A stretch of 53,806 bases of DNA, taken from the NCBI GenBank assembly GCA_017635095.1, contig JAGBMA010000052.1, forward strand, positions 1-53,806. The letters run 5' to 3'. The position numbers and the translations under genes were made by a program. The notes under the pieces were generated by a model. It saw only the letters and a list, made by a program, of their open reading frames with translations, made no database searches and had not been told where the DNA came from. Shown piece after piece: positions 1 to 53,806 of the stretch (within the stretch, counting starts at the first letter, position 1; each line of letters opens with the position of its first letter). The DNA is from Ruminiclostridium sp. GTDB taxonomy: Bacteria; Bacillota; Clostridia; Oscillospirales; Ruminococcaceae.

Positions 1-1
1 C

Positions 2-433
2 CCCACAAGCCCCGAACCTACCGGCGAGGAAGCGTTTCATCTTATGCAGAACGCACTCGATGACGCGGGGATAACTGCCGAACGGATAGACTACATCAAC
101 GGTCACGGCACAGGAACGGTACTCAACGACTCTATGGAAACAAACGCGCTTAAAAGGCTGTATGACGGCGCGGATAGAAAGCCGTTCGTAAGCTCCACAA
201 AGGCGCTTGTCGGACATTGTATGGGCGCGTCCGGCGCGGTAGAGCTTGCAAGCGTTATTCGTTCGATGCAGGACGGTAAGCCGATAGTAATGCCGCGACT
301 TACCGAGCCGCTTGACGGGTGTGAGCTGTACAATGCGCCGGAACACATTGACATAGAATACGCTATGTCCAACAGCTTCGGCTTCGCCGGAAACAGCGCG
401 AGCATTGTACTAAGAAAGTTGGTAAGCGAATGA
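2..433 (+). CDS. beta-ketoacyl-ACP synthase (FabF-like), 5' truncated by window edge
   Basis: C-terminal 143 residues of a condensing enzyme; the frame is open to the window start, so the nucleophile-Cys half lies outside. Visible catalytic elements are the first His in HGTGT, the second His in STKALVGHCMGASGA, and the NSFGFAGNSAS glycine-rich loop that closes KAS I/II active sites. These enzymes perform decarboxylative Claisen condensation of malonyl-ACP with an acyl thioester in the cytoplasm. The stop overlaps the next start (ATGA at 430-433), so it is translationally coupled to a ketosynthase-like partner and then a FabG. That trio resembles KS / chain-length-factor-like / ketoreductase sets of type II polyketide or aryl-polyene-type loci as well as plain fatty acid synthesis; the window does not decide which. 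Confidence 0.9.
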   Translation, partial: PTSPEPTGEEAFHLMQNALDDAGITAERIDYINGHGTGTVLNDSMETNALKRLYDGADRKPFVSSTKALVGHCMGASGAVELASVIRSMQDGKPIVMPRLTEPLDGCELYNAPEHIDIEYAMSNSFGFAGNSASIVLRKLVSE

Positions 434-1410
434 AAGCGTACATAGAAAGCATCGGAGTTATATCACGCTGCGCAAAGTCCGCCGATGAGCTGACAAAGGT
501 GCAAAACGGCGGCGGATATGAGAAAGCGGCACTTCCGATAGAGTTTGAGTCGCAGATACCGCCCGCGAAAATGCGCCGAAACAGCAGATACAACAAATTT
601 GCCTGCACCGCCGCGGATAACGCTGTTCGTGAAACGGCAATACCCGAAGCACTCGACAGGCGAAGGATAGGCACGATCATTTCCACGGGCTACGGGTCGA
701 GCGTAAACAATACTCAGTTTGCCGAAACTGTAACAAAGGGAGTTCCCGGTCTGTGCAGTCCGTATATTTACGCGGGTACAGTGCCTAACTCCTGCGTCGG
801 GCAGATATGTATTCTGAACGGCTTCAAGGGCGTGAGCACAGTGCTTACCGGCGGCGATCCGCTTGAATACTCTGCCCTGCTTCTCGCGGCAAACAAAGCG
901 GATATGATACTCTGCGGTTCTGTCGAGGAATACTGCGAGGCGCTGTACAGCGAGCTTGGAGGGCTCGATACGCTTAAGGGCGCACAGCTGTCCGAGGGTA
1001 CGGCTATGATGATGATGACCCGCGAAAGGACTGAGAAAACGCTTTGCGCAGTGACAGGCTTTTCCTGCGCGTCACTCGGCAAAAGTCCGCTTCTGCACAG
1101 AATTGACGAAGGCGCTTTTGATATTATTACCGATATTCTGAAAAAGCACGAAACTGCTCCCGATGCGGTATTTACCGCCGCCAACGGAACATATTTCGAT
1201 GATATAGAAAGTAAAGCAATAAAGACGATTTTCCCCGAAACGGAGCTTGTATCACCGAAAAAGTGGGCGGGAGAAACTCTCGGCTGCGGATATATGATGA
1301 ACACGGCATTTGCGGCTGCCGCGATAAGCTCAGGCAAGTACAAAAAGGTGCTTGTAACGGGCGTTGATATGGTCGGAAATTACTGCACATCGATGATCGA
1401 AGGGGTGTAA
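430..1410 (+). CDS. ketosynthase-fold protein lacking all catalytic residues (chain-length-factor-like)
   Basis: 326 residues, shorter than a normal KAS (about 410). The fold is recognisable (KADMILCGSVEEY matches the KS strand after the nucleophile helix), but where the nucleophile Cys should be the sequence reads LTGGDPLEYSA. The HGTGT His position reads ANGTYFDD and the GH(x)GA His position reads GETLGCGY. Cys and both His are therefore absent. Type II PKS chain-length factors and related decarboxylation-only partners show the same kind of loss, so a heterodimer partner role for the upstream KS is inferred. It starts inside the stop of that gene and ends 3 nt before the FabG start. Alternative: a decayed ketosynthase, but the intact full-length frame argues against it. 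Confidence 0.75.
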   Translation: MKAYIESIGVISRCAKSADELTKVQNGGGYEKAALPIEFESQIPPAKMRRNSRYNKFACTAADNAVRETAIPEALDRRRIGTIISTGYGSSVNNTQFAETVTKGVPGLCSPYIYAGTVPNSCVGQICILNGFKGVSTVLTGGDPLEYSALLLAANKADMILCGSVEEYCEALYSELGGLDTLKGAQLSEGTAMMMMTRERTEKTLCAVTGFSCASLGKSPLLHRIDEGAFDIITDILKKHETAPDAVFTAANGTYFDDIESKAIKTIFPETELVSPKKWAGETLGCGYMMNTAFAAAAISSGKYKKVLVTGVDMVGNYCTSMIEGV

Positions 1411-1413
1411 GCT

Positions 1414-2130
1414 ATGGGGCTTCTCGAAGGTAAAAAGGTGCTTGTCACAGGCATTTCCGGCGGTATCGGATATGCCTGCGGAAAGCTGTTCATTGACGAG
1501 GGCGCGAATGTCCTCGGTTCTTACCGGACAATGAAGCCGGAGCTTGAAACGCTCGGCGCGAAGCTGTTCCAACTCGACATAAACGATCGTGATAATATTG
1601 CAAAGACAGTCAAAGCTGAGATACGGGCGTTCGGCGGTATAGACGCGCTTGTGAACTGCATAGGCATCACGGCTCCCGAACCGCTGTTTGCCGCAGATCC
1701 CGCAAAATGGGAAAACGTTGTCGAGACCAATCTGTTCTCGGCTATGAGGATAATGCAGAGCGCGATAGTTCCGCTTGCAAGGAAAGGCGGCGCGATAATA
1801 AACATAAGCTCTGTATTTGGCATAAAAGGCGGTATCGGGCAGTCGAGCTACTGCGCTTCAAAGGGTGCTCTTGACGCTATGACGAGAGCGGCTGCATTGG
1901 AGCTTGCGGGAAAGAACATCCGCGTGAACGCAGTTGCTCCCGGATTTATCGAGACCGAGATGACCGCCGGATTTGATGAAAAATTCCGTGCGGAAAGCAT
2001 AGCAAGGATACCGATGAAGCGCTTCGGTAAGCCCGAGGAGATCGCGGATCTCTGCGCTTTCCTTATAAGCGACAGGGCGAAATATATCACCGGACAGTCG
2101 TTCGTTATTGACGGGGGCTTAAGCATATAG
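1414..2130 (+). CDS. fabG: 3-oxoacyl-ACP reductase (FabG-type SDR)
   Basis: 238-residue classical short-chain dehydrogenase. The N-terminal Rossmann motif TGISGGIG (residues about 13-20) binds NADP(H); NCIG stands at the NNAG site; NISSVFG supplies the catalytic Ser; YCASK supplies Tyr and Lys; the C-terminus ITGQSFVIDGGLS is the usual FabG ending. It would reduce beta-ketoacyl-ACP made by the two upstream condensing-enzyme-like proteins. Last gene of that operon; the RiPP-like cluster starts 85 nt further on after a distinct leader repeat. Confidence 0.92.
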   Translation: MGLLEGKKVLVTGISGGIGYACGKLFIDEGANVLGSYRTMKPELETLGAKLFQLDINDRDNIAKTVKAEIRAFGGIDALVNCIGITAPEPLFAADPAKWENVVETNLFSAMRIMQSAIVPLARKGGAIINISSVFGIKGGIGQSSYCASKGALDAMTRAAALELAGKNIRVNAVAPGFIETEMTAGFDEKFRAESIARIPMKRFGKPEEIADLCAFLISDRAKYITGQSFVIDGGLSI

Positions 2131-2152
2131 CACATAGCTCCGGAGCTATAAC

Positions 2153-2190
2153 AAACCGTACAGTACGGTAAAATGACCGATCTTAATAAA
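2153..2190 (+). promoter_or_regulatory. 38-nt conserved leader repeat, copy A
   Basis: First of three copies of a 38-nt block lying 23-26 nt upstream of precursor start codons. It contains a perfect inverted repeat ACCGTACAGTACGGT (7-bp arms, 1-nt centre) followed by GACCGATCTTAATAAA. The middle half-site (ACGGT) is complementary both to the ACCGT before it and, in copies B and C, to the GACCG after it. It could be an operator/promoter or an RNA leader with alternative hairpins. A TTAATAAA stretch could serve as a -10, but no consensus -35 is seen. Confidence 0.65.
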
Positions 2191-2215
2191 ATACTTTTTA
2201 CAGGAGGAAAAAACA

Positions 2216-2416
2216 ATGAGTAAAGAGATCAAAAAGGAAACACAGGACGTTAAGCTGTCTCTTGACGAGCTGTATAATGTCGCGGGCGGTAGAGAGCTAA
2301 GTGAAGAGGAAAAGAAGAGACAGGAAATGATGGAGAACGAGATGAAAAGCTATTTAAGTGGTGAAACGCGGCAAACCGCACTGAACAGCGGCTTGATTGA
2401 GCCAAGTAAGCTTTAA
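2216..2416 (+). CDS. short double-glycine leader peptide, RiPP precursor-like
   Basis: 66 residues. The first half carries the same leader end as the Nif11-type neighbours (KLSLDELYNVAGG, against KLSLDELENAAGG), so cleavage after GG near residue 24-25 is expected. It lacks the longer Nif11 N-terminal helix seen in the next three genes. The presumed core of about 40 residues is charged, Glu/Lys-rich, without Cys. Strong AGGAGG site at 2202-2207. Only 15 nt separate it from the next precursor, so the two share leader repeat A. A bacteriocin-like or radical-SAM-modified peptide is possible; alternatively a leader relic with a replaced core. Confidence 0.7.
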   Translation: MSKEIKKETQDVKLSLDELYNVAGGRELSEEEKKRQEMMENEMKSYLSGETRQTALNSGLIEPSKL

Positions 2417-2431
2417 CAGGAGGAAAAAACC

Positions 2432-2725
2432 ATGAAGGTAAATCTGAAAAGGTTCCTTGAAGAAGCAAGCAAAAACGAGGAATTGAAAGCAAAGCTCGCC
2501 GCGCTGACCGACAAGGACACCGTCGTGCCAAAGGCTATAGAGCTTGCAAAGGAGTACGGTATTACTCTGACAGCGGAGGACTTCAAACGTGATAAAGACG
2601 ATAAGTTGTCTCTCGACGAGCTGGAAAATGCCGCGGGTGGAGAGCTTATTGTTGTAGGCGATTATGTAGTTGATACAGAAACCGGAGAAATAAGGCACAG
2701 GAATCGTATGAAAAAGATGATATAA
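2432..2725 (+). CDS. Nif11-type leader precursor peptide 1 (possibly frameshifted)
   Basis: 97 residues. Residues 1-45 match the Nif11-like leader helix shared with the two later precursors (LKRFLEEASKNEELKAKL), followed by ITLTAEDF and the double-glycine end KLSLDELENAAGG near residue 70. The core starts ELIVVGDYVVDTETGE and ends in a basic stretch with no Cys. The 3' end looks disturbed: a neighbouring frame stays open 74 nt past the stop and encodes a plausible helix (see the entry at 2674-2799). AGGAGG is at 2419-2424. Nif11-type leaders guide maturases; which enzyme reads this one is unknown. Confidence 0.85.
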   Translation: MKVNLKRFLEEASKNEELKAKLAALTDKDTVVPKAIELAKEYGITLTAEDFKRDKDDKLSLDELENAAGGELIVVGDYVVDTETGEIRHRNRMKKMI

Positions 2726-2799
2726 GAAAGGCAAAGGATAAAGGTGTTAGTGAAGAGACAATATCCAGATACGAGTATGCGAGAAGATATAATAAATAA
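2674..2799 (+). pseudogene. possible frameshifted tail of the preceding precursor
   Basis: This frame is open from just after a TGA at 2671 to a TAA at 2797-2799 and reads ...AQESYEKDDIRKAKDKG, then VSEETISRYEYARRYNK. This looks like a natural amphipathic helical tail, whereas the annotated reading ends in RHRNRMKKMI. A single indel around 2680-2695 would join the leader to this tail. It may instead be coincidence in a short stretch. Confidence 0.35.
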
Positions 2800-2826
2800 A
2801 CGCTTTCCCTCTTGGCACACCTCATC

Positions 2827-2864
2827 AAACCGTACAGAACGGTCAAATGACCGATCTTAATAAA
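2827..2864 (+). promoter_or_regulatory. 38-nt conserved leader repeat, copy B
   Basis: Differs from copy A at two positions. Contains ACCGTACAGAACGGT (imperfect) overlapping a perfect inverted repeat CGGTCAAATGACCG (6-bp arms), so the two possible hairpins share the middle segment. Lies 21 nt before the next precursor start, with AGGAGG between. Confidence 0.65.
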
Positions 2865-2884
2865 TTTCTTAGGAGGAAAAAACC

Positions 2885-3220
2885 ATGAAAGAGAATCTGA
2901 AAAAGTTTCTTGAAGAAGCAAGCAAGAACGAGGAGCTTAAAGCAAAGCTCGCGGCGATCACCGACAAGGACACCGCCGCAGCAAAGGCTATCGAGCTTGC
3001 GAATGAGTACGGAATTACCCTGACAGCAGAGGACTTTGAGCCTGATGAGGGAGATAAGCTGTCACTCGATGAGCTGGAAAATGCTGCGGGCGGAGCGTTT
3101 GATGTTAAGAAAATAGGTGATCTGTTGGGTGCTTTTGGTGAGTTCCTTAACACTATGGGAGGCGACATAAAAAAACTTACATCAATAGCTGATTCTCTTA
3201 AATCTGATACGGATAAGTAA
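2885..3220 (+). CDS. Nif11-type leader precursor peptide 2
   Basis: 111 residues. The leader (residues 1 to about 69) is nearly identical to the other two Nif11-type copies and ends KLSLDELENAAGG. The core of about 41 residues begins AFDVKKIGDLLGAFGEF and is rich in Gly, Leu and Lys, without Cys, like an amphipathic bacteriocin-type helix. Conserved leader with a different core is the pattern of a duplicated precursor family. It has its own leader repeat (copy B) and AGGAGG site. Confidence 0.88.
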   Translation: MKENLKKFLEEASKNEELKAKLAAITDKDTAAAKAIELANEYGITLTAEDFEPDEGDKLSLDELENAAGGAFDVKKIGDLLGAFGEFLNTMGGDIKKLTSIADSLKSDTDK

Positions 3221-3289
3221 TGCTGAAACCGGAACGGAGCCGAGTGAAATTATCATCTGATGTGTGCGTTGTCCTCGGCGGCGCGCCAA

Positions 3290-3327
3290 AAACCGTAAAG
3301 AACGGTCACACGACCGATCTTAATAAA
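3290..3327 (+). promoter_or_regulatory. 38-nt conserved leader repeat, copy C
   Basis: Third copy, three differences from copy B. ACCGT and ACGGT arms are kept, and CGGTCACACGACCG keeps 5-bp arms for the alternative pairing even though the loop changed. GATCTTAATAAA is invariant in all three copies. Precedes the Cys-rich precursor. Confidence 0.65.
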
Positions 3328-3350
3328 AATTTTACAGGAGGAAAAAAACC

Positions 3351-3677
3351 ATGAAGGAAAATCTGAAAAAGTTTTTAGAGGAAGCAAGCAAAAACGAGGA
3401 GCTGAAAGCAAAGCTCGCGGCGATAACCGACAAGGACACCGCCGTGGCAAAGGCTATAGAGCTTGCAAAGGAGTACGGCTATACCCTGACTGCCGAGGAT
3501 TTCGAGCAGGATAAGGACGATAAGCTGTCTCTCGACGAGGTGTACGCGGTGTCCGGAGGTGGGGACGGAACAGTTGATTTTTGCTTTTTTGTCAGTTGGA
3601 CGGATGCCGGCTGTGGATGTTTCATTATTGGCGCTGCAGAGGATTGCGGTTGCTTTCTTGGCGGCGGTGCCGCGTAA
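3351..3677 (+). CDS. Nif11-type leader precursor peptide 3 with Cys/Gly-rich core
   Basis: 108 residues. The leader is almost the same as the two copies before it and ends KLSLDEVYAVSGG near residue 68-69. The core, about 38 residues, contains five Cys: FCFF, then two CGC-type clusters (AGCGCF and EDCGCF), and a Gly-rich end GGGAA. It is the only Cys-rich core of the set and sits directly upstream of the radical SAM/SPASM gene, so it is the best candidate substrate; thioether (sactipeptide or ranthipeptide-like) chemistry is inferred only from Cys content and the enzyme type. Confidence 0.88.
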   Translation: MKENLKKFLEEASKNEELKAKLAAITDKDTAVAKAIELAKEYGYTLTAEDFEQDKDDKLSLDEVYAVSGGGDGTVDFCFFVSWTDAGCGCFIIGAAEDCGCFLGGGAA

Positions 3678-3812
3678 CGCGCCCCCCATAGACAAACAAC
3701 CGAGAGATCATCATTGGCGCTGCCTCAAGATTTTGGCTGCATTGCCTTCGGTTGTTCCTTCCGATGCATTGTACGCATTGTGAAGTTCACCGGGCAGCGA
3801 TCCGCCCGATGA
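3678..3812 (+). other. in-frame open stretch after the stop, possible core-duplication remnant
   Basis: Directly after the TAA of precursor 3 the same frame stays open for 44 codons to a TGA at 3810-3812 and includes FGCIAFGCSFRC. The DNA at 3709-3723 repeats the core-coding DNA at 3623-3637 with one mismatch in 15 (CATTATTGGCGCTGC against CATCATTGGCGCTGC). This fits a partial, decayed duplication of the core region. No start codon with a ribosome-binding site is apparent. Confidence 0.35.
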
Positions 3813-3839
3813 TTCTGAGACCGTGTGGAGGAATTTACG

Positions 3840-5273
3840 ATGTACTACCGTTTGAACGACAAATACAGCCTGCGGGGCTGGGAGAAGCTGCCCTACGCCA
3901 TTGTGGATCGTGCAGCGGCTCGGGTCAGCTTTGTGGATAAGGAAAGTTTTGACGCACTCCAACTTTGCGACGGGCAGGTGGATCTTGATCTGCCGCTTGT
4001 TCCGCAGAGCGTCCGAGACAGTGTTAAAATGTTGGAGGAACATGGTTTCGTCGCACCCTGCGCCTCCGGTAAGAAACTTGAGGAGGGACAGAAATACCGC
4101 TTTTATCCCAACCGCTTCATGAAGAGCGCCCACTGGTCCATTACGGGCTGCTGCAACTGCAAGTGCCGCCACTGCTACATCAACGGCGCGGAGAACAGAT
4201 ATGGCGAGATCAGCCATGACGATGCCATGAAGATCGCGCAGGGGCTGGTGGACTGCGGTGTGCTGAGCTGCTCCATCACCGGCGGCGAGGCGATCGTGCG
4301 CCGCGACTTTTGGGAGATCATCGACACGCTGCACGCGGGGGGCGTCGTCATCAGCCAGATCTACTCCAACGGGCTTCTGGTCAACGAGCGGCTGCTGGAC
4401 GCCTTCGAGCAGCGCGGGATGCACCCCGAGTTCAATATGAGCTTCGACGGCGTGGGTCATCACGACTGGCTGCGTGGAATGGACGGTGCTGAAAAGGCGG
4501 TGCGCCGTGCCTTCGAGTTGTGCCGCGACCGTGGCTTCCCCACCGGTGCAGAGATGTGTCTGTGGAAGGACAACCGCCAATCCCTGCGCGAGAGTATCAA
4601 CTACCTCGCCTCCGTGAACTGCCGGAGCGTCAAGCTGAACCCTGTCGGCGACACCGGTGCGTGGCATGAGGGCGGGTACGCCGAGACTCACGGTCTGAGT
4701 ATTGATGAGACGTTTGAGACCTACTTCAACTATCTGGACGACTTTTACCGCGATCTTCCGAAGATGATCGTGCATCTGGGCGGCTTCTTTATGTGCGACG
4801 GGCGGGAGCCGGATCTCTATCGCCTGCCCGCGGTACATACGGTCAAGGATCCGGAGCGTGTCTGTCTCTGCGCCCATGCTCGCAACAATATGTATATATC
4901 TGCGGAAGGCCGGGCTTTGACATGTATGCCGCTGTCCAATATGGATGATTTTCAGCAGTCATACCCCAAAATTCAGGAAATCGGGGTTCGAGCATGCCTG
5001 AACGATTCAGTATTTATGGAGCTGGTCAACACCCGCTCTGCGATGGTGCTCGAACACAACGAGAAGTGCCGGGAATGTCCTTATCGGAATGTATGTCTCG
5101 GCGGCTGCCGCGCGGCGGGGATGCTGATGCATCCCGGCGACATTCTCGCTCCCGATGAAAGCGTCTGCAAGCTCTTCCGGGACGGCTGGCTGAAACGGAT
5201 AGAGGAGAAGGTCAAGGAGCTTCGCCCTTCGGCGGAGTGTGCAGAGTATAAGCGCCTGCGGGAGCAGTCATAG
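3840..5273 (+). CDS. radical SAM/SPASM peptide maturase with N-terminal RRE-like region
   Basis: 477 residues from the ATG at 3840, chosen over the in-frame GTG at 3825 because GGAGG (3827-3831) lies 8 nt before the ATG. Residues about 1-75 resemble a PqqD-type RiPP recognition element (ending SVKMLEEHGFV). The radical SAM cluster motif CNCKCRHCY (CX3CX2C) is near residue 105, followed by SITGGEA. The C-terminal SPASM region has KCRECPYRNVCLGGC plus upstream Cys for auxiliary Fe-S clusters. The enzyme should install a radical-based crosslink or rearrangement in a Nif11-led precursor. The gene is visibly GC-richer than its neighbours (GCC/CTG/CGC-rich codons), suggesting transfer. No transporter or leader protease is seen nearby. 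Confidence 0.9.
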   Translation: MYYRLNDKYSLRGWEKLPYAIVDRAAARVSFVDKESFDALQLCDGQVDLDLPLVPQSVRDSVKMLEEHGFVAPCASGKKLEEGQKYRFYPNRFMKSAHWSITGCCNCKCRHCYINGAENRYGEISHDDAMKIAQGLVDCGVLSCSITGGEAIVRRDFWEIIDTLHAGGVVISQIYSNGLLVNERLLDAFEQRGMHPEFNMSFDGVGHHDWLRGMDGAEKAVRRAFELCRDRGFPTGAEMCLWKDNRQSLRESINYLASVNCRSVKLNPVGDTGAWHEGGYAETHGLSIDETFETYFNYLDDFYRDLPKMIVHLGGFFMCDGREPDLYRLPAVHTVKDPERVCLCAHARNNMYISAEGRALTCMPLSNMDDFQQSYPKIQEIGVRACLNDSVFMELVNTRSAMVLEHNEKCRECPYRNVCLGGCRAAGMLMHPGDILAPDESVCKLFRDGWLKRIEEKVKELRPSAECAEYKRLREQS

Positions 5274-5294
5274 ATTTTGGAGCGTATGCGTTAA

Positions 5295-7091
5295 ATGAAA
5301 AACAATAAAAGACGCGGAATATTCCGGCAGGTCATAACACCTCTGACGATATTTCAGATAATGCTGATATTTTTTATGCTCATCTCAATGTATTTTCTCA
5401 CGCTGTATAGTATCTGGAATGAAAAGAAAGAGGCTTCTCAGCAGATTTCCGATTATACGGCAGAGATGCTCGGCGATTATCTGTGTATAGGGCGTATAAC
5501 AGATTATTTGCACGAAAATTATGAGAAGATCGCATTTGTTTACGATGACGGAGCTGCCGATATAAAAGAAAGAGAACTCAGCCAATATATCCCCGGATAT
5601 ATCTCCGCGAAGGAAGTGACTCCGGAGCAGTTTGACACAATGTCGGACGAGGTGCGTCAATTGTATGCTCAGGTTTGCTATATAAGAATATCGCTCGAAA
5701 TGGATAAAATAAAACAAAACCGCAAGCCGCTTTATCTTGCCGCAGTTCTTTACTGCGATGAAATGCTTTTTTATATAGCGGAGGGGGTCCTTGAAAATGA
5801 AGGTCGCGTCAGTCAGGGCGGTAAATTGTGGGAACTCGGAATGAGCGAGCCGTATTCACTTTATATAGGCGAATCCGCAAAGCTTGACAATCTGGTCGGT
5901 GTAGGCCGCGAAGATGCGTTTGTACTGCCGGTCTTTGCGGATACCGATGAGGAAGCCGTTTATACATTTACTCCTGTTTACGATGAGGACGGCAGGCTTG
6001 TAATGATCGTAACTGCGGCAAATAAGTGGACTGAGTTTCTGATCGAGGGGATCGAATTCACACTTATACTGTTTGTGACAGTAACATTCCTTGTAATTAT
6101 TCAGCTTTGGAAAACTGCACGTCTGCTCTTAGATATGATAGTTCGCCCGATCCGGAGGGAACAGGATATACTTAATGAATTTATTGAAGAAAAACAGTCG
6201 GAAAAGGTAGTGTCCGAGCTTGCGGAGATCAGAACGGACAACGAGATACAGACCTTCGCGGAAAATTTCTCATATATGGCTTCGGAGCTTGACAAATATA
6301 CAAAAGAGCTTATATCCGCAACAGCGGAAAAGGAACGAATGGCAACGGAGCTCGACCTTGCCACAAAAATACAGAGCGGTATGCTGCCGAATATATTTCC
6401 TGCATTCCCCGACCGTCCGGAGTTTGATATTTACGCTTCAATGGATCCCGCGAAGGAGGTTGGCGGCGACTTCTACGACTTTTTCATGACAGATGACGAT
6501 CATCTTGCAATGGTGATAGCCGATGTTTCCGGCAAGGGCGTTCCCGCCGCGCTGTTTATGATGTCCGCCAAGATACTGATAAACGACCATACTTTGATGG
6601 GAGGTACTCCGGCTGAGATACTTGAAAAGGTCAATAAGCAGGTATGTGCCAATAATAAGGCTCGTATGTTCGTCACGGTATGGCTCGGAATATTGGAAAT
6701 CAGTACCGGTAAGCTGATGACCTCCAGCGCGGGTCATGAATATCCGATTCTCTGTCTGAACGGTAAATATGAAATACTGAAGGATAAGCACGGTCCTCCG
6801 GTCGGGACATTCAAAAAAGCAAAATATACAAATCATGAGCTGACATTGAAAAAGGGCGACAGCATATTTGTATATACCGACGGAGTTGCAGAGGCTACCG
6901 ATGCGGACAATCAGCTTTTCGGAACGGAGCGCTTGCTCGATACATTGAACGCGGTATCGGAAGGCACGACACAGCAGGATATTCTGAAAGCGGTTCGTGC
7001 CGCTGTTGATGATTTCGTAAAGGAAACGCCGCAGTTCGACGATCTTACTATGCTGGGACTTAAATACTTCGGAACGGAGGAAAACAAATGA
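5295..7091 (+). CDS. membrane-bound SpoIIE-type PP2C phosphatase with extracellular sensor
   Basis: 598 residues: TM1 (about 12-35), an extracellular segment of about 210 residues resembling a Cache-type sensor, TM2 (about 250-275), a HAMP-like linker (VRPIRREQDILNEF), a coiled coil, then a PP2C/SpoIIE domain. All metal-site motifs are present: GGDFYDF, ADVSGKGVPAALFM, YTDGVAEA and FDDLTML. Such phosphatases dephosphorylate STAS antagonists in partner switching (RsbU/SpoIIE logic). The PP2C half is very similar to the second copy at 41054-42520. The stop overlaps a tiny remnant frame at the place where the second copy is followed by its HATPase kinase. Confidence 0.9.
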   Translation: MKNNKRRGIFRQVITPLTIFQIMLIFFMLISMYFLTLYSIWNEKKEASQQISDYTAEMLGDYLCIGRITDYLHENYEKIAFVYDDGAADIKERELSQYIPGYISAKEVTPEQFDTMSDEVRQLYAQVCYIRISLEMDKIKQNRKPLYLAAVLYCDEMLFYIAEGVLENEGRVSQGGKLWELGMSEPYSLYIGESAKLDNLVGVGREDAFVLPVFADTDEEAVYTFTPVYDEDGRLVMIVTAANKWTEFLIEGIEFTLILFVTVTFLVIIQLWKTARLLLDMIVRPIRREQDILNEFIEEKQSEKVVSELAEIRTDNEIQTFAENFSYMASELDKYTKELISATAEKERMATELDLATKIQSGMLPNIFPAFPDRPEFDIYASMDPAKEVGGDFYDFFMTDDDHLAMVIADVSGKGVPAALFMMSAKILINDHTLMGGTPAEILEKVNKQVCANNKARMFVTVWLGILEISTGKLMTSSAGHEYPILCLNGKYEILKDKHGPPVGTFKKAKYTNHELTLKKGDSIFVYTDGVAEATDADNQLFGTERLLDTLNAVSEGTTQQDILKAVRAAVDDFVKETPQFDDLTMLGLKYFGTEENK

Positions 7092-7126
7092 AGTTGATTA
7101 TAAAAAAGAATATCGGACATTTTTAA
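7088..7126 (+). pseudogene. possible remnant of an RsbW-type HATPase gene
   Basis: An ATGA overlap with the phosphatase stop starts a 12-codon frame MKLIIKKNIGHF. In the second phosphatase locus the same overlap starts the complete HATPase MKELIIDALTENL. The shared start geometry and first residues suggest that a coupled kinase gene was lost here. The segment is too short for certainty. Confidence 0.3.
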
Positions 7127-7244
7127 AGAAAGGTACAGACAAGGTGTTGAACCGCTTGTATTAAATATTAGAATGTAACAGCCTGTATATCCAATTTATT
7201 ATCCGAAATCAAGACCCGCTTAATTCGGAAAGAAAGGAAACAAT

Positions 7245-7700
7245 ATGAAAAACAAGATCGGTGTAACAGCAATAATTATCTCACTCGTAAGTCTATGCTG
7301 CTCGGTGGTATGCCTTTGTGTTGCATTCAATACAATCAGCAGCACAGCGGTATCCGCGTCATCGGAAGCGAGTGAAGGCAGCAGTATGCAGTATGTAATG
7401 TATGTCGGAACAAATGATAAGGACACATATCGGCTTGAAATGACCGAAGAAGAAGCCAAAAACATAGTTGACGAGGTTTGCTTGAAATATTTCGAGGGCT
7501 ACACGCTTCAGGAGGCTACAGGAGCGTGGACGGACGAAAAGAAGAACATAACCCACGAATATACTCTTGTCTGCTACTTTGACGGCGCAGATAAGGAAAC
7601 TGTTTATAAGGCGGCGGACGAGCTGATAGAAAAGCTCAATCAGAATTCCGTGCTGATTGAAGAAGACAAGATTAATATTGAATATTATTCTGGAAAATAA
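7245..7700 (+). CDS. membrane-anchored protein resembling DUF3574
   Basis: 151 residues with one N-terminal TM (about 5-30) followed by a Ser-rich linker and an extracellular domain. The pattern YVGTNDKDTYRLEM, then GYTLQEATGAW, EYTLVCYF and NQNSVLIEE recalls the small alpha-beta DUF3574 family, whose function is unknown. GAAAGGAAA precedes the ATG. It starts about 150 nt after the phosphatase and is followed 3 nt later by a lipoprotein gene, so it likely shares that transcript. No catalytic motif is apparent. Confidence 0.6.
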   Translation: MKNKIGVTAIIISLVSLCCSVVCLCVAFNTISSTAVSASSEASEGSSMQYVMYVGTNDKDTYRLEMTEEEAKNIVDEVCLKYFEGYTLQEATGAWTDEKKNITHEYTLVCYFDGADKETVYKAADELIEKLNQNSVLIEEDKINIEYYSGK

Positions 7701-7703
7701 AAA

Positions 7704-9116
7704 ATGAGATCGTTTATGAAGAAGAAAATTACATTTACAATGGTACTGTGCATTGCAATTTGCGCTGTTGCAGGCTGCTCCGGCAGCAGCAACAATGTGG
7801 AAAGCACTACCACAACTGCCGCAGAAACCACTATCACAACAACAACAACGGCTGCAACTGAAGCTGAGACAACGACCGCCACGGCTGAAACAAAGGAAGA
7901 AGCTCCGGCGGTCGAGGGAACTGTCATTTATGATGCCAACGATATAATGATCACGGCAGCCGAGTTCACGACCTGCAAGGAATATGACAACAAACCGTGT
8001 CTGGCACTTGATATCATTAACAACACAGGTAAGGAGCTTTTTATGTACCAGCAGCCTGCAAGCGTGGGCGGCTGGATGGAGAAACCGGACTGTCTGACGG
8101 TCAGCGAGGACGGATATTTAAATCTGGACGGGACATTCACAATTCCTGCCGGAAATGATACAAACAAGTACTTTATATTCGTCGGCAATTCTCTGCTGGA
8201 GAAGTACGGCTTCACCGAAATTCCCGATATTGAACTGGGCTTTGAGATATTTGCCGGTGAATCGGAAGAGCCCTTTATGACCGAGCTTGTCGATGTTGTG
8301 AATCCCGATTACTCAGGTGGCATTCCCGAAACAGACGAATCCGGCGATGTGGTGTATGACAAGGACGATGTGAAGATCATAATGCAGGGCGAGACCTACG
8401 ACCTGGACCGCTTCGGACCAATTATAAACCTTTATGCATCAAACAGTACAGACAAGACAGTGTTCATACGCATACCCGAGACTATCCTTGACGGAACGGA
8501 ATTTGAAACCTTAGATGATATGGTGATAGCTCCCGGCAAGCGCAAGAGCCTGGAAGTGATGTTCTACAGTATCGAAGATGCCGAGATGACATCCGGGATT
8601 TCCATGAAAGACTCGGAGCCTGCTTCCGAGATCACTATGAGGTTCGATATATATGAGTATGATCAGCGCAGCGACAATGTCCTGATCGATTCATCGGAGC
8701 CTGTGACCGTTACATACGACGCAAGTACTGTCGAGAAGACCCACATTTTCTCGGAAAACTTATGGGAAGAAAAGCAGCTCTCTGAGGAAGAACTTGCCGA
8801 GCGTAAAGGCTGGTGGACGCATGAGGGTGAATTTACCGACAATGACAGTTTAACCGTCGCGGTGGACTTTTTGCCGTTAGGAGTTTATACATGGCACGTT
8901 TCCGGCTCTTTTGGAGAGGATTTCTATTGGAGCGGAAATGTTCGGATTACTGACGACGGGCTGTACGGCACAATGCAGACTGTAACTTACAATGCTGACG
9001 AAAGTTATACACACGGCAAACCTGTGAAAGTAAAGCTTACTGAAGACGGGGACAGCGGCATACTTCTTACTTATGGCACAGGCGAGGAATATCATCTTGT
9101 CCCCGCAGCCGAGTGA
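7704..9116 (+). CDS. lipoprotein with Thr-rich linker, function unknown
   Basis: 470 residues. A signal peptide with lipobox VAGC puts the lipidated Cys near residue 25; a Thr/Ala/Glu-rich spacer (to about 75) follows, typical of Ruminococcus surface lipoproteins. Two successive beta-rich regions each begin with a similar VIYDANDIMITA / VVYDKDDVKIIM segment, suggesting a duplicated Ig-like domain; the last about 120 residues form a separate beta domain. The start could also be the ATG at 7719. No enzyme motif is recognised. Confidence 0.7.
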   Translation: MRSFMKKKITFTMVLCIAICAVAGCSGSSNNVESTTTTAAETTITTTTTAATEAETTTATAETKEEAPAVEGTVIYDANDIMITAAEFTTCKEYDNKPCLALDIINNTGKELFMYQQPASVGGWMEKPDCLTVSEDGYLNLDGTFTIPAGNDTNKYFIFVGNSLLEKYGFTEIPDIELGFEIFAGESEEPFMTELVDVVNPDYSGGIPETDESGDVVYDKDDVKIIMQGETYDLDRFGPIINLYASNSTDKTVFIRIPETILDGTEFETLDDMVIAPGKRKSLEVMFYSIEDAEMTSGISMKDSEPASEITMRFDIYEYDQRSDNVLIDSSEPVTVTYDASTVEKTHIFSENLWEEKQLSEEELAERKGWWTHEGEFTDNDSLTVAVDFLPLGVYTWHVSGSFGEDFYWSGNVRITDDGLYGTMQTVTYNADESYTHGKPVKVKLTEDGDSGILLTYGTGEEYHLVPAAE

Positions 9117-9131
9117 CAAGGGTGAACGGAA

Positions 9132-9530
9132 ATGAACAAAAGAATACAGATATTGCTTCTCGGTGTGCTTATAATAATTCTCCCGATAGGTGTCATGGTA
9201 TATGGGAGTATCAGCACCGGCAGTTTTGAAAAAACGACCGCAAAGGTCGCTGCTGTTGAATATGACCCAACATATTCTTCCACTGATGAAGATAATTCCG
9301 ACAAATACCGTGTCACACTGTCTTACAGCGTGGACGGCACGGCATACGCCACCGAGATACACGCACATCAGAGCGATTTCTCGGTAGGTCAAGAGGTTCA
9401 GATAAAGTATGACCCCGCCGATCCCAACAGTACATCTATAGGCGAAATGAGCCTTCCGCTTATGATAGCGGTAGGTGCCGGAGCTTTAATAATCGGAGCG
9501 ATAGTCATTATTAAGGGACTTCGTATGTAA
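9132..9530 (+). CDS. DUF3592-type membrane protein
   Basis: 132 residues: TM1 (about 5-27), an extracellular beta domain, TM2 (about 107-128). The middle carries the DUF3592 signature YSVDGTAYATEI ... FSVGQEVQIKYDPADPNST. The family is widespread in Gram-positive membranes; its role is unknown. It begins 16 nt after the lipoprotein gene and is probably co-transcribed. Confidence 0.8.
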   Translation: MNKRIQILLLGVLIIILPIGVMVYGSISTGSFEKTTAKVAAVEYDPTYSSTDEDNSDKYRVTLSYSVDGTAYATEIHAHQSDFSVGQEVQIKYDPADPNSTSIGEMSLPLMIAVGAGALIIGAIVIIKGLRM

Positions 9531-9597
9531 TACTGAATTCAAAAAGCAGTCAAGAAAAAAGCTGAAAATGAAATATTTTTATATACGGGAGGCAGCA

Positions 9598-10662
9598 ATG
9601 AGTAAGAAAGACATAATTGCGGGAATATCGGTGGTGCTTGCAACGGTTATTATAGTTGCTGCGGGTATCACACTGTACAAGGCTCCCGAAGATAATAAAG
9701 CAAGCACACAAACGCTCGGATACTGGACGGAAGGCTCGCAAACGGCGCAGTCTATCGTTGACTTTGTGTCGGCTGTTACCGACAAAAGCTCCGACAGCTA
9801 TATACCTCCCGAAAAGAGGATAGCTGTGTTCGATCTTGACGGAACTCTTATGTGCGAGACCTATCCGAGATGCTTTGAGTATATGGTGTTTGCGGACTAT
9901 GTGCTGAACAACGATAACTATAATCCGACTGACGAAATAAAGGCGGCCGCGCAGGAGATACTTGATACGGCATGGGAGGAAAAGCCTTCCGGAATAAGCA
10001 CGCGCCAGGCGGCAGCCGGTGCTCTCGCGTACAGCGGTCTTACCGTTGAGGAGCTTCAGGCGTATGTGGAGAATTTCAAATCGTCCGAGGCAGAGGGATT
10101 TTCAAACCTTACAAGGGGCGAAGCATGGTATAAGCCTATGCTTGAGGTTGTGGATTATCTGACTGAGAATGATTTCACCATATATATCGTTACCGCTACC
10201 GAGAGGAATATCGTAAGAGCAATAATATCCGGTGTCCTCGATATACCGCCGTCCAATGTAATAGGTACAGAGTACGGCTATATGGCTACGGGACAGGGTG
10301 ATGCAGCCGACGGCGACTACACCTATACTTCCTCGGACAAGGTAGTTTTTGACGGGACCTACTATGGCGAGAACGCAAAAATGTGCAAGGTGGACGCGAT
10401 AGTACGCGAGATAGGACAGCAGCCCGTTCTTGCCTTCGGCAACAGCTCGGGAGATCAGGCTATGCTTGAATATACCATAACGGGAAACAAATACAGGAGC
10501 GGTGCGTACATGGTAGTCGCGGACGATGAAAAGCGCGAATTCGGCAGCGAGGAAAAGGGTGCGGCGACTAAGCAGACCTGCGCTGAACACGGCTGGACAG
10601 TGATCTCGATGAGAGACGATTTTGCGACTATTTACGGTGACAATGTAAAACGAACACACTGA
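9598..10662 (+). CDS. membrane-anchored HAD-superfamily phosphatase
   Basis: 354 residues from the ATG at 9598, preceded by GGGAGG at 9587-9592; an upstream in-frame ATG at 9568 lacks such a site. One N-terminal TM (about 7-27) anchors the enzyme outside. HAD motif I is VFDLDGTL (both Asp present), motif II the Thr in YIVTATE, and motif IV GNSSGDQAML. The long cap between motifs I and II resembles extracytoplasmic acid or phosphorylcholine phosphatases. Substrate unknown. It lies 53 nt before the sugar-binding lipoprotein of an ABC transporter, so phosphate removal from a substrate before uptake is possible but unproven. Confidence 0.82.
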   Translation: MSKKDIIAGISVVLATVIIVAAGITLYKAPEDNKASTQTLGYWTEGSQTAQSIVDFVSAVTDKSSDSYIPPEKRIAVFDLDGTLMCETYPRCFEYMVFADYVLNNDNYNPTDEIKAAAQEILDTAWEEKPSGISTRQAAAGALAYSGLTVEELQAYVENFKSSEAEGFSNLTRGEAWYKPMLEVVDYLTENDFTIYIVTATERNIVRAIISGVLDIPPSNVIGTEYGYMATGQGDAADGDYTYTSSDKVVFDGTYYGENAKMCKVDAIVREIGQQPVLAFGNSSGDQAMLEYTITGNKYRSGAYMVVADDEKREFGSEEKGAATKQTCAEHGWTVISMRDDFATIYGDNVKRTH

Positions 10663-10715
10663 ATGCTGTTGTGCTACATCATAGTATTTTTTATCACATC
10701 AAGGGAGTCGGGAAT

Positions 10716-11837
10716 TTGAATAAAAAATTGAAAGCAGGCATTGCCGCCGCGCTTGTATCCTTACTTGTCCTCACCTCACCAGGGTGCAGCCCCAAAAAAT
10801 ATAACGGCGCGAAGACTGTCGGCATCGCTATGCCCGCAAAGTCTCTCGAACGCTGGAACCGTGACGGCGAATATCTTAAACAGAAGTTTGAGGCAGCAGG
10901 CTATAATGTGGAGCTGCGTTTTTCGGACAACAGTACCGATCAGCAGGTGAACGATATTCAGGTGCTGATCGCGGACGATGTTGACCTGCTTATAATCGCG
11001 GCTATCGACGGAAGTACACTGTTCAGGACTCTTGAGGACGCGGAGATAAAGAATATCCCGGTCATTGCCTATGACCGTCTTATAATGAATACCGACTCCG
11101 TTGCGTGCTATATTTCGTTCGACAACTACTCGGTGGGAAAAATGCAGGCGCAGTTCATCGTTGACGAGCTTGGGCTTGACGACAGCGAGGAAACATACAA
11201 TATCGAGCTTGTTTCGGGTGACTCCGCCGACAACAACGCGGTGTTCTTCTATAACGGCGCTGTTGACCTGCTGGCTCCGTATATCGACAGCGGCAGGCTG
11301 AAAATACCCTCGGGAAAGCGGGAGTTCCTGCAAACCTCCACACCGGGCTGGTCAATAGATCTCGCGTTCGAGAATATGCAGAATACGCTTGCGTCATACT
11401 ATTCGGACGGTACGATACTCGACGCTGTGCTTTCGGCTTATGACGGTCTTTCTATCGGTGCGCTGCAGGCGATACAGTCAGACTACACGGGCGGGAATAT
11501 GCCTGTAATTACCGGACAGGACGGAGATATCGCCGCTCTCCGGAATATCGTTGACGGAACGCAGACTATGACGATATACAAGAATGTCAACAATGAAGCC
11601 AATGTCACGGTCGAGGTCGCGAAGGCGATCCTTGACGGAAAACCGATAGACGGCACGCTTGTATCGTCGCTGTCGGCGGAGTGTGTATTTGACACGGAGA
11701 GCTATGACAACGGCAAGAAATATGTTCCCTCGTACCTTCTCACACCGGAGGTAATAACGATCGAAAACCTCGGCAGCCTTGTGGATACCGGTCTGTATAA
11801 ATGGGACAGCGAACATAAATATCTTACTGCCGATTAA
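10716..11837 (+). CDS. chvE: sugar ABC transporter substrate-binding lipoprotein (ChvE type)
   Basis: Starts at TTG 10716, with AAGGGAG (10701-10707) 8 nt before it; 373 residues. Lipobox LTSPGCS. The rest is a periplasmic-binding-protein type I sugar-binding fold ([17 protein letters not shown], a sequence typical of ChvE/xylose-type proteins; [14 protein letters not shown]). With the next two genes it forms a GguA/GguB (MmsA/MmsB) multiple-monosaccharide importer acting outside the membrane. The specific sugar cannot be read from sequence. Confidence 0.88.
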
Positions 11838-11850
11838 AGGAGGGATATGC

Positions 11851-13380
11851 TTGTCGGAATACATACTTGAAATGAAGAACATCGTGAAGGAATTTCCAGG
11901 TGTCAAGGCGCTCGACAATGTTGATCTCAGGGTAAAACGCGGCGAGATACACGCGCTTGTGGGTGAGAACGGCGCGGGAAAATCCACGCTGATGAACATT
12001 CTCAGCGGCACTTATCCCTTCGGAAGCTATACCGGCGATATAATATATGACGGCGAGATATGTAAATTCAAAAAACTGCGTGACAGCGAGGAAAAGGGCA
12101 TCGTTATCATACATCAGGAGCTTGCCCTTATACCGGAGCTGTCTATCGGGGAGAATATGTTCCTCGGCAATGAGCGGAACGGAAAAATCGGCATTGACTG
12201 GGACAAAACATACCACGAAGCAGCGGAACACTTGAAACAAGTAGGCTTGAATGATGACCCGCGAACTCTGATAAAGGACATCGGCACAGGCAAGCAGCAG
12301 CTTGTCGAGATAGCGAAGGCGCTCAGCAAAAACGCGAAGCTGCTGATACTCGACGAGCCTACCTCATCACTGAATGAAAAGGACTCCAAAATGCTGCTCG
12401 ATCTGCTGATAAGCTTTAAAAAGAAAGGCATGACCTGTATTATCATCTCTCACAAGCTGAATGAGATATCCTACTGCGCGGACAATATGACGGTCATACG
12501 TGACGGCAAAACTGTGGAGACTATCCCGAACGAAAACCACGATATTGACGAGGACAGGATAATCCGCAGAATGGTGGGCAGAGAGCTCAGCGACCGCTAC
12601 CCGCCGCGTGAACGGAAGATTGGTGATATAGGTTTGGAGGTAACGAACTGGACGGTATATCACCCTATCTACAGTGAAAAGAAGGTCGTTGACAATGTCT
12701 CGTTCAATGTTCGCAAGGGCGAGATAGTCGGGTTTTCGGGACTCCAGGGCGCGGGACGAACCGAGCTTGCAATGTCGGTATTCGGTCATTCCTACGGCAC
12801 GAGGATAAGCGGCGAGGTGAAGATCGGCGGCAAGCCTGTGAAGCTGAACTCCGAACGCGCCGCGATAGAAGCGGGGCTTGCGTATGTTACCGAGGATCGC
12901 AAGATAAACGGGCTTATCCTTTCTGACAGCATAGCGAAGAATACAACAATGGCAAGGCTTGAAAAGGTATGCAGGAAAGGCATAATCAATACCGACGAGG
13001 AAAACGCCGTCGCGGAGGATTATAAGGAAAAGCTGCACACCAAAGCTCCCTCGGTAAAGCAGAATGTCGGCAACCTTTCCGGCGGCAATCAGCAGAAGGT
13101 GCTGCTGGCGAAGTGGATGTTCGCGGATCCGGAGGTACTGATACTCGACGAGCCTACACGCGGGATAGACGTGGGCGCGAAATACGAGATATACTGCATA
13201 ATGAACGACCTTGCGGAGCAGGGAAAGTCCATTGTGATGATCTCGTCTGAAATGCCGGAGCTTCTCGGTATGTGCGACAGGATATATGTAATGAACGAGG
13301 GCAGGATAGCCGCCGAAATGTCCGCTTCGGAAGCCACACAGGAAAAGATAATGGCGGCGATCCTGAGATCGGACAAGTGA
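11851..13380 (+). CDS. mmsA: sugar ABC transporter ATPase, two nucleotide-binding domains (MmsA/GguA)
   Basis: The start is TTG 11851, 6 nt after GGAGGG (11839-11844), giving 509 residues ([17 protein letters not shown]). Domain 1 has Walker [10 protein letters not shown] and Walker [12 protein letters not shown]; domain 2 has the degenerate Walker [10 protein letters not shown] usual for this family, the signature LSGGNQQK, and [14 protein letters not shown]. The insert [12 protein letters not shown] is typical of GguA/XylG-type ATPases. It energises import by the adjacent permease; it starts 13 nt after the binding protein and ends 12 nt before the permease. Confidence 0.93.
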
Positions 13381-13392
13381 GAGAGGAAACAT

Positions 13393-14553
13393 ATGGATAC
13401 AAAGGCTTTTATGAAAAAATACACCATGGTCATAGCGCTGGTCGTGGTATTTGTGCTGTTTGCGATACTTACGGGCGGCAGACTGCTCGCTGCGCAGAAT
13501 CTGTCAAACCTGCTTTTACAGAACTCTTATGTGCTGATAATGGCTTGCGGTATGCTGCTGTGCATACTGACCGGCGGTAACGTCGATCTGTCTGTCGGCT
13601 CGACGGTGTGCCTTGTGGGCGCGGTGGCGGCACAGCTTCTTGCGGGAGGGCTCCCGGCGCTTGTCGTTATCCCGCTCTGTCTTATCATCTCAATGCTCAT
13701 CGGTATATGGCAGGGCTTCTGGATAGGATATATCCACATACCGCCGTTCATCTGTACGCTTGCGGGAATGTTCCTGTTCCGTGGTCTTGGGCGTGCTATA
13801 CTCGGCTCAAAGACCGTAACTATCAACGATGACACATTCCTGAATATCTTTGCTTCGTATATAAATTTCCCCGGACTTGACGACGGAGATGTGAAATGGT
13901 CGGCATTCATTCTCGGCTGTATCGTGGCGCTGGTCGTTATCATGAACAAGTTTATCGCCCGTTTCAACAAGCGGAAGAAGGGATATAAGCAGGATCCGAT
14001 AGTCTCCGATGCCGCAAAGACTGCTGTGATAGTTCTTATGATACTCGCCTATACATGGCAGCTCGCACATTTCCGCGGAATTTCCGTTATGGCGCTGTGG
14101 GTCGTTGCGGTAGTTGTAGTTTATGCCTTCCTCACCTCTAAGGTGGCAATGGGACGATATTTCTACGCTGTCGGCGGCAATGAGAAGGCTGCGAAGCTTT
14201 CGGGTATTGATACAAAGAAGGTCTATTTCAGAGCCTACACCTCAATGTCGCTGCTGGCGGGTCTTTCGGGACTTATCGTTGCGGCGCGCATAGGCTCGGT
14301 CAACGGCGATACGGGAAGCTCCTTTGAAATGGACGCTATCGGAGCCTGCTTCATAGGAGGAGCCTCCGCATACGGCGGGAGCGGAAATATTGCCGGTGTT
14401 GTGGTCGGCGCGATCTTGCTCGGCGTTATCAATCAGGGTATGTCGATAATAGGTCTTGACAATAACTTCCAGTACATAGTCAAGGGTGCTGTGCTGCTTG
14501 TTGCGGTTATATTCGATGTGGTATCTAACCGTAAAACAGGCAAGGCAGGTTAA
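13393..14553 (+). CDS. mmsB: sugar ABC transporter permease (MmsB/GguB)
   Basis: 386 residues, about ten TM helices, BPD_transp_2 family. Contains GNVDLSVGS near residue 58 and the EAA-like region (GGNEKAAKLSGIDTKK), followed by GACFIGGASAYGGSG, as in RbsC/XylH permeases. GAGAGGAA precedes the ATG. Third gene of the importer operon. The following STAS-kinase gene starts 49 nt downstream without a clear terminator, so it could be transcribed with the transporter. Confidence 0.92.
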   Translation: MDTKAFMKKYTMVIALVVVFVLFAILTGGRLLAAQNLSNLLLQNSYVLIMACGMLLCILTGGNVDLSVGSTVCLVGAVAAQLLAGGLPALVVIPLCLIISMLIGIWQGFWIGYIHIPPFICTLAGMFLFRGLGRAILGSKTVTINDDTFLNIFASYINFPGLDDGDVKWSAFILGCIVALVVIMNKFIARFNKRKKGYKQDPIVSDAAKTAVIVLMILAYTWQLAHFRGISVMALWVVAVVVVYAFLTSKVAMGRYFYAVGGNEKAAKLSGIDTKKVYFRAYTSMSLLAGLSGLIVAARIGSVNGDTGSSFEMDAIGACFIGGASAYGGSGNIAGVVVGAILLGVINQGMSIIGLDNNFQYIVKGAVLLVAVIFDVVSNRKTGKAG

Positions 14554-14602
14554 GACGATACATTAAATACAAATTCAACAATATAATTACGGAGTTATTA
14601 GT

Positions 14603-15790
14603 ATGAAAACCGCTACCGAAAACAACATTCTTACGATCTTTCTCGCAGGCAGGATAGACACCAACAACGCTGCACAGACCGAAAGCAAGATTTTCGCCGC
14701 AGTCGATAATGCAAATGGCGCGGACATAATTATCGACGCGGAAAAGCTCGAATACATATCAAGCGCGGGGCTTCGTGTGCTTATGAAGCTGCGCAAGAGC
14801 ATTGACAAGCCGCTGCCTGTCATCAATGTATCGCGTGATGTTTACGACATATTCGAGACTACGGGATTTACGGAGCTGCTTGATGTAAAAAGAGCATTGC
14901 GAGAGATATCTGTTGACGGATGTGAATTCATAGGTGCCGGAGCATACGGAAAGGTCTATCGCATTGACCCCGAAACGATTGCTAAAATATACCGTCTGGA
15001 GGTATCGCTTGCGTTCGTTGAGCGCGAAAGAAATGTATCGCAGAAAGCATTTCTGCTCGGAGTACCTACTGCGATAAGCTATGATGTCGTGAAGTGCGAT
15101 GACAGCTATGGCGTGGTGTATGAGCTTGTTGACGCGCAGACAGTGGGGAATGCGATAAAGAATGACCGTGAGCGTGTTTCGGAGCTTGCAGGTCGCTGTG
15201 CGGGACTGCTCAAAAAGCTGCACAGCATCGAGGTACCGGCTGATTCGGAGCTACCGAGCCGCAAGCAAAATCTGTTTGATTGGTTGAATAGTATCTCCGA
15301 GTTCCTCACATCGGAAGAGAACGAAAAAATAAGAACATTTATTGCAGATATCCCAGATCGCAGGGGTTTCCTGCACGGAGATTTTCACGCAAAGAACATA
15401 ATGCTCCAGAATAATGAATTTGTGCTGATAGACATAGGCGATGCGGCATACGGACACCCGATCTTCGATATAGCGACACAGATACTTGCGTATGTTCTCT
15501 TTCCTTCAAATACGACTCGCACAAGAGAGCAGATCGAGGGATATCTGGGCTTTAATGCGGACGATGTCGGCAAATACTGGGCTGCGTTCTGCTGCACTTA
15601 TTTCGGTATAACTCCAGAAAAGATAGGCGAGATAACACAGAAATATCTTGCCTACGGTATGCTGTTGATGGCTTTCCACAGTGTTTTGGTGACCGGGTCG
15701 GATAAAGATGCGCTCAAGCCTCGTGTTGACGCAATTGTCAGGGGTAAGCTGATCCCTGCAATAGATACAGCTCAGCCATTGGATTTTTGA
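14603..15790 (+). CDS. STAS - APH-type kinase fusion 1
   Basis: 395 residues. Residues 1 to about 100 form a STAS domain with the anti-anti-sigma phosphosite motif YISSAGLRVL. Residues about 108-390 form an APH/protein-kinase-like domain of the TIGR02172 type: Gly loop GAGAYGKVYRI, Lys in TIAKIYR, catalytic HGDFHAKNIM and metal Asp in LIDIGDA. I infer that phosphorylation of the STAS Ser by an RsbW-type kinase controls, or is controlled by, the attached kinase; the substrate is unknown. The kinase half is more divergent from the other two fusions than those are from each other. Followed 12 nt later by a tyrosine-phosphatase-like gene. Not an obvious antibiotic-resistance gene. Confidence 0.88.
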   Translation: MKTATENNILTIFLAGRIDTNNAAQTESKIFAAVDNANGADIIIDAEKLEYISSAGLRVLMKLRKSIDKPLPVINVSRDVYDIFETTGFTELLDVKRALREISVDGCEFIGAGAYGKVYRIDPETIAKIYRLEVSLAFVERERNVSQKAFLLGVPTAISYDVVKCDDSYGVVYELVDAQTVGNAIKNDRERVSELAGRCAGLLKKLHSIEVPADSELPSRKQNLFDWLNSISEFLTSEENEKIRTFIADIPDRRGFLHGDFHAKNIMLQNNEFVLIDIGDAAYGHPIFDIATQILAYVLFPSNTTRTREQIEGYLGFNADDVGKYWAAFCCTYFGITPEKIGEITQKYLAYGMLLMAFHSVLVTGSDKDALKPRVDAIVRGKLIPAIDTAQPLDF

Positions 15791-15802
15791 GAGGTAAGAA
15801 AT

Positions 15803-16615
15803 ATGTTAAAGCAAGCAATTGATCTTAACGGCGTGGGAAATGCTCGCGAGCTCGGCGGCTATGCTGTCGGAGATAAATACATAAAGAAAGGCGTTCTGCT
15901 GCGGACTGCGGTACTGAGCAGTGTGGCTCCCGAGGCGATCGACAAATTGCAAAGCGAATACCGTTTGCAGACTGTCATAGACTTTCGCATGACGGGTGAA
16001 TGTCAGTCAATCCCGGACCCTGGAATTTCCGGTGTGCGGAATATCCACCTGCCCGTTATCGAAATGGATGATTACCCCGTGCAAGATCCTGAATTGACTG
16101 CAAAATTTGCGAACGGCGGCGATAGAATGGAGATGTTCGAGCTGTCGTATAAAGCGGGAATGCTGGGCTCCGACATCTATGTAAATTTTCTTCTCGGAGA
16201 AAGGGGCAAGAAAGCATACCGCGAGTTCTTCCGTATCCTGCTTGAACACGACCCCGAAAAGGGCGCGGTTCTCTGGCACTGCACAGACGGCAAGGACAGA
16301 ACGGGCTGCGCGGCAATGCTGCTGATGTCCGCGCTCGGTGCAAGACGTGAAACTATCATCGCGGACTATATGCTTACGAACGAATATAACGCCGCGCAGA
16401 TCGAAGCGGTGCGGCAGAAAACGGCGGCGTACCCGATGCCGCCCGAAAAGCGTGAAGCTCTGCTGTTTATGTGCGGAGCGGTGGTCGAGAGCTATATGAC
16501 AAAAGCGATAGGCTCGCTGAACGAAAAATACGGGAGCATCGAGGGTTATCTGAACGAGGAATTGAGCATAGGTAAATCGGAAGTGACAATGCTTCGGAAA
16601 AAATATCTGTGCTGA
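15803..16615 (+). CDS. tyrosine/dual-specificity phosphatase-like protein
   Basis: 270 residues, Y_phosphatase3/PTPLA family. N-terminal NARELGGY motif; P-loop HCTDGKDRTG holds the CX5R nucleophile Cys and Arg, near residue 155. The family includes secreted and cytoplasmic protein or phosphoinositide phosphatases; no signal peptide is visible, so it is cytoplasmic. It lies between two STAS-kinase fusions with 12 and 32 nt gaps, which suggests a matched kinase/phosphatase set. Confidence 0.88.
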   Translation: MLKQAIDLNGVGNARELGGYAVGDKYIKKGVLLRTAVLSSVAPEAIDKLQSEYRLQTVIDFRMTGECQSIPDPGISGVRNIHLPVIEMDDYPVQDPELTAKFANGGDRMEMFELSYKAGMLGSDIYVNFLLGERGKKAYREFFRILLEHDPEKGAVLWHCTDGKDRTGCAAMLLMSALGARRETIIADYMLTNEYNAAQIEAVRQKTAAYPMPPEKREALLFMCGAVVESYMTKAIGSLNEKYGSIEGYLNEELSIGKSEVTMLRKKYLC

Positions 16616-16647
16616 ATCATAAGACCAATCTACAGGAGGAAACCGCT

Positions 16648-17832
16648 ATGAAAACAACTAATGAAAACAACACACTTACTGTCTTCCTCGAAGGCAGGAT
16701 CGACACCAACAACGCAGCACAGACCGAGAGTGAGATTTTCGCTGCAGTCGAGGGCAAGACCGAGGACATCGTTATCGACGCTGAAAAGCTCGAATACATA
16801 TCAAGTGCCGGACTTCGCGTACTGATGAAGCTGCGTAAGAGCATCGACAGGGAACTGCCGGTAATCAATGTGTCCCGTGATGTGTATGACATTTTTGAAA
16901 CTACAGGATTTACGGAGCTGCTTGATGTGAAAAAAGCATTGCGAAAGGTATCTCTCGCGGGCTGTGAGGTGCTTGGTCAGGGCGGTCACGGCAAGGTTTA
17001 TCGTCTTGATGAGGAAACGATAATCAAGGTCTATCACGACAACAGCCCGCTTTCGCTCATCGAAAAAGAGCGCGAGTACGCAAAGAACGCGTTTGTACAC
17101 GGTGTTCCGTCTGCTATCGCTTATGACATTGTCGAGACCGAAGAGGGCTACGGACTTGTGTTTGAAATGGCGGGCGCTGTAACTGTCAGCAAATTTGTAA
17201 TGGAACATCCCGAAAGGCTTCAGGAATATGCGGTAAAGTTCGGAGCTTTGCTGAAAACGCTTAATTCTACTGAAGCAGACCCGAAACTCTACGGCGACAT
17301 CAAGCAGATCTATCTTGACAGAGCGGAAAAAGCAAGTAAGTATTTCACTGACGAGGAAAATGAGCAGCTCGTGAAAATGATAAACTCTGTCCCGGACGGC
17401 AGCGGAATGATACACGGCGACTATCACCCCAACAATGTTATGGTGCAGTCCGACGGTGAGCTTGTGCTTATAGATATGGCTGATATAAGCCGCGGTAATG
17501 CTCTCTTTGACATCGGCGGCACATTCCTCACAATGTATCTTGCAGGTATAAATGACCCAAATGTAACGAAGTGGGTGATAGGTCTTGATTACGAGCTGTC
17601 AAAACAGATGTGGGGAATAGCCCTGTCCACATACTATGGCACGACAGACAAGCAGAAGCTGGAGCTTATGGGTCAGAGGTGCGGAGCGTTCGCGCTTATG
17701 CGTATGGCAACAACACTCGGCATAGATTCAAATAATGTTTCGGGAAGATCGGAAGCTATGGTAGCCTTGCTCCGCGAGAGACTTTTCCCGAACACCGACA
17801 ATTTCTGCAAGCTGTTTGCAATGCCGGTGTGA
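16648..17832 (+). CDS. STAS - APH-type kinase fusion 2
   Basis: 394 residues from ATG 16648 with AGGAGGA at 16634-16640; an upstream in-frame ATG at 16609 overlaps the phosphatase gene and has no site. STAS (about 1-98) has YISSAGLRVL; the kinase has GQGGHGKVYRL, IIKVYH, HGDYHPNNVM and LIDMADI, all key residues intact. Nearly the same sequence as the fusion at 29299-30483 along its whole length, including the shared C-terminal NFCKLFAM-type tail, so one is a recent duplicate of the other. Confidence 0.88.
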   Translation: MKTTNENNTLTVFLEGRIDTNNAAQTESEIFAAVEGKTEDIVIDAEKLEYISSAGLRVLMKLRKSIDRELPVINVSRDVYDIFETTGFTELLDVKKALRKVSLAGCEVLGQGGHGKVYRLDEETIIKVYHDNSPLSLIEKEREYAKNAFVHGVPSAIAYDIVETEEGYGLVFEMAGAVTVSKFVMEHPERLQEYAVKFGALLKTLNSTEADPKLYGDIKQIYLDRAEKASKYFTDEENEQLVKMINSVPDGSGMIHGDYHPNNVMVQSDGELVLIDMADISRGNALFDIGGTFLTMYLAGINDPNVTKWVIGLDYELSKQMWGIALSTYYGTTDKQKLELMGQRCGAFALMRMATTLGIDSNNVSGRSEAMVALLRERLFPNTDNFCKLFAMPV

Positions 17833-17852
17833 TATGAGACAGAAAACATATT

Positions 17853-19331
17853 ATGATGAACATTATTGAGGAAGCGATAATCTACGCCACGGTCATGCAT
17901 CAGGGCAAGACCCGGAAATTCGGCGGCATACCCTACATACTGCACCCTATGGAGGTCGCACAGATACTCTCCACTATGACCGACGATATGGAGATCATCG
18001 CAGCAGGCATATTACATGATATAGTTGAGGATACGGACGGAACTCTTGCGGAGATCGAGAATCGTTTCGGGAAAAGAGTTGCGTATCTTGTATCATCGGA
18101 GTCGGAGAATGAATATCCCGACGAGGACAAATCTGCGACTTGGAAACGCCGCAAGGAAGAATCCCTGCTCGTTTTGAAAAACAGCACAGATATCGGCGTT
18201 AAAATGCTGTGGCTTGCTGATAAGCTGGCAAATATGCGCTCTCTTGCGGGCATCTACTCCGAGAAGGGCGAAGCGATGTGGCAGGAGCTGCACCAGAGCG
18301 ACCCCGCAATGCAGTGCTGGTATTATCAGACTATTGCCGAAACGGTGGAACTGTCGCTCAACAAGACCGGCGCGTTCAAGGAGCTTATCAAGCATATCAA
18401 TTTTATATGGCCGGGAACATTCGATTCCGACAAGGCGAGATACAGGAAATACCGAGAGGTCTCCGTTGACGGCTGCAAGCTGCTCGGGCGCGGCGCAAAG
18501 GGCGAGGTCTATCGCTACGATGACGAGCTTGTTATCAAGGTGTATAATCAGAACAACACCTACCGTGATGTGGAGCGCGAGATTGCTTCTGCACGACGGG
18601 CATTTGTACTCGGCATACCTACGGCTATCTCGTTCGGTATTGTGTCTGTGGGTGACCGCTACGGCTCGATGTATGAGCTTATGGACTCGGAAACCGTATC
18701 ACAGTGCATAGCAAGAGCACCCGGACAGGTCGGAGCTTATGCGGAGATAATGGCGGAGCTTGCCCGCACGATACACGGGATAACTGCGGGGGAAAATGAC
18801 AGCTTTCCAGATGTTAATGAGCGGCTGTTATCTTATGTAAACGGCGGAATTGCATATGAAGATGAAACGCTTGCCGAAAAATGCAGAGCGCTGATAAACG
18901 CACTTCCGGCTACGGATAACCTCGTTCACGGCGACTTCCACACGGGAAATGTTTTTTTGCAGAACGGCGAACCGCTGCTGATAGATATGGACAGATTGTC
19001 GCGTGGACAGCCTATAGCGGAGATCAGCGACCTGTATTATTTCTATGTCATGCTCGGTGAAGACGACCCATCGGTAGTCGAGAAATTTATGGGATTTTCA
19101 TATCAGACTTCATTGCAGTTTTTCGACAGCTTTTTGAAGAAATATCTGAACACGGACGATGAAAACAAGATTAAGGAAGTTACCGAAAAAGCCTCGTTTA
19201 TCGGCAATATACGGTTGATAAACAAGCTGCACAAGCACGGTACGCCGGCGGATAATGAAAGAATAATTATCGAACGCTGTATGAAAAATATTGCCGGGCT
19301 TTCGGAAAAGTTCGATACGCTTACATTTTAG
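17853..19331 (+). CDS. RelA/SpoT-type HD hydrolase - APH-type kinase fusion
   Basis: 492 residues. Residues 1 to about 180 carry the full (p)ppGpp-hydrolase HD signature: HQGKTRKFGGIPYILHP, GILHDIVEDT and LWLADKLANM, as in small MESH1-like enzymes. No synthetase or TGS domain is seen. Residues about 205-490 are the same kinase family as the STAS fusions (GRGAKGEVYRY, VIKVYN, HGDFHTGNVF, LIDMDRL); the linker VSVDGCKLLGRG mirrors the STAS-kinase junction, so the HD domain takes the place of STAS. The likely role is linking an alarmone or nucleotide signal to the kinase. The start is MM at 17853/17856; the ribosome site is weak. Confidence 0.88.
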   Translation: MMNIIEEAIIYATVMHQGKTRKFGGIPYILHPMEVAQILSTMTDDMEIIAAGILHDIVEDTDGTLAEIENRFGKRVAYLVSSESENEYPDEDKSATWKRRKEESLLVLKNSTDIGVKMLWLADKLANMRSLAGIYSEKGEAMWQELHQSDPAMQCWYYQTIAETVELSLNKTGAFKELIKHINFIWPGTFDSDKARYRKYREVSVDGCKLLGRGAKGEVYRYDDELVIKVYNQNNTYRDVEREIASARRAFVLGIPTAISFGIVSVGDRYGSMYELMDSETVSQCIARAPGQVGAYAEIMAELARTIHGITAGENDSFPDVNERLLSYVNGGIAYEDETLAEKCRALINALPATDNLVHGDFHTGNVFLQNGEPLLIDMDRLSRGQPIAEISDLYYFYVMLGEDDPSVVEKFMGFSYQTSLQFFDSFLKKYLNTDDENKIKEVTEKASFIGNIRLINKLHKHGTPADNERIIIERCMKNIAGLSEKFDTLTF

Positions 19332-19391
19332 GCTACAGCCGCAGAAAAGCTGCGGATAATGCAAATATATTTATTTCAGGAGGAAAACCCT

Positions 19392-19769
19392 ATGAAGATC
19401 ACAACCTTTAACCCCCTTATCGTCACAAAGGACGCGGAGAATGTAATCAAGCTGTTTGAGGCTCTCGGCTTTGAGAAGCGCCACAGTCTTGACGCGAACA
19501 CCGGCACGGAAGACTTCACAAACGTTCGCATGAAGAACGCGGACGGCTTCTATGTGGACATCTCGAATGTACCCGTTCCGCAGGATATGACGCTTATTCG
19601 TATGAATGTGGACGATTTCGACGAGGCGTACAAGTTCCTGGCCGACAAGGGCTTCACAAATCCCAGAGGCGGGGAGACCGTCGATACAAAGACCAACAAG
19701 TCCTGTATGATGAAGTCGCCCTCCGGCTTCGCGTTCGACCTCTGCCAGCACATCAAGGATAACGATTGA
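19392..19769 (+). CDS. VOC (glyoxalase-fold) protein 1
   Basis: 125 residues from ATG 19392, with AGGAGGA just upstream. Opens MKITTFNPLIVTKDAENVIKL and contains a VOC-type second half (MKSPSGFAFDLCQH). One or two beta-alpha-beta-beta-beta units; metal ligands are not obvious. Function cannot be assigned. A tandem paralogue follows after 15 nt. Confidence 0.8.
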   Translation: MKITTFNPLIVTKDAENVIKLFEALGFEKRHSLDANTGTEDFTNVRMKNADGFYVDISNVPVPQDMTLIRMNVDDFDEAYKFLADKGFTNPRGGETVDTKTNKSCMMKSPSGFAFDLCQHIKDND

Positions 19770-19784
19770 TTCGGAGGAACTGAT

Positions 19785-20159
19785 ATGAAGATCACAACCT
19801 TTAATCCGCAGATCATCACGAAAGATATGGAGCCTGTAATCAAGCTTTTTGAGGAGCTGGGCTTCGAAAAAGCACATAAAAAAGAAGGTGTAGGCGAATA
19901 CGATGTCACCGGAATACAGATGCGCGATCCGAACGGATTCAAGCTCGATATTTCACAGGCAGATTTCCTTCCTGTTGACAGCGTTGTATCTATCAGAATG
20001 AATGTAGATGATTTCGATGAGGCATACAATATGCTTATCGAGAGAGGCTTCAAAAACTTCTACGGCGACAAGACAGCGGATACACCGTCCTCAAAGTCGG
20101 CAGTTATGATCTCGCCGTCCGGTTTTACTATCAATCTTGTTAAGCATATCAAGAATTGA
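19785..20159 (+). CDS. VOC (glyoxalase-fold) protein 2
   Basis: 124 residues, tandem paralogue of the preceding gene: same opening (MKITTFNPQIITKDMEPVIKL), same NVDDFDEAYN segment, same SPSGFTINLVKHIK end. TCGGAGGAACTGAT precedes the ATG. Ends 14 nt before a strong terminator that faces the converging acyltransferase gene. Confidence 0.8.
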   Translation: MKITTFNPQIITKDMEPVIKLFEELGFEKAHKKEGVGEYDVTGIQMRDPNGFKLDISQADFLPVDSVVSIRMNVDDFDEAYNMLIERGFKNFYGDKTADTPSSKSAVMISPSGFTINLVKHIKN

Positions 20160-20173
20160 CCGAAAACAAAAAC

Positions 20174-20208
20174 AAGTCCTGACGGACATTATCTGTTCGT
20201 CAGGACTT
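20174..20208. terminator. bidirectional intrinsic terminator
   Basis: 11-bp perfect stem AAGTCCTGACG / CGTCAGGACTT with a 13-nt loop, flanked by A-rich sequence on the left and A/T-rich sequence on the right. It separates the VOC pair from the converging gene on the other strand. Confidence 0.85.
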
Positions 20209-20218
20209 GAAAATATTA

Positions 20219-21487
20219 TCATTCGGGAAGAATAAAATCGTTTATCTCGAAATGCTCCGGCGGTTCGGATATGCATTCTATCCCGTTTTCCGCAAGGATC
20301 GCGGCGAAGCGGTCGGTATATCTTCTGTCATCGTTTCGCTGCATTATATTGATACAGAAGTTCTCACCCGCTGTGAAAATTTCTATCGAAATACCGCCGC
20401 TGAGTCTCATATCAAGGATAGGAATGAAATCCGAAATATACCTGTCAAGCCCGCTGAACGGAACACGACCGGTGTAGCTTACCTCAAAGGTGTTCCTGCC
20501 TATCCCGTTCAGCAGAAATCTCTTCATATACTCATGCTTTTCGGTAAGAGTAAGCTCCTTTATCTTCTTCTCGTTCTCAATATGTTCGTTCACAGAAAGC
20601 ACATCATTATCATCGTCCGCTCGAACAATGATAGTTCCGCGAGCCATTGTGTTTAGCAGCTCGATGTCCCTGTTTTTCATTCTGCTTGTGTAGGGGATAG
20701 GAACGATATTTACATGGCACAGGTGGCTGCGCGGCTTGCCGAGAGCCTTTCTGTACTGATGCTGCATACCGCAGACTATCGGCAGCTCACATTCGGGGTG
20801 AATGTCGGATATCGCGCGGTACATCACGGAAGCTATAAAAGTTGCGGGGCTGCCGTCAACGCTTGACGCGAACTTCATCATATCCTTCTGCTTTACCTTA
20901 ATACGGAATGAAGTCCATTTGTCTCTGCTTGTGTATCCTTCCGGCTGGTCGCCGAGTTTAAACACTTCTATCGGGCAATAGCGCATACCCAGAGGAGTCG
21001 TTTCGATCGGTTCATCGGGGAACGGATAGTCGTCCGCTTCATCGGACGGGATATCACTGCCGGGAAGGTTTATTCCCGCAGTATCAAACTCCTCGTCCGG
21101 GTGCAGGATATGCAGATAGCAATACAGCAGGGTTTTGATAAACGGGAAAATACCGTTCCCGTCGGTTATAAAGTGTGATGAATCCACACTTATACGATTT
21201 TGGGCATAAGTCAGCGCGAGCAGATGACCTGCGCTCTCGCTGCCACCGAGCGGAATTGCTTTGCCGCACGATGTTATCGGCAGAGGAGCGTCATTATGTA
21301 TCATCACATATTCCTCGCCGCGCCGCACCAGCTTTACCGAAAAATAAGGATAGCGGGTTATGGCAAGGTCGGCGGCTTCTCTGAGCGCATCGGCGTTTAC
21401 AGGCTTCGTCATTTCAAAAATCGTCCTGATAGTGTTGTGCAGGTCTTTCCCTGCCGCGTATATCAGATTGTTTACTCTATATTCCAT
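20219..21487 (-). CDS. condensation-domain-fold acyltransferase-like protein 1
   Basis: 422 residues, cytoplasmic. The N-terminal half has the layout of NRPS condensation / PapA / alcohol acetyltransferase folds, with the active-site HxxxDG as SSHFITDGNG near residue 105 (His and Asp both present). GAGGAAAAAGCT precedes the ATG. Such enzymes transfer acyl groups from thioesters to hydroxyl or amine acceptors. The paralogue at 37173-38447 has lost the Asp of this motif. It stands alone on the minus strand, with its own consensus promoter. Substrate unknown. Confidence 0.75.
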   Translation of the reverse strand: MEYRVNNLIYAAGKDLHNTIRTIFEMTKPVNADALREAADLAITRYPYFSVKLVRRGEEYVMIHNDAPLPITSCGKAIPLGGSESAGHLLALTYAQNRISVDSSHFITDGNGIFPFIKTLLYCYLHILHPDEEFDTAGINLPGSDIPSDEADDYPFPDEPIETTPLGMRYCPIEVFKLGDQPEGYTSRDKWTSFRIKVKQKDMMKFASSVDGSPATFIASVMYRAISDIHPECELPIVCGMQHQYRKALGKPRSHLCHVNIVPIPYTSRMKNRDIELLNTMARGTIIVRADDDNDVLSVNEHIENEKKIKELTLTEKHEYMKRFLLNGIGRNTFEVSYTGRVPFSGLDRYISDFIPILDMRLSGGISIEIFTAGENFCINIMQRNDDRRYTDRFAAILAENGIECISEPPEHFEINDFILPE

Positions 21488-21522
21488 AGCTTTTTCCTCA
21501 CTTTAAATACAAATCAATTCAG

Positions 21523-21551
21523 ATTATAACACATTTTCTCAAAACAGTCAA
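21523..21551 (-). promoter_or_regulatory. sigma-A-type promoter of the acyltransferase-like gene
   Basis: On the minus strand TTGACT, 17-nt spacer, TATAAT. It lies about 35 nt before the start codon at 21487. Confidence 0.8.
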
Positions 21552-21568
21552 CAATAAATGATAACCGG

Positions 21569-21597
21569 TTGTTTTTTAACAGAAGATGTGATAAAAT
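21569..21597 (+). promoter_or_regulatory. likely promoter of cstA
   Basis: TTGTTT, 17-nt spacer, TAAAAT on the plus strand, about 54 nt before the start. An AACCGGTT palindrome (21563-21570) overlaps its -35 and could be an operator site. Confidence 0.55.
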
Positions 21598-21650
21598 ATA
21601 CATTTGTTGATAGTAACAATTGAGCATGAAATAGAAAGGTGAAGAACAAT

Positions 21651-23174
21651 ATGACAACATTGATTATCGGACTGGTTATACTTATAGGCGGAGGTTTGCT
21701 TTATGGCAGGCTCTGCGAAAAAGTGTTCGCACCCGATGACAGAAAAACTCCCGCATACAAAAACGAGGATGGTGTGGACTATGTCCCGATGAAGAGGTGG
21801 AGAAACTGCCTCGTGAACCTGCTCAATATCGCAGGTACCGGACCCATTCTCGGACCGATACAGGGCATACTTTTCGGGCCGATAGCGTTCATCACTATCC
21901 CGATAGGCTGCGTCATCGGCGGCGCTGTCCACGACTATTTCAACGGCATGATCTGCACCCGTGAGGGCGGCATACAAATGCCCGAAATGATAAAGCACCA
22001 CCACAACAAAGGCGTGTTCTGGTTCTTCACAGGGTTTGTGTGTCTGACTCTATTCCTGTGCGGAGTCGTGTTCATCTACACACCCGGAGATATTGCTGCG
22101 ACCCAGCTTTTCGGTTTCGGCGGCACGGCGGGAGAAGCGTCCACATGGATAATTTACGGCGTGATATTTGCGTATTATCTGATTGCGACCGTCCTTCCGA
22201 TAGACAAGATCATCGGTAAGATATATCCGATACTCGGCGGTGTGCTCATATTTTCCGCCCTCGGTATATTTGTTATGCTGTTCGTGGGTGGTTATCAGCT
22301 TGCGGAGGTATTCGGCGACTGGACGCTCGGCGGATTTGATTTCGGCGCATATTTCAGCAGTCAGAACTTTATTCCGACATTTTTCGTGACCGTAGCCTGC
22401 GGTATAATGTCAGGCTTTCACGGTTCGCAGACCGCTCTCGTTTCCCGTACTCTCGAAAGCGAGAAACACGGCAGAATGGCGTTCTATGATATGATGATAG
22501 CAGAAGGGTTTATCGCGATGATCTGGGCTGCGGGAACAATGGCGGTCATCGGTATCGGTGCCGAGAACGCGGGTATCACGATGCAGCTCACGGACGCGGG
22601 CTGGGGATATTTTCAGAGCGTGAACGGCGCGTTACAGCAGATATCCCCGACGAGCGTAGTCGGCGTTATATGCAGGAATATGCTCGGTGATATCGGCGGT
22701 ATAATTGCAATAATCGGCGTTATCGTATTCCCGATAACATCGGGCGATACGGCTTTGCGCTCGCTTCGTCTGATGATCTCCGAGACATTCAACATCAAGC
22801 AGAAGTCCATAGCCAGCCGTATGCTGCTTGCAGTACCGATATTTGCTCTCGCTCTCGTTGTGCTGATATGGGCGAAGAACGATGCCAACGGCTTCAACAC
22901 GATATGGAGATACTTCGGCTGGGCAAACCAGACCCTGACTATATTCGCGACATCTTCGACAATGATCTGGCTTATGCGTCACGGCAAAGCAAAGTACCTG
23001 TGGCTTCCTGCGATACCGCTCGCTTTCTACTCTTTCATCACCTCTTCGTATTTACTCAGCGCACCGATAGGCTTATCGCTTGATATGACGATAGCGTTTA
23101 TAATCGGCGGAGTATTCACGGCAATTGTGTTCGCATATTCTCTGTATAGGGGAAGAAAGAGAGTTTCAGTTTGA
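21651..23174 (+). CDS. cstA: CstA-family carbon starvation transporter
   Basis: 507 residues from ATG 21651 (AAAGGTGA at 21635-21642; the in-frame GTG at 21639 lies within that site). Many TM helices. Recognised by the CstA N-terminus: DDRKTPAYKNEDGVDYVP, NIAGTGPILGPIQG and GGAVHDYFNGM. Family members import pyruvate or peptides. Its stop overlaps the TTG start of the binding-domain/permease fusion, so the two are translationally coupled: pyruvate or peptide uptake next to amino-acid uptake. Confidence 0.92.
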   Translation: MTTLIIGLVILIGGGLLYGRLCEKVFAPDDRKTPAYKNEDGVDYVPMKRWRNCLVNLLNIAGTGPILGPIQGILFGPIAFITIPIGCVIGGAVHDYFNGMICTREGGIQMPEMIKHHHNKGVFWFFTGFVCLTLFLCGVVFIYTPGDIAATQLFGFGGTAGEASTWIIYGVIFAYYLIATVLPIDKIIGKIYPILGGVLIFSALGIFVMLFVGGYQLAEVFGDWTLGGFDFGAYFSSQNFIPTFFVTVACGIMSGFHGSQTALVSRTLESEKHGRMAFYDMMIAEGFIAMIWAAGTMAVIGIGAENAGITMQLTDAGWGYFQSVNGALQQISPTSVVGVICRNMLGDIGGIIAIIGVIVFPITSGDTALRSLRLMISETFNIKQKSIASRMLLAVPIFALALVVLIWAKNDANGFNTIWRYFGWANQTLTIFATSSTMIWLMRHGKAKYLWLPAIPLAFYSFITSSYLLSAPIGLSLDMTIAFIIGGVFTAIVFAYSLYRGRKRVSV

Positions 23175-26100
23175 AAAAACACACAAAGAAAGTTGATATT
23201 ATCATTATCGCGGTCATTATATTGCTGATCGCGGGTGGGATATTGCTTGCTGTACTACAGAAACAGGAACAGCAGGAAGACAGTGGTATTTCGGCGACAA
23301 AGGAAGTCACAGTGTCGGACTACAACGGAAAGCGCATCGGTGTACTTACCGGAACAAATTATGACGCGGTCACACAGGAATACTTTCCGGACAGCGAATG
23401 TCTTTATTATTCGGGATATTCCGATCTGAACGCGGCTCTGCTTGCCGGGAAGATAGACGGATTTCTCGGTGATGAACCGGCACTTAAAAACATTCATCAC
23501 GAGCAGCCGGAGATAGATTACATAAAGGATAAGATCACGGATAATCAATACTCTTTTGCTTTCCGCAAAAACGATGAAGCGGAAGCAAGGCTCTGCGCCC
23601 AGATGAATGAGTTCCTTGCGAAGCTGCGTAATGACGGCACTCTTGATGAAATGGAGCTGATATGGTACGGCAATGACGAGAGCAAAAAGACCGTGGATAT
23701 GTCAGGTCTTGACGGCAAAAACGGTACAATACACGTTATAACCACCTCTACCGATGCTCCGTTTTCGTATATCAAGGACGGAAAGAATGTGGGTTATGAT
23801 ATTGATGTGGTGGTACGGTTCTGCCGCGAATACGGGTATGCGCTTGATCTTGGAGACGCTGATTTTTCGGCGAGAATACCGGCTATCGAATCCGGTAAGT
23901 ATGATTTCACCACGGCGATGAATGTTACCGAGGAGCGCAAGGAACAAGTCATGTTCTCAGACAAGGTAAGCGGCGGCGGTATTGCGCTTGCGGTAAGAGC
24001 ATCCGATCTTTCATACAAAAATGAAGTGAGTCTCTCTGATTTCAACGGAAAGAGAGCGGGTATTGTTACCGGAACTTTTCATGATACTGTCATACACAAA
24101 GTATTTCCCGATTCCGCAATATCGGAATACAACACTATTTCAGATCTTATCACGGCTCTGACATCGGGTAAGATAGACTACTTCCTGAATATTACAGATG
24201 GAGCGCAGGCTATCGTAAAAGAAAGACCGGAGCTTACTTACATAGACATACCTGTCGATAGTTTTTACATGGGTGCGCTGTTCCCGAAAGCAGAGACGAG
24301 CGATAAGCTGAGGTCGGAATTTGATGAGTTCATAACAAGACTGAAAAGTGACGGTACACTTGATGAAATAATCGAGTATTGGAAAAGCGATGAGTTCTCC
24401 GGAAAGAATGTTGATATAAGCGGACTTGACTCTATAAACGGAACGATAAACTTTGCCAACAACACTATAAATCCGCCTATGTCGTTTATTTCGGGCGGTG
24501 GTTTTGCAGGCGTAGAACCTGATATCATGGTGAGGTTCTGCAAGGAATACGGGTACGGTCTGAACTTTATTGATGTTGATGTTGGCGGCATTTTACCCGG
24601 TATTGCAACGGGAATGTACGATATGGCTATGAGCAATATGGTCATTACCGAGGAGCGCAAGGAGAGCGCAAACTTCTCTGTGCCGTATAATTCGGGCGAG
24701 CTTGTGCTGATAACGCTGAAAGAAACGGCAGGCTCGTCCGGCAGGATCGTTCCTGCCGTAACGCTCGATGAACTTAACAGTCCTGAACGCTCGGTAGGTG
24801 TCTGGACGGGATCCTCGGGAATGCTGGCAGTTGAGAAATATCTGCCAAACGCGAAGGAGCTTATGTTTGAGAGTCCTGCTACTGCTTTTGAAGCGCTGCG
24901 TACCGGTCAGGCAGATGCATTCGTATTTGAACGGCGGCAGCTTCAGATCGCTGTAGATAACGGCATTTCCGGCGTTATGCTGCTTGATGATAATCTCGGA
25001 GAACCTATAGATGTTGCAGTCGGACTGTCAAGGGCGACAAAGATAAGCGGACTTGAAAACAGCATAAACCTATTCATTACCGAAAAGAAAGCGGACGGAA
25101 CTCTTGATGAAATGTTCACACGCTGGGTGGTCGATAATAATTATACCATGCCCGATATTACTCCCCCGGTTTCTCCGAAATTTACACTTGTCGTCGGAAC
25201 TACAGGAACAGTTGAGCCGTACAGCTTCTACCAGGGCAACGAGCTTACCGGTTATGATATCGAAATGGCAAGAAGATTTGCCGCATGGCTGGGCGCGGAT
25301 ATAGAATTCAAAGTTATAGATTATTCCGGTATCATCGCAGCAGCACAGTCCGGCAGCATAGACTGCATTTTCGCCAATCTTAATGTTACAGACGAGCGAA
25401 AGGAGGCTATTGATTTTTCCGACCCGATATACTCTATAGAAAACGGAATAATGGTTGCCGCTGTTTCCGTTCAGAATACAGAATCGGAACAGTCGTGGCT
25501 TGACGGTATAGTTTCAAGCTTTGAAAAGAACTTTATCCGTGAGGATCGTTGGAAGCTGATACTTGACGGTATCGGAACTACCTGCCTTATAACCGTATTT
25601 TCGGCAATATTCGGCTCGGTGCTTGCATTCCTTGTATGTATGTTCAGACGCACGGGCAGCAAGCTGGCGAACGCAATCTCAAACATATATGTCAAGCTCC
25701 TGCAAGGCACGCCGATAGTTGTTCTGCTGATGATACTCTACTATGTTGTTCTCGGTAAGTCGGGACTTGAAGCGGTATGGGTAGCTGTGATCGGCTTTAC
25801 GCTGAATTTCGGCGCGTATGTTTCGGAAATAATGCGTTCGGGAATAGAGAGTATAGACGGCGGACAGCGTGAAGCGGCACTCGCCCTCGGATATAACGAA
25901 AATCAAGCATTCTTTAAGTTCATATTCCCACAGGCGGTGGTTCGTTTCCTGCCGGTCTATAACGGTGAGATCGTGTCGCTGCTGAAAAGCACATCAATAG
26001 TCGGCTACATAGCGATACAAGACCTTACGAAAATGAGCGATATTATCCGCAGCCGTACTTACGAGGCTTTCTTCCCGCTGATAGCAACAGCGATAATCTA

Positions 26101-26185
26101 CTTCATTCTCGCTTGGATAATCTCGCTGATATTGAAGCTGGTACTCAAGGGCTTTGACAAAAGGCACACCGCAAAGGCGCGTTAA
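23171..26185 (+). CDS. tandem amino-acid-binding domains fused to ABC permease (1)
   Basis: 1004 residues from TTG 23171. An N-terminal membrane anchor (about 9-29) precedes SBP_bac_3 half-domains in the order lobe 2, lobe 1, lobe 2, lobe 1, lobe 2, lobe 1 (three of each), then a HisM-type permease (about 780-1004) with the EAA loop EAALALGYNENQAFFKF. Each lobe 1 keeps the ligand Arg in the T(E/D)ERKE(x)3FS motif. The chain therefore starts with a lobe 2 and ends with a lobe 1, the reverse of normal phase. Function: import of an amino acid, or several, as in the Lactococcus GlnP-type fusion but with more receptors. The ATPase is probably the product of 34277-35377. Confidence 0.9.
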   Translation: MKKHTKKVDIIIIAVIILLIAGGILLAVLQKQEQQEDSGISATKEVTVSDYNGKRIGVLTGTNYDAVTQEYFPDSECLYYSGYSDLNAALLAGKIDGFLGDEPALKNIHHEQPEIDYIKDKITDNQYSFAFRKNDEAEARLCAQMNEFLAKLRNDGTLDEMELIWYGNDESKKTVDMSGLDGKNGTIHVITTSTDAPFSYIKDGKNVGYDIDVVVRFCREYGYALDLGDADFSARIPAIESGKYDFTTAMNVTEERKEQVMFSDKVSGGGIALAVRASDLSYKNEVSLSDFNGKRAGIVTGTFHDTVIHKVFPDSAISEYNTISDLITALTSGKIDYFLNITDGAQAIVKERPELTYIDIPVDSFYMGALFPKAETSDKLRSEFDEFITRLKSDGTLDEIIEYWKSDEFSGKNVDISGLDSINGTINFANNTINPPMSFISGGGFAGVEPDIMVRFCKEYGYGLNFIDVDVGGILPGIATGMYDMAMSNMVITEERKESANFSVPYNSGELVLITLKETAGSSGRIVPAVTLDELNSPERSVGVWTGSSGMLAVEKYLPNAKELMFESPATAFEALRTGQADAFVFERRQLQIAVDNGISGVMLLDDNLGEPIDVAVGLSRATKISGLENSINLFITEKKADGTLDEMFTRWVVDNNYTMPDITPPVSPKFTLVVGTTGTVEPYSFYQGNELTGYDIEMARRFAAWLGADIEFKVIDYSGIIAAAQSGSIDCIFANLNVTDERKEAIDFSDPIYSIENGIMVAAVSVQNTESEQSWLDGIVSSFEKNFIREDRWKLILDGIGTTCLITVFSAIFGSVLAFLVCMFRRTGSKLANAISNIYVKLLQGTPIVVLLMILYYVVLGKSGLEAVWVAVIGFTLNFGAYVSEIMRSGIESIDGGQREAALALGYNENQAFFKFIFPQAVVRFLPVYNGEIVSLLKSTSIVGYIAIQDLTKMSDIIRSRTYEAFFPLIATAIIYFILAWIISLILKLVLKGFDKRHTAKAR

Positions 26186-26222
26186 AATGTGCAGACCGGA
26201 AACCATGTTATAAGAACCTCAC

Positions 26223-26252
26223 GCCGTTACCAAAATCAAAGATTTTGACGGC
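26223..26252 (+). repeat. hairpin next to the cloverleaf element
   Basis: GCCGT/ACGGC outer pairs and CAAAATC/GATTTTG inner pairs around an AAA loop, with a 3-nt bulge on the 5' side. It sits 14 nt before the cloverleaf palindrome and may belong to the same element. Confidence 0.5.
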
Positions 26253-26266
26253 TGAGAGAACCTTGA

Positions 26267-26336
26267 AATATATCTTCACCGCTTTCGCGGTGCCGGGCTG
26301 CCGCCCGGATCGGCTTTGCCACCGATAAGATATATT
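26267..26336. repeat. 70-nt cloverleaf-shaped palindromic element
   Basis: Outer stem AATATATCTT / AAGATATATT (10 bp, 26267-26276 with 26327-26336) encloses three hairpins that tile the interior without a single unpaired junction base: CACCGC-TTTC-GCGGTG (26277-26292), CCGGGC-TGCC-GCCCGG (26293-26308) and ATCGG-8 nt-CCGAT (26309-26326). It lacks tRNA loop sequences. It could be a non-autonomous repeat (REP/MITE-like), a structured RNA leader or a DNA cruciform site. It lies 26 nt before the MATE gene start. Confidence 0.7.
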
Positions 26337-26362
26337 ATAACGACAGAAAGGAATTTCACACA

Positions 26363-28147
26363 ATGACGACCGAATTACAATCCAATGTACTCTCCGCAGG
26401 CACCATAAAAAAGGTCATGCCCGCTTGTATGGCCTATGCGCTGGTACAATCGCTGACTTTTATGGTCGATACGATGATCGCGGGTCACTTTATGGGCGCG
26501 GACGCAGTCGCGGCAGTTGCGCTTGGCATTCCGATGATCGGGCTGATGCTTTCCTTCACCGGAACAATACTGCACGGCGGCTTTCACAAAATGCTGCACT
26601 GCATGGGCAAGAGCGATATGGAAGGTTATCGGAGGATATATTCACTCGCGCTCACGCTTACTGTTATCGTTGACCTTATATTCATCGCAATATGTCTTTT
26701 CTGCACTGACGGACTTGTCAATATCTGCGGCGGTTCAAAGGCTACTCCTGAAGCTGTTGAATATGCGAAGCTGTATATCAGAACCGATTGTCCCGTTGTG
26801 CTTTTCTTCTGCATGGGAACACTGTTCCAGCTTGTAGTAACGACCTTCGGATATCAGACGGAACGAATGATATGCAGCGTTGTGAATGTGGGCGTTAATG
26901 CCATAGTTTCCGTTATCGCTGTAATGATGCTGCCGGAGGAGTACAAGATAGCGGGACTTGGCATAGGCTCTGCGGCAGGCGCGTTCGCACAGATGATAGT
27001 TGCTTTTGTTATGATAAAGTACAGAAAAATATCGGTGAAGTTCAAATTTTATTTTCCGAACAAGGAGAACATAAAAGACTCACTTGATTGCATACGGCGC
27101 GGGCTGCCGTCCTCAATAGACAATATGCTGGACTCTGTGAGCGGCTCTGTTGTGAATAACATCGTACTCGGTATTTTTGCGGACGGTACGGGTGTGCTTG
27201 CGCTCGTGAGCATAATCAAGACGATAGGTACTGTTGTCCGCACAGTCGGACGCGGTACTCTGTACGCCAGTGAACCGCTTTTTGCGATCCTTTTCGGCGG
27301 GCGCGACAAGGAAGGCATCAAAAAGACTTTTACTGCGTCTCTTAAACTCGGACTTATCTATGCTGCTGTGTTAGCCGTCATACTTATTGTTTTGCAGTCT
27401 CCGATACTGTCTTTCTACAATATAGGAGATTCGGCGGACGGACGTACAGGTCTGATACTGATAGCGCTGAGCGGCATCGTCTCGGTATTCCCGTTCACAT
27501 TCAGTTCTGCATACGAATCAACCGACCACCTGTCACTGTCGCTTCTGGTGGCGGCAGTACCGGACAGCGTGCTTTATCCGGTTCTTGTGGCAGTGTTCGG
27601 CAGGATATTCGGTATTACCGGTATATGGTTGGCTTATGGCTACAATTTCATAATATTTTTCGTAGTGTACTATCTTGTCCTTGCTATAATAAATAAACGC
27701 ATTCCCGTTCCGCTTGACAAGCTGCTGGCGCTCGGAAAGATCAGCGACCGCTCCACCGTGCTTGATGTAAGTATTCCTACAGAAGCGGAAAGCGTTACAT
27801 TTGTTGCGGAAACTCTTCAGAAGTTCTTTGATGAGAACGGAACATCAAAAAAGAATGCCTACATAAGCGCACTTTGTATGGAGGAAATCGCGGCGGATTA
27901 TCTTACACACAGAAAGTCATCCGGCAAGCCCGGGAAAAAGTCATATATGGATATCAAGGCTTTCTGCGATGACGGCAGGATAGAACTCATACTCCGAAAC
28001 TATGACGATCCCTACAATCCTTTGGTGTTTGAAAGAGAAGATGAATCTTTCTCAAAGATCGGCGTTACTATGGTGCAGAAGGTAGCCGAGGATATAACAT
28101 ACAGCTATTCGTATCATCTTAATATCGTTTCGGTTACAATCAATTAA
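26363..28147 (+). CDS. MATE-family exporter with C-terminal HATPase-like domain
   Basis: 594 residues. Residues 1 to about 450 form a 12-TM MATE (NorM/DinF-like) antiporter. Residues about 465-594 match an RsbW-type HATPase_c_2 layout: helix with LCMEEIAADYL, then LILRNYDDPYNP, then IGVTMVQKVAEDI. Nucleotide residues have changed: the N-box Asn is Asp (EEIAAD) and the G1-box DxG reads NYD. The domain may bind a STAS partner rather than act as a kinase, coupling export to partner switching (inference). GAAAGGAA precedes the ATG. Substrate unknown. Confidence 0.82.
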   Translation: MTTELQSNVLSAGTIKKVMPACMAYALVQSLTFMVDTMIAGHFMGADAVAAVALGIPMIGLMLSFTGTILHGGFHKMLHCMGKSDMEGYRRIYSLALTLTVIVDLIFIAICLFCTDGLVNICGGSKATPEAVEYAKLYIRTDCPVVLFFCMGTLFQLVVTTFGYQTERMICSVVNVGVNAIVSVIAVMMLPEEYKIAGLGIGSAAGAFAQMIVAFVMIKYRKISVKFKFYFPNKENIKDSLDCIRRGLPSSIDNMLDSVSGSVVNNIVLGIFADGTGVLALVSIIKTIGTVVRTVGRGTLYASEPLFAILFGGRDKEGIKKTFTASLKLGLIYAAVLAVILIVLQSPILSFYNIGDSADGRTGLILIALSGIVSVFPFTFSSAYESTDHLSLSLLVAAVPDSVLYPVLVAVFGRIFGITGIWLAYGYNFIIFFVVYYLVLAIINKRIPVPLDKLLALGKISDRSTVLDVSIPTEAESVTFVAETLQKFFDENGTSKKNAYISALCMEEIAADYLTHRKSSGKPGKKSYMDIKAFCDDGRIELILRNYDDPYNPLVFEREDESFSKIGVTMVQKVAEDITYSYSYHLNIVSVTIN

Positions 28148-28260
28148 GGTGCAGGAAATGATAATCTCACTGATTTTTTACAAATAAAATATGCTATATT
28201 TTACCGTTGTAAGGAGAATTGAAAATTTTCAGTAAGCTATCATTGAAAGGAATTAAAGCT

Positions 28261-29220
28261 ATGTATCAGATTCAGAATAATCGGAGCAAACTTGCTGTTT
28301 CAGCTTGTTTTATACTTATTACGGCATTTGTTATTACAGGCTGCTCAGGAGCGTCTTCAAAAAATGAAGTTCAAAAAGATACCTCAAATATAACAATGGC
28401 GGCTATCATAGAGGCAAATAAATCTCAGAATATACTTTCCAGACATGGAAGTATATTTGTTGAAGACAGCACATCGGACAGCGAAGAAGTTTATTATACA
28501 TATGTTTCTGCTGATTATATGTATCAAAAGTCAGGAGAATCGAATATCGTTGTAAGTGAAGAAGAGAACTGGGAGTGTGATGAGGATAACGGTGAAAGAA
28601 CATTTTATTACTATTGGTTTGCAATGGATGAAAATGAAGAGAAAGAAATGCGTTCCGTTCCTTCGGATTACGAATACATTGAAGAAGTATATACAGGCAG
28701 GGAAAAAATAGAAAACATTCAGGAAAACTCCGACGGAACCCTTACCATAACAACCTTGCTGGGTACCGATGATGTAAAGGAGTTCTATGACTCGTACCAG
28801 ATCGAATATCCACAGGGACTTGATACGCTCGAACAGAGATCGGAATATGTGGTTGACGGTAATACACTTGAAATATCATCAGTTTATATGACAGTATTCT
28901 ATGACGGCAGCGAGGCATCAAATGCCACGCGAAAAATAACATATGATGCGGAACAGCCCGATGAACTGAATACATTGACAGAGCTCATCTATGAATACAA
29001 GAATGACAAAACGACTAATGAGAGAACTGCAAAGGTTATCTATGACTATGGAACAGATCGCGAGCAGTCCTATGAGTTTAAGGCTAATCAAAAATACAGA
29101 GTGATAGTAAACACACGGGACGGCTATGATTATCTGTACACTGACCCGGAAAAGACCCAGGAATACGATGGCGGAGACGGTGTGAGCGATATTACGATAT
29201 ATGCGTTTACCGAAGAATAA
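28261..29220 (+). CDS. lipoprotein, function unknown
   Basis: 319 residues from ATG 28261, with AAAGGA about 10 nt upstream; a TTG at 28219 is in frame but sits too close to its AAGGAG. Lipobox VITGCSG near residue 28. The mature part is acidic, rich in Tyr, Glu and Asp, with beta-type segments and an ending (YRVIVNTRDGYDYLY) similar to short repeat modules of surface proteins. More AT-rich than the transporter genes. No motif recognised. Confidence 0.65.
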   Translation: MYQIQNNRSKLAVSACFILITAFVITGCSGASSKNEVQKDTSNITMAAIIEANKSQNILSRHGSIFVEDSTSDSEEVYYTYVSADYMYQKSGESNIVVSEEENWECDEDNGERTFYYYWFAMDENEEKEMRSVPSDYEYIEEVYTGREKIENIQENSDGTLTITTLLGTDDVKEFYDSYQIEYPQGLDTLEQRSEYVVDGNTLEISSVYMTVFYDGSEASNATRKITYDAEQPDELNTLTELIYEYKNDKTTNERTAKVIYDYGTDREQSYEFKANQKYRVIVNTRDGYDYLYTDPEKTQEYDGGDGVSDITIYAFTEE

Positions 29221-29221
29221 A

Positions 29222-29237
29222 GTTGATCGTTATCAAC
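29222..29237. promoter_or_regulatory. inverted repeat upstream of STAS-kinase 3
   Basis: GTTGAT-CGTT-ATCAAC, perfect 6-bp arms with no following T-run, in an AT-rich leader 60 nt before the STAS-kinase start. Operator-like; weak support. Confidence 0.3.
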
Positions 29238-29298
29238 ACATAACACATAAATTGAGTCACCATTTTAAATTATATATCTGTGGAAAAGGAGACCAACT

Positions 29299-30483
29299 AT
29301 GACTGTCATTGAAAAAGACGGAAAAACAACTATCGCCCTTGAGGGCAGGATCGACACCAACAATGCGGCACAGACCGAGAAAGAGATATTCGATGCAGTC
29401 GGTGACAAGACCGCGGATATCATCATTGATGCCGAAAAGCTCGACTACATATCAAGTGCCGGACTGCGCGTGTTGATGAAGCTCCGCAAGAGCATCGGCA
29501 AACCTCTGCCGGTCATCAATGTTTCACGCGATGTGTACGATATATTCGAGACAACGGGATTTGTAGAGCTGTTCGATGTGAAGAAGGCTCTGCGGAAGGT
29601 ATCGCTTGCAGGCTGCGAGGTGATAGGTCAGGGCGGTCACGGCAAGGTATATCGACTGGACGAAGAAACAATTATCAAGGTATATCACGACGGCAGCCCG
29701 CTGTCGCTTATCGAAAAGGAACGTGAGTACGCAAAGAATGCGTTTGTTCACGGCGTGCCGTCTGCAATAGCTTATGACATTGTAGATACGGAAGAGGGCT
29801 ATGGAGTAGTATTTGAAATGGCGGGAGCGACTACTGTCGGCAAGTATATCATGGCTTACCCCGACAAACTGCGGGAATATGCCGTAAAATTCGGAACTTT
29901 GCTTAAAACTCTCAATTCGACGGAAGCAGACCCGGAACTCTACGGTGATATAAAAGAAATCTACCGCAGCAGATTACTGAAAGCCGGCGAATTTCTTACA
30001 GACGCTGAGATCGGTATGCTTATAAAATTATTGGACTCTATCCCTGACGGCAGTGTAATGATACACGGCGATTACCATACCAATAATGTAATGGTGCAGT
30101 CTGACGGTGAGCTTGTGCTTATCGACATGGCGGATATAAGCCGTGGGAATCCTCTGTTTGACATTGCAGGCTCATATCTTGTAATGACCAGCGGCGGTGG
30201 GAAAGACGATAATATATCTTTGCAGGTGATCGGACTTGACTGCAAGTCAGCTTCACAGGTATGGGACATCACGCTTTCTACTTATTTTGATACGACCGAC
30301 CCCGGGAAACTCGGACATATCGGCAATATATGCGGAGCATTTTCACTGTTTCGGCTGGCGGCAACACTGGGGATGGGCACTGAACGTACAAAAGCAAAAG
30401 CCCCTCTGATAACAACAATGCTTCGTGAGAAGCTTTTCCCGAACACCTACAGTTTCTGCAAGCTGTTTGCAATGCAGCTTTGA
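29299..30483 (+). CDS. STAS - APH-type kinase fusion 3
   Basis: 394 residues; close duplicate of the fusion at 16648-17832 in both domains. STAS (about 1-96) with YISSAGLRVL; kinase with GQGGHGKVYRL, IIKVYH, HGDYHTNNVM and LIDMADI; all key residues kept. AAAAGGAGA precedes the ATG. It is followed 32 nt later by the larger binding-domain/permease fusion and then by the ABC ATPase-HATPase fusion, so here the STAS-kinase heads an amino-acid transport operon. This is the best positional evidence that the STAS, HATPase and transporter parts work together. Confidence 0.88.
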   Translation: MTVIEKDGKTTIALEGRIDTNNAAQTEKEIFDAVGDKTADIIIDAEKLDYISSAGLRVLMKLRKSIGKPLPVINVSRDVYDIFETTGFVELFDVKKALRKVSLAGCEVIGQGGHGKVYRLDEETIIKVYHDGSPLSLIEKEREYAKNAFVHGVPSAIAYDIVDTEEGYGVVFEMAGATTVGKYIMAYPDKLREYAVKFGTLLKTLNSTEADPELYGDIKEIYRSRLLKAGEFLTDAEIGMLIKLLDSIPDGSVMIHGDYHTNNVMVQSDGELVLIDMADISRGNPLFDIAGSYLVMTSGGGKDDNISLQVIGLDCKSASQVWDITLSTYFDTTDPGKLGHIGNICGAFSLFRLAATLGMGTERTKAKAPLITTMLREKLFPNTYSFCKLFAMQL

Positions 30484-30515
30484 TATTATAGCACTTAGTA
30501 TTGGAGAGAATTAAA

Positions 30516-33500
30516 ATGCGAAAGAACACAAAGAAAGTAGATATTATAATAATAGCGGTTATGCTGCTGCTGATAGTCGGAGGAATACTGCTTGCGCTGC
30601 TGCCGCAAAAAGAGCAGCAAGCCGAGACTGTAATTTCCGCAGACACCGATGGCGACGGAAGCATTACCTACAAAGACTATATAGGCAAGCGTGTCGGAAT
30701 TGTTACCGGTTCAAGCTTTGAAGAGCCGACATTTGAGTTCTTGCCGGACAGCGAGTATTTGTACTATGATACTTTAAGCGACCTTATCCTTGCGCTGAAA
30801 CAGGATAAAATAGACTGCTTTATTTACGATGAACCTATCCTCAGAATGGTGCATATTGAGCAGCCGGAGGTTGGATATTTAAGTGATGTTCTGAAAAAGG
30901 ACGATTACAGCTTCGCTTTTCCGAAGAATAAAGATAGAACCGATCATATAATGGAGCAATTCGATGAAATGCTGTCCGATCTTTCATCAGACGGAACTCT
31001 CGAAAAAATGAAAGACAAGTGGTTTTCGGAAGGCTCGGAAAAGAATAAGGTGGACTTTTCCGGGCTTACGGGTGAGAACGGTATTCTTAATATTGTGACA
31101 GTTTCCACAAACATTCCCTTTTCTATGATCTCGGACGGAGAACTTACAGGTTATTCCATTGAGCTTGTCGCTGAATTCTGTCGCCGATATGGATATGACT
31201 GCAGCTTTGAACAGACAAATATTACTTCGGCTATTGCAGGTATCTCGACCGGGATTTATGATATGTTAGCTTCCTGTACAACTGTTACGGAGGAGCGAAA
31301 AGAAAGTATGAACTTCTCCGCGCCTATCTATGTCGGCGGTATCTCGCTTGCTGTAAGGTCAGCAGACCTTTCGCACCAACATGAGTTGACCTTGTCTGAT
31401 TACGCCGGAAAAACCATCGGTGTCGGAACGGGAACTATGTTCGATGTTCTCGTTGAAAACAATATTCCTGATGCCAAGCTCGTGTACTTCAACACATATC
31501 CGGATCTTGTAACTGCACTTGAGACGGGAAAGGTAGAAGCTATATGCATTGATGAGCCTGTCATAAGGTACATTATGGCAACCGAAGATCACGCCGTTGA
31601 CTATATAAATGAGCCTATTGAAGAATACAATTACGGATTTGCTTTCCCTAAAACCGAAGAAGGAAAGAAGCTGCGTGACGAATTCAATGAATATCTGAAC
31701 AAGATAAAGAATGACGGCGCACTGCTCGAAATAGAGGATAAATGGTTCAGTGCAGACGAAAACGGTCATACACTCCCGAAAATTGATAATTTGAATGCCG
31801 AACACGGCGTACTGAGACTTGCCACAGAAGCATTGAATATGCCGTTTGTGTATCTTGAAGGAAATCAGATAACGGGGTATGAAATAGATATTGCATACAG
31901 ATTTTGCGAGGAATACGGGTACGGGCTTGACATTACAGATATGAGCTTTGACGCGATAATTCCTTCGCTCACATCCGGTATGTGTGACTTTGGCTGTTCC
32001 AGCATGTGTATCACCGAAGAACGTATGGAAAGTATTTATTTCTCTGAACCATATTATATCGGCGGTGCTGTTCTTGCTGTAAGGGCTTCGGATATTGCTC
32101 AGACGAGCGGCGCTGTTACTGAAAGCACTCCTCTTTCATACTTCGGTGACAAGAAGATAGGAATACTCACCGGAAGTGCCTATGAGCCGGTGGCACAGAA
32201 GATATTCCCGAATGCTGAGTATGTGTATTTTGATGTAGCTTCTGACCTTGCACTTGCGACAGCGACAGGAAAGATAGACGGCTATCTGATGTCGATAGAA
32301 CAGGCGGAAACTATGATCGCGGAAAACCCATCTCTGTTCTGGCTTAAAGAAGCGGCGGAGGAGACTCCGTATGCGTTTGCGTTCCCGAAAACGGTGAATG
32401 GCGCAGCTCTCCGCGATAAGATAAACGAATTTCTTGCAAGGATCAAGAGCGACGGAACAATGGATACGCTGCTTGAAAAATGGACAAAAGGAGATATTGA
32501 ACAGTCCGTTGATCTGACCGGCTTCATGGGGGAGAACGGAACTTTGAATATCGCCTGTGACGGAACAACGCCACCGTGGGAATTTACATATAACGGCGAA
32601 CTTACGGGCTACGAGATCGAGCTTGTTGCTATGTTTTGCCGCGAATACGGTTATACTCCTAAGTTTGACACAATGACTTTTTCAGCGGTAATTCCGGGAA
32701 TAGCCTCGGAGAAATACGATATGGCTGCAGCAAATATCTCGGTAACTCCGGAACGCGCCGAAAGTGTTTATTTCTCTGATAAAGAATCGGGAAGCACTGT
32801 CGTGTTTGTAACTGCCGCAGGAACATCGGCGAGAACGACAAACGGTACAGTAGAGGACAGACCATTCTCGTATTACGCGGAGAATAAGAAAATAGGCGTA
32901 ATAACAGCAAGTCTGTATGAAGTGATGATAAACGAACGCTATCCCGGTTCCGACCTTTACCAGTTCAATAATCAGGCGGATATGGGCGCGGCACTTGACG
33001 CTGGCGTTATCGACTGCTTTATTGTTCCGAAAGCCACGGCGGAGGATTTTGTAAAGCAGTACGGAAGCATGACCACTCTCAAAGAGGTCTTTACAAAGGT
33101 GCCTTACGGATTTGCGTTCGAGAAAACCGCAGACAAGGAAAAGCTCCGTGATCAGATGAATGAGTTCCTCGCAAAGATCAGAGCGGATGGGACTTATGAC
33201 GAGCTTGTGTCTGTATGGTTTGGCGACGATGAGGACAAAAAGGTCGTCGATACATCGGGACTTACCGGAGAAAACGGCACACTGAACCTTATCACTACCT
33301 CGACTATGCCACCGTACTCCTACATAAAGGACGGCGTAAGCATCGGCTTCGAGATAGATATTGCGACCCGCTACTGCCGCGAATACGGCTATGCGCTTAA
33401 TATAAGCACCGCCGAGCTTTCCGCTATTATCCCTGCGGTAACAACGGGTATGGCGAATATAGCCTGTGCCAACATCATGATAACAGAGGAACGTGCGGAG

Positions 33501-34271
33501 AGTGTGAACTTCTCCGACCCGTATTACACTACAGACGCTCTGGCAGTGGTGCGTACCGAAAACACAGAAGCAGAAGCTGCGCCCGGATTTTTCGAGAGCA
33601 TTTCCGACAGCTTCGAGAAGAACTTTATCCGTGAAGACCGCTGGAAACTGATACTCGACGGTATCGGCACGACTTGCCTTATAACCGTGCTTTCCGCAGT
33701 TTTCGGCTCGATTCTTGCATTCCTGATCTGTATGTTCCGCCGCACAGGAAGCAGGCTTGCCAATGCTATTTCCAATATATATGTAAAGCTCCTGCAAGGC
33801 ACTCCGATAGTCGTCCTGCTGATGATACTCTACTATGTTGTTCTCGGTAAATCGGGGCTTGAAGCGGTATGGGTAGCGGTGATTGGATTTACTCTCAACT
33901 TCGGAGCGTATGCGTCCGAGATAATGCACTCGGGCATAGAGAGCATAGACGGCGGACAGCGTGAAGCGGCGCTTGCCCTCGGATATAATGAAAATCAGGC
34001 GTTCTTCAAGTTCATTTTCCCGCAGGCGGCGGTTCGTTTCCTGCCTGTATATAACGGCGAGATCGTGTCGCTGCTGAAAAGCACCTCAATAGTAGGTTAC
34101 ATAGCAATTCAAGACCTCACAAAAATGAGCGACATTATCCGCAGCCGTACTTATGAAGCGTTCTTCCCGCTGATAGCAACAGCGATAATCTACTTCATTC
34201 TCGCATGGATAATTTCACTTATATTAAAAATTATTCTGAAAAAAGTAAGCCCCAAGAGAAAGAGAGCGTGA
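30516..34271 (+). CDS. tandem amino-acid-binding domains fused to ABC permease (2)
   Basis: 1251 residues from ATG 30516 (GGAGAG at 30503-30508). Same plan as the protein at 23171 but longer: membrane anchor, then four lobe-2 and four lobe-1 half-domains alternating, again starting with lobe 2 and ending with lobe 1, then a HisM-type permease almost identical to the other copy. Every lobe 1 has the ligand Arg (VTEERKE, ITEERME, VTPERAE, ITEERAE). The binding domains have diverged far more than the permease, suggesting different ligands or affinities feeding one pore type. The stop lies 5 nt before the ATPase start. Confidence 0.9.
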   Translation: MRKNTKKVDIIIIAVMLLLIVGGILLALLPQKEQQAETVISADTDGDGSITYKDYIGKRVGIVTGSSFEEPTFEFLPDSEYLYYDTLSDLILALKQDKIDCFIYDEPILRMVHIEQPEVGYLSDVLKKDDYSFAFPKNKDRTDHIMEQFDEMLSDLSSDGTLEKMKDKWFSEGSEKNKVDFSGLTGENGILNIVTVSTNIPFSMISDGELTGYSIELVAEFCRRYGYDCSFEQTNITSAIAGISTGIYDMLASCTTVTEERKESMNFSAPIYVGGISLAVRSADLSHQHELTLSDYAGKTIGVGTGTMFDVLVENNIPDAKLVYFNTYPDLVTALETGKVEAICIDEPVIRYIMATEDHAVDYINEPIEEYNYGFAFPKTEEGKKLRDEFNEYLNKIKNDGALLEIEDKWFSADENGHTLPKIDNLNAEHGVLRLATEALNMPFVYLEGNQITGYEIDIAYRFCEEYGYGLDITDMSFDAIIPSLTSGMCDFGCSSMCITEERMESIYFSEPYYIGGAVLAVRASDIAQTSGAVTESTPLSYFGDKKIGILTGSAYEPVAQKIFPNAEYVYFDVASDLALATATGKIDGYLMSIEQAETMIAENPSLFWLKEAAEETPYAFAFPKTVNGAALRDKINEFLARIKSDGTMDTLLEKWTKGDIEQSVDLTGFMGENGTLNIACDGTTPPWEFTYNGELTGYEIELVAMFCREYGYTPKFDTMTFSAVIPGIASEKYDMAAANISVTPERAESVYFSDKESGSTVVFVTAAGTSARTTNGTVEDRPFSYYAENKKIGVITASLYEVMINERYPGSDLYQFNNQADMGAALDAGVIDCFIVPKATAEDFVKQYGSMTTLKEVFTKVPYGFAFEKTADKEKLRDQMNEFLAKIRADGTYDELVSVWFGDDEDKKVVDTSGLTGENGTLNLITTSTMPPYSYIKDGVSIGFEIDIATRYCREYGYALNISTAELSAIIPAVTTGMANIACANIMITEERAESVNFSDPYYTTDALAVVRTENTEAEAAPGFFESISDSFEKNFIREDRWKLILDGIGTTCLITVLSAVFGSILAFLICMFRRTGSRLANAISNIYVKLLQGTPIVVLLMILYYVVLGKSGLEAVWVAVIGFTLNFGAYASEIMHSGIESIDGGQREAALALGYNENQAFFKFIFPQAAVRFLPVYNGEIVSLLKSTSIVGYIAIQDLTKMSDIIRSRTYEAFFPLIATAIIYFILAWIISLILKIILKKVSPKRKRA

Positions 34272-34276
34272 GCACA

Positions 34277-35377
34277 ATGAGCATGATAAAAATAGAGCAT
34301 TTAAGAAAAGAATACCCGAACGTAACGCCGCTGAAGGATGTATGTGTGGAGATAAACAAGGGTGATGTGATCTCGATAATCGGACCCTCCGGCACGGGAA
34401 AATCCACGCTGCTGCGCTGCCTTAATCAGCTTGAGGAACCGACCTCCGGCACAGTGACCGTTGACGGCGAGGTCATAACCGACCCGAAGTGCGATATATC
34501 GCTTGTTCGCCGCAAAATGGGAATGGTGTTCCAGTCGTTCAATCTGTTCGCAAATCTCAATATAATCGAGAATGTAATGTCGGCTCCTGTGAACCTGCTC
34601 AAAATGCCGAAAGAGCAGGCTCACAAGGAAGGCATGGAGCTGCTGAAACGCGTGGGACTTGCCGAAAAAGCGGAGAACTACCCCGATGAGCTGTCCGGCG
34701 GTCAGAAACAGCGTGTAGCGATTGCCAGAGCGATAGCGATAAAGCCGGAGATAATCCTGTTTGATGAGCCGACCTCGGCACTCGACCCGACAATGGTTGG
34801 CGAAGTTCTGTCCGTTATCCGCTCTCTTGCAAAAGAGGGTATGACGATGATGATAGTCACCCACGAAATGAAATTCGCGCGTGATGTGTCAAACAGAGTT
34901 TTCTATATGGACGAGGGCGGCATCTACGAGGACGGAACTCCGCAGCAGATCTTTGAAAATCCGACAAAAGAAAAGACGCGCATTTTCATCAAGCGGCTGA
35001 AACAGCTTTCGCTTAAAATATCCTCGCCCGATTTCGATTTTATCGGATTTATATCACAGATCGAGCAGTTCGGCAGAGATAATATTATCGACGCTCGCAT
35101 CGTTCGCAATATGCAGCTCGCGTTCGAGGAGCTTGTGATACAGAACATAGTCGGAAAGCTCGACTATGTCGGGAAAGGATTCCCGATAGTTGTGGAGACG
35201 GAGTATTCCGAAACTGATTCTGCCGCCGAAATGACCATTCTCTACGGCGGTGAAAAATATGACCCGTTCACCGACGGTGACGAGCTTTCCGTGATGATAG
35301 TGAAAAAGCTCGCGGCAAATGTCGATTACGATTATGACGGCACCAATCGGATAATCGTTACATTTAAAGGAGCATAA
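34277..35377 (+). CDS. amino-acid ABC transporter ATPase with C-terminal HATPase-like domain
   Basis: 366 residues. Residues 1 to about 245 are a HisP/GlnQ-type ATPase: Walker A GPSGTGKST, signature LSGGQKQRVAIARA, Walker B ILFDEPTSALDP, H-loop THEM. Residues about 255-366 look like an RsbW-type HATPase module (MQLAFEELVIQNIV, then YGGEKYDPF, then a final beta-strand), but the N-box Asn has shifted or become Gln, the G1 DxG Asp is Tyr, and the G2 glycines are missing. Inference: a regulatory domain that senses a STAS protein and gates amino-acid import by the upstream permease(s). Confidence 0.88.
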   Translation: MSMIKIEHLRKEYPNVTPLKDVCVEINKGDVISIIGPSGTGKSTLLRCLNQLEEPTSGTVTVDGEVITDPKCDISLVRRKMGMVFQSFNLFANLNIIENVMSAPVNLLKMPKEQAHKEGMELLKRVGLAEKAENYPDELSGGQKQRVAIARAIAIKPEIILFDEPTSALDPTMVGEVLSVIRSLAKEGMTMMIVTHEMKFARDVSNRVFYMDEGGIYEDGTPQQIFENPTKEKTRIFIKRLKQLSLKISSPDFDFIGFISQIEQFGRDNIIDARIVRNMQLAFEELVIQNIVGKLDYVGKGFPIVVETEYSETDSAAEMTILYGGEKYDPFTDGDELSVMIVKKLAANVDYDYDGTNRIIVTFKGA

Positions 35378-35379
35378 AA

Positions 35380-35949
35380 ATGGATATACTGCATATCGAC
35401 GCAACTGTGCGCAGCAATTCGAGGACAGCGATGCTTGCGGAACATCTGCTGAAAAACCTGTCCGGCAATATATCAATGGTGAAGCTCTGCGAGATGCCAT
35501 TTCCGGTTGTTGACGAGGCGTTTCTGTTAAAGCGGGACAGGGCTTGTGCTGACCGTGATTACAGCGATGAGATATTCTTGCCTGCAAAACAGCTCGCAGC
35601 GGCAGACGTGATAGTTGTATCCGCTCCGTTCTGGGATCTGTCGTTCCCTTCGGCTCTGAAACAGTATTTTGAGCAGATAAATGTTGTCGGACTGACTTTT
35701 GCATACTCCGACGACGGCAGACCCGTGGGGCTCTGCAAAGCAAAAAAGCTGTTCTATGTCACAACGGCAGGCGGAAAGATATTTAACTATGAATACGGTT
35801 ACGGATATGTCAAGGCGCTTGCGGAAGGCTTTTACGGTATCGGAGAGACTGTCTGCTTCAAAGCCGAGGGGCTTGATATATACGGAGCAGATACGGAAAT
35901 GCTCCTGACCGAGGCGAAGGATCGTATTGACAGATATTTCGTTTCTTGA
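35380..35949 (+). CDS. FMN-dependent NADH quinone/azo reductase (AzoR-like)
   Basis: 189 residues, flavodoxin-like fold. Opens MDILHIDATVRSNSRTAMLA (phosphate-binding loop for FMN) and has VSAPFWDLSFPSALKQYFE, the AzoR/NQO family signature. It would reduce quinones or azo compounds with NAD(P)H in the cytoplasm. AAAGGAG overlaps the ATPase end, so it is co-transcribed as the last gene before a terminator. Confidence 0.85.
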   Translation: MDILHIDATVRSNSRTAMLAEHLLKNLSGNISMVKLCEMPFPVVDEAFLLKRDRACADRDYSDEIFLPAKQLAAADVIVVSAPFWDLSFPSALKQYFEQINVVGLTFAYSDDGRPVGLCKAKKLFYVTTAGGKIFNYEYGYGYVKALAEGFYGIGETVCFKAEGLDIYGADTEMLLTEAKDRIDRYFVS

Positions 35950-35957
35950 TATGAAGG

Positions 35958-35996
35958 AAGCTCCCCTTGAAACACATTCAAAGGGAGCTTGTTTTT
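35958..35996 (+). terminator. intrinsic terminator
   Basis: Stem AAGCTCCCCTTGAA / TTCAAAGGGAGCTT (14 positions, one mismatch) with a 5-nt loop, then GTTTTT. Ends the plus-strand operon, 15 nt before the end of the converging STAS gene. Confidence 0.88.
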
Positions 35997-36010
35997 GTGT
36001 TGTCAGAGCA

Positions 36011-36322
36011 TTATTGCTCAATATTGAGCATATCCGCAAAGCCTGTGACCTCAAATACCTCAAGCACCATTTCGGTAGGCTTGCTGATAATAAGCTCGCC
36101 TTTGTTTGCAATCATTGACTTGTGCAGAGAAAGCAGCACGCGAAGTCCCGAAGAAGAGATGTACTCTACCTTAGCGAAATCAAGTACCAGCTTGCTGATA
36201 CCGTCGAGAGAGCCTTTTATCTCATTGTCAAGCTCGGGGGAAGTAGTCGTGTCGATACGTCCCGAAATTACCGCTGTCAGGGTCTCGTTATCCTTTGTTT
36301 TTGTTACGCTGAGTGCACTCAT
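36011..36322 (-). CDS. stand-alone STAS antagonist protein (anti-anti-sigma type)
   Basis: 103 residues, single STAS domain with YISSSGLRVLL; the Ser pair matches the phosphosite of SpoIIAA/RsbV. Expected to cycle between a phosphorylated form (by an RsbW-type kinase) and a free form (by PP2C phosphatases) and to bind HATPase partners when free. Last gene of the five-gene minus-strand operon. AAAGGAG precedes the start. Confidence 0.92.
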   Translation of the reverse strand: MSALSVTKTKDNETLTAVISGRIDTTTSPELDNEIKGSLDGISKLVLDFAKVEYISSSGLRVLLSLHKSMIANKGELIISKPTEMVLEVFEVTGFADMLNIEQ

Positions 36323-36378
36323 AATGATTGATATACTCCTTTTGTTTGATTTTGATATGGCAAATCACATATTTTGCC

Positions 36379-37122
36379 TTAAGCTTCCTTTTTACCTTGC
36401 TCAACACTCTTTATCTCGTCCTTTGAAGCGCCCTTTAGTGCATAAGTGTCAAAAGCCGGTCCGTGCGGCAAGGTGAGTTCAATATTTGTGATCGTATCAA
36501 AGTATGCCGTTCCGTTTTCTAACGATAAATCGAAAACATGACCGCCCTTTTTCCTGTCCTCTGAAATGAAGTGCAGATGCCACCCGGAGGCGTTTATGCC
36601 GTCCATATAATCGGGGTAATAAACACATACCAGCGTGCCGCTTATATCATCAAAGCGGAAATCCTTCTGAGTTTCGCTCAATGCGTCCTTAAGCGTCACA
36701 TGATGCGCTCTGTAGCCCGATTCGCTACGAGCGCAGACACTTTTGAAGCTGCCATCGATGCGGACTATGTGCATACTGTTCAGCCCAAATTGTTCTTCGA
36801 TACGAAGATCGAGGAGTTCCTTGAGTTTTTCGATGCTGCCTACACTTTCAAGCTCGCAATTTCTGTCTGACTTGAAGATTGTCACAGACGAGAACGGCAC
36901 CCCGATCTCGCTGTCTGCCTCGATGACATCACCCTTTTCATCGGCTCTGTAGCAATGTCCGTCAACAACAATCATCTCGCCGTTCACGTCCTCAAATGTA
37001 CCGAGTCCGATGTCTCCGTGCTGCATCAGTTCGCCTACGGTTATGACTGCACGCGAATAACCCAGCGCAAGCGCCTGCAGGGTCGAGACCTGAAATATTT
37101 TAGTATTTTCTCTTTCAACCAT
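36379..37122 (-). CDS. alsD: alpha-acetolactate decarboxylase
   Basis: 247 residues, cytoplasmic. Full-length match to the AlsD/BudA family: FQVSTLQALALGYSRAV at the N-terminus, GDIGLGTFEDVNGEMI, VDGHCYRA, and the Zn-binding GWHLHFIS plus GGHVFD. Converts 2-acetolactate to acetoin. Acetolactate synthase is not in the window. A small GGCAAA/TTTGCC hairpin (36359-36378) directly follows the stop and may tune expression of the STAS gene behind it. Unusual operon partners: STAS proteins and an exported prephenate dehydratase. Confidence 0.92.
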   Translation of the reverse strand: MVERENTKIFQVSTLQALALGYSRAVITVGELMQHGDIGLGTFEDVNGEMIVVDGHCYRADEKGDVIEADSEIGVPFSSVTIFKSDRNCELESVGSIEKLKELLDLRIEEQFGLNSMHIVRIDGSFKSVCARSESGYRAHHVTLKDALSETQKDFRFDDISGTLVCVYYPDYMDGINASGWHLHFISEDRKKGGHVFDLSLENGTAYFDTITNIELTLPHGPAFDTYALKGASKDEIKSVEQGKKEA

Positions 37123-37172
37123 TTTAATAGTTCACACTTATAAGCGTGTTTCTCCTTGTTATGTTATTTACA

Positions 37173-38447
37173 TCACTTCGACAGTTCTATCTTCGGAAGA
37201 AGTCTCTTTTTCTGCTCCGAAGCCTCATACGGTATCTTCTCCGTGTCAAGGAGCCTGCATAAGAGGTCAAACGGGGTGCGATCCTTATTGATGAGCTGGA
37301 ACGAGATGCAGAATTTTTCTTTAAGGGCGATGACCTCCAGCATAAGGTCGCCGTCCGTTATTATGTAAAATTCCTCGATATATTTGTTCATCTCGCCCCA
37401 ATCGGTAGGCTTGGTGTAGCTTATGGTAAAGGTGTCGCGGGTGTCGCTGCGGAATGTGCTGTTTTGGGTGGCGTACTTTTTCTTTTCCTTGAGCGTAGGC
37501 TGTTCATCAATACCCTTGTGGATTGCTTCAATGTTTTTGTACCGTTCATAGCTCAGCTCCGGCTGGCTCTGACCGATTATCGCGCCCCTTGCACGCATAT
37601 TGAGCTTTTCGACAGATTCATCCCGAGTATTCCAGTCATATTTTATATGCAGCAAACGAACGAAGTCGCGGTATGACTTTTCGGCACCGATATCGTTCCT
37701 GTAATCGTCCGCGATACGCACGGAGAGATGTGTGTCCTTCTTCTCCTTGAAATATGACACATTCGATTTAAAAAATAACGCGGACAGAAGGGTGTTCGGG
37801 CTTTCGTCGATATTCCGGGCGTATTCCATAAGCTTATCCGCCGGTATAATGAGCTGATAATAGTAATTATCCTTTGCAAACGGGTTGATAAGGTATTTGA
37901 TGAACCGCATCAGCGCAACATTTGAATTTCCGCCGTTATATCTTGTAACAGGCTTGTCGTCGGGCAGACTGTCCGCTTCGGGCAGCGCCAGTTCCTCGGG
38001 ATCAATGGGAGTGCCGGGCAGCTTTATATCCTCCGGCGGCTCGATATGACCGTATTTTTTTGTCAGGTAGGCGTATAGTGTGGTCTTGACCCAGAACATT
38101 GAACCGGCTCCGCCGCATACGCTGTGAGAAAAGCTGAACCATATCACATCTTCACGATAGGTTATCGCAAACAGATGTCTGTTCACCTTATCCGAGCCGA
38201 GAACGAGCCTTTCGTCTTTTTCGGGATTTACAGTGATCGGTGTGTCGTTGTGTACAACAGTGTAATTCTGCTCCTTGTCAAGCTCGACCTTTACGCTGAA
38301 ATACGGAAGCCTCTTTACAGCCTCCTGAGCCGCTTCATAAAGCAGCTTTGCATCGATATTTTCGCTGAGTCTTACCTTTATTCTTACGGTATAAGGCACT
38401 TTTTCCATATACTCGTAAAGCAGGTATGCATCGGGATTTTTTGCCAT
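37173..38447 (-). CDS. condensation-domain-fold acyltransferase-like protein 2 (altered motif)
   Basis: 424 residues, paralogue of the protein at 20219-21487 with the same size and architecture (KVELDKEQNYTVVHND against VKLVRRGEEYVMIHND). The catalytic HxxxDG motif reads SHSVCGGAG: His is kept but Asp is replaced by Gly. Activity may be altered or lost. AAAGGAG precedes the ATG. Sits between the exported prephenate dehydratase and acetolactate decarboxylase genes. Confidence 0.72.
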   Translation of the reverse strand: MAKNPDAYLLYEYMEKVPYTVRIKVRLSENIDAKLLYEAAQEAVKRLPYFSVKVELDKEQNYTVVHNDTPITVNPEKDERLVLGSDKVNRHLFAITYREDVIWFSFSHSVCGGAGSMFWVKTTLYAYLTKKYGHIEPPEDIKLPGTPIDPEELALPEADSLPDDKPVTRYNGGNSNVALMRFIKYLINPFAKDNYYYQLIIPADKLMEYARNIDESPNTLLSALFFKSNVSYFKEKKDTHLSVRIADDYRNDIGAEKSYRDFVRLLHIKYDWNTRDESVEKLNMRARGAIIGQSQPELSYERYKNIEAIHKGIDEQPTLKEKKKYATQNSTFRSDTRDTFTISYTKPTDWGEMNKYIEEFYIITDGDLMLEVIALKEKFCISFQLINKDRTPFDLLCRLLDTEKIPYEASEQKKRLLPKIELSK

Positions 38448-38509
38448 GGCAGTTTGCTCCTTTCGTTCTTAAAGGTTGATAGTTGTTAAGAAGATCGAAA
38501 GATCATCTT

Positions 38510-39436
38510 TTATTTTGAGACAGCGTTGAAGCTGCCGCAGAATCGAATGATGCTGTTCGCGCAAACCTTTTCTATCTGCTTATCGGTGATGCCGCCGGGG
38601 ACTTCGGCCTCTATGATATAGTTGTATTTCCCGAGCTTGCTGCCTTCGGGGCGATCGTGTATCGTGACAAGCTCAAGACCGGAATTGTGGATCTCAACGA
38701 TTATGTCGTCTATCATATTTGCTTCGCAGGTTGCGGCAAATACAGCGTTAGTGCCGCCGGTCATGCGCTCCTTTGACAGTACATAGAAGCGCGTTTTGTT
38801 CGCGTCTGTTATCTGTACATTCTCCGCGAGTACTTCGAGACCGTACAGACTTGCGGCTCCCGGAGCTGCGACCGCGGCTATCGTTTTATCGCCCTGCTCC
38901 GCAACATAAGCGGCTGCGGCGGCTGTACTTCCCATTTCCTCGGTGACGGCGCCGGGCATATTCTCTTTTCTCCATTGTTCGGACTGTTTTATTCCCTGCG
39001 CGTGGGAGCATACGGTCTTTATGTCCGCAATTGTCGCCCCGGGAACTCCCATAAGCGTCTGGCTTATCGGGATTATCACCTCGCCGACTACATACACATC
39101 ATCACGGCTGAGAAGAGCGTCAACATAGTTTGTGACAGCACCGCCAAGAGTATTTTCCTGCGGTATCACGGCGTAATCGGAGACACCCGCCGCCGCGTCC
39201 TCTATAGCCTCATCAACCGTCGCTTTCGGAATGAAGCTGTCGTTGGAATTAAAGAAATACTTTGCCGCTTCTTCGGTGTATGTGCCTTCGGGTCCGAGAT
39301 AGCTTACAGCGGCATTCTCCTTTATAGCTTCCGCAGCGGGCGGGAGAGAGACGGAAGGTGCATTGTTGCTGCCGCAGCCCGAAAAAACAAGAGCCGATGC
39401 TATAAATGTGAGTGCGACCGATGTTATTTTTTTCAT
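38510..39436 (-). CDS. prephenate dehydratase-like lipoprotein with ACT domain
   Basis: 308 residues. Signal peptide with lipobox VFSGCGS (Cys near 21), so the protein is outside the membrane. The mature part is a P-protein type dehydratase: YLGPEGTYTEEAA, IPQENTLGG, and KTRFYVL holding the catalytic Thr-Arg-Phe. The C-terminal ACT-type domain has SGLELVTI and HDRP at the place of the Phe-binding ESRP. Ordinary PheA is cytoplasmic; periplasmic PheC is a different (binding-protein) fold. It might be an active exported enzyme or a recycled extracellular aromatic-acid sensor. Confidence 0.85.
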   Translation of the reverse strand: MKKITSVALTFIASALVFSGCGSNNAPSVSLPPAAEAIKENAAVSYLGPEGTYTEEAAKYFFNSNDSFIPKATVDEAIEDAAAGVSDYAVIPQENTLGGAVTNYVDALLSRDDVYVVGEVIIPISQTLMGVPGATIADIKTVCSHAQGIKQSEQWRKENMPGAVTEEMGSTAAAAAYVAEQGDKTIAAVAAPGAASLYGLEVLAENVQITDANKTRFYVLSKERMTGGTNAVFAATCEANMIDDIIVEIHNSGLELVTIHDRPEGSKLGKYNYIIEAEVPGGITDKQIEKVCANSIIRFCGSFNAVSK

Positions 39437-39496
39437 ATAAGATTTCCTTTTCGATGAAAAGATTTTTAAAAGATCTGAAATTTGTGCGGTATTGCC

Positions 39497-40798
39497 TTAA
39501 TTCTCCTCAAAGAATATAGAATCAAAACCGGTAGTCTCCAGAATTTCCATTATCTCGGGCTTTACATTTTCAAGGAACATACCGTTTTCGGAGTTCTTTT
39601 TCATGATGAGCAGCACGCGAAGTCCCGCCGATGAAATATATTTAAGCTCCGCGCAGTCAACATGCACGGCTTTGATGTTCTTCTCTTTGGCTGTATTTTC
39701 ATAGAATGACAATATCTTCGGTGCCGTAAGCGAATCTATTCTTCCTGTAAACGAAAGGCAGAGCTTTTCGCCTTCTATCTGCGCTTTGACATCAAAATCC
39801 TTTTCGCCGATGCTTCCCGTATCTATATCTTCGCGAACAGCAGGCGCGCCCATAGATGTTATCTTCCAGTAGGCGTTCAGCTTCATGACTTCCTTTACTG
39901 CCGCTATCTGCTCGGGTTTAAGCTTTTCAAATACTTTAAGCTCGGGCATATTGTCCGCGACGATCTTTCTCTCTGCTTTCAGACCGTGCTTCGCAAGAAA
40001 TTCCATACCCTTCTTAATATCCTCCGAAATATCTGCCTTCGGGAATACCACAAGAGTGCTGCCCTTAACGCCTACGTCCGATTTATCCTCCGCTCTTTTC
40101 TGCATTGACGCAAGAGCCTCCAGCGCCTTGTCTCCGAGAATAGCCTTCACAATGAGGGTGTATGCCACAAGCCATTCCGGGTCAATGGTGAGCCAGCAGC
40201 CGCCGTGCTCGTCAAGTATCTTCTTCACATTATCGCAGAGAGCGCCGATCTCCGAGTCATTGAAATACACCATAAGACCCTCTGTAGTAATAACGACCTT
40301 TCCGTCAACATCGGATAACGCAGCTTTCAGCGATTCATAGTTTGTGGCATCGACACCCGCAAATTTCACCATTTTCTTCTGCTCATCATTAAGTAGCGAA
40401 TTTATGACGGGTTCGACCTCGGTAATGGTAGCCGGAAGGTCAAGCCCTACGAATTTATGACCCGCCCTTGTGTATCTTAAAGCCTTGGGAAGATAACCGC
40501 ACGGCAGATCGACCTCCGTGAAATCGCCTTCGTCCATAGCGAGCTTTTCGATAGTATGATACCTCATGTCCATAAGCAGGCTCTCCATAAGGAGCTTTAC
40601 CGCGTCCGAGGTGGTCGTGGTGCTGTTCTGTGTGCTTTCTTCGGTAAGACCGAGCTTTTTCGACATGAGTATCGAATCCTCATCTCCCGATGCCGCCAAC
40701 TGATAAAGCGTCATTTTGGCAGTGTTGAAGATCGGATTGGCACGCTCTAAAAGCTCTGCATCTACCTCGATGTCGTCTAAGTTGAATAAATTTTCCAT
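39497..40798 (-). CDS. PPM1/LCM-family methyltransferase - STAS fusion
   Basis: 433 residues from the ATG at 40798 with AAGGAGGAAC before it; an in-frame ATG farther upstream lies beyond this site. Residues about 30-290: SAM-dependent O-methyltransferase of the Tcmp/PPM1 type (VDLPCGYLPKALRYTRAG, then FVGLDLP). Residues about 335-433: a STAS domain with KYISSAGLRVLLIMKK. STAS phosphorylation may switch methylation of an unknown acceptor on or off (inference). First gene of the minus-strand operon, divergent from the second PP2C phosphatase. Confidence 0.87.
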   Translation of the reverse strand: MENLFNLDDIEVDAELLERANPIFNTAKMTLYQLAASGDEDSILMSKKLGLTEESTQNSTTTTSDAVKLLMESLLMDMRYHTIEKLAMDEGDFTEVDLPCGYLPKALRYTRAGHKFVGLDLPATITEVEPVINSLLNDEQKKMVKFAGVDATNYESLKAALSDVDGKVVITTEGLMVYFNDSEIGALCDNVKKILDEHGGCWLTIDPEWLVAYTLIVKAILGDKALEALASMQKRAEDKSDVGVKGSTLVVFPKADISEDIKKGMEFLAKHGLKAERKIVADNMPELKVFEKLKPEQIAAVKEVMKLNAYWKITSMGAPAVREDIDTGSIGEKDFDVKAQIEGEKLCLSFTGRIDSLTAPKILSFYENTAKEKNIKAVHVDCAELKYISSAGLRVLLIMKKNSENGMFLENVKPEIMEILETTGFDSIFFEEN

Positions 40799-40908
40799 GT
40801 GTTCCTCCTTGTTCTGTATCAGAAAGGCTGTCCTGCCCGATATGATATACATTTTCGTCTGAGCGAAGGCTGTTTGTTAAAAAACAGTGCCGGCTCACGA
40901 CATCTTTC

Positions 40909-40937
40909 ATTTTACCATATTTTTTGTATAATTTCAA
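40909..40937 (-). promoter_or_regulatory. promoter of the methyltransferase-STAS operon
   Basis: Minus strand TTGAAA, 17-nt spacer, TGG-TAAAAT (extended -10), about 110 nt before the start codon. Confidence 0.7.
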
Positions 40938-40950
40938 CTGTTTTAACAGT
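40937..40950. promoter_or_regulatory. inverted repeat abutting the -35, candidate operator
   Basis: ACTGTT-TT-AACAGT, perfect 6-bp arms, overlapping the outer edge of the minus-strand -35 and 39 nt before the plus-strand -35. It is positioned to control both divergent promoters. Confidence 0.45.
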
Positions 40951-40988
40951 ATTTTTTGTGATACCTGCTGTGCTTTTCTTTATTTTTC

Positions 40989-41017
40989 TTGAATTTGTCA
41001 TTATTTTGTGGTATAAT
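40989..41017 (+). promoter_or_regulatory. promoter of the second PP2C phosphatase operon
   Basis: TTGAAT, 17-nt spacer, TATAAT. Its position excludes an upstream in-frame ATG at 41021 as a likely start and supports ATG 41054. Confidence 0.75.
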
Positions 41018-41053
41018 TATATGGCAGTAAAACCAAAAAGGAGAAAATCAACT

Positions 41054-42520
41054 ATGATATTCAATGTTTCGGTACCCGATCTCATCAATACGTTCATTAT
41101 TTCAGCCGGAATAGGTATCTGCGTGATGATAATGCAGCATATCACATTTTCGGTGGGGCTGTCAACAGAGCTGAAGAAATTTGCCCGGTTTTTTTTCATT
41201 GTTCTGACGATGTACCTTTCTCTGCATTTAGCCCGCCAGCTTATGAACGGAATGGCGGGAGATGTTATCCGTGTTGCGCTGTATATTGTGACCACGCTTG
41301 AAGTTTTTATGGCCGGATTTATGGCATATATGTTTTCAAGAATGCTGCTGGTCTTTGCGAAAACGCATGAAAAGGAAAAGCATTTCTCTGTTCCGCTGAA
41401 CATATTGATATGTGTACATTCGGCGGTTCTTGTCGGAGACTGGTTTGGTCATTTCATCTACAGATTTGATGAAGATAATATTTATGAACGCTCCTCACTG
41501 TATATACTGTCGAATGTATGTCCCATATTAATGCTGATGATCTCCGCTTTTCTGCTCATTCGTTATCGTGATAACATAAAGAAACAAATAAGAACAGCCT
41601 TTTGGGTGTATATAATATCTCCGCTGATTGCAATAGTTATCCAGAGCTTCTCCTACGGTGTACAGTTTATTATGCTTGCCTCCGTTATCGGTGCAGTATA
41701 TATGTTCAGCGCTATTATCCGTGAACAGACCGAGAAGTTTGAAAATCAGAGGCTTGAAAAATCAAGGATAGAATCCGAATTAAATCTTGCCACCAATATA
41801 CAGGCGGGTATGCTCCCGAATATGTTCCCGGCATTCCCGGAGCGACCGGAGTTTGATATCTACGCTTCAATGGATCCTGCCAAGGAAGTCGGCGGCGACT
41901 TCTACGATTTCTTTATGATAGACGATGACCATTTGGCTATGGTTATAGGCGATGTTTCCGGCAAGGGAGTACCCGCGGCGCTATTTATGATGGCTTCGAA
42001 GATAACGATAAATGACCACGCGCTGATGGGCGGCACACCTGCGGAGATACTCCAGAGAGTAAATAAGCAGATATGCTCCGCCAACGACGCTGAGATGTTC
42101 GTCACGGTATGGCTTGGAATACTTGAAATAAGTACAGGAAAGCTCACCGCCGCCAGCGCGGGACACGAATATCCGATGCTGAATATAAACGGCAAATACG
42201 AGCTGTTCAAGGATAAGCACGGTCTGGCTGTGGGTGCTATGGATATAGCTAAGTACAAGGATTACGAGATAACGCTGAAAAAGGGAGACAGCATATTCGT
42301 GTATACCGACGGCGTTGCGGAAGCTACAGATGCACAGAACGAGCTTTTCGGAACAGACCGTACTCTTGACGCACTCAATAACTTGCCGGGCAATGATACA
42401 CAGGAAGAAATTCTGAAAGGTGTGCGTAAGGCAGTTGACGCATTCGTTAAGGAAGCACCGCAATTCGACGACCTTACTATGTTGGGACTTAAATATTTTG
42501 GGACGGGGGAAGAAAAATGA
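41054..42520 (+). CDS. multi-TM SpoIIE-type PP2C phosphatase
   Basis: 488 residues from ATG 41054 (AAAAGGAG upstream). The N-terminal half has about 6-7 TM helices with short loops (residues about 8-240), then a short coiled coil, then a PP2C/SpoIIE domain with GGDFYDF, GDVSGKGVPAALFM, YTDGVAEA and FDDLTML intact. Catalytic half nearly the same as the copy at 5295-7091, but with a different, fully membrane-embedded sensor. Predicted STAS-phosphate phosphatase. The stop overlaps the start of the RsbW-type kinase gene, giving a phosphatase/kinase pair. Confidence 0.9.
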   Translation: MIFNVSVPDLINTFIISAGIGICVMIMQHITFSVGLSTELKKFARFFFIVLTMYLSLHLARQLMNGMAGDVIRVALYIVTTLEVFMAGFMAYMFSRMLLVFAKTHEKEKHFSVPLNILICVHSAVLVGDWFGHFIYRFDEDNIYERSSLYILSNVCPILMLMISAFLLIRYRDNIKKQIRTAFWVYIISPLIAIVIQSFSYGVQFIMLASVIGAVYMFSAIIREQTEKFENQRLEKSRIESELNLATNIQAGMLPNMFPAFPERPEFDIYASMDPAKEVGGDFYDFFMIDDDHLAMVIGDVSGKGVPAALFMMASKITINDHALMGGTPAEILQRVNKQICSANDAEMFVTVWLGILEISTGKLTAASAGHEYPMLNINGKYELFKDKHGLAVGAMDIAKYKDYEITLKKGDSIFVYTDGVAEATDAQNELFGTDRTLDALNNLPGNDTQEEILKGVRKAVDAFVKEAPQFDDLTMLGLKYFGTGEEK

Positions 42521-42918
42521 AAGAACTTATAATTGACGCTCTTACGGAAAATCTTGATGCTGTGATCGCATTTGTGACAGAGCAGCTCGAAACCGTGGAC
42601 TGTCCGATGAAAGCTCAGATGCAGATAGAGGTGGCGGTAGAGGAGCTGTTCGTGAATATCGCGCATTATGCGTATGCACCGAATACAGGCTCGGCGACGA
42701 TACGCACGGAAATAACCGCAGATACGGCGGAGATAACCTTCATAGACAGCGGTGTACCGTATGATCCGCTCGCAAAGCCCGACCCCGATGTAACTCTTTC
42801 CGCAAAGGAAAGGCAGATCGGCGGTCTTGGGATATATATGGTCAAGAAAAGTATGGACGATATGCGGTATGAATACAGGGAAGGGCAAAACATTCTCACC
42901 ATTGTGAAAAAGCTATGA
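42517..42918 (+). CDS. RsbW/SpoIIAB-type HATPase serine kinase
   Basis: 133 residues, single HATPase_c_2 domain with good nucleotide motifs: N-box VAVEELFVNIAHYAY, G1 box FIDSGVPYDP, and G2 box QIGGLGIYMVKK. It is the only HATPase in the window with Asn, Asp and Gly residues all kept, so it is the best candidate for phosphorylating the STAS proteins. Coupled by ATGA overlap to the phosphatase; 13 nt before a cNMP-binding protein. Confidence 0.92.
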   Translation: MKELIIDALTENLDAVIAFVTEQLETVDCPMKAQMQIEVAVEELFVNIAHYAYAPNTGSATIRTEITADTAEITFIDSGVPYDPLAKPDPDVTLSAKERQIGGLGIYMVKKSMDDMRYEYREGQNILTIVKKL

Positions 42919-42931
42919 CAGGGGGATAATA

Positions 42932-43417
42932 ATGGACAGAACGAAGATAAAAGTGTTTGCCGAGGACGAGGTGGTCATTTCGGAGGGTCAGAGGAACACC
43001 GAGATGTACAAGATCGTTTCCGGGCAGGCAGCCATTTATTTTGACTACGGCAAGGAGAACGAATACCTTGTTGGTGTACTTACAGACGGGCGCTGCTTCG
43101 GCGAGATAGGACTACTGACAGGCAAGCCGAGCCTATTCTCCGTCGTTGCGGTGTCGTCCCTTATGTTGCTCGGTATCGATGCCGATGATTTTGAGGGATT
43201 TATCGCCGAGGAACCAAAAAACGCTGCGGATATAATGAGAAACCTTGCCGGAACAGTCGTTACAATGGGCGCCAATGTGAACTTACTCAAGGATGAGATG
43301 CTGCAGGCATTCAGCGATAAGGCGGACGACAAGCGTATGGAGCAGATAAACCGCAGTATTCTCAGATATAAAGTATCGGGAATGCAGGGGTCTCCGTATT
43401 TTTCAAAGCTGACATAA
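42932..43417 (+). CDS. cyclic-nucleotide-binding-domain protein without HTH
   Basis: 161 residues. Crp/cNMP-type beta-roll (VVISEGQRNTEMYKIVSGQA; GRCFGEIGLLTGKPSLFSVVA matches the phosphate-binding cassette region, but the Arg position reads as PSLFSV, so nucleotide binding is uncertain). No DNA-binding domain follows. Adjacent to the PP2C and HATPase, so probably a regulatory or protein-docking partner of the switch. AGGGGGATAATA precedes the ATG. Confidence 0.82.
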   Translation: MDRTKIKVFAEDEVVISEGQRNTEMYKIVSGQAAIYFDYGKENEYLVGVLTDGRCFGEIGLLTGKPSLFSVVAVSSLMLLGIDADDFEGFIAEEPKNAADIMRNLAGTVVTMGANVNLLKDEMLQAFSDKADDKRMEQINRSILRYKVSGMQGSPYFSKLT

Positions 43418-43462
43418 TAAATCAGGACAACAGATATATATTATTTACTCAAGGAGGACAAA

Positions 43463-45511
43463 ATGAACAAAAGAAAACTGACAGCATTATTCGCAGCCTG
43501 TGCAATGCTTTGCGGCTGCGGGAACGGGCAGACTGCCGGAACAACAACGGCTGCACCGTCGGAGACAACAACCGCGGCGTTTTCGGAAGGAACGGGAACG
43601 ACCGTTGAATATATCCCTTTTACGGAATTGTCCTACCGCGAGCAGGCGGAGCGGATAGTATCGGGAATGACCCTCGAACAGAAAATAGCTCAGATGATAA
43701 CAATATCCCTGCGCTGGTGGAGCGATACTCCGGATGACCCCGATTCGTTTGCAGCGGTAACAGAGCTGAACGATCGGCAGAAGGAGTTTCTCGCGAAATA
43801 CGACTTCGGCGGTCTTATTCTTTTCAAGCAGAACTGCGCCGATACAGAACAGATAGTGCGGCTTACAGCGTCGGTGCAGGACGCGGCGCGTGCGAGTGAG
43901 CAGGGAATACCTATGCTTATTTCCGTCGATCAGGAGGGTGGCAACATCACCCGCCTTACTACGGGCACGATGACCTGCGAAAATATGGCTCTGGGCGCGG
44001 CGGGAGATGCACAGTCGACCCGTGACAACGCCGTCATTATCGGCAGCGAGCTTGCGGCTTTGGGCATAAACACCGACTACGCGCCGGATTCCGATGTGAA
44101 CAACAATCCCGCAAATCCCGTAATAAATGTGCGTTCATTCTCAAGCGATCCGAAGCTTGTGGCAAAGCTCGCGCTTGCCTATGTGCAGGGTCTCGAGTCC
44201 GAGGGCGTGATCTCGACGGCCAAGCACTATCCCGGTCACGGAGATACGGGCACGGACAGCCACACGGGGCTCCCGATGATAGACAAGTCCTATGACGAGC
44301 TGAAACAGACGGAGCTTGTGCCTTTCGCGGCGGTCGCGGATGAAGCCGACATGATAATGACCGCGCACATCCAGTTCCCGCAGATCGAGACCGAAACATA
44401 TAAATCTATCGACAGCGGCGAGGAGATAAGCCTTCCCGCGACGCTCTCGAAAAAGATGATAAAGGACATACTCCGCGGCGACATGGGTTATGACGGAGTC
44501 GTGACCACCGACGACATGCTCATGGACGCGATAAACGTGAATTTCGACCCGATAGACTCGGCAGTGCTCGCGATAAACGCCGATGTGGATATTATCCTCG
44601 AGCCCATACAGGTCATGAGCGCGAAGGATATAGCACAGGATGAGTATATCGGAAAGCTCGTAGCGGCAGTTAATGACGGGCGTATCGCGGAAAGTGAGAT
44701 AGATGATTCGGTCGTTCGCATAATTACGCTGAAGCTCGAAAAGGGCATTATCGGCATGGAAGCAGTCAATGCCGATACGGCAGCCATAAGTGCAAAAACG
44801 ATAGTCGGCTCAAAGGAGCATCACAATAAGGAACTTGAAGTTGCTCTGCGTGCGGTAACGCTTGTGAAGAACGATGATAACACACTTCCGCTTGTAATGC
44901 AGGAAAACGAAAAGGTCGCGTACTTCTACCCTTACGCGGGTGAGGAAAACACGATGACCTTTGCTCTTGACAGACTGAAAGCCGACGGAGTTATCCCGGA
45001 CAGCGTAACTGCCGAGTGCCACGCGTTTACCGAGAACAGCGAATCAAGCGACTACGAAGGGCTTGCGAACGATGTTGCAGGCTACGAGGAACTGATAAAG
45101 GGCTGCAAGGCGATAATTATTGCTACAGAGACCTACCGTACAGGCAATATGGACAGAACAGACGAAAAGCGCGCTTGGCAGGCTGTATTCAGTGACGAAA
45201 TGACCGCGCTTGCACATAAGATCGGTATAAAGGTGATACATCTCAGTATGCATATGCCATATGATGCGGTGCGCTACACTGACGCGGACGCGGTGCTTTG
45301 CGCTTACTGCGGGAACGAGATGCCCGAAGTTCCTACGGAGTATAACGGCAATACACAGACCTACGGTGTGAACTATCCGGCGGCGCTCATAACCGTGTTC
45401 GGCGGCAGCACCCCAACGGGAAAGCTGCCAATTGATCTCCCTGCTTACACCGAGGGCGTCGGTTACTCGGACGAGATAGTTTATCCTATCGGGTATGGGC
45501 TGACGTACTGA
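43463..45511 (+). CDS. glycoside hydrolase family 3 lipoprotein (NagZ-type beta-N-acetylhexosaminidase)
   Basis: 682 residues. Signal peptide with lipobox MLCGCGN and a Thr-rich linker; the catalytic domain (about 70-410) has the NagZ His-Asp dyad loop KHYPGHGDTGTDSHTGLP and nucleophile Asp in VTTDDML. A second GH3_C-type domain extends to the end (GLTY). Acts on cell-surface GlcNAc or muropeptide sugars, either turnover of its own wall or host glycans. AAGGAGGA precedes the ATG; it lies inside the partner-switch operon. Confidence 0.9.
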   Translation: MNKRKLTALFAACAMLCGCGNGQTAGTTTAAPSETTTAAFSEGTGTTVEYIPFTELSYREQAERIVSGMTLEQKIAQMITISLRWWSDTPDDPDSFAAVTELNDRQKEFLAKYDFGGLILFKQNCADTEQIVRLTASVQDAARASEQGIPMLISVDQEGGNITRLTTGTMTCENMALGAAGDAQSTRDNAVIIGSELAALGINTDYAPDSDVNNNPANPVINVRSFSSDPKLVAKLALAYVQGLESEGVISTAKHYPGHGDTGTDSHTGLPMIDKSYDELKQTELVPFAAVADEADMIMTAHIQFPQIETETYKSIDSGEEISLPATLSKKMIKDILRGDMGYDGVVTTDDMLMDAINVNFDPIDSAVLAINADVDIILEPIQVMSAKDIAQDEYIGKLVAAVNDGRIAESEIDDSVVRIITLKLEKGIIGMEAVNADTAAISAKTIVGSKEHHNKELEVALRAVTLVKNDDNTLPLVMQENEKVAYFYPYAGEENTMTFALDRLKADGVIPDSVTAECHAFTENSESSDYEGLANDVAGYEELIKGCKAIIIATETYRTGNMDRTDEKRAWQAVFSDEMTALAHKIGIKVIHLSMHMPYDAVRYTDADAVLCAYCGNEMPEVPTEYNGNTQTYGVNYPAALITVFGGSTPTGKLPIDLPAYTEGVGYSDEIVYPIGYGLTY

Positions 45512-45605
45512 TATCCGGAACATCAATATAGTGTTAAAAGTCCAATGAATTTGCAAGCGGATACGAATACTTGATGGTGAGAGCAGAACAGAAGGGTGAA
45601 GACAC

Positions 45606-45902
45606 ATGAAACTGAAAAAATCAAATGACGGGTCAGAACTTACGGTCACGCTTGTGGGCGAGGTCGATGCGGCAAATGTTACGGTAATAGAGGAAAAGCT
45701 GCTCAAAGAGGTAGCTGGCGTCACCGACCTTACCTTTGACCTGAAAGAACTTGAATACATATCTTCTGCGGGGCTGCGTGTGCTCCTGCAAATGCAGAAA
45801 ATGATGAAAACGCAGGGTAATATGGTTATAATCAATACGAACGATGAAGTAATGGATATTTTCAAGGTCACGGGATTTGTAAGACTGCTGAATATTGTAT
45901 GA
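45606..45902 (+). CDS. stand-alone STAS protein adjacent to HATPase-symporter
   Basis: 98 residues with EYISSAGLRVLLQM; Ser pair intact. Separated by 18 nt from the HATPase-symporter fusion and in the same operon as a PP2C and an RsbW-type kinase. The natural inference is that it is the ligand of the symporter's HATPase-like domain. Confidence 0.92.
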   Translation: MKLKKSNDGSELTVTLVGEVDAANVTVIEEKLLKEVAGVTDLTFDLKELEYISSAGLRVLLQMQKMMKTQGNMVIINTNDEVMDIFKVTGFVRLLNIV

Positions 45903-45920
45903 CGTTAAAAGGGTTGTGCT

Positions 45921-47531
45921 ATGAGCTTAAAAACTATACGCGAAGACAGACTCACAAGAAGCGAAGTGGACGTAATATCCGAGCAGATCGAAATGCTGCT
46001 GGAAAAGAGCGGTCAGAACAAAACAGACCGTTTACGCACTAAGCTGATGATGGAGGATATTATTCTGAATATCTGCGAAAGGTTCGGTGAGGATACAACA
46101 TATACTCTTTACGCCGGTACCGTATTCGGACGTCAATTCATAAGGCTTTGTTATACCGGCGAGTCTTTTGACCCTAACATTGTTTCGGACGACCCTTCCG
46201 AAAACTGGAGCAGACGCATAATGTCGGATATGGGACTTTCGCCGGTATGGCAATACCGAAACGGCGTAAATACTCTTGAACTGAAACTGAAGCGCAAGAG
46301 CATCGGCAGTCTCGGAGCTATACTTATATCCATAGCTCTTGCGGTCATTCTCGGAGCGGTAGGCGCGGTACTGCTGTCCGACAGCGCAAAGGAAACTGTG
46401 TCGGGACTTGTGTTTGAGCCGCTTCAGAAAATGTTTCTTGACCTTTTGAGCGTATTTTCCGGCTTTCTGATACTGCTGAGTGTATCCTGCGGTATATTCA
46501 ATATGGGAAATGTATCGTCGTTCAGCAAAATGGGCAGGGTGATGTTCATGCGCTTTATTGGTTTTACGCTGCTGATCGCCGCATTCGTTTCCATAGGCTG
46601 TTACTTCCTTTTTCCTCCCGTATCTGTGTCGGGTGATACTGCCGGGGCGGGGGAAACGGGACTTTCGGATATATTCGGTATGATATATGACATAGTGCCG
46701 GGAGATCCGGTCACACCATTTATGAACGGCAATGCGATGCAGATAGTTCTGATCGGTATTATTGTCGGCGTGACTGTTCTTGTTCTCGGCGAAAAGGCAA
46801 ACGGTATCAAAAGTGTCGCCGAAGAGCTCAATAATATGGTCAGCAGCATTCTTTCCGGTGTATGCAAAATGATACCGGGCTATGTATTCCTTGTCCTGAT
46901 AAATATGATATGGTCCGGTACATATAAGCAGCTGCTGAATATATGGAAGCCTATGGTCACTATGGTCGCTATTGATATTGCATTCCTTGCAGCGGTCATT
47001 GTTTACTTTTGTATAAGGTACAGAGTAAGTGTCGGAACAATTGTCAGAAAGCTGCTGCCGACTTTTATGAAGCTGATAACGACTGCTTCGACAATAGGGG
47101 CATTTTCCGAAACTATCGAAGACGGCACCGCTAAATTTGGTATAGATAAGAAATATATGAAGGTCGCACACCCGATAAGAGCGATAGTTTTTATGCCCGG
47201 GCTTGCAACGGAATTTGCCGTGCTTATATACAGCATGGCTCAATTATTCAGTGTTGAGATCGGTCTGATACAGATCATAATGGGTATTCTGATAATTACC
47301 ATACTTACTGTTGCGGTCCCGCCTATAGCCGGTTCTGTGGCGATGGTTTTCGGGATATTGTTTACGCAGATGGGTATTCCTGTCGAAGCGATAGCTCTTG
47401 CGGTTACCTGCGATGTATTTTACGACTTCCTTGATTGTGCGATAAACAACTCTGTTGGAATATTGGAATGTGCTATGCAGGCTGATAAATTTGGTATGCT
47501 TGATCATGATGTGCTGAAAAAGCAAGGATAG
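45921..47531 (+). CDS. HATPase-like domain fused to dicarboxylate/amino-acid:cation symporter
   Basis: 536 residues. Residues 1 to about 130 form an RsbW-type HATPase-like module (LRTKLMMEDIILNICERFG keeps the N-box Asn; CYTGESFDP has Tyr for the G1 Asp; the G2 glycines are absent). Residues about 140-530 are an SDF/GltP-type Na+ symporter with about eight TM helices, including VPPIAGSVAMVFGILF and a tip-loop-like FDFLDC/NNSVGILE region. Placing a degenerate anti-sigma-type domain on the cytoplasmic N-terminus suggests direct gating of organic acid or amino-acid uptake by the neighbouring STAS protein. Confidence 0.85.
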   Translation: MSLKTIREDRLTRSEVDVISEQIEMLLEKSGQNKTDRLRTKLMMEDIILNICERFGEDTTYTLYAGTVFGRQFIRLCYTGESFDPNIVSDDPSENWSRRIMSDMGLSPVWQYRNGVNTLELKLKRKSIGSLGAILISIALAVILGAVGAVLLSDSAKETVSGLVFEPLQKMFLDLLSVFSGFLILLSVSCGIFNMGNVSSFSKMGRVMFMRFIGFTLLIAAFVSIGCYFLFPPVSVSGDTAGAGETGLSDIFGMIYDIVPGDPVTPFMNGNAMQIVLIGIIVGVTVLVLGEKANGIKSVAEELNNMVSSILSGVCKMIPGYVFLVLINMIWSGTYKQLLNIWKPMVTMVAIDIAFLAAVIVYFCIRYRVSVGTIVRKLLPTFMKLITTASTIGAFSETIEDGTAKFGIDKKYMKVAHPIRAIVFMPGLATEFAVLIYSMAQLFSVEIGLIQIIMGILIITILTVAVPPIAGSVAMVFGILFTQMGIPVEAIALAVTCDVFYDFLDCAINNSVGILECAMQADKFGMLDHDVLKKQG

Positions 47532-47657
47532 TGTATCTTCCGAAGGCAATACTTCCGATGTAAGAAAACGGAGCTCCATCGTTCGCAGGGACGGAAACAT
47601 TGATGTTCCGCGGTGGCAGGTCCTGCCGCTGTTATCGTATAAGTTAAATGTAAAGAG

Positions 47658-48584
47658 ATGATGAAGATGTCAAAAAAATATAACGGAGAGACGGTCATAC
47701 TTCCGAAAAGCATTTCCGGCAAGTCAATAGAAGCGTCAGAAAAAGGCTTTCTGTTTGCATTTCACGATGGGAAAGTTGAAAAGTATCGGCTTGACGGAGT
47801 AAAGCGCCTCGGACGTATGACGGACGGCAACATACCGGATATCGTCGTGCAGAATATGTTCTTGTCCCGTTCGCATGGATATTTCACCGCGGAGGACGGC
47901 TATGTCACATATACCGCGGAGGAGACTACAAACGGTATTGCGCTGAACGGGAAAACAATACCTCCCGGGACGACTGTAAGGCTTTTCGATGGCGATGAGC
48001 TTACCATACCGACCGTGGAAAATGCGGACAGCAAGAATGATATTATTCTGAAATGCGCGTTCTCGCCCTCTAAAATATCGCTTTGGGATTCCATGATAAA
48101 AGCGCAGCTCGATGAACTTACGGGACTGCCCGGACGACGGCTTTTCACGGACAGATTTGAAGCGCTCCCGAGAACTGATGATACCGATGACTGGCTTTTC
48201 ATTCTTGATGTTGACCGTTTCAAGCAGATAAATGATAAATACGGTCATTCCGTAGGAGACGATACATTAAAGACACTTGCGGACGAGCTGAAAAAGCCGG
48301 AGCATCATATACGACTGTCCGCTCGCTGGGGCGGCGATGAGTTTGTCGGAGTAGTATCAGGCGATAAGGAAAGCGTACTTTTCATAATCAACAAGCTCGT
48401 TGACGCACTGTCCTCACGAATGATACGGAACAGGTTCTCAATATTTGTAAGTATGGGGATATGCAGGATACCGCGCATATCGGGCGGCAACCTTCTTACC
48501 GAGACTGTGGAGAAAGCGGATAAAGCTCTATATCAAGCGAAAAGAAACGAGAACGAGCAGGTTTGCTTTTATGAGCAGCGTTGA
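47658..48584 (+). CDS. FHA - GGDEF diguanylate cyclase
   Basis: 308 residues. FHA domain (about 50-115): RLGR, LSRSHGYF, NGIALNGK, DGDEL. GGDEF domain (about 145-300): LDVDRFKQINDKYGHSVGDD and RWGGDEFVG, an intact active site; the RxxD inhibitory site is missing (HHIR at that place). It should make c-di-GMP under control of a phospho-Thr protein bound by the FHA. Kinases of the APH type in this window are not known to make such marks. Start could be 47658, 47661 or 47667. The 126-nt gap before it holds no clear promoter. Confidence 0.9.
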   Translation: MMKMSKKYNGETVILPKSISGKSIEASEKGFLFAFHDGKVEKYRLDGVKRLGRMTDGNIPDIVVQNMFLSRSHGYFTAEDGYVTYTAEETTNGIALNGKTIPPGTTVRLFDGDELTIPTVENADSKNDIILKCAFSPSKISLWDSMIKAQLDELTGLPGRRLFTDRFEALPRTDDTDDWLFILDVDRFKQINDKYGHSVGDDTLKTLADELKKPEHHIRLSARWGGDEFVGVVSGDKESVLFIINKLVDALSSRMIRNRFSIFVSMGICRIPRISGGNLLTETVEKADKALYQAKRNENEQVCFYEQR

Positions 48585-48630
48585 AAAATGACAGGACTTT
48601 TGATAGATTTAATAAAACAGGAGAACAAAA

Positions 48631-50478
48631 ATGACAAAAATTCTGAAAATCATTGTATGTGCAGCATCGCTTTCGATGTCGCTGACATCTCTGCAGATTC
48701 CCGTATATGCCGAAGACGGAGGTAAGAGTGATGATATTGTCATTCTCTATACTAACGATGTTCACTGCGGTATTGATGACAATATCGGCTATGACGGGCT
48801 TGCACTGTACAAGCGTGAAATGCAGGAGGAATACGAAAATGTCCTGCTCGTTGACGCGGGAGACGCTATTCAGGGTGCGCCGATAGGCTCGCTTTCCCAG
48901 GGTGCGTATATAACGAGGATAATGAATGCCGTGGGATATGATGCGGCAACCCTCGGCAACCACGAGTTCGATTACGGAGTGACCGAGCTTATGGTCAGAG
49001 CCGAAGAGCTGAACTGCGGGTATATCTGTGCGAACCTCTACAATACGGAAACAGGTGAACTTCTGTTCGAACCATACAAGATACTTGATGCAGGCGATAA
49101 GAGGATAGCCTTCGTGGGGGCTGTCACACCGGAGACTCCGTTCGGCTCCACACCGATCTATTTTCAGAATGACAAGGGTGAGTACATATACAGTTTCGGT
49201 GAGTCGGGAGACTTGTATGAGCTTCTCCAGAATGCTGTGGACAGTGCGTTGAACGAGGGCGCTGACTATGTGATACTGCTGGCGCACCTTGGAGAAACAG
49301 ATGTAACTGAAGGCTGGAGCGCACAAGAGGTCGTGCAGCAGCTTACCGGCATTGACGCTGTAATTGACGGACACTCACATGATGTTACGTCCTCGCTTAT
49401 AGTCAAGTCGAAGGACGGAAAAGATGTTACAATAACCCAGACAGGTACAAAGCTCGCAAACATCGGGAAAATGACAATTACTGCGGACGGAACGATCACA
49501 ACGGAGTTGATAGACGAGGTTCCCACACCGGAAGATTACTCCGGAATTTCGGAGGACACTTGGCTCGAACCCGACGGAAGAGAGGGCAGATTTGCAGACG
49601 AAGCCGTGAATATGGAGATGTTGAAGATAGAGTCGGAATACAGTGTGATGCTTGAGGAGGTCATAGGTCATTCCGACTTTGATCTGCTTGCCAAAGACCC
49701 GGAGACGGGTCTGCGTATAGTGAGGACTCGTGAAACGAATCTCGGCGACCTGTGCGCGGACGCATACAGGTATGTTCTCGGAGCAGATGTCGGTATCACG
49801 AACTCAGGCGGCATAAGAACCTCGATTGAGGCCGGAGATATTACATATAATGACGCAATGTCCGTATTCCCATTCGGCAATATGCCGGCTCTCGCCGAGG
49901 TCACTGGTCAGCAGATACTCGATGTGCTTGAAGCGGGCGCAAAAAACTATCCGGGAGAAAACGGCTCGTTCATTCAGGTATCGGGCATCGAGTATACGAT
50001 AGATGACAGCATTGAGAGCAGTGTCAGACTTGATGAGCACGGTGAGTTTCTCGGAGTTTTCGGCGAATATCGTGTGAAGAATGTCCTGATAAACGGAGAG
50101 CCGCTTGATACCGAGAAAATATACACACTTGCAGCGCACAACTATTACCTTGAAAACGGGGGCGACGGGTATATTTTTTCCGGTAAATGCAAAATTCTGA
50201 AAGAGAATATGATGACCGACGCGGAGCTTCTTGCAACATATATCCGTGATAACCTCAGTGGTGTTATACCTGAGAAGTACAGCAACCCCTACGGCGAAGG
50301 CAGGATAAAGATAAGTGCAGGAGCAGCGGCATCGGGTGATGTACAGTCAAGCGGTGATGACGCTGCTGCGGAAAATCCCGCTACGGGTACGGAAATGCCG
50401 GTTATGCTTATGTTTATATCGCTTGCGGTCGCTGTCGTATCAGGAAAAAACATTTCAGTGAAGCACACGACAGAATGA
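48631..50478 (+). CDS. secreted 5'-nucleotidase/cyclic phosphodiesterase with NPATG tail
   Basis: 615 residues. Signal peptide (to about 27, ending VYAED). Metallophosphatase motifs YTNDVHC, DAGDAIQG, LGNHEFDYG, HLG and DGHSHD, then the UshA C-terminal nucleotide-binding domain (about 330-560). The end has NPATGTEMPVMLMF, a hydrophobic stretch and a short basic tail, resembling a sortase-type signal. Surface nucleotide scavenging is likely. AACAGGAGAAC precedes the ATG. Last gene of the long plus-strand operon. Confidence 0.9.
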   Translation: MTKILKIIVCAASLSMSLTSLQIPVYAEDGGKSDDIVILYTNDVHCGIDDNIGYDGLALYKREMQEEYENVLLVDAGDAIQGAPIGSLSQGAYITRIMNAVGYDAATLGNHEFDYGVTELMVRAEELNCGYICANLYNTETGELLFEPYKILDAGDKRIAFVGAVTPETPFGSTPIYFQNDKGEYIYSFGESGDLYELLQNAVDSALNEGADYVILLAHLGETDVTEGWSAQEVVQQLTGIDAVIDGHSHDVTSSLIVKSKDGKDVTITQTGTKLANIGKMTITADGTITTELIDEVPTPEDYSGISEDTWLEPDGREGRFADEAVNMEMLKIESEYSVMLEEVIGHSDFDLLAKDPETGLRIVRTRETNLGDLCADAYRYVLGADVGITNSGGIRTSIEAGDITYNDAMSVFPFGNMPALAEVTGQQILDVLEAGAKNYPGENGSFIQVSGIEYTIDDSIESSVRLDEHGEFLGVFGEYRVKNVLINGEPLDTEKIYTLAAHNYYLENGGDGYIFSGKCKILKENMMTDAELLATYIRDNLSGVIPEKYSNPYGEGRIKISAGAAASGDVQSSGDDAAAENPATGTEMPVMLMFISLAVAVVSGKNISVKHTTE

Positions 50479-50550
50479 GGAAAGGTTTGTCGGGAATGAC
50501 AAAGGCGTTCTGAACATTATGCAGTAATGCGAGCTTTTTTATTCTGCTAA

Positions 50551-50590
50551 AACAAGTCATCCTCCACCTCAGAGGCGGGGATGACTTGTT
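50551..50590. terminator. bidirectional intrinsic terminator
   Basis: Perfect 12-bp stem AACAAGTCATCC / GGATGACTTGTT with partly self-paired loop; T-rich on the right, A/T on the left. Separates the nucleotidase from the converging sugar-binding protein gene. Confidence 0.88.
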
Positions 50591-50596
50591 TGTTTA

Positions 50597-51844
50597 TTAT
50601 CTGGCCGCGATCAGCGAGTTCTGAAAATCCGTAAGCGCAGTTTTCAGCTCTGCGTCGCTTGCGTTTGCGTACTTTCCGGTGTTTATATCCTCACCGAAGG
50701 CTGCTGCAAGGCTCCAGAATTCATTTGGGAACTGTCCCTGTTCCTTGCAGTATGCGAACTGCTCTGACAAAGCCGAGAGCGCGAGATCGGAGCTTATTAT
50801 ATCACTCTGCTGCGCTTTCAGGTTTGAAGGACCCCAGCCATCGGCTTCGTAGCGAGCAAGCTGCATTTCCTCGCCGGACAGGTAATCCGCGATCATGTGG
50901 CAGAATATAGTGTCATCACTGTCGGTATGCGCCTTTACGCCGATAAGCTTATACCCCTTGAATCCGCTCATGTGGAAGGTCTCGCCGTCCACGGTGAATG
51001 TCGGCAAGGGAGCCGCTCCGTAATTGTCACCGAGCATCTCACGGGCTACCGCTGCCTCGGCGGGTACGGAAACTATCGCTCCCGCAGTGCCCCCGTCGGG
51101 GTTGAAGAAAGCCGCGTCAGTACCGCTCGAAAGAGCGTATCCCGGGTGCTTGCTCATAGCTATCATAGCCTTGAACGCCTTCATTCCCACGTCACTGTCA
51201 AAGTCGCAGCTTGCGTCCGTGAACACTCCGTCTCTGCCGCAGGTATATACGCAGTCCGCTCCCACAGCGAAGAAGAATGACATATTGTACCAGCCGTCCT
51301 TCAGCGGGTAGTAGAACTTCTTTCCGGCAGCGGCGCACTGGTCGAGAATGCCCTCAAGGGTGGAGGTGTCTGTTACAACGGAGGTGTCGTAGTACATGAA
51401 ATACCCGTTATCAGATGTTTCGGGGTACGCATAGACCTTGCCGTCCTGCGTTGCAGCCTGCACTGAGCCTTCATCGTTATTGGCAACGATGTTGTCGAGG
51501 AATGTGCCTGCAGGAGCGGAAAGGGCATTTACCGCGATAAGCCGTGAGAGCTGATCCTGTGCGAAATTAAACACATCTGCGCTTTCCTCGGTGTCGGTGA
51601 GGAACTGCGTTACCACCTCACCCGTCCCCATTGCCGAAACGGTGATCGTGTACTTATCCTTCCATTCGTCCTGTTCCGCGAGCCATTCGTTCAGCTTTGT
51701 CTGTGTTACCTCTCTGGTGCCATCGGTAGTCCAGACGCGGATATCTTTTTTGGCACCTGCTGTTCCCGAGCCTGTGCCGCCCGAGCAGCCCGACAGCAAT
51801 ACAATTGTCGCGGCAAGCGCTGCCGCTGATATTCTCATTTTCAT
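50597..51844 (-). CDS. sugar ABC transporter substrate-binding lipoprotein (SBP_bac_1)
   Basis: 415 residues from the ATG at 51844 with AGGAGGCAAA before it. Lipobox LLSGCSGG; mature part is a maltodextrin-type binding protein (IRVWTTDGTREVTQTKL at the N-terminus, ALSGTDAAFFNPDGGTAGAIVSVP in the middle). No permease or ATPase genes are adjacent within the window. Likely binds an oligosaccharide. It has its own strong promoter. Confidence 0.88.
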   Translation of the reverse strand: MKMRISAAALAATIVLLSGCSGGTGSGTAGAKKDIRVWTTDGTREVTQTKLNEWLAEQDEWKDKYTITVSAMGTGEVVTQFLTDTEESADVFNFAQDQLSRLIAVNALSAPAGTFLDNIVANNDEGSVQAATQDGKVYAYPETSDNGYFMYYDTSVVTDTSTLEGILDQCAAAGKKFYYPLKDGWYNMSFFFAVGADCVYTCGRDGVFTDASCDFDSDVGMKAFKAMIAMSKHPGYALSSGTDAAFFNPDGGTAGAIVSVPAEAAVAREMLGDNYGAAPLPTFTVDGETFHMSGFKGYKLIGVKAHTDSDDTIFCHMIADYLSGEEMQLARYEADGWGPSNLKAQQSDIISSDLALSALSEQFAYCKEQGQFPNEFWSLAAAFGEDINTGKYANASDAELKTALTDFQNSLIAAR

Positions 51845-51886
51845 TTTGCCTCCTGTGTTTGCTGTTTTTATATAATCACACTCAGA

Positions 51887-51915
51887 ATTATACCACAATT
51901 CATATATCAAGTCAA
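51887..51915 (-). promoter_or_regulatory. consensus promoter of the sugar-binding lipoprotein
   Basis: Minus strand TTGACT, 17-nt spacer, TATAAT, about 43 nt before the start codon. Confidence 0.85.
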
Positions 51916-52064
51916 TTATGATCTTTGCTCTTTTGAAATGATATATTGAATTGACTATCGCCTGTCTTGTTAAGACATAAGTTTTCTATTTTTCAACTCA
52001 GCCTCAATTTTATCCGTGTTTGGGGTTCTGAGCATCTCATGCAGCTCTTCCGGAGAAAACATAA

Positions 52065-52196
52065 TCTGAACTTATCAACGTGTCTGATGATGTTGCTTTT
52101 ATAAACCCAAGCGAAAAAGAATTATTGAACTGTTTCAGACAACTCCCGAAAGAGCGGGCAGACAGTTTGCTGTATTTCTTAAAAACACTTGTATAA
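52065..52196 (+). pseudogene. remnant resembling the C-terminal tail of an HTH regulator
   Basis: No intact gene lies in the 528-nt gap 51916-52443. This open stretch follows a stop and reads VSDDVAFINPSEKELLN then CFRQLPKERADSLLYFLKTLV, a helical tail typical of XRE-type Firmicute regulators. The DNA-binding part is absent. Low-confidence homology by eye. Confidence 0.4.
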
Positions 52197-52197
52197 T

Positions 52198-52341
52198 GGG
52201 TGTTATAATCATAAAGCCTTCTATAGTGTATATTCTCCGTATCCGGCATCGGAAAAGGATCGTGAACTGTGGGAACTGTATGCAAGCTGTGGCTTCAGAG
52301 AGGCAGGAAAAACGAGAATGCTGTATAAGACTGTAAATTAA
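52198..52341 (+). pseudogene. second gene fragment, unknown or acetyltransferase-like tail
   Basis: A different frame, overlapping the end of the preceding fragment, is open to a TAA at 52339-52341 and reads FYSVYSPYPASEKDRELW then ELYASCGFREAGKTRMLYK. The GFREAGKTRMLY end resembles the last strand of GNAT-type proteins. No start or ribosome site is visible. Together with the HTH tail it marks a decayed stretch. Confidence 0.35.
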
Positions 52342-52409
52342 CTAAGTTAAATGCTCACATAAGCGAGATAAATATAACTTACGGCTTTTAACCCCCAAAT
52401 AAAGGGAAA

Positions 52410-52440
52410 AACAGCGGTGCTTTGCATGAGCACCGCTGTT
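52410..52440. terminator. bidirectional intrinsic terminator
   Basis: 11-bp perfect stem AACAGCGGTGC / GCACCGCTGTT with 9-nt loop, A-run on the left and T-run on the right, so it works on both strands; it lies 4 nt beyond the stop of the CAP-domain gene on the minus strand. Confidence 0.88.
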
Positions 52441-52443
52441 TTG

Positions 52444-53806
52444 TTAATTTGTGAACACCTCCGCTATATAGAAGAAACCGTCTTTGGCAACTATAGAGAT
52501 ACCGACCTCCGATTTACTGCCGTCCATACGGACGCTGCGGCTGCTTTCAACCGATTGCAGCCGTTTATTTATGTCCTCGGCGGACTTTTCAGCGCATCTC
52601 CAGACATTGATAGAGATGGTTTTGGTGATTCCGTACCGTGCGGCGAGATCTTCTATAGTTCCGTAAAGAGGGGACTCGATATCTCCTGAGTTATATTTCG
52701 CCATATCAGCAGCGTATATCTCAGCCAAACTCCCGGCATCACTGTCATAGTTCATGGAAAGCGGCACTATGCCGTTTTCCATCCTGTAAGCGTTCAGTCC
52801 GGCAAGTACCGAAGCGGCAATATCTCTTTTGTATGTCAGTCCAGCGGCGACTCTTATTGCTTCAGCCTGTATGTTGGACTCGATAGCAGCTATCTCCGCA
52901 CTTAGATCGGAATGTTGCTCAACAACCTGAACTCGCTCGACCTCGTTCGGTCCGTCCTTGTAGGTGGCAAACAAAGAGCCGTCTGCGTTATAGATATATG
53001 TGTACACAGTCTCATAAGTGACTTTCCAGCCTCCGGTCGTCTTACTTTCGGTATAAGTTTCGGTCGAGCATGTCTGACCTTCGCCTAAAGAAACACCATT
53101 CGGAAGTGTTACCGGTGTCGTTTCCGTTGGTTTCGATGTCGTTATTTGAGTTGTAACGGGGGAGAGGTGATTGCTATCCCAGTCTGAATAGGGTTCTGTT
53201 ATCCCTGACCCAGCTATCTGGTACGGACGATGTATCTCCTGCCAGTAGATTGCACCGAGTTCGTTGATATTGCGTTCCCATAGCTTTACTATTACCCCAT
53301 GGTCATCAAGCGAGGCATATATGTTCCCGTCCACAAGCACAAAGTTGTCAGGTATATGGTCTCCATGCGGTATCTCATAGCCCATATCTTCCCCGTTTCC
53401 GTTAACAGGCACGAAAGCATATGAATCATCCCCGTTACGGACATACCTGTACAGCTCTTCCTCCCCGCTGCTGCCTATATATGAGTAAATATCGTCATCT
53501 ACGGCACTTGGGCTGAAGGAAACGGGCATATCGTCTTCGATTATATCGCTCCATACCCAGTTTCCGGCATCGTCCTTTACACGCTTCCGATAGCGGTTGA
53601 CCGTACCATCCTCGTTCAAGACCATATATGTCTCCTCTAAGCCTAAGACAGGGATATAGTTTTGGGGTATGTCGGGGTCAAGTATCCAATCAGTATCGGT
53701 CTTGACATTGGCCCACATAGTAGTATCCCACCAGACACCTGCACCTTTATTATATTGTACAGTATCGTTTCGCTCGGCGGGTGTTGTGGATTTGAAGTAC
53801 CATACC
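52444..53806 (-). CDS. exported CAP/SCP-domain protein, N-terminus beyond window
   Basis: At least 454 residues; the frame is open to the right edge (VWYFKSTTPAERNDTVQ... before the first Met), so the start is outside. The N-terminal part has Trp/Tyr/Asp-rich segments repeating a YxVLNEDG/VDGNIY pattern; a Thr-Pro linker (TTSKPTETTPV) precedes a coiled segment (AEIAAIESNIQAEAIRVAAG) and a CAP-superfamily C-terminal domain of about 130 residues (LAGLNAYRMENGIVPL, AEIYAADMAKYN). Likely surface-exposed; function unknown. Confidence 0.75.
   Translation of the reverse strand, partial: VWYFKSTTPAERNDTVQYNKGAGVWWDTTMWANVKTDTDWILDPDIPQNYIPVLGLEETYMVLNEDGTVNRYRKRVKDDAGNWVWSDIIEDDMPVSFSPSAVDDDIYSYIGSSGEEELYRYVRNGDDSYAFVPVNGNGEDMGYEIPHGDHIPDNFVLVDGNIYASLDDHGVIVKLWERNINELGAIYWQEIHRPYQIAGSGITEPYSDWDSNHLSPVTTQITTSKPTETTPVTLPNGVSLGEGQTCSTETYTESKTTGGWKVTYETVYTYIYNADGSLFATYKDGPNEVERVQVVEQHSDLSAEIAAIESNIQAEAIRVAAGLTYKRDIAASVLAGLNAYRMENGIVPLSMNYDSDAGSLAEIYAADMAKYNSGDIESPLYGTIEDLAARYGITKTISINVWRCAEKSAEDINKRLQSVESSRSVRMDGSKSEVGISIVAKDGFFYIAEVFTN

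Follow-up and report, generated by a model that had tools for sequence, protein, structure and literature searches.

Degenerate RsbW-like domains on transporters and a candidate sigma-free partner switch in Ruminiclostridium sp.

Known partner switches and the parts encoded in the window

Partner switching is best known for freeing sigma factors, as in the SpoIIAA/SpoIIAB/SpoIIE-sigmaF and RsbV/RsbW/RsbU-sigmaB systems. Other end points are described. In Pseudomonas aeruginosa, the SiaABCD system acts on a diguanylate cyclase (PMC7647112, PMC8457831), the stalk of which is bound by the STAS-like protein SiaC (PMC7647112, PMC8457831, PMC9239204), while CapK/CapS consists of a HATPase kinase and a STAS protein, CapS, that is a DNA-binding repressor, with no sigma factor (PMC13373217). 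The STAS protein MlaB binds and directly controls the ABC ATPase MlaF, and a phosphomimetic change weakens this binding (PMC7367683); SLC26/SulP secondary transporters carry a fused STAS domain (PMC8256260). Since SiaABCD, CapK/CapS and MlaB operate without a sigma factor, the premise of the initial annotation, that known partner switches end at one, was wrong.

The window analysed here, a stretch of 53,806 nucleotides from a Ruminiclostridium sp. contig, resembles the SpoIIA and Rsb systems in encoding STAS domains with the conserved phospho-acceptor serine, an intact RsbW-like kinase of the HATPase_c_2 family and SpoIIE-type PP2C phosphatases, but differs from them in having no sigma factor gene on the contig, degenerate kinase-like domains on transporters, and STAS domains on enzymes. 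SiaABCD likewise combines a PP2C phosphatase, a HATPase kinase and a STAS-like protein and acts on an enzyme without a sigma factor, but the target of SiaC is the cyclase stalk, whereas in the window a transporter-borne RsbW-like domain is the presumed target. CapK/CapS is similar in its kinase-STAS pair lacking a sigma factor and dissimilar in the repressor function of CapS. In the MlaB-MlaF pair a STAS protein also governs an ABC ATPase directly, but MlaB contacts the ATPase without an intervening RsbW-like domain, and phosphorylation of MlaB is not shown in that work (PMC7367683). SLC26/SulP proteins also have a partner-switch-type domain on a secondary transporter, but there the STAS side is fused, and in the window the RsbW-like side. 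Searches of open PMC papers listed no title or opening of an abstract that describes a transporter with a fused RsbW-like domain, and a search of the same scope for TCAD listed nothing relevant.

Features are on the forward strand unless stated otherwise. Two PP2C phosphatases had been proposed, and both have SpoIIE domains. The first (5295..7091; Pfam SpoIIE, E = 1.1e-47) has two hydrophobic stretches N-terminal to the catalytic domain, according to hydropathy, and matches the SiaA model at 1.4e-19, far under the model cut-off. The second (40799..42520; 7.2e-45) has many hydrophobic stretches by hydropathy and an uncertain start, its frame overlapping the divergent gene. It overlaps by 4 bp the gene of the intact RsbW-like kinase (42517..42918; HATPase_c_2, 7e-24), whose family profile has RsbW (6m36) as its best PDB match (7.7e-10). 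The next gene (42932..43417) encodes a protein with a cyclic-nucleotide-binding domain (Pfam, 2.6e-17).

All six STAS domains predicted in the initial annotation scored above the Pfam STAS cut-off. Three are fused to APH-type kinases, as claimed there: 14603..15790 (STAS 1.5e-11, APH 9.2e-19), 16648..17832 (open frame from 16609; 1.8e-13 and 7.1e-15) and 29299..30483 (Pfam), the last ending 17 bp 5' of the gene of an amino-acid ABC permease with several SBP_bac_3 domains (30501..34271; five SBP_bac_3 stretches and BPD_transp_1). The best NCBIfam model for the APH domain, TIGR02172, was under cut-off. The first two STAS-APH genes flank the gene of a Y_phosphatase3 protein (15803..16615; Pfam, 2.3e-55), and an HD_4 (RelA/SpoT-type HD)-APH fusion lies at 17853..19331 (HD_4 4.1e-22, APH 2e-15), with an under-cut-off match to spoT_relA at 3.4e-26. 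The fourth STAS domain (2e-11) is C-terminal in a methyltransferase-like protein (39497..40852, reverse strand); the STAS half of the proposed fusion stands, while the methyltransferase label is weak (LCM, 0.041, under cut-off) and draws on a glycine-rich motif recognised visually in a homologue (L009). The remaining two STAS domains are free proteins (36011..36322, reverse strand, 2e-18; 45606..45902, 8.9e-17). The serine motif is present in all five aligned STAS domains and can also be read in the translation of the remaining one, that of the methyltransferase-like protein.

Promoter and terminator scans of 14000-33900 and 34000-50600 gave numbers close to those of shuffled sequence, so operon borders were drawn from gene spacing. 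The reported absence of a sigma factor held for the whole contig (C205), which carries none of the genome's 50 Sigma70_r2 places, and thus no cognate sigma factor is encoded with the kinase. A spoIIAA-AB-sigF-like cluster is present elsewhere in the same genome. Two sigma factors of this genome, searched against 22 key loci, had no relative there apart from one weak match (E = 2.4e-4, L205). HATPase-GGDEF neighbours also occur in the source genome (L015, L024).

Degenerate RsbW-like domains on three transporter families

Three transporter genes of the window encode an additional domain, and such genes are called fused below. A MATE exporter (26363..28147; MatE, 7.8e-17) has it at the C-terminus (about 27737-28144), as does an amino-acid ABC ATPase (34268..35377, open frame from 34205; ABC_tran, 1.3e-35; domain at about 34982-35374). 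The closest models to this ATPase are the amino-acid ones GlnQ and TcyN, not one of the Mla lipid system, the GlnQ-like match (1.2e-90) being under cut-off; a Flavodoxin_2 gene (35380..35949; 4.9e-24) lies 2 bp 3' of it. In an SDF symporter (45921..47531; SDF, 5.2e-44), the gene of which starts 18 bp 3' of the second free STAS gene, the domain is N-terminal (about 45921-46310). An FHA-GGDEF gene at 47658 is located 126 bp 3' of the symporter gene.

The initial annotation counted four RsbW-type domains in the window. Pfam searches recovered the expected STAS and SpoIIE domains and the HATPase_c_2 domain of the kinase at 42517, but not the three fused ones: HATPase_c_2 (PF13581) scored 15.6 bits (E = 0.017) on the MATE tail against a cut-off of 27.4, and had no match at E ≤ 0.05 on the ABC tail or the SDF domain. 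Profile-profile comparison with 18 intact kinases gave 98.6% (P = 6e-16) for the MATE tail, 98.3% (P = 1.7e-14) for the ABC tail and 97.3% (P = 1.8e-11) for the SDF domain, while negative controls, the SDF and ABC domains against STAS, gave 0.1-0.2%. By this measure the fused domains are homologous to intact RsbW-like kinases, and all four domains of the initial count are retained. In a PDB profile search the MATE tails matched RsbW and SpoIIAB (E 0.026-0.035) about as well as they matched a designed protein (0.026), and the ABC tails had no match at E ≤ 10.

The count needs refinement in another respect, since only the kinase at 42517 has intact ATP-site motifs, which are also present in 21 of 21 free kinases. 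The ATP-binding Asp and the glycine lid are missing from all three fused domains of the window, the SDF one keeping the N-box Asn. Among relatives, the G1 Asp is absent from 8/8 SDF domains (one gene being counted twice, as loci L104 and L161 overlap) and 16/16 readable ABC domains; the MATE tails are unevenly degenerate, with Asp in 18/32 and Asn in 12/32. The N-box Glu pair of the fused domains is retained in 59/59 and 58/59. Three of the four HATPase domains in the window thus look like receivers rather than kinases.

Genomic context of the fused genes in other bacteria

Fusions of this kind recur in several Bacillota families and one Treponema contig. The phylum-wide counts are lower bounds, at most ten first-look candidates having been scored per genome, and at L202 longer frames hid the STAS and fused SDF genes from ORF calling, so that other fused genes may be missed likewise. 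Loci L084 and L159 are on one contig, L147 and L165 overlap, and L134 and L136 are close relatives.

In other genomes, fused transporter genes are grouped with those of STAS, PP2C and intact HATPase proteins in short runs on a single strand. One such run, L202, consists of three genes encoding STAS, a PP2C-HATPase protein and the fused SDF symporter, with gaps of 7 and 26 bp; L200 has STAS, fused SDF and PP2C genes (gaps of 42 and 9 bp). L198 has the pair STAS and fused SDF, L197 the pair PP2C and fused SDF, and in L155 an HD4-STAS fusion is encoded. Fused MATE, PP2C and HATPase genes form a run in seven loci (L065, L079, L081, L085, L096, L109, L143). L084 contains PP2C, HATPase, STAS, fused ABC and STAS-APH genes, with a Flavodoxin_2 gene beside the last two and a 47.5% identical relative of the window's cyclic-nucleotide-binding protein adjoining the fused ABC gene. 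In a rumen Treponema (L153), the order fused MATE, STAS-APH, permease, fused ABC is that of the window. STAS-APH and fused MATE genes are also present in a cultured isolate, Lachnospiraceae bacterium P6B14 (L144, L156).

Among the matches listed, from which weak MATE matches are missing, a PP2C gene lies within 5 kb of 7/16 tailed but 0/73 plain MATE genes (p = 1.7e-6), tailed meaning an open frame of at least 560 aa or a tail found by separate search; two of the 16 (G071 C128 and C18) were classed by length alone. On the other hand, among loci picked by their fused tails, L202 included, no STAS, PP2C or kinase gene occurs within 5 kb of 8/13 fused SDF, 17/22 fused ABC and 5/10 fused MATE genes, and all three fused domains are absent from two genomes of the same genus. 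The claim that the modules belong together is therefore borne out by the runs and the MATE comparison, and linkage is conserved in L202, L200, L084, L153 and others, but not at the many lone fused genes; a single network of every module in the window would be conjecture.

A candidate sigma-free switch and its alternatives

Switch parts built into transporters and enzymes suggest direct control of transport. On balance, we consider it slightly more probable than not that they form a sigma-free partner-switching network, in which the degenerate domains would be transporter-borne receivers. The intact kinase (42517) would phosphorylate the STAS serines, and the membrane-anchored PP2C phosphatases would remove the phosphate when a cue arrives. 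STAS without the phosphate, whether free or within the APH kinases or the methyltransferase-like protein, could then dock on the kinase-dead domain, as modelled on SpoIIAA-SpoIIAB, and alter transport, phosphorylation leading to its release. If the degenerate domains are receivers, the exporter, the amino-acid importer and the symporter would read one phosphorylation signal directly.

The transporters could instead be inputs, transport altering the RsbW-like domain, which would capture or free STAS or pair with and tune the intact kinase; the output role would then fall to the STAS-bearing enzymes (the APH kinases and the methyltransferase-like protein), to a cyclase or to gene expression. RsbW-like kinases work as dimers, so a heterodimer of a fused domain and the intact kinase is conceivable, the HATPase-GGDEF neighbours at L015 and L024 would be possible outputs, and fused transporters often lack a PP2C of their own. 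However, the hydrophobic stretches of the PP2C phosphatases suggest that these are membrane sensors in their own right, and the runs in L202 and L200 contain STAS, PP2C and fused SDF with no further recognised output gene, which makes transporters as inputs unlikely.

We regard as improbable a scaffold role, in which STAS-APH attaches to the tail through its STAS domain merely to keep the APH kinase at the membrane, where a compound is phosphorylated during transport, the kinase and PP2C having no regulatory part there. Ten adjacent same-strand pairs of STAS-APH and fused MATE genes, in nine loci and with gaps of -32 to 187 bp, would fit it. The best 80 of 291 STAS-APH stretches comprised 78 loci, 75 of them with a STAS-APH gene by ORF calling (L124, L148 and L167 having none). 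The APH catalytic motif is present in 99/99 STAS-APH proteins, and Y_phosphatase3 is a frequent neighbour: of 76 loci with a STAS-APH gene, window included, 21 have it no more than three genes away. Nevertheless, the STAS serine is conserved in 99/99 STAS-APH, 11/11 methyltransferase-STAS and 22/23 free STAS proteins, which together with the runs containing PP2C and kinase genes favours regulation, and there are runs in which a fused SDF or MATE gene is accompanied by free STAS but not by APH (L200, L202, L085).

If anything, it is still less probable that the fused domains are left-overs or aid stability, with no part in signalling, and that their neighbourhood reflects the sheer number of STAS, PP2C and HATPase genes in these genomes, the true outputs being sigma factors elsewhere. 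The source genome has 28 STAS, 16 SpoIIE and 50 Sigma70_r2 places, with a Sigma70_r2 match within 5 kb of 3/28 STAS places, and most of the fused ABC and SDF genes surveyed are solitary; but retention of the N-box Glu in at least 58/59 domains, recurrence in several families and the Treponema contig, and PP2C genes near tailed rather than plain MATE genes argue against mere remnants. Anti-phage defence was dropped, as in PADLOC one of nine proteins (STAS-APH) had matches, weak ones to kinase regions (E 1e-4 and weaker).

The receiver reading may extend beyond the window. We tentatively propose, as a possibility falling somewhat short of an even chance, that kinase-dead RsbW-like domains serve generally as plug-in receivers on MATE, amino-acid ABC and SDF transporters of several Bacillota families and rumen Treponema, shared among rumen bacteria. 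They would make transport directly dependent on STAS phosphorylation, and the fusions of STAS to kinases and to methyltransferases would be their movable partners. In degenerate form, the kinase fold of a partner switch is seen here attached to transporters of three unrelated families, and the L202 genome has in three adjacent genes STAS, kinase, phosphatase and tailed symporter, all the parts for a direct signal-to-transport switch; such small modules would be amenable to testing. Direct control of transporters could also explain some of the 25/28 STAS places of the source genome with no sigma factor match within 5 kb. If true, transporters would be subject to a new class of post-translational control, by which rumen and gut bacteria could adjust amino-acid, dicarboxylate-type and export fluxes fast and without transcription.

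Domain inventory and degeneracy of the fused domains

The source genome comprises 3.83 Mb in 236 contigs, with the window corresponding to C205:1-53806, and contains 28 STAS_2, 16 SpoIIE and 9 strong HATPase_c_2 places in total. Pfam searches recovered the six STAS domains and two SpoIIE-type PP2C phosphatases listed for the window in the initial annotation: three STAS domains precede an APH kinase within one chain (STAS-APH), one forms the C-terminus of a methyltransferase-like protein, and two are free. The fourth APH protein has a RelA/SpoT-type HD domain in place of STAS. Of the four RsbW-type HATPase-like domains proposed at the same time, only the kinase at 42517..42918 (+) was found in full by Pfam; the C-terminal tail of the MATE exporter (26363..28147, +) fell below the cut-off, and the C-terminal tail of the ABC ATPase (34268..35377, +) and the N-terminal domain of the SDF symporter (45921..47531, +) had no Pfam match. 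Profile–profile comparison with 18 intact kinases nevertheless supported all three, with most of the length aligned and values of 98.6% (P 6e-16) for the MATE, 98.3% (P 1.7e-14) for the ABC and 97.3% (P 1.8e-11) for the SDF domain, versus only 0.1–0.2% for the SDF and ABC domains against STAS as controls.

The N-box Asn, the G1-box Asp and Gly, and the GGLG motif are all kept in 21 of 21 free kinases. Among the fused domains, the first Glu of the N-box pair is present in 59/59 and the second, which in SpoIIAB acts as catalytic base, in 58/59, the exception being the SDF domain of the window, with Asp. The G1 Asp is absent from all eight SDF domains (one gene counted twice) and from all 16 readable ABC domains, three more having a gap there, and the ABC domains have also lost the lid. 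MATE tails vary (Asp in 18/32, Asn in 12/32), that of locus L065 being nearly intact. None of the three fused domains of the window has the G1 Asp or the lid; its SDF domain retains the Asn. The STAS serine is conserved in 99/99 STAS-APH, 11/11 methyltransferase-STAS and 22/23 free STAS proteins, and the APH motif HxDxxxxN in 99/99 STAS-APH (overlapping loci counted in); STAS serines were not among the DNA patterns used to find STAS-APH loci.

At 3351-5273, a gene for a small peptide (a leader ending in GG, then a Cys/Gly-rich end) precedes a radical SAM protein (Pfam Radical_SAM, 2.2e-16; SPASM-like cysteines by eye), probably forming a RiPP cluster. The prephenate dehydratase domain at 38510-39436 (minus strand; Pfam 8.8e-54) looks to be preceded by a lipoprotein signal, an odd location for this enzyme.

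Gene neighbourhoods and distribution

Among 78 STAS-APH loci (best of 291 stretches), the STAS-APH gene was recovered in 75, and within 3 kb of it lay a tailed MATE in 12, PP2C in 8, methyltransferase-STAS in 7, a kinase in 5, an SDF fusion in 3 and a tailed ABC ATPase in 2. STAS-APH and tailed MATE genes adjoin each other in nine loci, giving ten pairs, each with both genes on the same strand and the gaps ranging from -32 to 187 bp. The most frequent clustered neighbour of STAS-APH in this set was Y_phosphatase3, which shares a one-strand run with it in 18/122 loci. Locus L153, from a contig titled Treponema, carries tailed MATE (a short frame, 318 aa), STAS-APH, SBP-permease and tailed ABC ATPase genes with gaps of 61, 12 and -4 bp in the same order as the window, which has one additional gene behind MATE. 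In L145, methyltransferase-STAS, tailed MATE and STAS-APH occur together, and the HD-APH protein of the window is tied to the group because an HD4-STAS fusion adjoins STAS-APH, kinase and PP2C in L155. Two related proteins of the window (20219-21487 and 37173-38447, minus strand; 26% identical) had no Pfam match at E<=0.01 and look by eye like condensation-domain acyltransferases; relatives lie near STAS-APH in L097, L104, L112 and L121.

Loci chosen by the fused tails (28 family stretches, four of them from the source genome, and 20 phylum stretches) contain compact runs with STAS, PP2C or kinase genes. Tailed MATE, PP2C and kinase form a single run in L065, L079, L081, L085 and the source genome's L013. 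The order in L080 is STAS, an unknown gene, PP2C, SBP-permease, tailed ABC ATPase, DUF3574 and kinase; that in L084 is PP2C, kinase, STAS, EamA, cation efflux, SBP-permease, tailed ABC ATPase, cNMP, flavodoxin and STAS-APH, eight of these families being also present in the window. An SDF fusion stands between STAS and PP2C in L200 (gaps 42 and 9 bp), after STAS in L198, after PP2C in L197, and after STAS and a PP2C-HATPase gene, in that order, in L202 (gaps 7 and 26 bp), a full set in three genes. The methyltransferase-STAS fusion is tied to the core since L012 (source genome) has PP2C, kinase, two STAS genes and methyltransferase-STAS on a single strand. Against this, many of the fused genes in these loci lack any STAS, PP2C or kinase neighbour within 5 kb (SDF 8/13, ABC 17/22, MATE 5/10; L202 counted), and the tailed ABC ATPase often belongs to an ordinary-looking importer.

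In nine family genomes, a PP2C gene is found within 5 kb of 7 of 16 tailed MATE genes but of 0 of 73 plain ones (p 1.7e-6), or 5/12 versus 0/64 with the source genome left out (p 4.3e-5). Of the loci with MATE near STAS-APH, 12 have a tailed form and 4 a plain or cut one, compared with 16 tailed and 73 plain MATE genes across the nine genomes (p 1.4e-5), the two sets being from different genomes and related loci not being independent.

Several further genes occur in these neighbourhoods. A GH3-family acyl-acid-amido-synthetase-like gene lies between tailed MATE and PP2C, or adjoins MATE, in L013 (Pfam GH3, 5.2e-57) and, by HMM, in L079, L081, L096, L109 and L143. Close to STAS and PP2C or kinase genes, a family of stand-alone proteins about 200 aa long (L080:668-1303, L009:16896-17501, L012:6040-6642, L073:5936-6529) had no Pfam match; its N-box-like EE pair, seen by eye in the alignment, suggests that it may be another degenerate HATPase. 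Permeases resembling those of the window, which have four (23171-26185) and five (30501-34271) SBP_bac_3 stretches per single chain, precede the tailed ABC ATPase in many relatives. In L212 a STAS fused to a TCAD9 kinase-like protein (3075-5441, minus) is divergent from a pair of SBP-permease and tailed ABC ATPase genes.

Across 148 family genomes, source genome counted, relatives gathered by sequence comprised the SDF domain in 4, the ABC tail in 10 and the MATE tail in 9; the two same-genus genomes had none of the three. Among 398 phylum genomes, the ABC-tail profile matched in at least 18 and the SDF profile in at least 14; judged by open-frame size, about eight and about nine, respectively, carry the fusions (source genome counted; lower bounds). 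Among the best of 291 stretches, the STAS-APH matches closest to the window have record titles such as Ruminococcus, Ruminiclostridium and Clostridia MAGs, a large share of them of ruminant gut origin. Since titles in this set also span Lachnospiraceae, Treponema, Fibrobacter, Synergistaceae and Anaeroplasma, there are hints of STAS-APH transfer in the rumen; the Coriobacteriaceae locus L167 had no STAS-APH gene on annotation.

Proposed mechanism and relation to known partner switches

None of the source genome's 50 Sigma70_r2 places is on C205, in agreement with the initial annotation. Three of the 28 STAS places have a sigma match within 5 kb (C37, C60, C118); on C37, STAS (175-411), HATPase (513-872) and sigma (919-1116) are consecutive, as expected for a spoIIAA-AB-sigF arrangement. 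The sole relative of two of the source genome's sigma factors in 22 key loci was weak (L205, E 2.4e-4), about 1.5 kb from the SDF fusion there.

Beyond the observed parts, motifs and recurrent neighbours, we propose that the kinase would phosphorylate STAS, that PP2C would undo this, and that STAS without phosphate would dock on the degenerate domain and change transport. As is general for these families, the C-terminus of MATE, the N-terminus of SDF and the ABC ATPase are expected to lie in the cytoplasm. We lean slightly towards the transporters being the outputs through such docking, rather than inputs. GGDEF-like proteins adjoining intact HATPase kinases in the source genome (L015:1359-3016, L024:181-1922) are a possible SiaD-like output.

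The premise that known partner switches end at a sigma factor did not hold: SiaABCD (PMC7647112, PMC8457831, PMC9239204), CapK/CapS (PMC13373217) and SypA, BtrV, RbaV and HmpV, with mostly unknown targets (PMC8256260), are sigma-free, and MlaB is a STAS protein directly controlling an ABC ATPase, its binding weakened by a phosphomimetic (PMC7367683). Unlike these systems, the window has as its putative receiver a transporter-fused RsbW-like domain without an ATP site. No report of such a fused receiver was found in titles and abstracts of open papers; sigma-free partner switching itself is known, and what would be new is the type of receiver.
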